From the NCBI GenBank assembly GCA_947561395.2, contig OX387193.1, forward strand, positions 35,414,255 to 35,478,254: DNA of 64,000 bases. The letters are read 5' to 3'. Shown one piece after another: positions 1 to 64,000 of the stretch. The translations under genes and the position numbers were made by a program. How positions within the stretch are numbered: position 1 is the first letter of the stretch; the number at the start of each line of letters is the position of its first letter. Source of the DNA: Buxus sempervirens. Taxonomy: Eukaryota; Streptophyta; Magnoliopsida; Buxales; Buxaceae. Below the pieces are notes generated by a model. It searched no databases and was not told the DNA's origin. It saw only the letters and a program-made list of their open reading frames with translations.

Positions 1-1484
1 AATGATCTTGAAGTGTGTGCATTCAATGCATGAAGATGCTTGCACAAAATTAAAGCCAAGGCTAGATGCTATTACCATTCAAAAGCCTATATCCAAAATT
101 TGGAAAATTACATCAAAAAGGGTGTGTGCATAGCCCTAAAAAGGTTGGTGCCCCGAGGGACACGACTCCTAGACACACTTGTGTATGGAAGCACATCCGA
201 GTCCCGGTCTGCTTTCTTTCATCTGTTCTTTCATCTGCCTTTGCCTTTAGGTGCCAGACCAAAAGAATTTACAACTTGCCAGCGAGGGCGAAAATTTACA
301 TGACATTCACAAAAAATCTGCAAAGGATTCATCCTCAGGGCTGTTGAGAGCCAAAAGGAAGGATGCAAATTTGCTTCAAGGCGGGTAAGCCAAATTCCTA
401 AATCTAGGGTTTAGTTCCCCTGCTTTGATCTGGCCTGCTTTCATCTGGTTGTCTGATTTAGCCGGCTTTCATCTGCTCAAAAGGCTGACCCAGACTCAGA
501 GTGCTTCCAACGGACTCAATGGGTCAAGGCCCACGGCTCGCAGGACTCCATGCATGGATCTGGGGTGGTTCCCGTGATCAAAGTTAGGTTAGCTTCCTAA
601 ATTAGGGCTAAGGCAACCCCTAATCTAGGGTTTACTCCATTTGATGCAAACAGCGGGGGTCGCTGCCCCTGATGGACTCTGGATTTTATTTTGATTTTTT
701 TTTCTTCTTATTTCATTATTCACACTATCTCACAATCCCAAAACGCGGTTCATTCAGAAGCGTTAGGTGGGGAAGGATACCCAGCCCGAGACATAAGCCT
801 ACAAGGGTCTGGACCAGTACTAGATCCTCGCGTGCCACGGCAAGAAACCTGTGGTGCTAATTGACTCCAGAAAACTGGGGGGATGGGTTTACCCTGCTTT
901 CCCCGGCAAGCCACGGGAGCGTAGGTGCTAATACCATCCCAAGAGTCAGTTCATAGGAATCAGAAGGGTAGGCTGCTAGAGAGATCTAGGTTTTGGAAAA
1001 GAAGATGCAATATCCGCACTCATTCATTCGGGGTCGGATCATCCACGCAGTCCCCCTCGTGTGTGTCACCCCACGCAATTTATCACAAAATTGAAAATTA
1101 AATCCATCCACGGTGTGGTGGTGTGCCCTTGTGTGCAGTTGGGCTGAGTGCTGTGTCTAATCGGGTGAGATTTGATTGGATTTTGTTGATAAAGGAATTT
1201 TTACCATCTCGTGTAGTAAGGTGCACAATTGGCACGCATTACGATGTTCCAGGAGAGTCCCCAGGTAAGTGGAGGGTCACAGGGAACCACTTAAATTCCA
1301 CTTGCCTTAGGCAATTATCTCGTCCTTGTGACATGACTCCCCAGAATACGCAGTTGCGTGTATTCCACGCCTTGCTAAGACAAGATAGAAAAAACCCTAA
1401 AATCGACTCAATCCCTCTTAGGTTGACTCATTCTAACCAAGGGTCCTATTGGGCTAAGAGGTCCCCAACGGAGTCGCCAGGCTG
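1..1484 (-). mobile_element. 5' internal (leader) part of a Tat/Ogre-like LTR retrotransposon, copy 1, partial
   Basis: This is the untranslated or leader region immediately inside the LTR at 1485-4482, read on the minus strand. Positions 1-660 and about 670-1484 are repeated with many substitutions at 5413-6044 and 9163-9997, so two copies of one element are present. No open reading frame in it resembles gag, pol or the extra ORF known in Ogre elements, and the longest frames have no recognisable motif. The element leaves the window at base 1, so its coding part is not visible. The assignment to the Tat/Ogre group rests on the long LTR and the primer-site motif only. Confidence 0.6.
1460..1479 (-). 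promoter_or_regulatory. Primer binding site-like motif of T element copy 1
   Basis: Read on the minus strand this begins TGGCGACTCCGTTGGGGAC and lies 5 nt inside the LTR end at 1485. The same motif with changes is at 9974-9992 next to the second copy. A TGGCGACTC start is common for primer sites of long-LTR Tat/Ogre/Retand elements. I recall a tRNA-Arg primer for Ogre, but I could not check the tRNA here. Confidence 0.6.
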
Positions 1485-2529
1485 TGTGCACCCGATTTTG
1501 GTCGCACGACGAGGCGCACGCAAAACGATGCGTGCCTCAGGATTTGTTTGGAGTCGCCACTGCCTGATGGGGTGCAGGCAGACACCTGGGTGCCTAAGTT
1601 CTTTTACTAAGGCTTGGTCTGCGGCTTGAGATTCTAAGTAGGTTCTCGGTTGCGGTCTGGGGAAGTCCGTAGACACCCCAGTCCACCCCGTCAAGTGACG
1701 GGTCCCATAAGTTTCCCTAGTTTGAGTCAACTTAGTTGATCTCTCACTCACCCAATTCCTATTCTAGCATGTGATTTGATTAAGTCTGGCGGGACCGCCG
1801 AAGTGGTGTGGGTCCCTTTACTTGGTTTTATCTTTCTTAGCTTAAAGTGGTGTGAGTCTGATTGGGCGGGCCCCGTTGGAAGGCCCGCGGATTCCTTGGT
1901 GGGCTTGGTTGAGCCCACGTGTCCCTGGGTGGGCCTCAGTCTAGCCTGAGAGGCCCTATGGGCTTCGATTCAAGTGAATTGATTTTATTTAACTTCTAAG
2001 TTTGATTAAATTTGATTTCCATGCAAAAGAAGAGTCTGGGTTGTTTGGTGGGCCCGTGAGTGGGCCACACAGTGGGTTGCCAAGTGATTTCAGATTATCT
2101 TGATTAGTCTTTGCAAAAATGGGCCAGGCATTGGGCTTGGGGCCCTTTACCCGGGCTTGGGCTGCCCAAGGCTTCTTGGGTTAGGGTTTTGACACCCTAA
2201 CCTTGGTTTAATGGGCTTAGTGGGCCCGACAGGCCCTGCCCGTGGTCTTGGCCAAACCACAACTTACTTTAATCATGCATGGCCTAATTAGGGCTTGGGT
2301 GGGCCTCAATTGGTCTGGCCCACTCAAATCTCTTATTTATCTTGTTTAGGCACAAGTGGGTTGGTCGGGCTTGGTGGGCCCCGTTGGAAGGCCCACCGGG
2401 AATCGATTTAGACCGGGTCAGTCCATGGCCCATTTTGGGTTTCCGGGTGACCCGGAGACCATTCTGGTTCATTCGGATTTGATCAAATAAACCAAGAAAT
2501 CACACAAGATCAGAAAAATGGCACAAAAT

Positions 2530-2665
2530 GAAGTCTGGCAGTGTAGCCGGCCTGAGGTGCCGGTTACACACAGGTCACTGTGTATCCGGCACCTTTAGCC
2601 GGCTACACGTAAGCTTGTGTTGATCCGGCCTGAGTTGCCGGATCAACACACAGAAGACTTTTTTC
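2530..2665. repeat. GC-rich block of TCCGGC/GCCGGA inverted words in T LTR
   Basis: Several short words such as gtatccggc, agccggctacac and gttgatccggc alternate with their reverse complements. One clean hairpin is gttgatccggc (from 2619) facing gccggatcaac. The block lies on the 3' side of the minus-strand LTR. A second block with the same words is at 3690-3930 in the same LTR. Confidence 0.7.
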
Positions 2666-3668
2666 GGATTTTTTGCACTGGGGTTGGGTTTTTAATCCTC
2701 CCAGGGTGTTCCAGAGGTGTTGTGGGCTCCTGTGTGAGCCCACATTGGTTCTGGGAGTGGGTAATCTCCCCCGCTATGGCTTCTTTTTGGGGGTCTTAAA
2801 GTCAAAGCCAAAGAGGATGGCTGAGGATCCAATTCCTCTCCCCTTTAGACCAAACTTAGCAAATGGGCAGGGACTTAAGTGTCCCTGCTTTGGTTTCTTC
2901 TCACTCTCCCAATTATAGCAATCATCAAACAGAACTAAATAACATGGAGATCATCTACTATACTCAGGTGCAAGAAAGTAAAGAACCAAATGCCTCAAGT
3001 AATACTCATACCACAGTCATGCAAGACCGAATCACACATCTTACTAGAAAGTGTCTAAAGAAAGGACTAGGGGGGATTAGATTGGGATACAGTAGAAGAG
3101 CATGCTGAAGGGAACAAGCTCCCCCATAAATAATCGAGATAAAGCTCAAAACAGCACGTTAGAAGATATAAAAACATGCAGAAATAAGACTCTCATGCTC
3201 CTATGAAAACAAACGTGGACCCCTTTACCTTGGGAGACTTTCTTATGGCATGAGAAAGAGAGGAAAATAGCCAAAATACATGCTAGAAAGGTGTTACAGC
3301 AAGGGATGAACAAACACTTTCATATTGGCTCAAAACATGCTAGCTTTCATATATGTTAAATAAAATACAGCAAGGAGATATACCTTAGGGTCAAAACCCT
3401 GGAAGGAGACGTGTGGAGGCTCCTTTCGAGCTCAAATAGTGGCTGGAGCACTCCTCCTCAACACCAACAGCAGCCTCTTCTCCTTCTTCAACTTCTTGAG
3501 TGAGGGGAAGAAGAGAATGGGGAAGGGTAATATGGTCAAGCAAGGAGGTTCTTGGGTTTGGGGTGCAAGGAGGGGTTAAAGTGGGAGATTTCGGACCAGG
3601 TGTAGTGGGGGAGAAGAGATGGAAACAGCCAAAAGAAAGCACACCCCGGATATGAGCTGCTGGTTTGC

Positions 3669-3676
3669 TATTTATA
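3669..3676 (-). promoter_or_regulatory. Putative TATA box of T LTR copy 1
   Basis: TATAAATA on the minus strand, about 810 bp into the LTR. The solo T LTRs have TATA boxes at 26983-26989 (minus) and 46250-46256 (plus), so the position within the LTR is similar. Confidence 0.5.
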
Positions 3677-3689
3677 GACACATTAATGT

Positions 3690-3930
3690 ATCCGGCAACT
3701 CAGGCCGGATACACTGAGGCTTATTCATATCCGGTCTTCATGACCGGATACACAGAGCTTTCTTTATATCCGGCACTTAATTCCGGATACAAACATAATC
3801 ATTTCAAAATTTAATGTCGCCGCGAATCTGTCGGGCGATCTTGCGCGAGAAAATCTCTGTATCAGGTCTTCAAGTCCGGTCATGAAGGGGAGCTAGTGTA
3901 TCCGGCACATGTGGCCGGATACAAATCGAA
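3690..3930. repeat. Second GC-rich inverted-word block in T LTR copy 1
   Basis: Repeated tatccggc and gccggataca words in both orientations, for example gtgtatccggcac followed by gtggccggataca near 3896-3921. It lies just upstream of the putative TATA box (read on minus), unlike the block at 2530-2665. Confidence 0.65.
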
Positions 3931-4482
3931 AAATTACGGATTTGCCCTTCGACTTGACCGATTCGATTGATTCGACCGATTTGACCCTTTTGGATATCTA
4001 CAGATCGCCCATACGAATTTTTTATATTTAAGATTTAGTCCCTGAGATATTTTTCTGCGTTGGTCGCCACGTGCGCAGTTCTTGCGCCACGTGTGCAGTT
4101 TCTGGCTTTGCTGCCCGGAAACTTCGACAGATCATATCTCTTTCATCCGAACTCCGATTTGAGCAAACTCAATTGCGTTGAACTCATATCGGAGCCCTCT
4201 ATTTAATGACATAGGGCTAAACACTTGGCACGGGTTTTGAGGAAAAGTCAACTTTCGGCTCTCCCTCAAGTTTGACCGGCCCACAGAACCCTCATCCGGA
4301 CTCCGATTCCTGCAAACTCAGTTGCGTTGGACTCGTGTCGGGATTCCCTATCCACTGAGATAGAGCAAGGCGGCCAATTATCCTTTGATCAAAAGGTCAA
4401 ATTTCAACCCCTTAGGGTTTGACTTTCTATTTAGGGTTTGCATTTTCGGCTCTTTCGGGAGCGCAAAAATGAGGTGCTTACA

Positions 4483-6044
4483 TCTGGCATTTGAATTTCC
4501 AGGGCTCGCATCATGGCTGCTTGTTGGTTTAGATCTATTATGATTAGCTGCTCTTCAGTTATTGGCTGTGATGATGATGAAGTTGGAGCCTCAGAGGAAT
4601 TCATTGCAGTCCTTTCTTAATGCGAATGTAGTGTTATGAATGGTGCTTTCAATTTAAAATATCGTACCTGTTTATCAAGGATCTCGATCAGTTCCTCTTT
4701 TTTAATCCAAAATAAGGTGTCGTGTGTGTCGAGATTATTACACCGTGAGTGTTGCTCTTGTGCCGTGATTGGCAAAAACAAAAACAAGGTGGTTTATGCA
4801 TGAAAATCGCGACTTGACAAAACAAAATTGTGATGAGTGTGTGACAGTGCCCCAGTAATCGAAAAACTCTTAGGATTCATGAAGTTTAAAACCTTGCAAT
4901 ATGATCTTTCAGAGATTTGAAACTCCAGAGACCATGCCGTGTTGGACGGTTTTCAAGAATTGTACAACACATGTTTTACGAGCGGAAATCATGTTGCGAT
5001 GATTAAACCTCAAAATCTAACGCCTTGATTGGTGCAAATTCCTTTGAAATCATGCAATGGTAAAAATCAAGAAACGCATCCTGGACAGCCCGCATCGTGC
5101 CATGAATGGCATGGAGAATGTACTTCACAAGATGGGCAATTTGATTTACGTCTATATGGCTAGCTCAATATAACCACAGATGACGGTTTATTGCTTGTCG
5201 CAAGAGACGACATTAATGTACGTTGTGAAAGACGATTCAATGTAGTCTTGAAGGCCACTTTATTGTGTGCTTTGAAAAATCAACTTTGATGTACAACCCG
5301 GAAGGTGGCTTGATGTACGCCTAAAGGCGACTTGATGTACGCCCAGAGGCAATTTTGGTTTTGGAAATTCTTTTGTGCTTCTTTGAAAATGGTTTTATCA
5401 AACATGTTTGTGCAAATGATCTCGAAGTGCGTGCACTTAATGCATGAACATGCATATACACAACTAAAGTGAAGGTTAAGTACCATTACCATCCCGAGAG
5501 CTTATATTAACAAACAAATATCAAAAACACCCACAAGGCACGACTCCCAGACATACTTGTGTAAGGAAGCATATCCAAGTCCTAATCAGCCTTTTATCTT
5601 TCATCTACTCTTTCATTTGCTTTAGGTGTTGGACCACGGCAAAACTTACAACTTGCCAGCGAGGGCGAAATTTACATGACATTTATAAAAAATCTGAAAA
5701 TAATTCATCTTTAGAGCTGTTAGGAGCCCAAAAGAATGATATAAGTTGCTTTAGAGGCAGGTGTGCTAAATTCCTAGATTTAGGGTTTTCTGCCCCTGTT
5801 CTGATCTGGCCTACTTCTGTCTGACTGTCTGATCTAGCTGGCTTTCATCAGCTCAAAAAGGCCGAACTGGACTTAGGGCGCTTCCAGTGGACTCAATGGG
5901 TCAAGGCCCACGGCTCACGGGATTCAAATGCATGGATCTAGGTGGCACCCCTGATCAAGATTGGGTTGGCTTCCTAAATTAGGGCTAAGACAACCCATGG
6001 TCTAGGGCTCACTCACTTTTGATGCAAAAGAGGATGGGGGTTGC
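4483..6044 (-). mobile_element. Internal region of a second T element (copy 2), left part
   Basis: From 5413 to 6044 this matches bases 1-660 of the window (leader of copy 1), so it is the leader of a second copy. It is broken at 6044 by a solo K LTR and resumes at 9163. The stretch 4483-5412 shows no recognisable coding motif. By position it is probably more internal sequence of copy 2, into which copy 1 inserted, but I have no match to prove that. Confidence 0.5.
5190..5355. repeat. Short degenerate tandem repeat in T leader
   Basis: The phrase cttgatgtacgcc recurs with spacing near 30 bp (about 5310-5343), and related forms (cattaatgtacg, ttcaatgtagtc, tttgatgtacaac) occur upstream from 5210. 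Copy number is about five and the units are diverged. Confidence 0.5.
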
Positions 6045-6490
6045 TGTAAAATCCCAAATTTTTAATAACATTAAAAATATTAGATTTTGTTGTTAATTAG
6101 TTTAATTAATGGAAAATCTTAGAAATAGAGAAAAGGGAATTATTTAAAATATATATATAATAAACTAAGTAATATAGGAGAAATTATTAAAAAGGGCAAA
6201 TCCGTTAATTTAGTTTCATTAGTGGGGTTGGTGGTTTGGTATTGTAGCAAGCAAGGGTAAATTGGGGATTTTACAAATTAAGTGAGGAAGGAGTAAATAT
6301 AAGTGAGTATTATAATACTGGTCTATAGAATTTATTAGCAATGTGTTTTAAGAACTATTTTTATTTAGTAAGGAGCTAATATAGGTGATTATGTAGAGAA
6401 TAGTTTCATTAGATCAAACGGCTGGGAGGCTGCGCATGTAGGGAGATGTGTGGGTGAGCATGCATCGAATCATGAGTTGGGTAGGGTGAG

Positions 6491-6775
6491 TATAAATACT
6501 CAAGGTATTCGGTGCGTAGAATTTTCGCATACTTTGAGTTCGAAGAAAACTGCGGCTGGAGTTCTAGGGTTTTGGAGAGGAGCAGGCGTGAGGTTTCCTG
6601 TCGATCGAAGTGTTCAGGATCAGAGGTTCGGTCGATTTGTCTGTGAGATCAGATCTGGAACTTTTGGGATCGGAGGTGAGCGGCAGAGATTTTGGAGTGA
6701 GAATCGTTGCCGTTGGTGCTCAGTTGAAGCCTTGGAGTTGTTGAGCTTGGGGGTATTCGAATCAGGTGAGTAGCA
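6491..6775 (+). promoter_or_regulatory. TATA box and splice-donor-like site of K LTR 6045-9157
   Basis: TATAAATA at 6491 is followed 275 bp later by CAG|GTGAGTAGCA, with GT at 6766-6767. The TATA box, the donor and their order recur in other K LTRs. A 107-codon frame from 6450 to 6773 covers most of this leader but is not matched by an equivalent frame in the sister copies, so I do not call it a gene. Confidence 0.55.
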
Positions 6776-7039
6776 CTGATTTTCCTCCGTTTGATTGAAG
6801 TGAATGCATGAGTTTAGATGAGAGTGGAGGTTGCTTGTATTATTATTGACTGCATATTGTTTTACAATGATTTTGGGGGTGAGAAACATGATCCTTATAG
6901 AATTAATTTTGATGTGGTTTTAAATGAATGTTAGAGATGTATGGAGTATAGATTCTCTGTTGTGGAAGGTTAATTTCTGGACAGTCATGGCTGGATTGAA
7001 GTTACAGTGACTAAAAATGGTTACCGAGAAAATCAGGTA

Positions 7040-7150
7040 GCATCCACTGGGCTGCCGCCCACTATTTTACCTTGGTGGCAGCTTGGCGCATAGGAAGATG
7101 TGGATGCGCCAACCTCGCGCCAACTATCCTGAGGTTAGCGCACCCACCCA
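7040..7150. repeat. GC-rich inverted-word block in K LTR
   Basis: ggcagcttggcgcat, gcgccaacctcgcgcc and gaggttagcgcac form a compact GC-rich stretch inside AT-rich DNA. The equivalent block in the sister LTR is at 31735-31870. Confidence 0.65.
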
Positions 7151-7343
7151 AATGTTTACCTTAAGTGCGGCTAATTGTATACAACCAAAATTTGATGGTT
7201 TTACATCATAAAAACTAACCTATGGAAACTAACTTAGTGTTATTGAAATGTTAGGATGCTTATTAGTTTATGAATTTGTATAAACCTAGGTGTAGATGGA
7301 TCAAATGAGTTTGAATTGTTGAAAACAGCCCCTTAATTACATG

Positions 7344-7402
7344 AAAGACATTTAAGTAAATGTCCTGTGTATTTATTGCTCCATTTACTTAAGTCTTTAC
7401 AT
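7344..7402. repeat. Conserved hairpin (aagacatttaagtaaatg arms)
   Basis: Left arm aagacatttaagtaaatg and right arm catttacttaagtcttta are reverse complements apart from a 2-nt bulge, with a loop of about 22 nt. LTR 51222-55609 keeps the same hairpin at about 53003-53070 although it belongs to another subgroup. 37503-41629 and 30562-33615 keep only one arm. Confidence 0.7.
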
Positions 7403-8359
7403 ATAAATAAGGTTTTACCCCCTCCCTCCATTTGGAACCAATAAAAATACTTCCAAGGTCCAATTCCCAGCCAATAAAAAGTCAACTTTCCAGTTCATGC
7501 CTAAATTTCCAATTTTCCCGGTTTTTATCAAAAGTCCCGGTTTGGGTTTGATACCCAGATGAGTGAGTCAGAAGCCCATAAAATTCTAGGAGATGTGTTT
7601 ACCCTTCAATAGACTACAACCAAAATTTGAGCCCGAAACTCCTTGTAGATTTGTCTAGAAACATTATATACCAAAAGTCAATGTTTTTAACCAGACTTAG
7701 AATATTTTGAGGTCCAAAACTTTTTGTCTCGGAATTGATTGATTTTTGGTATGGAGACCTTATAGGGGATCCTAAGACTATTCTACTCATCCAAAATGTT
7801 TTTCTGAGGTTTTTATAACATTCGTTTTGATTGATTTGGATTATGAAAGCGAAATTGAGAATCTAGGAGCTATTTTGCTGATTTATGTTTAATCGAAGTT
7901 TGGATGCTGTAATCGTTTCTATATAATGTGCTTTCTTCTGAAAAGTTAGTTTTGAAACCATATTTGTTTTGCTGAAATACATCTACACTATTATGCTAGT
8001 TCATCTTGGAATGCACGGTGCACTTAAGGAATGGTTTACATGAATATTGTTTTATATCGGTGGCCGGTTTAGAATCATATCTTATTCTGTTTTGGGAAAT
8101 TATTTGAATATTTACTTTGAGTACTCCATGAGGGAGTAAGCTGGTCCTGAGTGACCCATGATAATCAGCTGTTGTGATAGATTGTCGTTATGTTTTATGT
8201 TGGATTTGCATGTTATCTTCTCGGTTAAGTTAAAATGCTGTTTCGAGATTGTTACTGGTTTAGCTTGTCCTAGATCCAGAGTCTAAGCTTAGTCATGTAA
8301 TGTATTTGCTTTATTGGTGTAATGGCATTGCCATGGAGTGTTGCCACGACCAGTGTAGA

Positions 8360-8485
8360 GCAGCCAGAACCCTGAGTAGGCCTGGTTGTCAATGCCAAAA
8401 CCCGGTGAGTAGGCCGGCATTGGATGACGAAACCCTGAGTAGGCCGTCATTTCAAAGTGTCCGAAACCCTGAGTAGGCCGGAACT
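8360..8485 (+). repeat. Fourfold aaaccctgagtaggcc word cluster in K LTR
   Basis: Four near-copies of aaccctgagtaggcc are separated by short words (tggttgtcaatg, ggcattggatgacg, gtcatttcaaagtg). The same cluster occurs at 32960-33080, 15725-15835 (reverse), 24105-24200 (reverse), and split at 51165-51221 and 55610-55680. Confidence 0.7.
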
Positions 8486-8910
8486 GTGTACATGGAGGTG
8501 TGGATGTCGTTCTGGCATGTTGATTAACCAATATAAGCAACTACATGACATTGACCAATGTTGGTATTTGATTTTGTTTGATGTGATATGTTTTATTCGC
8601 TACTCTATTGGTGCGGAGTGGCCCATGATAAACACTCTAGTATTTCGAAACGCTGAGTTATTTGAAATTATGATTTCATCGATGTATGGTTACCTGGTTA
8701 TACGTGATTTCATGGATACATTTGAGATTTGACACCGATGTTATTAATTGGGGTTATATGATGGATTTCTACGTTTATATCGATTTGACTGCTGGAATGT
8801 TGTTGTATTACTCGAATTATATGTGTTATCATCACCGTGTATGTTTTGTAACCGTGGCATGTTTTAGGACTGAACTAAATGTATTTGTGCATGCAGGTGC
8901 TGCTCACTGG

Positions 8911-8952
8911 GATATTTGTATCTCATTCCGTATTGTTTTGTTTTGTTTTCAG
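8911..8952 (+). promoter_or_regulatory. Conserved hairpin and splice-acceptor-like site near the LTR 3' end
   Basis: gatatttgtatctc (a gagata/tatctc-type hairpin) is followed by a T-rich run and TTTTCAG|CTGCTCC with AG at 8951-8952. The same pair is at 33366-33410 and, with the GAGA hairpin, at 55923-55960. The order is as expected for an intron end, but splicing is an inference. Confidence 0.45.
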
Positions 8953-9162
8953 CTGCTCCTGGAGAGGATGATACTTGCGGGTAGTTACTTAGTCATGTGA
9001 GTTTATTTCAGTTTGGGATTATTTTAGCGCACTCTGTTATATAGTTATTGTTATATTCATGTTTTTCCTTCACTCTGATATTGCGGTCCTATGTTACATG
9101 CTAACCTCTGGAAACGTGTTACGGTTTAACTACGTAACTCGGATCTGGGGCGTTATAGTTGC

Positions 9163-9997
9163 TACCCTGATGGACTCTTGGGTTTTAAGTTGATTTTATT
9201 CTTTTTACTTTCATCAATCGCATTGCATCCACAGTACATTCACAAGATGAGGTTTATTAGAAGCAATAGGTGGGGAAGGACACCATGTCTGAGGCATCCG
9301 CTTACAAGGGTCTGAGCCAAGTACTAGACCCTCGTGTACCACGGCAAGAAACCAGTGGTGCTAAGGAATCCAAAAACCTGGGGAGATGGGTTTACCCTAC
9401 TTTCCCTGGCAAGCCACGGAAGCGTAGGGCTAATACCATCCCAAAAATAAGTTCATTGAAACAGAAGGGTGGCTGTTAAAGAGGTCAAGGTTTTGGTAAA
9501 GAAGATGCATCATTCCACAAATCCATTCACAAGTACATTCAGGTCGGATCATTCACAGAGTCTCCCTCATGTGTGTCACCCCACGCATTTTACGAAGACT
9601 GAAAAGAAATCTATCCATGGTGTGGTGGGTACCCATGTGTATAGTGGGGCTAAGTGCTGTGTCTAATCCGGTGAGTTTTGTTTGGATATTTGATTGGTAA
9701 AAGGTTCCTTGCTGCCTATTTTGTAGTGAAATGCAGAATTGGCACACAATACAATGTTCCGGGAGAATCCCCAGGTAAGTGGAAGGGACTCAGGGATCCC
9801 ACTTAAACTCCACTTACCTTAGGCAATTATCTCGTCCATTTGACAAGATTCCCCAGAACACGCAGTTGCACGTATTCTACGTTTCACTAAGGTCAGGCAG
9901 TAAGGTTTCCCTTTGAACCAGTCTATATCCCTTAAGTTGACTCTTTCTAAACAAGGTCTGACTGGGTCGAGAATTCCCCAGCGGAGTCGCCAAGCTG
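9163..9997 (-). mobile_element. Internal region of T copy 2, right part, with primer site
   Basis: This continues the T leader after the solo LTR and matches about 670-1484 of copy 1. The primer-site motif lies at 9974-9992 (minus strand) next to the LTR edge at 9998. No coding sequence is seen. Confidence 0.6.
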
Positions 9998-11995
9998 TGT
10001 GCATGTGATCTTGCACGACGAGGCGCATGAAAATGCGTGCATCGGGAATATCGAAGTCGCCACCGCCTGATGGGGTGCAGGCGGACACATGGGTGCCTAA
10101 GTTTGTCTAATTTGATGGTTTGCGGCTTTTTAGAGATTCTGGCTAAGTTCTCTGTTACGGTCCGAGGAAGTCCGAAGACACCCCAGTCAGCCCCGTCGGT
10201 TGACGGGTCCCTTGAGTCTCCCTAGTTTCTAGTCAACTTTAACTCACCCTTTATTCCTAAGCCAATATGCACACTTTTGTTTGAGTCTGGGTGGGGACCA
10301 CAAAAGTGGTGTGGGTCCCCTTTTTATTTGATCTTATCTTGATTTAATTAAGTGATTTGGGTCAGATTCGGTGGGCCCCGTTGGAAGACCCACGGATTCC
10401 CTGGTGGGCTAAGCTCAGCCCACATATCCCCTAATGGGCCTAAGTCTAATCTTGAGAGACCCTTTGGGCTTTGGTTAGTTTGATTAATTTTAATTAGGGT
10501 TTAATTGAGGAATTAAATTTTATTCAAAGTGGGTCTGGATGATTTGTAGGCCCATTGGGTAAGCCTTACAAAGGTTGCCAAACAGCTTGATTTATTTTAT
10601 TTTAATTTGTTTCCAAAATGGGCTGGGCATTGGGCTTGGGGCTTGTAGCCTAGACTTGGGCTTGAAAGCCCAAAGCTTTCTGGACCAGGGTTTTGGACCC
10701 TTTCTTATTTGGTTAATGGGCTTGACGGGCCTGGTAGGCCTTGGCCGACAGTCTCGGCCAAAACAATCCTAGTCTAAGCCTGCATGATGTAAATTGGGCT
10801 CTTGATGGGGCTTCCAACTGGGCCCACCAAGCCCAACAAACACACTTGAATGTAAATAAGCAAGCTAACTTAACCAAGTGGGCCAAACCTGTTGAGGCCC
10901 ACCAAGAGCCCAATTTACATTATGCAGGCTTAGACTATGGTTGGTTTGGCCGAGACTATGGGCCAGGGCCTACCGGGCCTGTCAAGCCCGTTAACCAAAT
11001 AAGAAAGGGTCCAAAACCCTGGTCGAGAAAGCTTTGGGCTTTCAAGCCCAAGTCTAGGCTAAACCAATCCTAGTCTAAGCCTGCATGATGTAAATTGGGC
11101 TCTTGATGGCCCTCAACAGGTTTGGCCCACTTGGTTAAGTTAGCTTGCTTATTTACATTCAAGTGTGTTTGTTGGGCTTGGTGGGCCCAGTTGGAAGCCC
11201 CATCAAGAGCCCAATTTACATCATGCAGGCTTAGACTAGGATTGTTTTGGCCGAGACTGTTAGCCAAGGCCTACCGGGCCCGTTAACCAAATAAGAAAGG
11301 GTCCAAAACCCTGGTCCAGAAAGCTTTGGGCTTTCAAGCCCAAGTCTAGGCTACAAGCCCCAAGCCCAATGCCCAGCCCATTTTGGAAACAAATTAAAAT
11401 AAAATAAACCAAGCTGTTTGGCAACCTTTGTAAGGCCTACCCAATGGGCCTACAAATCATCCAGACCCACTTTGAATAAAATTTAATTCCTCAATTAAAC
11501 CCTAATTAAAATTAATCAAACTGACCAAAGCCCAAAGGGCTTCTCAGGATTAGACTAAGGCCCATCAGGGGATATGTGGGTTGAGCTTAGCCCACCAGGG
11601 AATCCATGGGACTTCCAACAGGGCCCACCCAATCCGACCCAGATCACCTAATTAAATCAAGATAAGATCAAATAAAAAGGGGACCCACACCACTTTGGTG
11701 GTCCCCACCCAGACTCAAACAAAAATGTGCATGTTGGCTTTAGGAATAAAGGGTAAGTTAGAGTTGATTCGAAACTAGGGAGACCCGAGGGACTCGTCAG
11801 CCGACGGGGCTGACTGGGGTATCTTCAGACTTCCCCGGACTGTAACCGAGAACTTAGCCGGAATCTCTAAAAAGCCGTAGACTATCAAATTAGACAAACT
11901 TAAGCACCCAGGTGTCCCCCTGCACCCCATCAGGCGGTGGTGACTCCGATATTCCCAAGGCACGCATTTTCATGCACCTCGTCGTGCGAGATCAC
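9998..11995. repeat. 2-kb imperfect palindrome built from the T LTR
   Basis: The first 740 bp (10005-10764) are the 3' part of the T copy 2 LTR, and the last 750 bp (to 11995) are their reverse complement at roughly 95% identity by eye. The centre is near 11000. The core has two smaller modules: a 45-bp word M (10765-10809, 11066-11111) and its complement (10901-10940, 11200-11244) enclose a roughly 90-bp spacer that is in opposite orientation in the two modules. Between them (10941-11065) lies a partial third copy of the arm end. Only about 760 bp of the roughly 3-kb LTR are in each arm. The right arm ends at 11995 where reverse-transcriptase sequence of the gypsy element begins. Confidence 0.8.
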
Positions 11996-12002
11996 TTGGG
12001 CA

Positions 12003-12871
12003 CAATACCCTTTCTCTAAGAGCTCATCAATGTACTTCTTCAACTCCTCTTGTTCTGGCTTTGATAGCCTATAAGGTGGCTTTGAAACAGGAGTTGTACC
12101 AGGCAACAACTAAATCCTCAACTCAACCTCCCTAATAGATGGTAATCCAGGTAGATCATCTGGGAAGACATCTACAAAATCCCGGACTACTGGTACATCT
12201 GAGATGACAAGTGAGTCACTCCTCGGCTCTTCTGCCAAAATGGATGCTACAAGTCCTATAAGAGACCTCAAACCCTCACATCGGAAACAATGTGCACTCT
12301 GATCTGGTCCACTAATTGTCACAGTGCCCTTATATCAATCCAAAGTAATGTGATGTCTAAATAACCAATCAATCCCCAATATGACATCAAACTCTCCAAT
12401 CTCCATTGCTATCAAATCCCCTAGCAACTCTAATCTGCCCAGACTAATCATACAGTATCTATAAATGAACTTAACTCAAGTAGACTCCCCCAAAGGTGTG
12501 TGCACAGTCATAGTATCATTCATATCCACAGGTGACAATCCAATCCGACGTGCACATGCAGGCGAAATAAAAGAATGCAAAGCACTAGAATCAAATAGGC
12601 AACATGCTGATCTACCACAAATGAATAAAATAGCTCCAATCAACTTCGGCATCTCTGTCTCAGCCTCAGGCTCACGCTCATGCTTAGGCTCCTCCTCATG
12701 TGCCTCTACAACATAAACTCTAGACTGCTGTGTCTGTGGAGCGAGTGCTGGATGTCTTTGTGCCCCTCTTTGTGCTACTCCTCTACCCTGGGGTCTCTGT
12801 CCCATCGGTGCTCTCTACGCTAGCTGCTGAAACTGTGGTCTCTGAGAAATCACTGGCGCTAGTGCAATCGG
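12003..12871 (-). pseudogene. Broken Ty3/gypsy pol: aspartic protease and start of reverse transcriptase
   Basis: Read on the minus strand this is one frame from protease into reverse transcriptase. The protease part (about 12805-12476) has LFDSSALHSFIS where gypsy proteases carry the D-S/T-G-A active site; here the glycine is Ser. FDVILGIDWL (near 12398-12365) is the usual end of the protease. VVRDFVDVFPDDLPGLP and KPPYRLSKPEQEELKK mark the first reverse-transcriptase block, typical of Tekay/Del-like chromoviruses. At least three in-frame stops occur (after GEST, after ITLD and after VELRI). The frame ends at about 12003, where the palindrome begins, so the polymerase core, RNase H and integrase are missing. 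Upstream it is split from gag by the solo LTR at 12872. It is non-functional. Confidence 0.85.
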
Positions 12872-13171
12872 TGTAAAATCCCGAATTTTAATAAAATTTA
12901 AATTTGGATTTTAGGCTTGATTAATTTATTTAATTGATTAAAAATTTTAGAAAAGGGGATCAGTGTGTCGAGTTTGGATTGCTGGTCGAACCGGATGCGA
13001 TAATTACATTTAAATAGGTAAGGGCACTATTTGGAATTTTTGATGGCTGGGTTATGAAGGTTTAGTGGTGTGGCAAGCCTAAAATCAAGTGGAAATAGAT
13101 GGTACATGTGTAGGAAAATCTCTGGAGTGCCAAGTATAGAATCAGACTTTAAACACATGCCAGGCGGCAAT

Positions 13172-13630
13172 TATAAATAGGAAGAAAAATTTCAGTTGTT
13201 TGGTTATTTCGTTGATTGCTCAAGAGATTCGGAATTCAAAGAGAAGAAGAAGAGAAGCTAGGGTTTTGTGGAGGCAGATTTGGAGATTTCAGTGGGGATC
13301 AGGGATAATTAGAGTTGATCATCTCATCTCCATTTGAAGTAGAAATGAGGGCACCTGCGGCAGCACTCCAATCAGTCCAGAAGCTGTGTTTCCAGTTGAT
13401 TTCCAGGTGATTCAGATCTGTTGGAGTAGGTTGGTAGGGAATTAAAGTAATTTCGTGCAAATTCCATTGCTATTTCAGATCAGATCTCAAATCTGAAATA
13501 TTCTAATCAAATTGAGACAAATTTTCAGAAGAGAAGTTGGCGGTTGAGTTGCTGTTGGGCTGCTGAGTTTGTGTTGGACGAATGGAGAAGGTTTAGAGCT
13601 GTAAAGTGTTTTCAATCAGGTAAGTAGCAT
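13172..13630 (+). promoter_or_regulatory. TATA box and splice-donor-like site of K LTR 12872-18236
   Basis: TATAAATAG at 13172 and CAG|GTAAGTAGCA with GT at 13620-13621, about 450 bp apart. This donor has the full plant consensus. Confidence 0.55.
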
Positions 13631-14064
13631 GACCTGATTGTATTTTGGACGATATCAATAGAACTTTGGTAGTGTTTGATAGCAATCTCCAGAATCCCTG
13701 GTTTCTGATTGTCTTCGGCGCCTAAAAATTCAGTAGGATGAATTGTGCCATAATTAAATCCAAATACATGATAATTGATTGATTAATTGGTTAGAACCTT
13801 GCTGGAACTGAAATATAGGAGTAAAATTATATCAGCTCATATGAAAATTTGAAATTGAGTTTAATGTTGCTGAAGCTCTAGTTGAAAGGATGTTGATGAG
13901 CGGCTGATTCTACATAAGTTGTTTTCATGTATTGTTTTAATCCAAATGTATGCTAAATGTATGTTTAGAGTATTAGAGTTATACTAGAACTAAATTGAGT
14001 ATGAAACAGTAGGTTAGTCCTTGAAGGTTTGAATCAGCCGCATTTCATCTTTGTGTAATTTAGT

Positions 14065-14180
14065 GTAAGCGCCAGGTGCTGCTGACCGCTTAGAGGTCAG
14101 CGCTAGCAATGTTTATAGGGGGTGGCTTGCTTGGCGCTAACCCTTGCTGACCTCTTGGAGGTCAGCGCCAGCTGAATTCC
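14065..14180. repeat. GC-rich inverted-word block in K LTR
   Basis: agcgccaggtgctgctgacc, agaggtcagcgctagc and gaggtcagcgccagc: the words gaggtcagcgc and gcgctgacc/gctgacctc recur in both orientations. Surrounding DNA is AT-rich. Confidence 0.65.
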
Positions 14181-15017
14181 AGCTCATGATTAGTCTTGTT
14201 AAATTTCTGTTAAACACTAGTTTGGGTTTTTCATTTAGGAGATTTACGTAGTAATAAATTAGGGACTGTAGAGGTGTAAAAGAGATGTTGAAATGTGATT
14301 TCACTTGAGGTCTCAAATAATGAAATAAGAACTTGTTATTCAGCCTATTTTCAGCTCATCTATATTTGTTGTTAAATTTTAATCTGGGGATTACTTAGGA
14401 AACTTATTAAATAGTTATTGCTGGACTTTTAATGAAAGGGGATATCCTAAAATGGGGATCAGAATTGAGGTTAACTTCATGGGATTGGGAACTTGATTTA
14501 GGTAGAGATTATGTAATTTGTGCAAGCATAGTCTATAAGAAATTCAGCTAAGGGCAGTGTGCATCTGAGATTAATTAGGGACTTAAATAGGGATAAACTA
14601 AAGTGCTTTGAATGAATTGAAGGTGTTGAATATGGGAGTATATCTAGGGTATAAATTAATGAAATAAAAAATCTGCACTGGTTAGGATTTGAGTATTTCT
14701 TAGTGTTGAACTCTTTCTAGCACATGCACATTTTAAATTTGCAAAACTTATTTGGGGAAAAACCTAAATTTTAAACTGTAAATGAGTAGAACATATATAG
14801 AATGATAATAAGAATTAATTCTACGATTGTACACTCGAAGTTATTGGTTTAACTGAAATTCGACGGTTTTACTAAATTTTCGTCTATAAAGAGGATTTCA
14901 TCCAATATTTTGGAAAGGATTTTAAAACAAAATGTTTTGATTTAAGCTGATTATTCGGAGCCCTACAGGTATTTTAGAGGATGGTTTTATTGAATTTGAT
15001 GAGATGATGGTTATTTA

Positions 15018-15103
15018 CCTCTGTGTATCTCGGAGATGCCCCGTGTATCTCGGGATGTTGTTGCCTCCGTGTATCTCGGAGATGCCCCGTGTATCTCGGG
15101 ATG
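15018..15103 (+). repeat. Tandem gtatctcgg repeat
   Basis: Two units of about 45 bp, each with tgtatctcggagatgcc followed by ccgtgtatctcgggatg. Further single words (gtgtatctcg) occur after the nested LTR at 17570-17640, so the array was split by the insertion at 15124. Confidence 0.7.
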
Positions 15104-16429
15104 ATATGATTGAGATTGAGATGTGTAACGCCCCAGATCCGTGTTGTTCAATAAAGATATAACACGTCTCACGGAGTGTTAGGTAAGGATCTTAATCATT
15201 TGTGATCGCTGGATAATCACCTAAACTAAATCATATCAAAGTGCACAAACATACTTTATCTAAGAATTCAATATTCAAACTTAACTAAGATTCAAGTGGT
15301 TCAACCACAATCTACTTTATTACACCTCAAAAATTCAATTAATTCAAAGTTCAATTCGAAAATAACCTACAGGTCTAAGGAATGTAATAGTAGTCTTCCT
15401 CCCTATATGTCTCAGTCGGATCTACCCCAGTAGTCGCCTCACCTCGAGTATTTGAAAAACAAATCAAAACAAAAGAGTGAGATACGAATATCTCAGCGAG
15501 TAGCATATGCATGCAGGAAATAGTTTACACAGTTCAAATCATGCATCGATAAATAATTAGTACGAATAAGCAACCAATACAATCTCCAAGTCTAAAAACC
15601 AAAACCAATAATTGTTTCCTAACACATTTCAATTTAATACCGACAACACATTGATTGGTCAATGTCATGACTATTGTTAAGTTGATAAATTAAACATGCC
15701 AAGTAGACACTCCACACCTCCATGTACATAGTTTCGGCCTACTCAGGGTTTCGTCATCCAATGCCGGCCTACTCCCTGGGTTTCGACATTGACAACTAGG
15801 CCTACTCAGGGTTTCTGGTTGCTCTACACTGGTCGTGGCAACACACAAGGCCATGCAATTTCAACAACCAACAATAACATTACATTACTAAGCTTAAGCA
15901 TGGATCCAGGACAAGCTAAACCAAAACAGTAAACCATCGTAAAATCACAACTCTGACATCATAATAAAACAATACGTTCAACATCATACATAACTCAACC
16001 AGTTCATCACATGTCCCTCTGGACTAGAACAGTACCTCATGTACTTTCAGTATCTCCTCAAATCTCAAAACACATGCCCATTGGAAATAAACTCATTTAC
16101 TCACACCAAGAGAAACCTTTACAATACATTTCAGGACTTGCAATCAAGTAAAAACCAGATTAAATAAATTCTCATTAAAGTACAGTATATAAACAAAAGG
16201 AAGCTAAATCAGGAACTCCTAGTGTTAGGTACAATAAGATCACCTACCGGTAGCCCTTAAAATTAACCTTGGATGCTCCTAAGAATTTCCACTTATTGTT
16301 CTCAGAGTAATTGAACAGGTAATAGTATTTATAAAATTCTAAACAAGTCAATAGATAAGTGCTTGAACCCTCAAAGTATTAAAATCTAGCTTGATTGGTC
16401 AAATCTCACATTTCGGCAAAGATTTGGGG

Positions 16430-16700
16430 CTTGCGCTGACCTCTAGCGCTAGGCGCGAGGTCGGCGGTAAGTAAATACTTGAACTACATGTCGCACTTAC
16501 TTAAATTGGACTAGGCGCGAGCTAGGTGCAATATAAGCGCTAAGGAAATCCGCTCGGCGCGAACCAGGCGTGAGCTTGGCATTAAGAAAAATCCGCCCGG
16601 CGCAAGACAAGCGCGCGATGAGCACGAGCTCGGCGGTAAGGAACTTCGGCCTTTCGCCAACTCAACCCAGTTGGCGCTAGGTAGGCGCCAACCCGGCGGA
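16430..16700. repeat. Large GC-rich inverted-word block
   Basis: Words such as gcgctgacctc, gctaggcgcgaggtc, ggcgcgaacc and gcgcgagctcggcgg recur through 270 bp. The first 35 bases nearly match a block in the unrelated T LTR at 25763-25800, in the same orientation relative to both elements. Confidence 0.75.
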
Positions 16701-16957
16701 TGCTACCTTCATTTTTCAGTTCTCTATTATTTCCAGATCTACACAACTGACCGAAATTTTTCTATCTGTAACCATTTCTCTAGCCTCCTATTATCCCCAG
16801 GAGATGTTTAAACCACTTTTGAAATTATTCTAAACACCTCTTTATTTATCTCTAACAGTTCTAAAAAAAACTCATGCTCGGACTATCTTCTTCTAGAAAA
16901 CATATGCATCAAGATCAAACTCACGAATCAATACAAAACCCAGTTTTAAAATGATGC

Positions 16958-17258
16958 TACTCACCTCTTGCACGCTTATATCCCAGCAACAACAACTACT
17001 CGAATCCGAAAACCCTCAGTCAATCACTAATAGGCGCTCGTCTGTTCGAAATCGATGTCCGGTTGATCCTCTGTTTGCAAAAGAAAACTCTTCTGAAAAC
17101 TTTGGCCTCGACTTTCTGATCAGCAGGAACTCTCACAGTTCTTCTTCTCTCCCAAAGAAAACCTAGATCAATCGCGCAGCCGCAATCGCCAATCGCCTTC
17201 AGTACGAGTATTTGAGTATTCTAAAAACCTCAAACCTAATTTTCCTTAAGTATTTATA
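16958..17258 (-). promoter_or_regulatory. TATA box and splice-donor-like site of K LTR 15124-17419
   Basis: Minus strand: TATAAATA at 17258-17251, then GAG|GTGAGTAGCA with GT at 16964-16963, about 290 bp downstream. Confidence 0.5.
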
Positions 17259-18236
17259 CCTTCCATAATTACATTGCCGCTTAACGAACTTTTGAAATTC
17301 CTTGATTCCGTACATGCTCCCCCACCGAAATTCCTACATATACACATCTCCTTAAGTTGATTCGTCCACATAAATAAATAAATAAATAAATAATCCTTAG
17401 AAAATATCGGGGTTTTACAAGATGAGTCGTGCTTACTGGATTTCACTGTTGGTTTTGGTCTTAGAGTCTAGTGGGCATAGCTCGATATGGATCCATGTTA
17501 AGAGCTAGATAGTGGAAAGGATTGTTCTTTGCTAGTCGTAACACTTTGTTCACGTACGCGTTCCATTGTGTATCTCGATGAGGCCTTCTCTGTATCTGGT
17601 TGGCTGCGGCTATCCCTCATTTTATCGTGTATCTCGGACTATGACTGGATTGGTACATGCCAACCCATTACTGTATTTGGATGGGTTCTCCCGCAATAAG
17701 ACGATGATCATGTAGCTCAGCTTCGCACATAAGCCGGGAGGTGGCATAGTGAGCATGGTCTTTACACTAGTTAAAGGCAGTCTTATTTCATGAGTCTTGC
17801 TGTGACTTATTGACTGTTGTTTTGATGTTACAGATTTGTTGTTATGCTGGATTTTTATGTTATCTCAGATTGATTGATGGATTACTGTTGGATTATTCGG
17901 ATTATTTGAAACTGATGCGTTATCGCTACTGTTGCATGATTTATAACTGTATCATATTTTAGAACTGATAAACTGTATTTGAGCATGCATGTGCTACTTA
18001 CTGGGATATTCGTATCTCATTCCATTTCATTTTGATTTGTTTTCAAATCCTGGTAAGGACGATACCAGCGGGTTTATGCTTGGTTCAGGTGAGTTGGGGG
18101 TTTATAGTTGACTCTGATCATAATTATTGTTTTGTTCATGTTTTTCCTTCACTCTAATATTGTGATCCTGTGTGGATAATTTAACTTTCGGAGATGAGTT
18201 ACGGTTTCACTATGTAACTTGGATCCGGGAGTTACA

Positions 18237-19282
18237 GTCGGTGCATTGGGCTGCTGAGGTTGTCTAACAGCAACGGCTGATATGTAGGTGAATTGGGACA
18301 ATCATAGTAGCAGTGACCAGCCTGTCCACATCTGTATCATTTCCTCGAGGCTGCAAAACAAGGGCCCGAAACGTGATGCCTGCCATATCTGACACAACCT
18401 CTACTAGCGGGCCTGGAAATCTAACTACTTTAATAACCTAAAGGCTCTCCCTTGAACATCTCCCTCGGCCTCTTGCTCCCACTAGGGAAGCCTCTTTGCT
18501 CCACCGACCTAAATGGCTATTTGGCCCTGCTCAATCCAGCTCTAGTCTCAATGTCTTTCTCAGCTCTAGTGGCCCTGTGCACTATCTCACTGTACTCTGT
18601 GTAGATGAGTACAGTCAGCATACTCCGAATGTTAGGTCTCAAACCTCTCTCGAAGTGTACAGTCTTCCTCCTCTCATCCTGCACCATATGGGGCGCAAAC
18701 CTAAACAATGCCGAAAACCTCGCATCATACTGAGCCACAATCTGACTCCCCTGTGTGATTTCCATAAATTCCCTCTTCTTCTGTAGACGAACCTTGTCTG
18801 AGAAGTACTGTCCATAAAACCTCTATGTGAATCGATCCTAAGTCATATGAATAGCCTGGGGGTCCTGCCTCTTCATAGCTCTCCACCAGTGAGCTAAATG
18901 AAGCAAGTCTCACTCTCTTGTCCTCCAGGCAGTCCATCGCCTCGAATATCCACTCGACTCTCATAAGCCACTTCTCGACCTCCATTGGATCTGGCAATCC
19001 ACTAAAAATCAGCGAATCCGTCTTAAGAAACTGCTCTAAGTCCTGTGCCGTCTGTATCTCTCCATGATGTCTCAGTACATCTCTGTGTCCGTTTCCTCCT
19101 CCATTTTCATTCCCATTCTGGCTCAGCCTCTCCTCCCTTTCCTTGGTGAGAAGATCTGCCAAAGTGCCCACCATGGCCCAAATATCACCACCAAGTGGTG
19201 GGGCATCCTGCTGCTGATCCTCAACCTCATCCGGCCTCTCTACCGGAATATTGGCATGTGCTCGTCACCCCCTACCAGCCAT
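18237..19282 (-). pseudogene. Broken Ty3/gypsy gag
   Basis: Retrotransposon capsid gene on the minus strand. A likely start ATG is at 19282, 128 nt inside the LTR edge, but the sixth codon is TGA. The capsid core shows WLMRVEWIFEAMDC and VRLASF (frame of 19174-18725). A frameshift near 18900 then moves AHWWRAMKRQDPQAI into another frame. QYDARFSALFRFAPH and FERGLRPNIRS follow (18765-18517), matching Tekay/Del-type gag order. A CCHC zinc knuckle near 18342-18298 reads YRCGQAGHCYYDC, but its first Cys codon has become TGA. The end joins the protease across the solo LTR at 12872-18236. This is an old, inactive copy. Confidence 0.85.
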
Positions 19283-19394
19283 CTGCGAAATTTAGAATTG
19301 AAATTATTAGGATTAATAAATTCTAAGGGTTCTATCTAACGAGCACACAATCCCATACCCTCCTATAGCTTGCTACCTAAGGTTAGGACCATTT

Positions 19395-19406
19395 GCTCTG
19401 ATACCA
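19395..19406 (-). promoter_or_regulatory. Primer binding site, initiator Met tRNA
   Basis: Minus strand TGGTATCAGAGC, complementary to the 3' end of plant initiator tRNA-Met. It lies 4 nt from the LTR edge at 19411 and upstream of gag. This proves that the K sequence beginning at 19411 is the 5' LTR of this gypsy element. Confidence 0.9.
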
Positions 19407-20390
19407 TCTCTGTAACGCCTTGAACTCGGGTCAATGCAAAACCAGCACTTAACCCGAATTCGAAGTGCTACGGGCCCAAAGCTTCTAAATACCAGAAAGT
19501 TAAATTCAATTCGTTTAACAAATAATATCAGAGTGTGGAAGTTTATCATCTATAAAAACTCAATAATAAGCGTGGATAAAAGTCATCCAAACCATCTCAT
19601 CCAAAAATGATTAAAGTTTGGTAAATCAGGTTCTTTCACTCTCACTTTCGTAATCATCAAATCCATAAAATAAACAAATAATAAATCAAATGTATCTAAC
19701 ATCTGTATCAACCTCAAAACTATATCTAATTAGGATAATAATAATCCTCCAAGAGAAAATCTGCAATCTCGCCCTGAGTATCAAACCCCAAGTCCCTCTC
19801 TGGCATATCAGCTGAAAACAAAACAAACAAAATAGGAATGAGATACAAATATCCCAGTAGGTAACAACATGCTTGAATAAACAGTTATACTTAAAAATAA
19901 TCATTCTTTCATGCTCGATAAAGTAAACGAATAAACAAGATACAATCTCAATAAATAAAACAGTAATCAAATCCAAACAGTTCATCAAGTATAATCTTTT
20001 CCATCAACATAAATTCCAACACAATAGTGTAATAAGTAAGATCAAAACTAAGCCATCATACATAATTGTAGGACTCATGAAGACAAGTAGGTCTTTGAAA
20101 AGAAACTCTCCATTCACTATGCCACCACGCAACTTATGAGTGAAGCTACTGAGACCCTCAAACCCGTATATCAACTGAGACAAGAGGCGTAGTCATCGAC
20201 TTATTGTGCACGAAACTTACGAAGTTCGACACGTACCATCCAACATGCAGCACCTTAATAAATACATAGGGATGGCTGCTTGTCTACACATACATGCAGA
20301 CCCTCCAAAGTAAACTAACTTGCAAAGGAAGTGCAAGTGCAAACTAGTAGTACCCAAACAAAGAAAAACCTCTTCACTCTCAAGCTTAAC

Positions 20391-22774
20391 GGTAACGCCC
20401 CGAACCCAGGTCAATGCAAAACCAGCACCCAACCCCGAATCCGAAGTGCTACTGGACCCATAAACAACATCATCCAAATACCAAACCAAAAATAATTCAT
20501 TCTATATTAAACATCAGAGTGCGGAAATATAATGTCTACAATTACCATAAATATGCTAAAATATAAAATGCCATCAAAACCAATAAATCAAGTCTGGTAT
20601 GATAAAAGGGTTCTAAATCTCTCACTCTCGGTACATCAAGTCCATAAATAAATAAACAGTAATTAATCAAGTTCTTCATCTCCCAAAAACAACCTCAATA
20701 CTAATCAGGGTAATAGTAATCCTCCGGATGGAAATCTGTGATCTCGCCCTGAGTATCGAAAGTCAAATCCCCCACTCACGTATTAGCTGAAAAACACAAC
20801 GAAAACAAACAGAGTGAGATATGAATATCTCAGTAGGTAACACGATGCATGCTAGAAACAATTTACATACATAAAGTAATCATTTGTCATGCTCGATAAA
20901 GATACAATTAGAAAGGTTTCATTTTCATCAAATAATAGTAGTTAAAGAAAGATAAATCAGCATATATTTCCATGATAGCTAAAGTCAAGTCAATTCCATC
21001 GTATCTATAGTAAACAAGGTAACCAAATCCAATCAATGTGATAAAATGTACACAAATACACATGTGTCAATGCAGGACTCGTGAAGACAAATAAGTCTTT
21101 GAATAGACACTCTTCAATGCTATGCCACCACGCAACTTATGGGCGAAGCTACTAAGACACTCAAATCCAAGTCTTATTTTGACGATAAGAGCCATAGTCA
21201 TCAACTTATTGCGCACGAAATTCACAGAGTTTGGCATGAACCACCAACATGCAGCCCCTGAATCAATACATGGAGATGGCCGCTGATCCGCATGTACATG
21301 GTCCTCACCAACAATCATAACATGAAATGATGATCCTATAGACATGAGACCTCCCAGAGCAAACTAACTTGCAAAGGAAGCGCGATCGCAAATGGGAGTA
21401 ATCAACCCAAAATAAATACCCCTTTGCTATCTAGCTTATTCTATGGATCCATATTCAGCTATGCCCACTAGACACTAACAACACCAGGACTCATCCGACA
21501 TACATATAAGGTAACAGTGCCTAGTGGCATATAGAGTTTTGTCACTTAAATTTTCCCAAAGTTAAATTCTGAAAAGTGGTTTTCTGGTATAAGGTCTCTC
21601 TCTGTGAAAATCATAATTTGATGATGTTTGAAAATTAATTTTTCTTTAAGTGAAAGTCTCAGTCAAATAAGTTTTTTTTTTAAAATTCAAAACCTCCAAA
21701 TTCTTAATTTGTTTTCAAGTCAGGCAACTATCAGACCTAAATAATTCTCCAATTTATTTGTGTGGCAAAAGAAATATTTGTATAGTTGAAAGCCTTTTAA
21801 ATTAGTTGATTTAGATGTTAAAATCCATATAAAAATCATTTTGTTTTGAGTTGGATATTAATTTGTGAAAAATCGGCTTCTGGCTTTGGTCGCTCAGCAC
21901 TGTTGCCTAGGCGACCTGGCTGGGCGGCTGTTTTAATTAAGCGTAAACTTTCACTTCAATGGGCACTCAGGTGATCGCCCAGGGGATCCCCTAAGCGACC
22001 TAGCAATTTCACTGTCGCCTAGCCCATCGCCTAGGCAATGGCTAGGCGACCTAAGACTCTGTGAATTCCCATAAACAAACGCCTATGATCGCCTAGGCAA
22101 TCAAGCTTGGCGCTCATTCGATTGCGGCTAATCCGACACTAAAAACTGTGATTTTCTCAATATCCAGTAACATCTACATATATATTCAACTATACTTTAA
22201 CAAACCATACATATACCTACGATTAAACATGCATTATGATCAAAAAGCGAAGAAAATAGAGATCATGACAAAACGGGTTGTCACCTACCTGTTCGATCAG
22301 TTTCTTCTTCCTCCTATTTCTTCTTGCGTTGGTGACTATCCTTCACTCTTCACAGGGACAGAAGACTTCTCCTGAGATACAGAGAAGCTTGAAGATCAAC
22401 ATGAATCGCCTCCTTCTTCTCCCTTCTCCCTCTCGGTTTAGTCGTTCTTCTCTACAGCCGCCAAATATCCAAAACAATACGATTAGAATACGTTTAGTAT
22501 TCTCCTAAGTATAAAACCCTATTTTATTCTCCCTCGATCCTGTGCATCTCACCCCTATCAACTATTACTCCTCCAACCAATCAAATTAGAAAATCACCTT
22601 ATTTTAATTCTTACCTCAATATGTCACGATCCAACGGTCAAATCTGCATCAATTTCCTGATCTCCTCCATCAACGTTATTACCTATAATTATAATTAAAA
22701 TTCATCAATAAAATCCTCAAATAAATACTAATTACTATTTAATTTAAAATTCTGAATATTTTCAGGGTCTTACA
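20391..22774 (-). mobile_element. Solo K LTR (subgroup II), minus strand
   Basis: TSD ttaac at 20386-20390 and 22775-22779. The left edge reads GGTAACGCCCC (first T changed to G) and the right edge CAGGGTCTTACA. Length 2,384 bp. It is inserted in an LTR of its own subgroup. It has a donor-like CAG|GTAGGTGACA near 22288 (minus) and a word block at 21885-22135. I do not see a clear TATA box. Confidence 0.88.
21885..22135. repeat. GC-rich word block (gcctaggcga type)
   Basis: gttgcctaggcgacc, ggtgatcgccc, gcctaggcaatggctaggcg and gatcgcctaggcaatc: inverted words around CCTAGG in a 250-bp stretch, quite different in text from the blocks of subgroup I but at the same LTR position. Confidence 0.65.
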
Positions 22775-25759
22775 TTAACCCTATGGATCCCCATGTAGCT
22801 ATGCCCACTAGACACCAACAATAACAATTTTCTCAAACGAACCTGGTTCAATAATAGTGCCTAGTGGCATATAGGGTTTCCTAAAGCTCATACTCTTTCC
22901 AAAGTTAAATCTTCAAGTAGTTTATGGTGTAAAGTTTTTCTAGTGAAATTCAAAAATCATGATACTTTAAAATACCTTTTCCTAAGTAAGAATTTTCAAG
23001 CAAATAAATTCAGGTTTCTAAATAACCCAAAAATCCCATTTTATTTTCAAATCAGCCAATCCTTTTTGCAAACAGTCCAAAATCATTCTTCAAATTATTT
23101 TAAATACAAAAGATCATAAAATAGTTGTAAACACCTAAAATGAGTTGGTTCAGATATTTGTATTCATTTAAAATTTATTTTGGAATAATATTTCAATTTG
23201 TGAAAAATCAAGATTTGGTGTGGGTTGCTCAACCCTATTGCTCAGGCGATTTAGTTGGGCGATCTAATATTTTAAAACCAAAATTTCAAACCAACGGGCG
23301 CTCAGGCGATCCCCTTGGGCGATGTAATATCCTGAATTTTTGAATATAATAATATAATTAAATAAATCTCAAAATATTTTGAAATAAAGATTTATTCTAA
23401 ATATTTGGAGGAATAATATGAAACGCCCTGGATCCGAGTTACATAGAGAAACTATAAACTCATCTCCGGAGGTTCATATATAACACAGGATCGCAATATC
23501 AGAGTGAAGGAAAAACATGAATACAACAAAAACTATATAATCAGAGTGCGCTACAATAATCCCAAACTAAAATAGTAAATACAGAATACAACTCTACACT
23601 CACATAACCGAGCAACTACCCATAGGTATCGTCCTCTCCAAGAGCAGCTGAAAACAAAACAAAACAATACGGAATGAGATACGAATACCCCAGTAAGTAG
23701 CACATGCATGCACAAATACATTTTTCAAAGTTATGAAACATAGATCGAATAATACACCGGTAACAATGGCGATAACACGATTAATCCCACAATAATATAA
23801 CAGATAAAGATGATATAGCTAGTGTAATTCAACATGTAGGCCAAGCAATTAATGTTAGTATCAAATCACAAATATAACCTTAAAGTCACTTATAACCAGA
23901 TAACAACACTTCGATGAAATAATAATCTTTGGAAAACTGAGTGTTTATCATGGGCCACTAAAAACCAATTGGAGTTACAAATACCGATAAAACCAAAACA
24001 TCGAGGCCAATATCATGTAGTTCACTTATATTGGGTAATTTACATGCCTGAGCGACATCCAAGCCTCCTAGAACACAATCCGGTCAACATAGATTCGGTA
24101 CTCTGAAATGACTGTCTACCAAGGAACTTTGTCATCCAATGTCGGCCTACTCCGAGTTTCGGTATTGACAACCCGGCCTACCAAGGATCACGGGCTGCTC
24201 TACCCTGGTCATGGCAACACTCATGGCCATGCAATTACAGCAATAAAGTCAACACATCACATTACAAAGCTTAGACTCTGGATCCAGGACAAGCTAGACC
24301 TTCAACAAAATAAACTAAACAATTAAACCAACCTCTGGTAGCAAATAAACCAACCTCTGGTAACAAATAGACCATCCTCTGGTAGCAAATATTTACTAAA
24401 AACAAAACATCTTTATCATGGGTCCCTCAAGACCAGAACAATACTCTATGGAACTCCAAGTGTATATTCAAAACCAAAGAACAATATTCAAAACAATCGG
24501 TGTAAACAAACAACTCAAAGAAACCTCTTTTATAAATTCTGTTCAGAAAACTAACCTTTGATAAAATTCAGTTCAACAATATCATGATCTGAAGTTCAAT
24601 AATAAGATATGTGTGCGCGCATCAGAAACGCGGCACGAGAAAATTCGGAGTCGCCACTGCATGATGAGGTGCTGGCGGACACTTGGGTGCCTAATCTTGT
24701 CTATTAAGGCTTTGGTCTGCAGCTTTGAGATTCTAAGTAGGGTCTCGGTTGTGGTCCGGGGAAGTCCGTAGACACCTCGGTCCACCCCGTCGGGTGACGG
24801 GTCCTTTAGGTTTATCCTAGTTTGAGTCAGCTCACTTATTTTCTCACCCGATTCCTAATCCGATATGCAGCTTGGTTAAGTCTGGTGGGACCACCTAAGT
24901 GGTGTGGGTCCCTTTGATTGCTTTTATCTTGATTAATTAGGTAATCTGAGTCTGGTTGGGTGGGCCCCATTGGAAGACCCACTGTGTCCTTGGTGGGCTT
25001 AGTCAAGCCTATGTACCCTTGTGGGCCTCAGTCTAGCCTGAGAGGCCCTTTGGGCTTTGGTTAGTTCAATTGGCTTTTACTTTTGGTTTCAAATTGGTTT
25101 TAAGTGGTTTTCATGTAAGGGTGGGCCGGATTGGTTTGTGGGCCCCTTAGGTGGGCCCATATGGTAGCCAAGTAATTTAGTGGATTTATCTTTTTAAGTT
25201 TCCAAAAATGGGTTGGACACTGGGCTTGGGGCCTGTAGCCCTGATTAGGGCTTGAAAGCCTAAGTTACGGGAAGTTAGGGTTTGCACCCTTCCTTGGTTC
25301 GGTTGGTGGGCTTTGGCGGGCCCGGTAGGCCCTTGCCCTTGGTCTCGGCCAAACCACTCATTTCAAACATCAATTCACCAAGTTTGGTTCTGGTGGGCCG
25401 CATTGGGTTTGGCCCACCCCGATAGATTGGTTCATTTATTTATCTTGATTAGGCCACATGCATGCATTCTATTGTGTTCATTGGGCTTGGTGGGCCCCGT
25501 TGGAGGGCCCACGGGAAATCAAATTGGACCGGGGGTCCAAGTCCCATGTTGGGTTTCCGGGTGACCCGCAAACCCTATTGGTTCATTTGGTTCGGTTTGA
25601 AGAAGTCACCTATATCCAGCAAAATCATAGAATATATAGAAATCACGAAATACACAAAATATACAAAAATCACATAATCTGGGTCCAAGGAACGAGTTGG
25701 ACGCGCGGTGAACAAACCCCCGCGGTACAGTAAAGGGCATTTTCGGGTTTTCAAAAAAG

Positions 25760-25975
25760 AGGGTGCGCTGACCTCAGGCGCTAGGCGCGAGGTCAGCGCG
25801 AGCTGGGATGACCGAAAACAGCGAAAAAAGGCACCCGTGCACGCACTCGGCGCGAGCTCAGCGCGAGCTCGGCGGATGCAAAGATGCTCCGCGCGAGCTT
25901 GGCGGATGCAAAAATGCTCTGCGTCAGCTAGGCGCGAGCTTAGCGCGAAGCTCCGCGCGAGCTTAGCGCATACCC
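25760..25975. repeat. GC-rich inverted-word block in T LTR
   Basis: gcgctgacctcaggcg, ctaggcgcgaggtcagcg, cgcgagctcggcgg and similar words. The opening 35 bases nearly match the K LTR block at 16432-16470. Confidence 0.75.
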
Positions 25976-26982
25976 ACTAGGAAACCCGATCTTCTATTTC
26001 TTCTCAAACTCAATGTCTGGCTTGATTTCCAGCCTCTGTAACACCTCCCCGGTGTTCCCCAGACTCCCAAGAGACCTTTAAACCCGTATTGGAATTAATC
26101 TAACCTACTTCATGACACAACTCCAAATCTTTTTTTTTAAAGAAAACCAAATCCGACTATTAGACTAAAAGCTCCAGGGGGGAATGGGGGTGGTGGGAGC
26201 ATGCTTGCAGGCATATAGGCAGGGGGTTGGGGGAGCATGTTAGAAAATTTAGCAAAATGAGAATAAAAACACAATAACCAACAGAGATTACATGCATAGG
26301 AAAAAAAACAAGTCTATACCTACGCATGGACCGGACCTTCGAGCATGCACACGAGCATTCGAAGAAGGGAAGGAGAAGGGGGGTTTATAGGGATACATTA
26401 GATGTGCTTGAAGTGAGGGAACATGCTCCCTATACTTAGTGATCTGGAAGCTCCTAGGTATCTTATGAGCAATGGATGAAGCCTTGAGATCCTCATCTTC
26501 TTAACGGGGTTGTGCATGGGGTTTCCCTTACCCTTGGAGACCTCCGTGTTACCCAAAATGGAAGAGCAAAAATGCGTGACAAGGAAAAAGAAAAAAAAAA
26601 ACAGGTTCGATAACATGCTTATACAACTCCCATTTTTATGTATGTAAAACGAGTGAGAAACAATACCTGAGGCTCCTACATTCTTATGCGAGGCGGTGGC
26701 TTCTCCTTGAGGTGGCACGAGCACTGGAGCTCTCTTCCTTTTGCACCAGCAGCAGCAAGGGCTTTCCTCTTGTTGGTGGGAAGGTGAAGGAGAGGAAGAA
26801 AAGGGAAGGTGAGCGTGCAAGGTGGGATGTTTGGGGTCTAAGGGGACTGCCGGAGAGGGAGCTCGGACGAGGGAGGGAAGGGAAATCGAAGGCCAACCAG
26901 AGAAAACCCCAAAGAAAAAGTCCCAAGCCCGAAAGGAGCTAACCAAAACATTTCCAACCCTTTGCTCGAAGTCTCGCGCGGC

Positions 26983-26989
26983 TTTTATA
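26983..26989 (-). promoter_or_regulatory. Putative TATA box of solo T LTR
   Basis: TATAAAA on minus, about 945 bp into the LTR from its 27934 end. It is similar in position to the TATA boxes of the other T LTRs. Confidence 0.45.
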
Positions 26990-27300
26990 GGAGAGAAAAA
27001 AAAGGGTATCCGCTAAGTCCTTGCTTGCGTGAGCGGCAAAATGATTGAAAAACCATTAATGCGGCCGCTCGATGGTCGGAAAATCCGATTTTTTGGATTT
27101 AGTCCCTGGGTATTTTCGATTTAATCCGATATTCATGAATTTTTACAGATTTAGTCCCTGGTATATTCCGTACGTTTGGATATTCACGGATTTGATCCCC
27201 GAGAAATTTTCCTGCGCAACTCGCCACGTGTGCAGCTTTTTGCCACGTGTGCAGTTTGCCGGTTTTGCTGCTCGGAAACTTCGTCAGCTCATATTTTCTC

Positions 27301-27830
27301 CATCCGGACTCCGATCTAGGCAAACTCAGTTGTGTTAGAATCTTATCGAAGCCCTCTATCCACTGACATAGGGGTAAGCATTTGGATTGGATTTTAGTAG
27401 AAAGTCAACTTTCGGCTCCCCTCAAGTTTGACCGGCCCGCAGAACCTTCATCCGGGCTCCGATTCCTGCAAACTCAGTTGCATTGGAACCGTGTCGGGAT
27501 TCTCTATCCGATTATATAAGGGTAAGCATCTGGATCTGGGTTTAGCAGAAAGTCAACTTTCGGCTCCCCTCAAGTTTGACCGGCCCGCAGAACCTTCATC
27601 CGGACTCGGATTCCTGTAAACTCAGTTGAATTGGAACCGTGTCAGGATTCTCTATCCGATGATATAAGGTTAAGCATCTGGATTGGGGTTTAGCAGAAAG
27701 TTAACTTTCAGCTCCCCTCAAGTTTGACCGGCCCGTAGAACCTTCATCCGGACTTCGATTCCTGCAAACTCAGTTGTGTTGGAACCGTGTCGGGACGTTC
27801 TATATGATGATATAAAGCGAGGCAGCCAAT
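27301..27830 (-). repeat. 148-bp tandem array in T LTR, about 3.5 units
   Basis: The word catccgg starts at 27301, 27449, 27597 and 27745, an exact 148-bp spacing. Each unit contains aaactcagttg, gtcgggattctctatcc and agtttgaccggcccg. The LTR at 1485-4482 has two units (4144, 4293), and the LTR at 45378-48094 has three (spacing about 147). Confidence 0.9.
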
Positions 27831-30272
27831 TATCACTTGATCAAAAATTCAACTTTTCACCCCTTAGGGTTTGACTTTTCGTCCAGGGTTTGCATTTTAG
27901 GCTCTTCCAGGAGCGCAAAAATGAGGTGCTTACAATATGGATCACAAAAGTACTTTAAATCGGTAAAGTTTTTGTTCAATTATTTCTATTAGTTCAGATA
28001 AAATTTAATAAGTTCTTTCCTTAGTATTTATTTCTAAAGTTTCATGGTTCACCTACTTGAAGTTGCTGCAGAGTTTCTAATTTTTAAACCATTTCAGAAT
28101 TTAATTAATCTTTAGTTCACTTCTTCTAGCAACAACCCTTAAATACTTCTCCTAGCACTTATTATTCCATTATATTCACTCCACATCTTTACACCTTTAA
28201 GTAAATTTATTTTCTACAATTATCCTCTGTCATGGTCACCAGCAAAATCAGCTATGACCTGGACCCTAGGAAGGCATTCCTATAGTCTTGAATCACAAAC
28301 CCAATGCACCTAAAATAACCCATGCTATATCTGAATTGTAATGCCCCAAACCCGGGTCAATTCAAACCGGCACCTGACCCGAATCCGGTTCGCTACTGTA
28401 ACAACCCGAATCCAGCTCAAAAACCAAATTCGAGATGCTACTGGCCCATATCAAGTAATCATCAATAATTAACCAGACTAAAGAATTAAATAAATCATTT
28501 ATTAATTAACTATCAGAGTGCGGAAGTGTAGTCTAACTCCTTCATAAAAGAAATCAAATAAACCATCCAATCCATAATCATTTAAGTCAAGTAATAATCA
28601 AAAGGGTTACTAAACTCTCAATCTCTCTAAAACATCAAAACTAAATAATTAATAGAATCAAACTGTCTAAAGTACTAATATGAATCCTCTCTCCTCAACC
28701 TCAGATCAAGTCAGGATAATAATAATCCTCCGACGAATAGTTGACAAGATCACCCTGGTAATCACCACTATGATCCCCCTCTCGCGTATCAGCTGAAAAT
28801 AATATAAAGAAGTAGGATGAGATACGAATATCTCAGTAGACAACACATGCATGCTATAAACAGTTCATAATCATTAAAATAAATGTTCATGCACGGATAA
28901 GCAGTCTCGAGTAAACAGGCTCGTCTAAACATTCATATCGATCATGGAATACAATTCAGTATGTAAAACAGTTTAAGTATTTGTGAATAGTACAAAGTAT
29001 ATCAAGATCATGATTTCAGAAAATCGATAATAGAATCCAATATAACAATCCAGAATGTACTTAACAGTCACATCCAACCATAGCATCCAATACATGCAAC
29101 CAGCATGTGAACAATATCAGAAGTAAGTGTTTGTGATCTCAGCATCATTGTAGGACTCACAAAGAAAGATACACCTTTGAGATGACTCTCAAACATATGC
29201 TATACCACCGTGCGGCTTATGGGCGACGCTACTAATGATACTCAAACCCGTGAAGCTCACCTTAGATAAGAGCCATAGTCATTGACTTATTGCACACGAA
29301 CTCAATCGAGTTGGCAAGTACCACCAGTATGCAGCACCAAAATCAATACATGGAGATGGTCGCGTATCCACATGTACAGGGAATCACCAGCGGAGCACCG
29401 GGGTGTCCCTCTAGACATAGGATCCTCCATAGCAAACCAACTTGCAAAGGAAACGCGTTCGCAACAGGGAGTAACCCAACCCAAATGAAATATCCCTTAG
29501 CTATCTAGCCAAAACTATGGATCCATAACTAGCTATGCCCACTAGACACCAACAATCCCTAAGGACTAATATTCATGTATGTAATAGTGCCTAGCGGCAT
29601 ATAATGGTTATATATGTAATTTCCTTCCTTATAGGGTTAATTGTGTTCAAAATCTGATCTGGAAATCCTGTATATCATATTCTGGTTAACAATATAAATT
29701 TACACGACACTTAAATAATTAACTCAAGTTTACAAGTTCAGTTCTCCCAAAACTTAGGTTTCTTGCTATTTACAAAGCTTGGCCACTAATTACCCTAAAT
29801 ACCTTCCTATTTTTATTCTTTTGTAAAATAGGGAATTGGTAATTTATTTTAGTCTTAAAACATCTTATTTAAAGGTTAAAATTGATTAAAAATAATTTAG
29901 AATTGAATCAGGGGTTCAAAATACGAAAATCTGCATTTTTTGCATAGAGCGCTCAGGATCACCTAGGATCGCTCAAGCGGTCTAGGGTAGGCGGTAGTTC
30001 AAAATTTATCACTGACGATAAGTTAGTAGGCGGTCTCGGGCGGTCTATTTTTTCAACGAGCGCCTGGGAGCACCGAGGATCGCTGAGCACAGTAAGCTCG
30101 GCGGTCTCCAAAAACTTACAGTGTTTAAAAACTTGATTTTTCATGCTCAAATCGATACGGTCATGCTTATAAGGTCGTTATCAAACTAAATACATAAATA
30201 TACAACACAAAAACATGTAATGGAGATTAAACCAATCGCGAATACAAAAACCAATGTTAAAAACGGTGTTGT

Positions 30273-30514
30273 CTACCTCCTGCGAACGTTTCTCCTCTTC
30301 TTCCTCTAACCAACAGTGTTTACTCTTCTTCACTAATACCAAGCAATGCTCAGAAGACAAAATCAAAGCACTCTCTCCCTTCTCCTTCTTCTTCTTCTTC
30401 CAGTCGCTAGTCGCTCTTGGTCGTGCGACTTCTCCTTGCGGCTGATCAATAAAAACTCAATACGTTTAGAATACCAGTCGTATTCCTCTAGGTTATTTTT
30501 AACGTATTTATATA
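30273..30514 (-). promoter_or_regulatory. TATA box and donor-like site of K LTR 28337-33817
   Basis: Minus strand TATATAAATA at 30514-30505 and GGAG|GTAGACAACAC with GT at 30276-30275. The donor differs from the subgroup I form but resembles that of 20391-22774. Confidence 0.45.
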
Positions 30515-31018
30515 CCTCCTATCCCAAGCAACACACTTACATAAAACTCAATGTACCTTGCTGTAAAATCCCGAAATTTTAATAAATTTTAAATTTTAAA
30601 TAATTGATTTTAATGGTTGTTAATTTATTTAATTAGTGGAAAAAATTCAAGAAATGGAGAAAGGAATTATTTAGGGTAAAAATTTAGAATTTAGATGTAA
30701 TGAATTATTAAAAATTATAATATGGTTATTTGAATTTATTGGTTGGGTTTGGAGGTGTAGCAAGAAAGGGGTATTTTGGAGATTTTACTAAACTAGGTGA
30801 AGAAGGTTGTAAACTAAGTTAAGTGGTGATTATGAAAATAATTTAGATAATAAATGGTAATATGTATTAAAGTTTATTATAAGTTAATGAGGTGCTAAGG
30901 TAGGTAATTAGGTGGAGTGGCAATTAGTGAATCGTGTGTTATAGGGCTGAGTAGGTAGGAAGCTTGGTGGTCTGGCGAAGCAGTGGATCATGAGGTAGTT
31001 TAGGGCACCAACGGAGCT

Positions 31019-31450
31019 TATAAATAGGTCGATGCTAGGTTGAAACAGTTTTTGGCCGAATGGAGATTGGAGAAGCTCATTGAGGCAACGGTGATCCAAT
31101 CGGGGAAAAGGAGAGGAGTTAGAATTCTGAGAGTAGAGTTCTCATTGCAGTTCAGAATAAAGAAATTCTGAGTTGGAGGAGAAGCTGAAATTTAATGGAG
31201 AATTATGCGATCTAACTGCTGTGGAGTATTCGCTCAAGGTCAATCAGATAAGAGAGATCACAAGTAAGTGTCTCTGATCTTAATTTAGTGATTGGCAATG
31301 AGAGAAAAATTGGAAGGAAACTCATATAAAATCAGATCTGATTTTATTGGATGAAACAGTTGTCGATCAGAGAGGAGTCGTGAGTTTTTGAGTTGTAGAA
31401 ATTGGAGGACTCTAGATTTCGTTTGTTCCTGATCATCTCTGTGAGTAGCA
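31019..31450 (+). promoter_or_regulatory. TATA box and donor-like site of K LTR 30562-33615
   Basis: TATAAATAGG at 31019 and GTGAGTAGCA at 31441, about 420 bp apart. The base before GT is T rather than the consensus G. Confidence 0.5.
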
Positions 31451-33365
31451 TCGTTTTAATCTGTGTATTGGATTTGTTTTCCTGAGATTAGCCGAACTGC
31501 ATGTTTGTGGAAATTGTTAGTATTGGACGTTGGTTTTCGAAGAGATTTTAGAGGCATAACTTGTATTGTTTATGGATTAATTTCGAATCGAGTTTAGATG
31601 CCTATTGAAGGTGGTGGAAGCATTGAAAGATTGTTGTAGAGGGTTGAAACTAGGACAATCATGGCTAATCGTGTTAACAGTGAGATAAATCAACACGATA
31701 AAAATAGGGGAGATCTGTTGGGTTGCTACCCACTATTTTCCCTTGGCGGCAGCTTGGCGCATACATCAAATTGGGTCCGCCGGGTTGGCGCCAAGGGGCC
31801 CGAGCTTAGCGCATAGAAACTTTAGGGTCCACCGACCTGGCTCCAAGGAGCCCGAGGTCAGCACACCCACCCAAATTTTCACATTAAGTGCGGCAAATTG
31901 TGTATACCTAAAATTTGATTGTTTTACCTCATAAAAGCTAACCTATGGGAACTAACTTAGTGTTATTGAAATTTTAGGATGCTCATTTACTGTGTATTTA
32001 TTGCTCCATTTACTTAAGCCTTTACATGTAAATAAAGTTTTACCCCCCATTTGGAACCAATAAAAATACTTCCAAGGTCTAATTCCCAGCCAATAAAAAG
32101 TCAACTTTCTAGTTCATGCCTAAATTTCCAGTTTTCTTGATTTTTATCAAAAATCCCGTTTTGGGTTTGATACCTAGATGAGTGATTCAGAAGCCCATAA
32201 AATTCTAGGAGATGTGTTTACCCTTCAATAGACTACAAAAAATTTGAGCCCGAAACTCCTTGTAGATTTGTCTAGAAAAATTATACACCGAAAAGTCAAC
32301 GTTTTTAACCAAACTTAGAATATTTTGAGGTCCAAAACTTTTTGTCTCGAAATTGATTGCTTTTTGGTGTGATGACCTTATAGGGGATCCTAGACTATTC
32401 CAATCATCCAAAATGTGTTTTGAGGATTGTATGACATTCGTTCTGTTTGATTTGGATTATGAAAGCGAAATTGAGAATCTAGGAGCTATTTTGCTGATTT
32501 ATGTTTAATCGAAGTTTGGACGCTGTAATTGTTTCTGTATTATGTGTTTACTTCTGAAAAGTCAGTTTTGAAACCTTATTTGTTTTGCTGAAATTCATCT
32601 ACACAATTATGCTAGCTCATCTTTGAATGCACGGTGCACTTCAGAATGATTTACTTGAATATTGTTTTAATCGAGGGCCGGTTTAGAATTTTCCCTTATT
32701 CTGTTCTGGGAAATTATTTGAGAATTTACTCTGAGGACTCCATGAGGGAGTAAGCTGGTCCTGAGTGACCCATGTTATGCACTTGAACATGTTGATTTAT
32801 ATGTCAATTTTACATGATGAAAAAACACATTGGGTTGATTTGCTAGTTTTATATTTACTACTGGTTTAGCTTGTCTTGGATCCAGAGTCTAAGCTTAGTA
32901 ATGTGATGTATATGTTTTATTGGTGTAATGGCATGGCCATGGAGTGTTGCCACGACCGGTGTAGAGCAGCCAAAAACCTTGAGTAGGCTTGGTTGTCAAT
33001 GCCGATACCCGGAGTAGGCCGGCATTGGATGACGAAACCCTGACTAGGCTGTCATTCAGAGTGTCTGAAACCCTGAGTAGGCCAGAACTATGTACATGGA
33101 GGTGTGGATGTCGCTCTGGCATGTTGATTAACCAATCTAAACAACTACATGACAGTGACCAACATTGGGTTTTGACTTTACTTGTAACGAGATGTTTTAT
33201 CCGCTGGTTTGTTGGTATTATGGTTCATTAGCTATATCATTTTGTCTGATGAATTACTGTGAGCTTAGTCGGATTAATCGTGTTATTGCCATCGTTACTT
33301 GCGTATTATTCGATCCATATTTGACAACTATGAAAAATGTATTTGTGCATGCATGTGCTACTCAC

Positions 33366-33410
33366 TGAGATATTCGTATCTCATTCCGTATTGTTTTGTT
33401 TTGTTTTCAG
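33366..33410 (+). promoter_or_regulatory. Conserved hairpin and acceptor-like site
   Basis: gagatattcgtatctc (perfect 6-bp arms) is followed by a T-rich run and TTTTCAG|CTGCTCC with AG at 33409-33410, as at 8911-8952. Confidence 0.45.
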
Positions 33411-35199
33411 CTGCTCCGGGAAAGGACGATATTTGCGGGTAGTTACTTAGTCATGTGAGTTTATTTCCGTTTGGGATTATTTTAGCGCACTCTGTTATAT
33501 AGTTATTGTTATATTTATGTTTTTCCTTCACTCTGATATTGCGATCCTATGTTACATATTAACCTCTGGAGATGAGTTATGGTTTTTCTACATAACTCGG
33601 ATCTGGGGCATTACACTTGCCCAATCACAATTCATCAGAATTAACCTATTGATCATACCTTGATATCTCACGATTAGACGGTCAGATCCGCACCCAACTC
33701 TAGATCTCCACTAATTATGATATCACCTACATTAATAAAATATTTCTATCAATAATAATCCTCAAGAATCTTAATTATTATTTTACTTTTATATTTGGGA
33801 AAATTCGGGGTTTTACATGAATATTCATCATGCTTATTAGCTTAGAACCCCCTTTAATACAATTATTCAGCATCTCATTATCCCCTCCAACTCCATTTAA
33901 TCATCTCTAATTAATCCTTCAAGTGATTCCTCAATTTAGTTATGCAATTTTAAATGTGCATGTGCCAGAGAAAAATTCCAGCACCCTAAGTATACCCCTT
34001 TCCCTAACTAGAACCATTTTCAGATTCCTTTACTTGATACCATAGATTTGCTACTATATCCAGTGCTTCCTATTCCCACATAGTCCTTTAATAACCCCTA
34101 ATTACCCCACAAGGATGCTTAAGGCCAAGGCAAGGGTGCTGGTAGTGAGCTGGGCGCCACTCAACAACACTCAGCACACCCACAAAATCTGCAAACCTCA
34201 ATTGCAAATGAACCAATTGGTATAGGACTGACCTGATATTTGAATTCCAAACTTATTTCATCATAAACCTAACCCAACAACCTTAGATGCCCATGCCCTT
34301 CTTCCCACAAAATTCAGCAACACTGTTCATGAATCCCATTTTAGCACCACTTAATCCTACTAAGAACTTTAATTTCTAATCCCATTTCTAGAGTCTCCTA
34401 CTCCTCCAAGGTCTTTTAGTAAACACAAGTCATTACCCTTAGGAATTACTCATTGGAATTTGCTATCAGCAGAACAATGTTGAGATACAAGCTGGCGCCA
34501 ACCTCTGGAGAGGTAGGTGCCACTCAGCAGATGGTTAAACTCTCCATTAAATCTTCCTCTTACTAACTTTTGTAATTAATCAGCTAAGGACCTTCTTATT
34601 CTATCAATGCTAATTGATTAAATTATCTAAACTAACCACCTTGAATTGAGAGTAGCAAAACTGATTTTTAATACAACAGCTGAAACTGAATTTGAATTAT
34701 ATAGCTAGCGCCAACCTCTGTGGAGGTAGGCGCCACTCAGCTGCAGGTTAGCAGCACTCAGCGCCAGATCCATGTTGGTATAACTAGGTACGGCTAGCAC
34801 AAATTTGTTAAATCTGAACTATTACTTCCACCTCCAACCAATTCTAACATTATTCTAACACCCTAAACTGACATTTAGCACTCATTTGAAATTAATTAGT
34901 TCATCAATTCAATTAGGATAGCCTCAATTGCCTAAGCCCTTTTCTCCAACTCAAATTCAGCTTCGCACATAATTCCTATTCTAGCATGAACTGGACGAAA
35001 ATTTACTTGATCAATTCAAGCTTAACAATAAGAAAATCATCTAACTAACCAGCAGATATACTTTAGCATGCAAATAAATCATTATCTTATTTCAAATCAG
35101 AGTTACACGTCAAAATCAGTAACAAACAGGGGATCAGTTGCTTGCTAATTAAACCACACCAACCTCCATAAAAATCATCCGAAACAAAATAGATGTGTG

Positions 35200-35629
35200 C
35201 TACTCACCTGATAGAAGCTATTCTATGTTGAAAACCTCTGCAATTTCTCAACCGAAATCTGGTCTATTGCTACCAGAATGAACGAATGAACAGTTCTTTG
35301 CTGAATTTCAATTCCAAGTCAGATCTCCTTTGATCTGCATTAATCTTGATTGCAATCCACCAAATAGAATCTAATTTACTAACTTACTTGAATTCGAACT
35401 TAATTTGGCTGAGAATTTCAGTTTTGATCAGATCTGATTGCAGCCGCCAAGAACACTTCAATTCTTACGAACAGAGATAACAATTCAGATTAGATCCCCT
35501 TGATCACTGCAGAAATTCCAGATCACTCTCTTAAGACCCTCATTCACCTCTTCCTCTCCTCTCTAATTTCCGGATCTCTCGAGCAACCCACGAAATAACC
35601 AATCGATTGAAAATTTCTTCCTATTTATA
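35200..35629 (-). promoter_or_regulatory. TATA box and donor-like site of K LTR 23419-35931
   Basis: Minus strand TATAAATA at 35629-35622 and CAG|GTGAGTAGCAC with GT at 35207-35206, about 415 bp apart. Confidence 0.5.
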
Positions 35630-36537
35630 ATTGCCACCAGACTCATGTTTAAAGCCCAAATGTATGCTTGCTACTCCAACACACCTTCCCCGCATGAGCA
35701 CCACTTAAATAACTCGATCCCATGCTTGACACACCGCCGAACCACCATAAATCAATTAATTGCAATTTAATAATATTTCTTTTTTTTTTAAATAAACTTT
35801 TCCCATCTGGTTCGACCCAAAAGTCCCCGGCTTAACTCCTTGGTCTACTTTCTCTACCAAATTACCAATTAACCTTAATTTAATTACTAAACTAATAAAT
35901 TTTAATTTCATTAAAATTTTGGGATTTTACATAATATTATATCCAAAATTATATAGATAATTAAATAAATGAATAAGTGTGATTTTGAATAATTGAAATT
36001 AAAATAATAACTTTAATTAATTGGAAGAATAATGTTAATTTGGGAAATTAGTGAAAGTAAATAATAATTCAAAATCATATTATAAACAGATACAATAAGA
36101 AGATTAAATTTGAATTTAGAAGACATCTAATGGTTAAATAAGGTTTAACTAAAGAAAGGGCATTTCGGTAATTTTATAGTTAGGTAAATTAATGAATTAT
36201 GTAAGGAAATAATAATTTGACTTAAAAACATAATTAGACATGACTTGGGTCTAATTTGGATTCAAATAACATGATTTATGGCCTAATAGGTGAGAAGAGG
36301 ACCTATTTGTAATTATAAGTAATTAGGGGCCTTAAATTTAGGAGTAAAAGAGATTTTGGGGTGATTTAGTGATATTTAAAAATATGGAGTTAAATTAGCA
36401 CGAAAATTGATTTAATTAGAAGTTTCTTGTTATAGGGGATTTAGGAGAAAGAAATTAGAAGGACAGTTGAGGTAAAATAGGAAGTAGGATTAATAGAAAG
36501 GTTTCTAATTAAATAAGGAGTCTTACTTGGGTGTAAA

Positions 36538-36544
36538 TATAAAA
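36538..36544 (+). promoter_or_regulatory. TATA box of K LTR 23323-42432
   Basis: TATAAAAGAG at 36538. The expected donor position (about 36648) reads AGAGAAGTAGCA, so the GT has been lost in this copy. Confidence 0.45.
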
Positions 36545-39500
36545 GAGAATGATAGTAATATTTTAGGGTTTTTGGTTGATCACCACAGCTGGAAGAAAAA
36601 GAGGAAAGAGGGAGAGAGCTCTTGGACGTGGAGAAGATGAAGGAAAAGAGAAGTAGCAACCCTTCTCTTGGCAAAATCTGCATGTTTTACTGGTTAGACG
36701 ACAAATATTATGTTCTTAGATTTCTGGATGTTTGAAGAAATACGTTGATGATGATTTGGATGTACTTAGTTGAGGTTTAACAGTAGGAGAAACACATCTT
36801 GTTATTCACGTATAGTTTTCTGATTTCTTTATAGTTTGATGAAAAACCTTAACTTGATCATATAGAATTGTTAGATTTGTTGGAAGGTTTTACAATATAC
36901 TTATATTGATTTTGGAAAGGTTGGAACTGATTGTTGTTGATAGAAAGTTATTTTTGAAGATTTATGAAGAAGTCGGATTTCTGTAAAATTGCCGTAATTT
37001 GTGAAACTAAACGATCGCCTACCACATCGCTTAGGCGCCCTTGATGAGCACTGTCCTTGTTAAGATCGCTTGAGCGATCGTTAAATGTTCATATTGTTAA
37101 GCCACCTGTCACAGATCACCTGAGCAAGCTAGTGAGCGACCATGAATTACTCGAATTTGATCAACCGCTTACCTAGACCGCTTGAGCGATCAACCTATTT
37201 GAGAAAAATACCTAGTTTTCAAATATAAAATGATTCTTGGAGGAATCCAACACATGTATAAATAAGTTTTCAGCATTTAGAAATTGTTTTTAGAGGCCGA
37301 ATGATTTTGTGAAAATTTTATAAGGTTTTGGGTATGTTTTACTGAAATAACTCATGTTTTGATTTTCCAAGAGGGAATTTGATCTTAGATTTGATTTGTT
37401 TTGTAAGTTGTTGGTTTGTAACACTTGTAAAGTATGTTTTGATGATATTTTAAGTTCTGAAACAGTAAGGAAGTATTTTCTACAGATTTTGGGTAGATTG
37501 AGTGTAGTGCCCCAGATCCGGGTCTGCCCTATCACGGCACCAACCCGTACCTGAGACCTACTTATGGGCCCAAAAGAACTTGATAAACACAATTAACGTG
37601 GGCAATTACGAAGTAATAATCAGAGTGCATAAGCAATAAGAAGCATGGAATAAAAATTTCCATATAACAAAAGATCATCTATGTAATAACTCCAAAAGAT
37701 AACATCTGTGTAAACAAGAAGGCAACTAAGATCTCTCCACTTCTCTTCCTCACATGTACAGACATATACTAAAGTGATAATCTAAAGCTAACTCTCAAGT
37801 CTACAAATTCAAAAAGAATAATTACATCCCATTTATAGTTTCTAGAAACTAAATATCATAACACAAAGAGAACCCTACTACGGGTAGTAGAAGTCCTCGG
37901 GCCCATGCTCAAGCTCACCCTCAATATCTGCCCTAGTATGTGGCTCACCAAGCGGATTTGAAAACAAATCCAGTAAAACAAAATGCGTGAGACTTAAAGT
38001 CCCAGTAAGTAGCAAACATGCATGAATGGAAGCAGTTGATGCAATTCATATAACATCATGAATAAAAACAGTTTATGCAATTCATTTAGAATCATGAACA
38101 AAAGTAGTTTATGCAATTCATATAACTTCATGAATAAAAGCATTTCATGTAATTAATATTCTCAATTCATGCATCTAAATAATATAACACATAAAATTTG
38201 CTCGATAGACCCAATCATTTACTACAAGTATATCTTGGTAGAACTCATAACGTAAAACAAACCTTTCGCATTGGTTACTAGAACCAATGCCTCATTGCAG
38301 AATCCAAGAGAGTGTTTTCAATGCAAAACCAATTTCCCAATTCACAAATCAAGTGCAATTCCCCATCCACTGCCATTTAACCAAGGCTAAGTGAGAATAC
38401 ACGTTCACTGCCGAGTGGGACTATTCATCCACTACCAAGTGCCAAGTGGGACTACTCGTCCACTACTAAGTGCCAAGTGGGACTACTCATCCACTGCCAT
38501 TCCCTAGGCCAGGTGCCTAGTCAACTCACATTAGAAAGTTCATCATATCTTTACCAAAATCACATCAATATGCACAAAACGTAAGAAATAACCAATAAGA
38601 ACTTCACATCCAAAGCCAAATCAACATAAAATACTTACACCATAAAGCCCACAAAACATAAACCAGGGCTGAGTGGAATTCGCCATCCACTGGCATTCAA
38701 ACAAGGTTAGGTGAGATCACACATTCATTGCCAATTAAGCCAAGGCTAAGCACCTTGTCAAATTCATAAGAAATCTCAACCCTATCTTTAATAAACCCAC
38801 ATCAAGCAAACAAATAGCTATAAATTCCACAAATTATGTATTCAAGGAGTGGAATAATCTTAGGATCCCCAATAAGGTCACCATACCAAAAATCAACGAA
38901 TTCCGAGACAAAAAGTTTCGAACCTCAAAAATATTCTTAGTCTGGTTAAAAACGTTGACTTTTGGGTATACAATTTTTTAGACAAATCTACAAGGAGTTT
39001 CGGGCTCAATTTCTGGCTATAATCTAATGAAGGGTAAACAACTTTTCTAAACTTTTATGGGCTTCTGAATCACTCATTTGGGTATCAAACTCAAAAAGTA
39101 GCTTTTGGTGAAAATCGGGGAAACTGGAAATTTAGGCATGAACTGGAAAGTTGACTTTTTATTGGTTCCAAATGGAGGGTAAAACCTTATTTACATGTAA
39201 AGACTTAAGTAAATGGAGTAATAAATATACAGGACATGTAAACCTTATTTCCAAATGGGTCTTGGAATTGTCTTTCACGTAATAAGGGTGCTGTGTAGAA
39301 GGCTTAGGTTGTTTGGGAAAGGGTTGGGAAGAAAAGGGTGAAAAGCTGTCAAAAACAGGGTCCACGATTAGCTCTTGGATTAATCACCTAGGGGCGATTA
39401 GCCCTAACGTTCGGGCGTTAAAGCCAAGGTTCGCGCGTCCAGGTCTAAAACAGGGCCAACGTGCGCGCATCTAGTTCAATGTTCGCGTGCTCAGTTCATG

Positions 39501-40127
39501 ATTAGTCTCGCGATTAATCGCAAGACTAATCCTGTCCTTAACAGAAACTGATTTTCTGGGGTTTTGACTCAGGATTAATCGCCCATCTCCAGGGTTAATC
39601 GCCAGCTCGGGTTCTTAAAATTTTTTGGCTATTTTCCAACACCAAACCCATACAAACCACACCCAACCTTTCTAATACCAAATGAGATAATTATAAAACA
39701 TCCAACATGCTCAAAAACACCTCCCAACACAGGAATCCATCCCAAATCCTCATGAACATAAATCCAACATATAAAACATCATTCAAGATACCAAACTCAA
39801 AACCTAATCTGAAATATAATCAATAGAGGTTGCAAACCCAAGGCAATCAATAGAAAAATACACAATATTGTTATACAACCCAAACCCTACAAATATTTGA
39901 AGCAAAACCTCACATGCAAGTGATTTCCCAGTTTATTCAAACCTTAGGAGAGAGAAATACGAAAATCCATGGCAAATCAATATAAACTAAACAAGATAGT
40001 TAGATAAACCAAACCCTACGAATTTTCGAGGCAAAGCCCAACATGTAAGAGATTTTCTTGTTTAACCAAACCCTCGGAGAGAGAAATACGAAAATCCAAT
40101 AAATTCATTTTAGTTTGAAGGGTTTGC

Positions 40128-40299
40128 TACTTACATGATTAATGGAGAAGCTCACTTCTCTTTAATCTCTCCTCTTCTTCTCCTTCTTCTTCAAGCCTTT
40201 AAGCAAGCTCCCACTCTTCTCCTCTTGTTCTATACATCCAAGACAAGGAAAAGAAGGTTCTCCAAACACTAGATATTTTAGTTAGGGCATTCTTTTATA
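40128..40299 (-). promoter_or_regulatory. TATA box and donor-like site of K LTR 37503-41629
   Basis: Minus strand TATAAAAG at 40299 and AATCAT|GTAAGTAGCA with GT at 40134-40133, only about 160 bp apart. The sister copy has the same short spacing. Confidence 0.5.
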
Positions 40300-40370
40300 T
40301 GCCCAACTTTTGTTTATCAAAGTTGCCCCTCAACAAGCCTTTTATTCTCACTAAACTCTTGGGTGTACCT

Positions 40371-41370
40371 AAGGGTTATCAAGGGGGTACCTTAGTGTTA
40401 GGTGGTAGGTACCTTAGTGTTATTTGAGGGGTACCTTGGTGTTTCAAGGGGGTTTACCTTAGTTATTCCAAGGGGTATACTTTAGGTATGCTTAGGGGTG
40501 GTACCTTAGTTATAGAAGGGGTGTACCTTAGTTATATAAGGGGGTACCTCTAGGTAATACAAGGGGTATACCATAGGAAATGTAAGGGGTGTACCTTAGT
40601 TATATTAAGGGGGTACTTTAGTTATACAAGAAGGAGGAAGGGGGGGGTACCTTAGTTATATAAGAGGGGTACTTTAGCTATACAAGAAGGGGGTACCTTA
40701 GTTATATAAGGGGGGTACTCTAGTTATACAAAGGGGGTACCTTGGTTATATAAGAGGGGTACCTTAGCTATGTAAGGGGGTGTACCTTAGGTGAAACAAG
40801 GGGTACCTTAGGTATTTAAGTGGCGTACCATAGGCAATATGAGGGGGTACTTTAGGTATATAAGGGGAGTACTTTGGGGAATGCAAGTGGAGTACCTTAG
40901 GCAATACAAGGGGGTACTTTAGGTATACAAGTGAGGTACCTTGGGGAATACAAGTGGGGTACCTTAGGTGAAACAAGAGGGTACCTTAGATAAAATGGTG
41001 GGGTACCTTAGGTAAAACAATGGGGTACCTTAAGTAACACGAGGGGGTACCTTCAGTATATTGAAAGGGTACCTTAGGCATACAATGGGGGTACTTTAAG
41101 TATATTTGGGAGGGTACCTTAATTATAATTGGGGGATGCTTTAGGTAACACATGGGGGTATTTTCGTTAATACATGGGGATACTTTAGGTAACACTTAGG
41201 CGATACTTTGGGTAATGCATGAGTGTACCTTGGGTAATACTTGGGTGTACTCTAGGTATACTTCAGTGGTACCTTATGTAGTATATGGGTATGCTTTGGG
41301 TAATACAGGAGTATACCTTAGACATACAATAGATGTACCTTAGGTATTTGTATGGGATACTTTAGGTACA
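40371..41370. repeat. Minisatellite, 21-23 bp units with ggtacctta core
   Basis: About 45 degenerate units of the form ggggtaccttagntatanaag. Many keep a KpnI-type GGTACC. The unit length is near a multiple of three, so the minus strand shows short pseudo-repetitive frames that are not genes. The array lies upstream of the TATA box, i.e. in the likely U3 region of the minus-strand LTR. Confidence 0.92.
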
Positions 41371-42432
41371 CTTAACTCTAATTTTTCAGAATTTGATTTC
41401 CAATTCACTAAATCTAATTAGAGGATACCTTAGCTAATTGTAATTAAGACATAGCACTAACTAAGCTTACCTTAATAACTTCAATAAAGTTCAATGTGAT
41501 TTCCCTAAATCCTTAAGTATAATCCACATTTACCCCATCTTCATAACACAAGTACTTAATTAGTCTAATAATCCCACTTTAGATAATTAAGCTTAATAAT
41601 TAAGATATAATCCAGGTCGGGGTTTTACATTGAGCTTATTATGTGGATTTTGACGGTTTTGTGTAATATTGGTTTTTCTCCATGAGGGAGGGTATTTATC
41701 TTATTCCTGCATGCACCTCAACTAGATGATGGCACGTGAGCCGTTATTGGCCGTGTTTTAAGCCAATTAATGGTGAACACGTGAGCCGTTATTGGCCGTG
41801 TCTTAAGCCAATTAATGGCGAACATGTGAACCGTTATTGGCCGTGTCTTTAGCCAACTATTGACATTGATATTGACCATGAGGGTAATGTTTATTGATAT
41901 CTTGCCATGAGGGCAAAAAGCATATGTTTATCTCTATGAGGGAGTGATTTGCCAAGAAGGCACTATTGATATTGACAATTGGCCATGAGGGCTGTGAATT
42001 CCTTGCCATGAGGGCATTACACACGTATTGGTCATGAGGACCACCTGTTTTGATTTGATTGTGTTTTAGTGGGCTTAGCTTGTTATGGATCCATAGTTTA
42101 GCTAGTAGTGAAGTGTGTTATGCATTTCCTCCATGATGGAGAGGCCTTCCATGAGGGATGAGCTGCAACAACTCCACTTCCACCATGAGGGTGAGGTTTA
42201 CTATATTTCCACCATAAGGGTGATGTCTCTTTATTCCACCATGAGGGTGATGATACGGTCGGATGTTGCAGTTTTTTCTTAGACTAGATTGTTGGGACTA
42301 GGTCTTGACCTTTCAAAGTGGTCATATTTCATGAATCCTGTGATATCACAACTGTTTGGCTTGGATTGATTTTCATGATGAGATTAACGGTATGGTTTGG
42401 ATTTGATTTGTTCGGAAAATATTGGTTAAATG

Positions 42433-42654
42433 TGTAACGACCCAACCCAGCGAGGTATTGTCCGTTTTGGGCCTCAGCCCGCACGGTTTTGTCCTCAAAA
42501 GGCTCCTCGCTTGGTTAAGTGTTCTCATTAACTCTTATACCATACTGATTATTCATCCGTTTCCAATGTAAGACCAGGATATCACAATCTCTCCCCCTTC
42601 AAGGCTGCACGTCCCCGTGCAGTGGCCACCTAGAAGCCTGCCAGCCTTTCATGG
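42433..42654 (-). mobile_element. End of an LTR of another type, cut after 222 bp
   Basis: It starts TGTAACGACCC after possible TSD aaatg (42428-42432). The text (gaggtattgtccg, then aaggctgcacgt) is of a kind common in plant LTR ends but differs from the K copies around it. It is cut at 42655 by a K LTR, and the rest is not in the window or lies beyond its right end. Confidence 0.55.
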
Positions 42655-43263
42655 TGTAACGCCCCGGTTCCGGGTCCATTCCCAAACCCGAGGTGTTATG
42701 GTAAATAAGCAAAGCAACTAAAGAATCTGGATAATTTAAAACTTTTTCTAAATTTATAATCAGAGTAAATGCGGAAACTTGAATTCAAATTCTCTTTATT
42801 ATTCAACAATTATGATTCACAAGGATTTCAATTCCATGAACAACCTACAACTATATAGACTACCCATTTACAATTAGCCCAAAATTTGACGTCCTCGCCA
42901 AGAGTACCTGAAAAATGAGAAGAAACCGGAGTGAGAATAAATCTCAACAAGTAGCAATGTGCATGATGTAAAACAGTCCATAATTTTACAATAATAGTCA
43001 TGAGGTGAACGATAAAACCAACCACGATAATACGATGATATAACAATAACAAATACCAATCCAAAACAAACATGTGTGACATAATAAGACTCGTAAACTG
43101 AAACCACTTAATAAGATATTCTTGCCCTCATAGTTCGCCACATCACGACTTACATGATAGATGGAGCCCGCACCTGCAGTCACTACCATCTCCTTTGTCA
43201 ACCATCAACGCGGACCACCCACGAATGGGTTGGCGAGTACAATCATCAGTCCAAATAAAATCC
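42655..43263 (-). mobile_element. K LTR (subgroup IV), minus strand, cut by the gap
   Basis: It starts TGTAACGCCCCGG with probable left TSD catgg (42650-42654). It matches 45143-45377 and 48100-48300. It carries the acceptor-like module in reverse near 42905-42960. The remainder is hidden by the run of N and by the next insertion. Confidence 0.75.
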
Positions 43264-43463
43264 NNNNNNNNNNNNNNNNNNNNNNNNNNNNNNNNNNNNN
43301 NNNNNNNNNNNNNNNNNNNNNNNNNNNNNNNNNNNNNNNNNNNNNNNNNNNNNNNNNNNNNNNNNNNNNNNNNNNNNNNNNNNNNNNNNNNNNNNNNNNN
43401 NNNNNNNNNNNNNNNNNNNNNNNNNNNNNNNNNNNNNNNNNNNNNNNNNNNNNNNNNNNNNNN
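43264..43463. other. Assembly gap, 200 N
   Basis: Exactly 200 N, which looks like a fixed-size scaffold gap rather than a measured length. The sequence changes from a minus-strand K LTR 3' end to a plus-strand K LTR 5' region across it, so at least one insertion edge is hidden inside. Confidence 0.95.
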
Positions 43464-44729
43464 TTTTATTATGAGGAATTGGTAAAGAAAACAATAATCC
43501 AATTCATATTATAAAGATAAATAATAAGGGGATTAAATATGGGAAATTTGGAAGAAATTCAATGGTTAAATATGATTTAATTAAAGAAAGGGTATTTTAG
43601 TCTTTTCCTAATAGGCCAATTAATAAATTGATTAATTAAAATAATTATTAGACTTAAAATTTTAATTAAACCTAAGTTGGGTTCAATTTGAATTTAAATA
43701 TCATGATTTATAGTTTAATATGTGAGAAAAAGGCCTATTGGTAATTATACTTAATCAGGGGCCTTAAATTTGGAAATACGAGTGGTTTTGGGATGATTTA
43801 GTAATATTTAAAAATAGGAATTAAAAATAGCATGAAAGAAATTAAAATAGTAGTTTCTTTTATAGGGAAGTTAGGAAAAGGATTTAAAATGAGAGTTGAG
43901 ATAAAATAGGAAAGTTGGATTAGTAGGGAAGTTTCCAAATACAATTAGGACTCCTAATTGGGTGATTGTATAAAAGAAAAGAGTTAGAGAGATTTGGGGA
44001 TTTTCTTTCGGATGATCCTACAACTAGGAGAGAGAGAGAGAGGAGAACTCATGGTTGGAACTAGGAAAAAGAAGAGAGTGATCTTGATAAGCTAGATGAA
44101 GAAGAAGAAAAAAAAAAAGGATTTATTGCGTTCTAAAGCTAAGTTGTCATGACCCGGAACCAAGCCTGCCCCTCCAAGGCACAACCCGTTCCAGACCGTG
44201 GCAAGTGGGCCATTTCTCTTAACAAAACACGGAGGAATTTAAAGGGAAAAGACATGAGAGTTTAGTTACAAAAATATTTGGTGACTAGTCACTCCTCTCA
44301 ATGTATAAGGTTACAGTTCAAAACTATACAAGAATAACAAAGGAGATCCTAAGGCCTATAGTAGTCTTCCTCTCTATACCCGATGGCCTTTTCCTTTCCT
44401 TTATCCCAGCATGGTCCTTCACACCAGACGTCGATGGATCTGAAAAATAAGATAGATAACAACTGTGAGACGAATGTCTCAGTAAGCAACACATGCATGA
44501 TTCGGTAAAAACACAGTTTATGCATATATCTTTTGATAAACCATGACATGCGGGTAGTTTTTAATACTACCAAATTCACGGCATCTCATGTGTCATACAA
44601 TAGTGCATGCATGTGCCTCAGTGTACAGTTCATTAATTTATATCAATTGCAATCAATAAACATTATGATAAATGTAACGGATCCCAAGTTGTGGGGAGGA
44701 TATGAGTCTTATATCTCCAGGTCAAGGTG

Positions 44730-45137
44730 AACAAGGGTTCACTATCCCCAACTAGGGTGTACCTCTCACTCTAACATTCCATATTTACTGTTATAGCAGA
44801 ATCTAGTTCACTACCCCCCAATTTGAGGTGAACCATACATTTTACTTACCAATAATCACTTTTAAAAAGGTGCCAATTCACTACCCTCAGATTGAGGTGA
44901 ACTGCACATACTACCCACCAATACCATTCTTTGTAAAGAAGCTAGTTCACTACCCCCAAATTGAGGTGAACACTACTTCACTACCCCCAATTGAGGTGAA
45001 CAGCATACGTATCTGCCAATATTCACTCTTGTGATGGAGCTAGTTCACTACCCCCAAATTGAGGTGACCACTCATTCACTACCCCCAATTGAGGTGAACG
45101 GCATATACTGCTTACCGATATTCGCTATGTGATGGGG
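44730..45137. repeat. Tandem repeat gttcactaccccc...aggtgaac, split by an insertion
   Basis: Units of about 65-70 bp, each with agttcactaccccc and ttgaggtgaac, whose ends gttcac/gtgaac are inverted. The array is interrupted by the LTR at 45143 and continues at 58767-58865. Confidence 0.85.
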
Positions 45138-46249
45138 CCAGTTGTAGCGCCTCGGTTCCAGGTCCAATTCCCAAAACCCGAGGTGTTATGGTCAACTAAA
45201 ATATGGAATAATTTAAAACTTTTTCTAACTTTATAATCAGAGTAAATGCGGAAACTTGAATTCAAATTCTCTTTATTAATTAACAATTATGATATACAAA
45301 GATTTCAATTTACATGAGCAATCCTACATCTATATAGACTACCCAGCTACAACTAGCCCACAACTTGACGTCCTCACTGTAGACACCTGATTTTTGTACC
45401 CCTGAAATGAAGAAAATAAAAAGTCAAATTAAAAGTCAAACCTAAGGGGGTCAAAAATTTGACTTTTTGATCGGGTACAAATTGACCACCAAATTTTATA
45501 CCATTGGAAAGAGGACTTCGATATGATTCTAACGCAACTGAGTTTGCTCAAATCGGAGTCCAGATAAAGAAGTTATGGGCTGGTCAAGTCTGGAAATAGC
45601 AGAAATCAGCTTTCTGCAAAACTCCAAATTAGCTGCTCAATTGGACATCAGCAGAAAGAGCGCATCGACACGACTCCAACGCAATTGAGTTTGCTGGAAT
45701 CGGAGTCCCGGATAAGGAGATATGAGCAAAACTGGCTCCGGGACGCGACTTTGCACTTCTGCTAAAAAGCCCGAATTTGCTGCCAAACTCTAGCTCAGTA
45801 GATAGAAGATTTCAATCTGATTCCAACGCCACTAAGTTTGCTGAAATCGGATATCAAATGAAAAAGTTATGAGCAGTCAAAAATCTCGAAAAATCTGCCC
45901 ATGTGGCAAAATTGAAGAAAGGACAAAAAAATAAATAAAAATCTAAGAATAAAATAATAATATTTTGTAAATATCTAACAATTAAACTAAATCAAAAATA
46001 AAATAGAAAATAGAAAAGACATGTGTCTTCTAACAAACCAATCTTAAAGAATAAAATAATATTAAAACTTAAAGAATCTTAAGATTAAAATAAATAAAAA
46101 ATAAAGAAAAAATACTAACCACATTCGTAGGATAAGATGATGTGGAGAGATAAGAATAAAAAATATTTACGTTTTAGTTATTTCAAACAAGAAAATAAAA
46201 TTCAGTCAAAAAAGGTGATTAAAATTCAGTTTCAGGTCATTTTTTCAAC

Positions 46250-46256
46250 TATAAAA
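46250..46256 (+). promoter_or_regulatory. TATA box of solo T LTR, followed by poly-C
   Basis: CTATAAAAGG at 46249, immediately followed by a run of 19 C (46259-46277), which is a likely sequencing or slippage hot spot. The downstream 30-60 bp are pyrimidine-rich, as often seen at plant transcription starts. Confidence 0.5.
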
Positions 46257-47189
46257 GGCCCCCCCCCCCCCCCCCCCAATTTGAATCCATCAAGAAATCC
46301 CCTTTCCTTCTCCCCCTCTTGCTCTCTCCTACAGCTCCTCCCCTCTTCTTCTTGGTCTTTTCCCACGTCCAAGCTCTGCCCAATTTACATCTCCCTTAAT
46401 ACCCAAACCCCAAAATACCCTTAGGCTACCCCCAAACCATGCCCAAATTCTGCTTTTCCACCTTGTAAGCGTAGATAACCCATCGAACCTCTGCCAAAAC
46501 CAATTTAGAAAACCAGCAGAGACGCGGAAGCGCTACCAAAATTCTAGGAGAACCCCCTTTCAACTCCATTTCAGAGAATGAACGGGAGCGCGGAAGCGCT
46601 GCCAAAATCTCTCTGAAAAATCACCAGACCATGCCCCTTCATCTCACCTTCAATCTCCTTCCAATCTAAGAATAAAAGAACCCCTTTTCAAACCCAATTC
46701 GGAAAATCAAAGGAGGAGCGGAAGCGCTGCTCAAATTACTCAGGAAATCCAAAACACAACAGAAGTGAAAGGTAACACTAAAGGAATGCTTTTGGGTAAA
46801 TTTCAATAAATTCAGTTCTTTGTTAAGTTGATTTCTCTTCTTTTTTTTTTTTACTACTTCTCACCTGTTTCCTCTCTGTGGCATAATGATGAGTTCCCCA
46901 TGACAAGGGGAAGAACTCATTCAAAAGGTGGAAAAAGAGAGCCATTAGCAAAAATGAGTAAAAAGAAACCCATTCCGTGACATTTCTAAAGAAGGCAATT
47001 ATCCCTTTGAACTGTCTCATATATCCCTTACTCTCCCCTTCCCTTTCCTTCTTGAGATTGACAACAAGTGATTAAAACAAAATCTCAAATCTCCAAAGAA
47101 TGCAAGAGAGGAGAGAAGAAGGCCTTTTAGGCCAAATAAAGCAAATGGAGCACCTTGAAGATGTTGGAACCCCGACGGATCTCACCAGA

Positions 47190-47370
47190 CCTCCTAAAGG
47201 ACCTGTCGGAGTGATCCCAGTCGGAACCGGAGCAAAAAGGCGAAAACAAGCAAAAACCGCATACTCAGAGCGGTCGGCACATGACCGCAATTGATCTGCG
47301 GTCCGGTCTAAACCGCACTGCATCTGCGGTTCAAACCAAACCACAGAGCAAGTGCGGTCATATCCTTCAA
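47190..47370. repeat. gcggt/accgc word block in T LTR
   Basis: gagcggtcgg, tgaccgcaattgatctgcggt, gtctaaaccgcac and atctgcggttc: a sixfold alternation of gcggt and accgc. Its position in the LTR matches the TCCGGC block at 2530-2665. Confidence 0.6.
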
Positions 47371-49413
47371 AATGACTAAAAAGTAACTTTTTTTACCCGG
47401 TTGGATCCAAACCCGACCTGAACCGGCCTAAACTAGCCTCTTAAGTAATTTGGACTTCTTTGAGTCCCTTTTAGACCCTGGGCTTAGACGGGCCCACCAG
47501 GACACCCCGGGCCCACATGTGTGGCCCACATTTTGACTGGCCTATACCAGGCCTGTTTTCAATAAACAGGCCCAGGCCCCTTGACCTTTGGCTAATGGGC
47601 CAACTCCAAGCCCATTATGCCCATGGCATCTGTAAATAATTTAAATAAATAAACCAAATGGGGTTACCCAATAACCCTACTGGGCCCCAAGCCCAACCTT
47701 GGCAACCCACGGGTCTTCCAACGGGACCTGTACCCGACCCATCTCACCTAAATAAAAAGATAAAATAAAAAGGGGTCCACACCACCAGAGGGTCCCGCCA
47801 GACCAAACAAAGTGGCATGCTGGCCTAGGAAGGGTGAAAATTGACTCAAAACCAAGGAGACCCGAGGGACCAGTCAAAGTGACGGGGCGGGCCGGGGTGT
47901 CTTCGGACTTCCCCAGACGTAACCGAGGACTTAGCTAGAACTCTGAAAAGCCGCAGACCAGACTTAGACCCGGATAAGGCAAACACCGTGTCTGCCTACA
48001 CTTCTCAGGCAGTGGCAACTCCGAATGTCCCAAGGCACGCACGAACCTCCACGTGCGCCCCATGTGCAATCTAGGCCAGATTTAGGTGCGCACACTCACC
48101 AAGAGTACCTGAAAAATGGGAGAAACCAGAGTGAGAATAAATCTCAACAAGTAGCAAGGTGCATGCATGAAATCAGTCCATGTTTATATAAAATAAGTCA
48201 TGAGATGTACGATTAAACCAACGACAACATCAACAAGAAAAACGATAATATAAAGAAATCATGGCACAGCATACCACGTCTGTGACATCACAGGACTAAT
48301 GGAATCGTAAATAGAGCCCTACAGACATGTGCCAATATGCTACCTCACTGACTTAAGGTGGACTAGCCACCCTGTAGTCTGGCTATTTAACACCAACAGA
48401 AGAACCCACCACCAACCAATAATCAATAACCAACAGCCCCACAAACTGGCTATTCCAGATGGGTTAGCATGTACGGCCCAACCAATCTAGGAGTGGGTAA
48501 CGTAGCGACCGACCAATCCAGGAGCGGTACCATCCTCGAGATGATGGAATGCTTCAGGCACAGAATAAGAAACTCCAAAAAACTATTTCATTTACTAGCT
48601 ACTCTAATGGATCCATGTAAGAGCTAAGCCTGCTAGACATAACTCACAATCAAAAACTCTAAATAACTTAATATGTAAAACCCTGGATTTTCCTAAAATA
48701 AAGTAAATTAAATAAGCCTAATTATTGAGAAGTTAAGATTTAATTTAGATATTGGAGGAATAATATTATGATCCAAAGAGATATTAGTAACTAAATAAAT
48801 AAAAAATAATAATTTTGAGTAACTAGGGATTTAAATAGTGGCTTCATTTAAATAGGAAAGAGCAAGGTCGATTTAGATAAATTGGGAGAGTGACTTAAAT
48901 ATGAATGTTGGAAAAGATAGGTATTAATCCAAGTGCATTATATGGTTAAGATGGATGTGAGGAATAAAGAGGAGAATTTTTGGAAAAAGATCCAAAGGTT
49001 AAGTATGGAATTACAAGGAAAGGGTATTGTAGTCATTTTCCAATTAGCCAAATTAATATATTGAGTAATTAAATAATTATTAGACTTGAAATATTTAACT
49101 AGACTTAATTTGGGTTAGGTTTGAATTTAAATAGCAAATTATGGCTTAAAAGTAGGAAAAAGGGTATATTGGTGATTATGGTTGATAAGGAGCCTTAAAT
49201 TTGAAGATAAGAGGAGCTTTGGGGTGCTTTAGTGATATTTTAAAATAAAAAATTAAATTAGCACGAAAATAAATTAAAATATATCCTTCTTTTGTATGAG
49301 ATACTTAAAAGAGGAATTAAAATGAGGGTTAAGATAAGGAGGTTTCCAATTAAGAGTGGGAATTCTATTTAGAAGGTCTTCTAAACCTAGTGGGACTTCT
49401 AATTAAGGGAGCT

Positions 49414-49895
49414 TATAAAAGGGAAGGTCTAGGAAAGGTTAGGGTTTTTCGCAAGTCAAAAATAAGGAGGAAAGAGAGGAAAATTCGTGCTTGGGTTTGG
49501 GAGAAAAATAAAGGAAAGAAGAGAGGAGAGAAAAGAGAGGGAAGAAAAGAAAAAGGGAGGTGCTGCAGAGGTCCGACCAGCAGACTTTGAATGACGATCC
49601 CTGGAGATCTAGTCGTTGGATCGTCATGAAATTTGGAGGTTATGCTCTATACATGAGATACTTTAATCTGAACAGTGAAGATTGGATTTTGATGAGTCTA
49701 AGGTGGTGCAAATTAACCCAGAAGTTGGTGAAAAATCAGAATTTGAAAGAAAAAGGAGTTGCAGAGATGGCCGACTAGCCAACTTCGAATGACGAGATCT
49801 AAATTTGAGAAGTTTAGAGGGGTGCGGTTGAGCTACAAAAATGGGCACAGAAGAAGTTCTGAAAAATCTTGGTTCATTAAAAAGGCAAGTAGCAA
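49414..49895 (+). promoter_or_regulatory. TATA box and GC-type donor-like site of K LTR 48674-56215
   Basis: TATAAAAGGG at 49414 and AAAG|GCAAGTAGCA with GC at 49885-49886. AG|GCAAGT is the usual consensus of GC-AG introns. Its sister at 57478 has the same GC form, so the change was inherited by the subgroup. Confidence 0.5.
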
Positions 49896-52800
49896 ACACT
49901 TGAAACTGGAGGAACTACATATTTTCTTGTGTTTTTTATGATTGATCGTATTGGTTTTTTAGTTGGATTTCATTGGAAAAGTTAGATGATTATAAAGTTT
50001 TGATTTGGTGATTTGAATCTCTCTTTAAGAATCAAGAAAAGTGTTGTTCATGGGTTGTTTGATTTAGAAAGAAACCTTAGTTAAATTTTAATCACCAAGA
50101 TTTGTTTAGCATCTTTTTATTCCGGTGTTTTGGTTTTGATCTCTAAGTTTAGTCGTGAAGCATGTTTTTGGAAAAACATATTTCGAACGTGGATTTTGGA
50201 TGAATTTTAGAGTCGTGATATAAAGTTGTTTAGATTAAATTCGAGTTATGTTTAAATATGTTTTGGGGATGGTAGAAACATAGAAAAATTGTTACAGAGG
50301 TCTAAATTTTGGTTAGTCATAGAGTTTTGGAATTAACAGAGAGTCGCGAGTCGTAAAGGGTGTTCGCCAAGCTGCCACCAACTTCTGTGCTCTTAGTGGC
50401 AGCTCAGCGCAAAGACTGTTTTGTATTCGCCGGACTGGCGCCGACCTGGCGCCAAGGGAATTGAACTTAGCGCGAGTCATATTTCAGTTCCGCCGACTTG
50501 GCGCTAACCTAGCATCGAGTGCTTGAGGTCAGCGCACCCACCAAAATGTTAAATTGAGTGCGGCTGACCAATCCAAACCCAATTTTTATAATTTGAGGCT
50601 TCAACCTTTTAGCCAAAGAGTATATTAGGATATTAGAAATATTTTATCTGTTCAAAACATTTGAGAAAGCATTAAATCAAATTATTGGTATTTCTATAAG
50701 TTTCCGAAGTGATAATTGAAGGAATCTGAGTAGGTTATTTTGTTGTTCCTGACACTATGGGTTAATGATTTAATTTTCTTTTATGTATTATATTGTTTTC
50801 CGGTTGTAAATTTGTTTAATCTGGGTTTGCTTGATTTTAAAGTGCTGAATCGAAATTTTAAAATTTATCTTGGTGTGGGTAAATGAATTTTACTATCAGT
50901 TGGACATGTGCTTTGGATTGGAATATTTTACTGAGATATCATGAGATACTGTTCTGGTCTGGAATGACTTGTGATGAGTTGTATTGGGTTATACATGATG
51001 GTGACCAGTGTTGGTTATTGTTTTGCAAATGCTGAGTTTTATGAAATTGTTTTACTGTTTTGGTTTAGCTTTACCTAGATCCATGTCTAAGCTTAGTAAT
51101 GTGATGGTATTGTTTATTGATGTAATTGCATGGCCTTGTGTGTTGCCACGACCGGTGTCGAGCAGCCAGAAACCCTGAGTAGGCCTGGTTGTCAATGCTG
51201 AAACCTAGGGAGTATGCCGGCTGTAGCGCCCCAGATCCGGGTCTGCCCTATCACGGCACTAACCCGTACCCGAGACCTACTTATGGGCCCGATAGAATCT
51301 GATTAACACAATAAATCCTGGGCAATCACAAAGTAATTATCAAAGTGCATGACTAAAGAAGCATGGAATAAAAACTTCCATATAATCAAAAGATCATTTG
51401 TGCTATAATCTCCAAAACATGATATACATGTGAACAAAATACAACTAAGGCAACTAACCATTCACAATGATCTCTCCAAAATATACAGACGTGTACAAAA
51501 GATATCTCCCAAGAGTATAAGTCCAAAAATGATGTTTACATCTCATATACAATCCCCAAGACAAAATACAACATCATAAAAAAGAATCCTACTACGGGTA
51601 GTAGTAGCCCTCAAGCCTGTACTCAAGCTCACCCTCAATAACTGCCCCGGTACGCGGCTCACCAAGCGGATCTGAAAACAAATCCGGTAAAACAAAACAC
51701 TCGTGAGACATAAAGTCCCAGTAAGCAGCAAAAATGCATGTAGAGAAACAGTTTATGCAGTTTTATAACATCATGATGATATTCACAATTATATAGTACT
51801 AAATGCAAACCAAAACAGTTCAATCGGATATAAAAGAAATTCCAATTCAAATATCTCAATCAAGTAACTCGGGAAATCAAATCAACAAATACGATCAAAT
51901 ACTGTAAACATGTCTTGTTAGGACTCGTGGTTAGCGTATTTGTAAATTAGGTTAATGACCAATATCCATTTGCCACCTACACGACTTACAGAGAGAAGCC
52001 TAGCTAGGGCATCTCAGCAAGCGGAGCACCCATGTATGGGCTAGCAAGTGACAACCAAGGTAATAATCAAGGTTAGGTGGAATGCCCCATCCACTGCCGG
52101 ACCAAACCATATGAATCAGAAGGACGTCCCACCGATACCCCACGGTGGGTGGTTGCCGCAACACTTCTATGCCCCAAGAGGGCCTCACTGATACCCCACA
52201 GTGGAAAGCTGTATGGAGAAGGAAATTAACGCTAACAAGCCAACACTAACACACAAATTAGACTCACTGTGAATCCACACTAAGAACAATGTCTAATTAG
52301 ATGACTCACAATTTAAACCAAACAAATCAAATCAAAGAGTAAAATCAGTGCTTAAACCAAAGCCAAGTGGAATTCCCCATCCACTATTAAATCAACCGAG
52401 GCCAAGTGGAATTCCCTATCCACTATTGAATCAACCGAGACCAAGTGGAATTCCCCATCCACTACCAATCCATACCAAGGGCAAGTGGAATTCTCCATCC
52501 ACTGCTAATAAAACCATAGGCCAAAGCCTTGACAAATCATATAAGAGTTTTTCGACATCGCTTTCATAAATCCAAGTAAATCCCAAAACGAAAGTCATAA
52601 AATCCTCAAAACACATTTTCGATGAGTGGGTTGATCTTAAAAATCCCAAATAAGTCACCATACCAAAATTCAATGGAGTCCGAGACAAAAATTTTTGGAC
52701 CTAAAAAAATATTCTAAGTCTGGTTAAAAACGTTGACTTTTCGGTGTAGAATTTTTCTAGACAAATCTACAAGGATTTTGGGGCTCAAATTCTGGTTGTA

Positions 52801-53730
52801 GTCTATTGGAGGGTATACAAATCATCTAAAACTTTCTAGGCTTCTGAATCACTCATTTGGATATCAAACTCAAAAAGTGGCCCGTTTTGAAAATCGGGAA
52901 AACTGGAAGTTTAGGCATAAACTGGAAAGTTGACTTTTTATTAGTTGGGAATTGGGCCTTGGGAGTATTTTTATATGTTCCAAATGGGGGTAAAACCTTA
53001 TTTACATGTAAAGACTTAAGTAAATGGAGCAATAAATATACAGGACATTTACTTAAATGTCTTTCATGTAATAACGATGCTCTGCCGAAGGCTTGGGTTG
53101 TTTGGAAAAGGGTTGAGGCGAAAAAGGGTGAAGAATTCTCAAAAATATAGGGTCAATGTGCGGACGTTGAGGTTGGACGTGCGCGCGTTGAGGTAATACA
53201 CATGGCAAAGTTCGGGCGTTGAGGCTTAAGGTGCGCGCGCTCAGGTTTACAACAAGGTTGATGCGCGCGCTAAGGCTCTAGATTAATCACCCAGGTTAAT
53301 CCTGATTCACGATTTAAGATAACAGAGACTTGTCTTTTGGGGGTTTGGCTCAGGATTAATCATAAATTTTCAGGATTAATTGCCACCTCAGGATTTCAGA
53401 TATTTTTGGCTATTTTCGACTCAAAACTCATACAACTCCTTCCTAACCTTTCCAACACCAAATTTGATGATCATACATCATCCCAAATCCACAAGAACAC
53501 AAATTAACACGTGAAACCTCATTCCAAACACAAAATTCATACCAAAATCTGGAGTATGATTAATCTAGGTTGTAAACACATAATAGTCAATGGAAAACAA
53601 ACCAAGAGTGTTATAAATCAAAACCTACAAGTTTTAGAAGCAAATACCATCATGCAAGATCATTTCTTCAAAATCAATCAAACCCTAGAGAGAGAATACG
53701 AATTTTGTAATTCATTTTGTTTTGAAGGGT

Positions 53731-53906
53731 TTGCTACTTACTTGTTAATGGAGAAGCACAACTTCTCTTCAAGTTCACCTCTCCTTCTTTTTCTTCTTGC
53801 TCAAGCTTTCAAGTGAGCTCACAATCTTCCTCTCTTGTTCTATACATCCAAGACAAGAGAAATGGGTTTTCAAACACTTAATTAGAAATTAGGGCATCCT
53901 TTTATA
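53731..53906 (-). promoter_or_regulatory. TATA box and donor-like site of K LTR 51222-55609
   Basis: Minus strand TATAAAAGG at 53906 and ACAA|GTAAGTAGCA with GT at 53741-53740. Confidence 0.5.
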
Positions 53907-53971
53907 TGCCCAAGTTTTGGGTTTTTCAAATATGCCCCTAAACAAAGCTTTTATTCAACTAAAACCCTAGG

Positions 53972-55345
53972 GTGTACCTAAGGCATACCAGGGGGTACCT
54001 TGGTATTAAATGAGGGTACTTTGGTGGTTCAAGGGTTTTCTTTAACTATTTCAAGAAGTATACTATAGGGATGCTTGGGGGTACTTTAGTGTTATTCGAG
54101 GGGGATACCTTGGCATTAAGTGGGAGTACCTTAGTGTTAAGTGGGGGTACCTTGGTGTTTCAAGGGGGTTTGCCTTAGCCACTTCAAGAGGTATGTTTTA
54201 GGGATGCTTGGGAGGTGTACCTCAGTTGACACAAGGGGTACTTTAGTTATATAAGGGGTACTTCAGTTGTTTGAGGAGGTACCTTGATGTTTCAAGGGAT
54301 TTACCTTAGTTATTCTAAGGGGTAAACTTTTAGATGAGCTTAGGGGGTGTACCTTAGTTACATTTGAGGAGGGGTACTTAGCTATAGAAGGGGTATATCT
54401 TAGTTATATGAGGAGGTACATCTAAGTAATATGAGGAGGGTGTACCCTAGATAATATAAGGGATGTACCTTAGGTATATTGGAGGTACTTTAGTGATATA
54501 AAGGGGGTACCTTAGCTATATAAGTGGTTATACCTTAGGCAAAACAGTGGGGGTTACCTTACTTATATAGGGGTTACTTTAGTTAGACAAAAGGGGTACT
54601 TTGGCTATATAGGGGGGTGTACCCTAGGTAAAACAATGGGGGTACCTTACTTATATGAGAGGAGTACCTCTAGGAAATACAAGGGGTGTATCCTAGGTAA
54701 TGCGATGTACCTTAGTAATATAAGGGGGTACTCTAGCTAGACAAAGGGGTACCCTAGCTATATAAGGAAATGTACCTTAGGTAAACAAAGGGGGTACTTT
54801 AAGTAAAACAGTGGGGTACTTTAGTTAAAATAAAGGGATACCTTAGGCAATACAAGTGAGGTTCCTTAGGTATAATTAGGGGGTACTTTAGGTATTCGAA
54901 TGGAGTACCTTGGGCAAAACAGTGGGGTACCTTAGCCAATATGAGTGAGGTGCCTTAGGTAATATAAGGGTGTACTTTAAGTATACATGTGGGGTACCTT
55001 GGGCAAACACATGAGGATACCTTAGATAAACACAGGGGTACCTTAGGGAATTAAAGTAGGGTACCTTAGGGATACAAGTGGGGTACCTTAGGTATAATTG
55101 GGGGGTACTTTAAGTATCACTTGGGTGGTACCTTAGGTAATACTTGGGTATACTTGAGAGGTTATTTGAGTATTCTTTGGAGAGACTTAAGGTACACCTG
55201 AGAGGTAACTTGGGTATTCTTAAGAGTTACTCTAGGTATTCTTAGGAGTATTTTGGGGTATACATGGGTATACTCTAGTGTTATTCGGGTGGGTACCTGG
55301 GGTAAACTTTGGGGTACCTAGGGTATACTTGGGAAATAATTTAGG
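53972..55345. repeat. Minisatellite, 21-23 bp units with ggtacctta core, second array
   Basis: About 60 degenerate units, same unit as 40371-41370, about 370 bp longer. The unit text drifts from tagttatataag forms (left) to taggtaatac forms (right), so the array has grown in blocks. It ends at the same flanking text as the first array (ctctaatttttcagaatttg). Confidence 0.92.
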
Positions 55346-57470
55346 TACACTAAACTCTAATTTTTCAGAATTTGATTTCCAATTCACTAAAGCTAATTGG
55401 AAAGTATCCTAGACAATTGAATTTGAGAAATAACATTAACTAAGCTTTCCTTACTAACCCTCATAAAGTTCAATTGATTTCTCTAAAATCCTTAAGAATA
55501 ATCCCACACTTACTTCATCTTCATAACACAAATACTTAATTAGTCTAATAATCACACTTTAGATAATTAATCTTAATAATTAAGATATAATCTGGGTCGG
55601 GGTTTTACACCGGCATTGGATGACGAAACCCTGAGTAGGCCGTCATTTCAGAGTTCCGAAACCCTGAGTATGCCGGAACTGTGTACATGGAGGTGTGGAT
55701 GTCTCCTTGGCATGTCAATTAATCAATTCAAACAATAGTCATGGCATTGACCGTTCGATGTTTTATCGGTATTGTTATTGAAATATGATTTGATAATATT
55801 AATGGAATTGGATTTAAACTTTGGAATTATCCTTGTTGATATTGTCGTTGGTTTAATCATACACCTCATGATTTAATTTATATAAACATGGACTGATTTC
55901 ATGCATGCACTTTGCTACTTGTTGAGATTTATTCTCACTCCGGTTTCTCCCATTTTTCAGGTACTCTTGGTGAGGATGTCAAGTTGTGGGCTAGTTGTAG
56001 CTGGGTAGTCTATATAGATGTAGGATTGCTCATGTAATTGAAATCCTTGTATATCATAATTGTTGATTAATAAAGAGAATTTGAATTCAAGTTTCCGCAT
56101 TTACTCTGATTATAAAGTTAGAATAAGTTTTAAATTATTCCATATTTTAATTGCTTTTGTTGCTTACCATAACACCTTGGGTTTTGGGAATTGGACCCGG
56201 AACCGGGGCATTACATAATAACATATCAATTAATAATGTAATTGTGAAACCCACACGATTGTGGAAAAACAAACCAGGGAATGGACATACTTCTTAATAA
56301 CACCCACCAAATACAGAACCTTATCTGTATCACTAAATCCGCCCATGCGGTAAACAATAAATTAGGCATCTGCCTTGTCACACCAGTGACCCAAAAACCA
56401 ACACAAGATGTACCAAGTCATATGTCCAAACTCCAGGTTTCAACGGCAAAGTAATCCAAGTATATACATAAATCATTCGGAGCTCAAAGCATGCTCAGAT
56501 AGTTCAAATACAGGTGTAGGAACTTCTAAAATCAAGTTTTGTTTAAAAGGCAATAAATCAATACATTAACAATGTTCCTAACTCTTGATTAAAACTTCTC
56601 CATTTGTATTATCTATTAACATCCAACCTTCCCTCATTTAGAACCTAAGGTGTCAAAAGGTATTAATTCTGTTATTTAGTTCTTTCAGAAGGTAACTTAG
56701 ATCTATATTGAAGTTTAAGAATATGTTAGGTTACCCAAAATCATATCCAAATAGGTTGCGACCTCTTTTTACTTAAGATATATCCAAAAGTTTCATATTT
56801 ACAATCATCGTCCCAAATCACTATTCTTTAATTCAAATTTAATTCTGCCACTTTTTAAATCTCAAATTAACCTAGTTACAGGTGTTACAAATTTAGAATT
56901 TACAGAAAAATCATTAAAAATTAAATCTGGGCACAAATCCCAAAATCTGGAATTTCTAACATCGGTCGCTCAAAGAAGGGCTTGAGCGACTATTTTAGCA
57001 GCTATAATTTCATGTTCTGTTTTAGATACACAGGCAAGTTGCCCATGGTTGTTCTCGAACAGTGTATCAAGCGACTTATTCCAAATGTTCTGGTTTAAGA
57101 TATACAGATAGGGCGCTTGAGCGACAGTTCTAGCGCTCTGCCCAAAACTCAATTTTTCTGGGTTTTTCATAATTTCCGAAACTTCTCAAATTCCTATGGC
57201 TTTAAATTGTTCCTTAACATCTAAATTTCATTCCAAATTACTTTTAAGACAATCCTAAATAAATCTTGGTGATTAAAATTTATCTAAGATTTCTTTCTAA
57301 ATTAAACCACCCATGAGCAACACTTTTCTTGATTCTTAAAGAGAGATTAAAATCACCAAATCAAAACTTTATAATCATCTAACTTTTCCAATGAAATCCA
57401 ACTTAAAACCAATACGATCAAACATCAAAATCACAAGAAAACATGCAGTTCCTCCAGTTTCAAGTGTTTT

Positions 57471-58030
57471 CTACTTGCCTTTTTGATGAACCCAGATTTT
57501 TCAGAACTTCTTCTGTGCCCGCTTTTAGAGCTCGACCGCACCCCTCTAGACTTCTTCAATTTAGATCTTCACCGTTCAGTTTGAAGTCCTCCATGAGTAG
57601 AACAAAACCCTAAAATTTCAGCCATTCCAATGGTTGGATCTTCCTATCTCTTCATTCGAAGTTGGCTAGTCGGCCATCTCTGCAACTCCTTTTTCTTTCT
57701 AAATCTGATTTTTCATCAACTTATGGGTTAATTCGCACCACCTTAGACTCATCCAAATCCAATTTCGACCGTTCAGATTAAAGTATCTCATGTATAGATC
57801 ATAACCTACAAATTTCATGACGATCCAACGACTGGATCTCCGGGGATCGTCATTCAAAGTATGCTGGTCGGACCTCTGCAGCATCTCCCTTTTCTTTTCT
57901 TTCCTCTCTTTTCTCTCCTCTCTTCTTCCCTTTATTTTTCTCCCAAGCCCAAGCACGAATTTCCCTCTCTTTCCTCCTTATTTTTGACTTGCTAAAAACC
58001 CTAAACCTTTCCTAGAACTCCCCTTTTATA
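57471..58030 (-). promoter_or_regulatory. TATA box and GC-type donor-like site of K LTR 45143-58766
   Basis: Minus strand TATAAAAGGG at 58030 and AAG|GCAAGTAG with GC at 57478-57477, about 550 bp apart. Compare 49414-49895. Confidence 0.5.
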
Positions 58031-59454
58031 AGCTCTCTTAATTAGAAGTCCCACTAGGTTTAGGAGACCTTCTAAATAGGATTCCCACTCTTAATTGGAA
58101 ACCTCCTATCTTAACCCTCCTTCTAATTCCTCTTTTAAGTATCTCATATAAAAGAAGGTCTTAATTTAATTTATTTTCGTGTTAATTAAATTTCCTATTT
58201 TAAAATATTATTAAAACACCCCAAAGCTCCTCTTATCCTCAAATTTAAGACTCTTTATCAACCATAATCACCAATATACCCTTTTTCCTACTTTTAAGCC
58301 ATAATTTGCTATTTAAATCCAAACCTAATCCAAATTAAGTCTAGTAAAATATTTCAAGTCTAATAATTATTTACTTACTCAATATATTAATTTGGCTAAT
58401 TGGAAAATGACTAAAATACCATTTCCTTGTAATTCCATACTTAACCTTTGAATCTTTTTCCAAAAATTCTCCTCTTTATTCGTCACATCAATCTTAACCA
58501 TATAATGCACTTGGATTAATACCTATCTTCTCCAACATTCATATTTAAGTTACTCTCCTAATTTATCTAAATCAACCATGCTCTTTCCTATTTAAATGAA
58601 GCCACTATTTAAATTCCTAATTACTCAAAATTATTTTTTATTTATTTATTTACTGATATCCCTTTAGATTATAATATTATTCCTCCAATACCTAAATTAA
58701 ATCTTAACTTCTCAATATTTAGGCTTATTTAATTTACGTTATTTTAGGAAAATCCAGGGTTTTACACCAGTTCACTACCCTCAGATTGAGGTGAACTGCT
58801 CATATTACTTGCCAATGCCACTTTGGAGAAGGAACTAGTTCACTACCCCCACAATTGAGGTGAACTGCTCATATTTAGAATGCTAAACCTATGGGCCAAT
58901 GCCCTAAATATCTCTCATGGACTCCTAGGCTACTACCTCTCATACAGTTCAAATCAAATGTGGGGCCGAAGCCCATCTGGTCAATACTAATCAATGTCCT
59001 TGGGGCCACTGCCCTTTTATCTCATGGGTCAAATACTAAGCGAAGCCTATACTTCCAAATGTGATGTACTTACCTTGATATTCAAGGGTAAGGGTTTGGT
59101 TTTTCTTTTCTAAAAGCTTTACATCTCAAGACTCTTTTGGGGCAACCTATGCCTCAACTCTTTTGATATTTGTATATATCAATCTTGGTTCTTGATTTCT
59201 ACTTCTAATGGTTATTTGGAAGATGTTTGAAGTGGTGGAATCCAGTTATCCTATTTTCATAGTAATCTGGGTCAGAAACTCTTTCAAAGACCTCCTTGGG
59301 CAAAACGTACCCAAAATCTTTATTAGTTGGAATTTTGAGGTACTTCCAGTTGGAACACTTCCTAGACACTTAACTCTCACTTATACATATGTTGGATTTG
59401 AACAAAATCAAATGGTAGTTCAATCTGGGTTGAAACCTAAAAAATTGGAATTTC

Positions 59455-59660
59455 TGGTAAGGGTGCTCGATGGGTCGCTCGAACCGGCTTCGAGCGGCTA
59501 GAAATTTCACTCTCGGGTTCTCTGTTTTGACATCTCGCTAGAGCAGTTGCTCGAGCGATACTCGAGCGGCCACGACTTAAATCACTTCCTGAACTACCTA
59601 AAACTACCGCCTGATGCCCGCTCGAGCGACTGCTCGAGCGGCTGGGTTTTCTTAGCAGCT
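59455..59660. repeat. CTCGAGCG word block in K LTR
   Basis: gctcgagcgactgctcgagc and similar words: at least eight CTCGAGCG/CGCTCGAG-like words in 200 bp, each able to pair with its neighbours. Confidence 0.75.
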
Positions 59661-60834
59661 CGCGAAATCCGACTTTCGAGGATTTGGGGATTCTCTCAAA
59701 TCTCGATTGTTCTGGGTGTTTTTGGGCTCGAAATCACTCCTAGCATGTGTAGAAACTTACTACCTACAAAACCCCTCAAATAAAACTCTCCTATTGGCCC
59801 TAGAACTCGTTTTCACATCTCAACCCTAACATTCATCTAAACATACGAAAATGGCCGAAATCGTGAAATAAGGGTTGGGGTGGTATTGCTTACCTCTTGC
59901 AAACACTTAAGCAAGTTGTATAGCTCCTAAATCAACCCACGAACAGCTCCTTGCTCCCTTTTTGCCAATTCCACAAAGCTCCACACTCCAAACCCCAAAC
60001 GAGAATGGTTTTCCTTGGGTTCTTTCTTTCCTTCTGCTTGCCAACAACTCTTCTAGTGGGTTTGAAATGAATGGGGGGATGAAATGGGGAAGATGATGAG
60101 AAGGAGATGAAGAAAATGAGAGAGTGGGAGAGAGAGAAGAGAGGAAAAGGGTTTTGGTCGAATGGGGTGTTGATCGTGAATGGCATCCTTTGGCTTTTTC
60201 TCCACTTAAATCAAACTCTCTCCACTAGACACCCTTTTATTACGAGTTTGCCACTCCTCCTTATTTGCACATAACACCATCACTTAGCATATTTTATCTC
60301 ACTCTAGAGAATTTTATTTAACCAAATAGAAGTTGCCCACCTTCACAGGCTGCTAACAGCTCGGAACTCAGCCACTTTAATTGGCTTTAGGGTTGAGCTT
60401 CTCCAGCTTCACCTACACATCAAGCTCACTGATTAGGGTATGCTAGGGATATTGGAACGGGGTTTCACATAAGTAGTAACCCTTTTCTTTGCCAAACTTG
60501 CATGGTTTTATATTTAGACGAGAAACATGGTGTTCTTCAGATTTTTTATGATTGGGAAGCATGTTTGTAATGATTTTGATGAGTTTAGTTGTGATTTAAC
60601 GCACTTAAAAATAATAGTTGTTCATCATGTTCAGATTCTTATTTATTGTTATTTTCGAATGAAAAGTATGATCTTGATGATAAAAACTGGTTTAGTATTT
60701 ATTTGGAATGATTGGATATGCTTTGAGAATGGTTATAGATGTGGTAGAGTAGATTTTGAATAATGGAAATATGTTTTAGAAAAATAAATTGAAAAAATCG
60801 GAAAGTTGTTGAAAATTCAGGTTTTTTACGAATT

Positions 60835-61075
60835 TTAACAAGTGCCCAAGGTATGGCTCGAGCGCCCACTACGGCGCTATGTTATATGTTGGGTCACTCG
60901 ATATGAAGCTCGAGCTCCTAGTCAGGCACCTCTCCTATGTGTTATTTTTGGAAATTGAAACCCGAGAGTGAATTAGTCGAGCACCAGATGTTGCTCGAAT
61001 GTTGGAGCAAGCGACCAAACCCAGAAACCAAGGCTCAAGCATTGAGCGCCAGGTCGAGTGCCCAAGCCAGTTGTC
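60835..61075. repeat. ctcgagcgc/gagcgccc word block in K LTR
   Basis: tggctcgagcgccc, gaagctcgagctcc, attgagcgccaggtcgag: words related to those at 59455-59660 and 62985-63190. All three copies are subgroup V. Confidence 0.65.
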
Positions 61076-61584
61076 TGAAATTTAAGTTTTGATCTAGATT
61101 TTAAATATAAAATGATTTTTGGGCAAATCCAACTCATGTACCAAATAAGATTTAAGTGTTTTCGTTGGCCAAATAATTTTATATGATTTATTGAAGATAT
61201 TGGGTATGTTTTGATGGAATAGGTGGTTTAAGACTAGAATGGTGGACTTGAGGATTTAAAAATTATTTTTATCAATTCTACTTGATTTGAACGGTTTTCC
61301 AAGATGGTTTAAAATATATCTTGATCCTTGGAATTATTCAGATTTATATATAACAGTTTTTGGTATCTTGGTTGACAATTCCTTGTTTATAACATTAGGA
61401 AATTCTAAAGTAAATAGGATTATGTATGTGATGAAATACATTGGATTATGAGGTTTATCTTGTGGAAAGTACTTTTATTCTTGCAAATATTATTAAGCCA
61501 ATTATTGTTATACACGTGAGTCCTTATCGGTCATGTTCTTAGCCAACTAATATCACACGTTAGCCATTATCGAACGTGTCTTTA

Positions 61585-61850
61585 TGACACATCCCTGATC
61601 CTTATTATCAAGGATTAGTGATACAATAGTCATCAGTCTCTCTAAATGGTTTGCCCAAAATAAAGAAGCTGAAATCCCTGATTAATCACCTGATAGATCA
61701 TTTAATAACATGCAACAAAATACACAGCGGAATCTAAAATCTACGGTTGTGCAATTAGACTAAAGCAACACACCTAAACACATGATGTGAAATACATAAA
61801 CTGAGTCAAGGTGATAAAAGTTTCTATATACATGTCCAAAATGAGAACAA

Positions 61851-61912
<62 letters not shown>

Positions 61913-62115
61913 CTAATCAAGTTGTCTCTTCTCTTTTCTTTTCGCTCTCTCCCCAGGCCCCTGACCTGTAATATAAAATACTTAATGAGCAAATAGCCCA
62001 GTAAGGAAATCTGCTAGCAATGATAACTTAAGTATGCGATGAGAATAAAATAATGGACAATTTCATGGACAATAGAAAAGCCATCACATACCACGAGAAT
62101 TAGTAAGATGTTCTT
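61585..62115 (-). mobile_element. K-like LTR, minus strand, partial
   Basis: It starts TGACACATCCC after possible TSD cttta (61580-61584). It has the reversed LTR 3' module: gagcaaatagcccagtaagg near 61987. It is cut at 62116 by a plus-strand LTR, and its other end is outside the window. The family is inferred from position and edge only. Confidence 0.5.
61854..61908. repeat. (CT)n microsatellite, 55 bp
   Basis: About 27 perfect CT units. It gives rise to poly-Leu/Ser and poly-Arg/Glu frames that are not genes. It is the only long perfect microsatellite in the window. Confidence 0.97.
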
Positions 62116-62984
62116 TGTGAGACCCCAGATTCCTAGATAATTAGCAAACTCTAAACTGTGTAATTTATTGTGTAGATGAAGCTGGAGAAATCCAAATTTG
62201 AAGCCAGCCAAGTGGCTAAGTCTAGGCTCATCAGTAATATATGAAGGTAGGCATCCCTTCTATTTGAGCAATCCTTAGGATTATTAGATAATTTATTAAT
62301 GTAAGAAAGAATAGCTAAATGGTAATTTCATGTGCAGTGGAAGGAGTGGCAAGATGGTAAATCTTGGTGTCTTAAGGGAGAAGGGCAAAATTGGAATTTT
62401 CCTTAGAGCATTTGGAGGAAAATTTGCTAAGTATGGGAATGCGGGTTTTGCCCCATTTGTATGAACCTAACCCCATCCCTTCTCTTCTCCATATTCCCTC
62501 TTCTCCTCCACTCTCCTCTTCCACACTCTCCTCTCTACTCCCCATTCTCTCATCATCCATCTTGTTAATGAAGTGAGGGAAGAAACCCTTGCAAGAAAGG
62601 AAGAAGAAGAACAAAGAGGGATTTTCATTTGGGTGAGATTTGGTAAGGTTTGTGAAGAACCAACCAAGGAGCTCATCAAGTGCTATTTGTGGCTTGCTAT
62701 AGAAGCAAGGAGGCTTTCTTGTTTGCTTGCTAGAGGTAAGCAACACCCTCCCAACCTAGATTTTCGTTTTTCTCATTTTCGTATGCAATGTGGGAAAATT
62801 GGGGGTTTTTAGTAAACTTGATTATCTTTGCAAATAGGAGAGGGATTTGTTGGGGGTTTGATGAGTAATAGGTGACCACACATGCTAGAGACAATTTAGA
62901 GACCAAAAACCACAGAAAATAGTGAGATATGAAAAACCCTAGAAAATCACAAAATTCGGATTTTTCGCGACCTGAGAAATTTCT

Positions 62985-63190
62985 AGGGTGCCCGACAGAG
63001 CGCTCAAGCGCAATGTCGAGCGCCCGTTCAAAAATCTAGTTAAGGCGAGGTTGCTCGTTGGTGCTCGGGCACCCTATCGAGCGCCCCGCCTGTGTTTTTT
63101 TTTTAAAAAACCCAAGAGAGTTGAAGTTTGGCCTAAGCCGGGCGCCCAAACCAATGCTCGAGCAAGCACTCAGGCACCCATGCCCAGATT
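62985..63190. repeat. GC-rich word block (gagcgccc type)
   Basis: agcgctcaagcgcaatgtcg, gagcgcccg, tcgagcgccccg and ctcgagcaagcactcaggc: inverted words as at 60835-61075. Confidence 0.65.
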
Positions 63191-63589
63191 TGAGGATTTT
63201 TCAGATTTTAGAGCAAATCCAACTACGGATTGTTTTTATTTGAATCCAACCCATGTACAAGTAGGAGTTAGGTGTCTAGGAAGTGTACACATATGAATCA
63301 TCTCAAAATTCCAAATGACAAAGATTTTGGGTACGTTCTACTGAAATAGGATTCCTAGAGTTTACATTCTAGATTTTTATGGGAATGGGATAATTTGATT
63401 CTACCACTTAGAACACCTTCCAAATGATCCTTGGAAGTATAAAACTAAAGCCAAATTAAAGTTGTACATGTTTCCAAAGAGTTGGGGCCGAGGTTGCCCA
63501 AGTGAGGTGTGAAATGCAAGATTTAACTCCGTAAATATAACTTTTTGGTATTGATTATTCTTATAAGCAGGTGATCTATTTTAGGGCAT

Positions 63590-63700
63590 TGGCCCATTTG
63601 TTTGGCATGATATGAAGGGCATTAGCCCAGATATTGATATGTGTATGGAGGGCAGTGGCCCAGTTCCAAGACATGTTGTACGAAGGGCAGTGGCCCAAGA
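63590..63700 (+). repeat. Short tandem repeat gaagggcagtggccca
   Basis: Three to four units of 40-45 bp, each with gggca(g/t)tggccca. The reversed form in LTR 44145-60469 (58880-59050) shows the module belongs to subgroup V. Confidence 0.65.
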
Positions 63701-64000
63701 TTGACTTGGGTAAGGCCATGAGCTACCCTTGAGATTACACATGCATGGTTGACACATGGAATTGATTGAATGAGCACTTACATAATGAACAATCTTAAGT
63801 TATAGATCCATAAATTTAAGTAGGTATGTTTGTATATAATGCCATGACCTAGTGCTATTGTTCTTGTGTTACTGTATATTATTATATCATCCCGGCACCA
63901 AGCAACATCGATGGCCGATGCCCATTGCTACGGGGAATTGGCATGGATGCCTATACATCAAGGGTAATCGGCGTATAGATGCCTAACGTCAAGGGTAATC

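What the first reader, a model, noticed from the sequence alone, without database searches (positions are those of the whole stretch)
2530..63190. GC-rich inverted-word blocks recur in almost every LTR, in two unrelated families
Each K LTR carries one 100-280 bp GC-rich island within AT-rich DNA, always downstream of the donor-like site. The islands are made of one or two short words and their reverse complements. Positions: 7040-7150, 14065-14180, 16430-16700, 21885-22135, 23215-23322, 29945-30115, 31735-31870, 34480-34790, 37005-37200, 39365-39610, 50340-50550, 53145-53400, 56960-57140, 59455-59660, 60835-61075, 62985-63190. The T LTRs have them too: 2530-2665, 3690-3930, 25760-25975, 47190-47370. 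The word differs strongly between copies (CTCGAGCG, CCTAGGCGA, GGCGCGAGC, TCCGGC, gcggt) while flanking LTR text is alignable. A block whose position is kept but whose text is replaced suggests a fast-evolving functional element: a structured RNA, a binding-site array, or a silencing decoy. I know of no described module of this kind, but I could not search.
Basis: partly seen in the sequence, partly recalled or inferred. Interest (0 to 1): 0.8.

Follow-up and report, generated by a model that had tools for sequence, protein, structure and literature searches.

The report
Palindromic protein-site arrays in plant retrotransposons
The long repeats of two kinds of plant jumping gene carry GC-rich arrays of short mirror-image words, spaced in ways that fit proteins sitting along the DNA helix; such arrays were known in other plant retrotransposons, but this spacing and the sharing of a word between two element families look new.

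Summary
The blocks are real. 19 of 20 fold better than dinucleotide shuffles (7 of 40 flanks do), and median CpG o/e is about 1 against 0.29 in flanks. K is a Ty3 chromovirus of Del/Tekay type with 794 LTR-primer-site junctions; T has a Ty3-type gag.

The claim that text is replaced while flanks stay alignable fails at short range. In 40 young copies of one subfamily the block diverges little more than its flanks (pi 0.030 against 0.024 and 0.022), with almost no indels. Text differs mainly between subfamilies, whose flanks differ too.

The geometry points to DNA sites rather than RNA. K words repeat at 10.4 bp, the helical repeat; flanks do not. T has 28,460 TATCCGG-N-CCGGATA dyads (control 11); in 90 listed sites the spacer is always 9 and 48 of 58 neighbour distances are 39 bp. 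They end 11-12 bp before TATA in 97 of 100 listed sites. A K-type hairpin occurs inside T LTRs.

Prior art: palindromic CpG-island boxes of Sireviruses (PMC2829016), plastic CpG islands of Del LTRs (PMC4029996). Best reading: regulatory protein-site arrays, a new variant of a known kind. The protein is unknown.

The parts
6045..9157 (+). K-type LTR (solo), TGTAAAATCCC...GGGGCGTTATA, inserted in T-type sequence
   Evidence: ends and flanking T alignments; GTTGC on both sides read
6489..6504 (+). TATA-box-like site of the K LTR at 6045-9157
6764..6776 (+). donor-like motif AGGTGAGTAGCAC between TATA and block
7040..7150 (+). K block, GCGCYNACCTC / GAGGTNRGCGC-type words (lineage D)
   Evidence: z -2.76
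14065..14180 (+). K block (lineage E)
   Evidence: z -3.16
16430..16700 (-). K block (lineage A) with terminal hairpin shared with T block 25760-25975
21885..22135 (-). K block (lineage F), CCTAGGCGA words; strand inferred from self-alignments
   Evidence: z -4.23
23215..23322 (-). K block (lineage F); strand inferred from self-alignments
   Evidence: z -1.99, direct words only
29945..30115 (-). K block (lineage B)
31735..31870 (+). K block (lineage D)
   Evidence: z -3.92
34480..34790 (-). two short GC clusters with GGCGCCTACCTC..GAGGTTGGCGC-type palindromes and an AT-rich middle (lineage E)
37005..37200 (+). K block (lineage G); strand inferred from self-alignments
   Evidence: z -3.02; similar to lineage B block
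39365..39610 (-). K block (lineage H); strand inferred from self-alignments
   Evidence: z -4.74
50340..50550 (+). K block (lineage D)
53145..53400 (-). K block (lineage H); strand inferred from self-alignments
   Evidence: z -3.70
56960..57140 (-). K block (lineage I)
   Evidence: z -2.43
59455..59660 (.). K-type block, GCTCGAGCG words, orientation not settled
   Evidence: z -3.43
60835..61075 (.). K-type block, orientation not settled
   Evidence: z -2.59
62985..63190 (.). K-type block, orientation not settled
   Evidence: z -4.44
1482..4482 (-). T-type LTR, start TGTAAGCACCTCATTTTTGCGC at 4482, inner end approximate (TGGCGACTCCG near 1480); near-identical copy of 2240-2960 lies 11,484 bp away outside the window
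3668..3677 (-). TATA box (CTATAAATAG) of the T LTR, just downstream of array 3690-3930
3690..3930 (-). T array of TATCCGG..CCGGATA dyads upstream of TATA, three of them at 39-bp spacing
2530..2665 (-). second array of related CCGG dyads in the same T LTR (39-bp spacing), about 1 kb downstream of TATA
25760..25975 (-). T-LTR block made of K-type (GCGCTGACCTC) words
47190..47370 (+). T-LTR block with TGCGGT/ACCGCA dyads, about 0.9 kb downstream of a TATA-like site

Best explanation
The blocks are cis-regulatory arrays of DNA-binding sites. A block holds several copies of one or two short words, many in mirror-image pairs, so that dimeric or multimeric proteins (host factors or element-encoded, unknown) can bind side by side. 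In K LTRs the words recur every 10.4 bp, so bound proteins would sit on one face of the helix; the array lies in the likely transcribed leader, downstream of TATA. In T LTRs one array of rigid 23-bp dyads, mostly at 39-bp spacing, ends 11-12 bp before the TATA box, as expected for a promoter-proximal activator or chromatin-opening site, and further arrays lie about 1 kb downstream. The word changes between subfamilies over long times, and one word module occurs in both K and T. Shown: anatomy, phasing, fixed spacing, word sharing. Inferred: protein binding, activation or protection from silencing, identity of the protein.
For: Direct-word spacing in K blocks peaks at 10.4 bp (z 5.8 over 11 lineages, 0 of 200 shuffles as high, 10 of 11 lineages positive; 9 lineages without A and B z 4.5, 0 of 200), while flanks have no significant period (best z 2.2 and 2.5; 74 and 38 of 200 shuffles as high). 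T: TATCCGG-N{4,14}-CCGGATA 28,460 sites against 11 for the reversed pattern; in the 90 distinct places among its listed rows the spacer is 9 in 90, with 40 distinct cores, and 48 of 58 neighbour distances are 39 bp (5 more are 78). CCGGATA-N{3,33}-CTATAAATAG: 658 sites (control 2), gap 11 or 12 in 97 of the 100 listed rows. A second T-type LTR (L093) has another word, TAACCGAAA..TTTCGGTTA, with dyad centres 38 and 39 bp apart, the last 23.5 bp before its TATA box against 22.5 bp in the window's T LTR. K word GCGCYNACCTC..GAGGTNRGCGC: 1,269 sites against 0; loops 2-4 or 13-14, about one turn apart. Strand tests do not favour the sense RNA. CpG stays at o/e about 1 in blocks against 0.29 in flanks, although C-to-T singletons per CpG are similar in block and flanks of young copies (0.23 and 0.25; only 12 flank CpG sites). 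In the 7 window K LTRs scanned for TATA, a TATA-like site precedes the block in 7.
Against: No protein, binding or expression data. Lineages E, G and I add little and K (60835) goes against the 10.4-bp signal, as do T blocks other than 25760-25975; lineage assignment and block limits were set by eye. Lineage A and B periods (11 and 10 bp) could be plain tandem duplication. Three of four T blocks, and the K blocks with a mapped TATA, are downstream of it, where a promoter-proximal role is less direct; two of those K LTRs also have a TATA-like site after the block and several genome LTRs had none by the pattern used. Copies share ancestry, so fixed spacing partly reflects descent; the text between dyad and TATA is itself conserved, and the outermost spacer pair of the T dyad pairs more than chance (21 of 40 against 14.1; p 0.06). 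Blocks also fold better than shuffles as RNA.
Confidence: 0.62

Rival explanations
1. Structured RNA: the array is transcribed and folds into hairpins that serve the element (packaging, translation, splicing) or feed Dicer as miRNA-like precursors and so attract silencing.
For: 19 of 20 blocks fold better than shuffles; aligned lineage A (9 rows) and B (8 rows) blocks have conserved structure beyond column shuffles (z -6.7 and -2.8 on the sense strand) with 12 and 5 double-change pairs against 6.9 and 3.0 in row shuffles; the free position N of the K hairpin pairs in 22 of 31 distinct sites against 11.8 expected, 0 of 20,000 shuffles as high. In maize Sireviruses palindromes are small-RNA hotspots (PMC10760457, PMC5311732 passages).
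Against: The antisense strand scores better in both alignments (z -10.8 and -5.0) and about equally block by block; arm mismatches are A-C rather than G-U on the sense strand (42 against 13, mostly from lineages A and B); T spacers are fixed at 9 and, beyond the outermost pair, do not pair inward; K words are helically phased.
Confidence: 0.2
2. Mutational by-product: slippage and template switching during replication or reverse transcription breed short direct and inverted duplications in a GC-rich spot, with no selected function.
For: Words within a block resemble each other in both orientations, and arm-copying mutation would also make the two arms match; the block differs between subfamilies; lineage A is a near-tandem 11-bp array.
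Against: In 40 young copies the block has almost no indels (2 minor gap cells against 119 and 15 in the flanks) and mutates like its surroundings; CpG is kept at o/e about 1; rigid spacing of T dyads; 10.4-bp phasing in blocks with different words.
Confidence: 0.13
3. The finding is only base composition: GC-rich patches in AT-rich LTRs.
For: GC and CpG are indeed high, and other CpG-dense stretches exist in the window.
Against: Dinucleotide-preserving shuffles lack the pairing, word repeats and phasing; patterns far exceed reversed controls (1,269 against 0; 28,460 against 11).
Confidence: 0.03

Closest known systems
Sirevirus (Ty1/copia) repeated-motif boxes, Bousios et al. 2010 (PMC2829016); maize follow-up Bousios et al. 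2016 (seen only as cited in PMC10760457 and PMC5311732)
   Same: Element-specific palindromic words repeated in the LTR, CGG-CCG core, forming CpG islands near the promoter; listed words include AATCCGGCTWRCCGGATT and AGCGGTASTACCGCT, close to the T words TATCCGG..CCGGATA and TGCGGT..ACCGCA.
   Different: K and T are Ty3-type; K arrays lie downstream of TATA and use other words; a term search of that paper for 'helical', 'periodic' and 'spacing' gave no passage on word spacing; the paper calls the boxes a Sirevirus-specific feature.
Plastic 5' CpG island of Del (Tekay) LTRs, Cruz et al. 2014 (PMC4029996)
   Same: K is a chromovirus with Del-like LTR length and U5 end (GGG at -8 to -10); [quoted passage not shown]
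   Different: That paper reports variability by length and identity; the terms 'inverted', 'palindrom' and 'tandem' have no hit in it. Here close copies show no excess indels in the block.
VANC target motif arrays of VANDAL DNA transposons, Hosaka et al. 2017 (PMC5735166, passages)
   Same: Short motifs repeated in noncoding regions, introns included, that diverge together between related elements; bound by an element-encoded anti-silencing protein.
   Different: DNA transposons; the term 'palindrom' has no hit in that paper; no VANC-like protein was looked for here.

Membership tests
Del/Tekay chromovirus (K elements) | Ty3-order pol with chromodomain | tested here: met
   pieces of one young K element (L079): RVT_1, RNase H, H2C2, SH3_Tf2-1 over cut-off; rve 31.0 and Chromo 24.9 bits, each just under its cut-off of 32.6 and 25.1
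Del/Tekay chromovirus (K elements) | long LTR with Del U5 end, GGG at -8 to -10 | tested here: met
   LTR length 2.3-3.1 kb where both ends were found (13 of 20 regions); GGGGCGTTACA followed by TGGTATCAGAG at 794 places against 0 for the reversed pattern (the pattern fixes the end)
Del/Tekay chromovirus (K elements) | phylogenetic place within the Del clade | not tested
   no reference tree built
Sirevirus repeated-motif boxes | element is Ty1/copia | tested here: not met
   K: Ty3-order pol with chromodomain; T: Retrotrans_gag and Ty3_capsid-like gag
Sirevirus repeated-motif boxes | palindromic word with CGG-CCG core | tested here: met
   T array TATCCGG..CCGGATA; K words differ (GCGC cores)
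Sirevirus repeated-motif boxes | array upstream of TATA | tested here: inconclusive
   met for 3690-3930; the other three T blocks and the K blocks with a mapped TATA are downstream
[quoted passage not shown]
   21 of 40 regions by a strict criterion; positions
[quoted passage not shown]
   slightly lower identity than neighbours within groups; pi 0.030 against 0.024/0.022 but few indels in young copies
VANC-type anti-silencing system | element-encoded protein binding the words | not tested
   no extra reading frame was searched for

The most novel reading that the evidence does not exclude
Plant LTR retrotransposons of unrelated lineages share an exchangeable promoter module: helically phased or rigidly spaced dyad-site arrays whose word can be swapped while the geometry is kept, read by host or element-encoded DNA-binding proteins that keep the LTR open against silencing, a retrotransposon counterpart of the VANC system.
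Probability: 0.22. Interest if true: 0.85.

Novelty: new variant of a known kind. Interest (0 to 1): 0.56.

Why it matters
Palindrome-rich CpG islands in plant LTRs have been tied to RNA hairpins and small-RNA hotspots as well as to regulation. The 10.4-bp phasing in K and the fixed 23-bp dyads in T point to proteins bound along the DNA. That turns an open question, what these islands are for, into a direct test: which protein binds a dyad present 28,460 times in this genome. The same word module inside two unrelated LTR families suggests that elements borrow, or converge on, one another's regulatory arrays.

Tried and rejected
Rapid replacement of block text: tested in four LTR groups, 21 and then 40 young copies of one subfamily and five inferred LTR pairs; block substitutions in the pairs were 1, 2, 3, 7 and 2 against 2, 0, 5, 14 and 3 in the two flanks together. 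Rejected for short time scales; only one subfamily was sampled that deeply.

Sense-RNA selection by G-U excess: the reverse was seen, resting mostly on lineages A and B; sense against antisense folding was p 0.049 for z over 27 K blocks and 0.38 over the 13 without A and B. Left open. The mutation spectrum of young copies shows no G-to-A bias that would explain it.

Escape of block CpGs from methylation: C-to-T singletons per CpG similar in block and flanks, but only 12 flank CpG sites. No conclusion.

K module in T as a one-off insertion: 20 of the 39 best matches other than the window's own run in one piece from T flank through nearly the whole block, at 68-75% identity, so it is an established T subfamily. 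Direction of transfer, and transfer against convergence, not resolved.

Clade of the plant: a 102-aa Rubisco fragment matches land-plant chains; the organisms behind the chain codes are recalled, and eudicot and rice chains score too close (208.9 against 205.3 bits) to decide. Whether this genome lies outside the monocots, to which Cruz et al. confine such Del islands, is unknown.

First counts treated the two strands of a palindrome as different; one search recounted them (31 instead of 35 distinct K sites, 40 distinct T cores over all 90 listed places instead of 46 and a chosen subset of places).

A count of a second T dyad word (AACCGAA..TTCGGTT) did not complete, nor one for ATACGGG..CCCGTAT.

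Papers: PMC4029996 outline and passages; PMC2829016 passages and one section; PMC10760457, PMC5311732, PMC11963269, PMC5735166 passages. That phasing and cross-family sharing were not found in print rests only on searches in one open-licence library. Recalled, from no call: that long-LTR chromoviruses are Tekay, that T is a Tat-type element, that TGGTATCAGAG is the initiator-tRNA primer site.
Full report
What was checked. The 20 listed blocks were read and tested against dinucleotide shuffles and against same-length flanks. 15 of 16 K blocks and 4 of 4 T blocks fold with z < -2, against 7 of 40 flanks; CpG o/e medians are 0.96, 1.16 and 0.29. The GC contrast is clear in K except 34480-34790 and weak in two T blocks. 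The observation therefore stands, with the limits given under the observation check.

What the elements are. The window is from a 676.5-Mb genome, a plant by a Rubisco fragment. K LTRs run TGTAAAAYCC...GGGGCGTTACA and are followed by TGGTATCAGAG; 794 such junctions exist, none for the reversed pattern. Inner pieces of one young K element carry reverse transcriptase, RNase H and integrase domains and a chromodomain just under its cut-off, so K is a Ty3 chromovirus; Del/Tekay fits by LTR length and U5 end (features from PMC4029996), without a tree. T LTRs start TGTAAGCACCTC and belong to an element with a Ty3-type gag; a 99% copy of its 2240-2960 stretch lies 11.5 kb away on the same strand, taken as the partner LTR.

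Where the blocks sit. In the 7 window K LTRs scanned, a TATA-like site lies at LTR position 161-740 and the block further down; a donor-like motif (at most 2 mismatches) occurs in 13 of 27 K-type LTRs or regions scanned, and where it and an island were both located the block starts roughly 150-450 bp after it. In the T LTR at 1482-4482, block 3690-3930 is just upstream of TATA and block 2530-2665 about 1 kb downstream; the other two T blocks lie about 1.0 and 0.9 kb downstream of a TATA-like site.

Turnover. Within four groups of related LTRs the block is a little less conserved than its neighbours, the U3/R part is at least as variable in groups A and B, and the U5 core is the conserved part there. 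In 40 copies of one young subfamily pi is 0.0303 in the block against 0.0244 and 0.0219 in the flanks (non-CpG 0.0279, 0.0239, 0.0199), with 2 minor gap cells in the block against 119 and 15. The block is thus not replaced on this time scale; [quoted passage not shown]

Words and geometry. Across K lineages repeated words are spaced at multiples of 10.4 bp: mean cosine 0.28, z 5.8, 0 of 200 shuffles as high, 10 of 11 lineages positive; flanks give z 2.1 and 1.3 at that period. Lineages E, G and I add little, K (60835) is negative, and of the T blocks only 25760-25975 shows this period. A hairpin word GCGCYNACCTC..GAGGTNRGCGC has 1,269 sites against 0 reversed and, in relaxed form, recurs in blocks of lineages A, D and E. 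In the 50 listed sites the two free N positions pair in 22 of 31 distinct forms (expected 11.8, 0 of 20,000 shuffles as high) and loops are 2-4 or 13-14 nt.

T arrays. TATCCGG..CCGGATA occurs 28,460 times against 11 reversed, with a spacer of 4-14 allowed. In the 90 distinct places among its listed rows the spacer is 9 in all 90; there are 40 distinct cores; 48 of 58 neighbour distances under 200 bp are 39, five are 78, three 77, one 38, one 103; of the inner positions only the outermost pairs above chance. Next to CTATAAATAG there are 658 CCGGATA sites (control 2), 97 of the 100 listed at a gap of 11 or 12 bp. A different T-type LTR, L093, has another word in dyads 38 and 39 bp apart, the last one 23.5 bp before its TATA box against 22.5 bp in the window's LTR. 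This is the clearest case of kept geometry with changed text, but it rests on one locus; the genome-wide count of that word did not complete.

Sharing between families. The T block 25760-25975 ends in a 35-nt hairpin that matches the end of K block 16430-16700 at 32 of 35 positions in the same LTR orientation; 17 of 213 cross-lineage block pairs beat all 200 shuffles, and six of these pair this T block with a K block. None of the other three T blocks is among the K-T pairs listed there. The T copies that carry this block are an established subfamily.

DNA or RNA. Conserved pairing exists in aligned lineage A and B blocks, but the antisense strand scores as well or better, arm mismatches are not G-U on the sense strand, T spacers are rigid, and K words are helically phased. 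I therefore prefer arrays of protein sites, at 0.62, and keep RNA hairpins at 0.2. The recount did not change these odds.

Prior art. Bousios et al. 2010 (PMC2829016) describe element-specific palindromic boxes that form CpG islands upstream of TATA in Sireviruses; Cruz et al. 2014 (PMC4029996) describe a plastic 5' CpG island in Del LTRs, absent in their eudicot sample; Hosaka et al. 2017 (PMC5735166) show motif arrays bound by an element-encoded anti-silencing protein in DNA transposons. What I did not find in the searches made is the helical phasing, the rigid dyad array in a Ty3-type LTR, and one word module in two families. Hence 'new variant of a known kind'.

Noticed in passing
window 9996-12004: A 2-kb inverted repeat (about 91% between arms) made of T-type sequence.
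   Followed up: no
window 40386-41343 and 54076-55330: Arrays of a 22-bp GGGGGTACCTTAG-type unit inside two related regions.
   Followed up: no
window 27301-27815: A 148-bp unit, 3.5 copies, in the T LTR between its start and TATA.
   Followed up: no
genome C1: 8881915, 8942942, 9003970: Three K junctions 61 kb apart in the same orientation, suggesting a tandem segmental duplication; the same spacing shows in T promoters at 8865086, 8926113, 8987140.
   Followed up: no
L083 about 235-413: Another dyad word, ATACGGGC..GCCCGTAT, near a K junction, probably from a neighbouring element.
   Followed up: partly
L080: In the T element whose LTR is in the window, gag lies about 4 kb from the 5' LTR and no pol domain was found in the two further pieces of L080 scanned; it may be non-autonomous.
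   Followed up: no
K blocks, lineages A and B: Arm mismatches are A-C rather than G-U on the sense strand, and the antisense strand folds more stably in most of them.
   Followed up: partly
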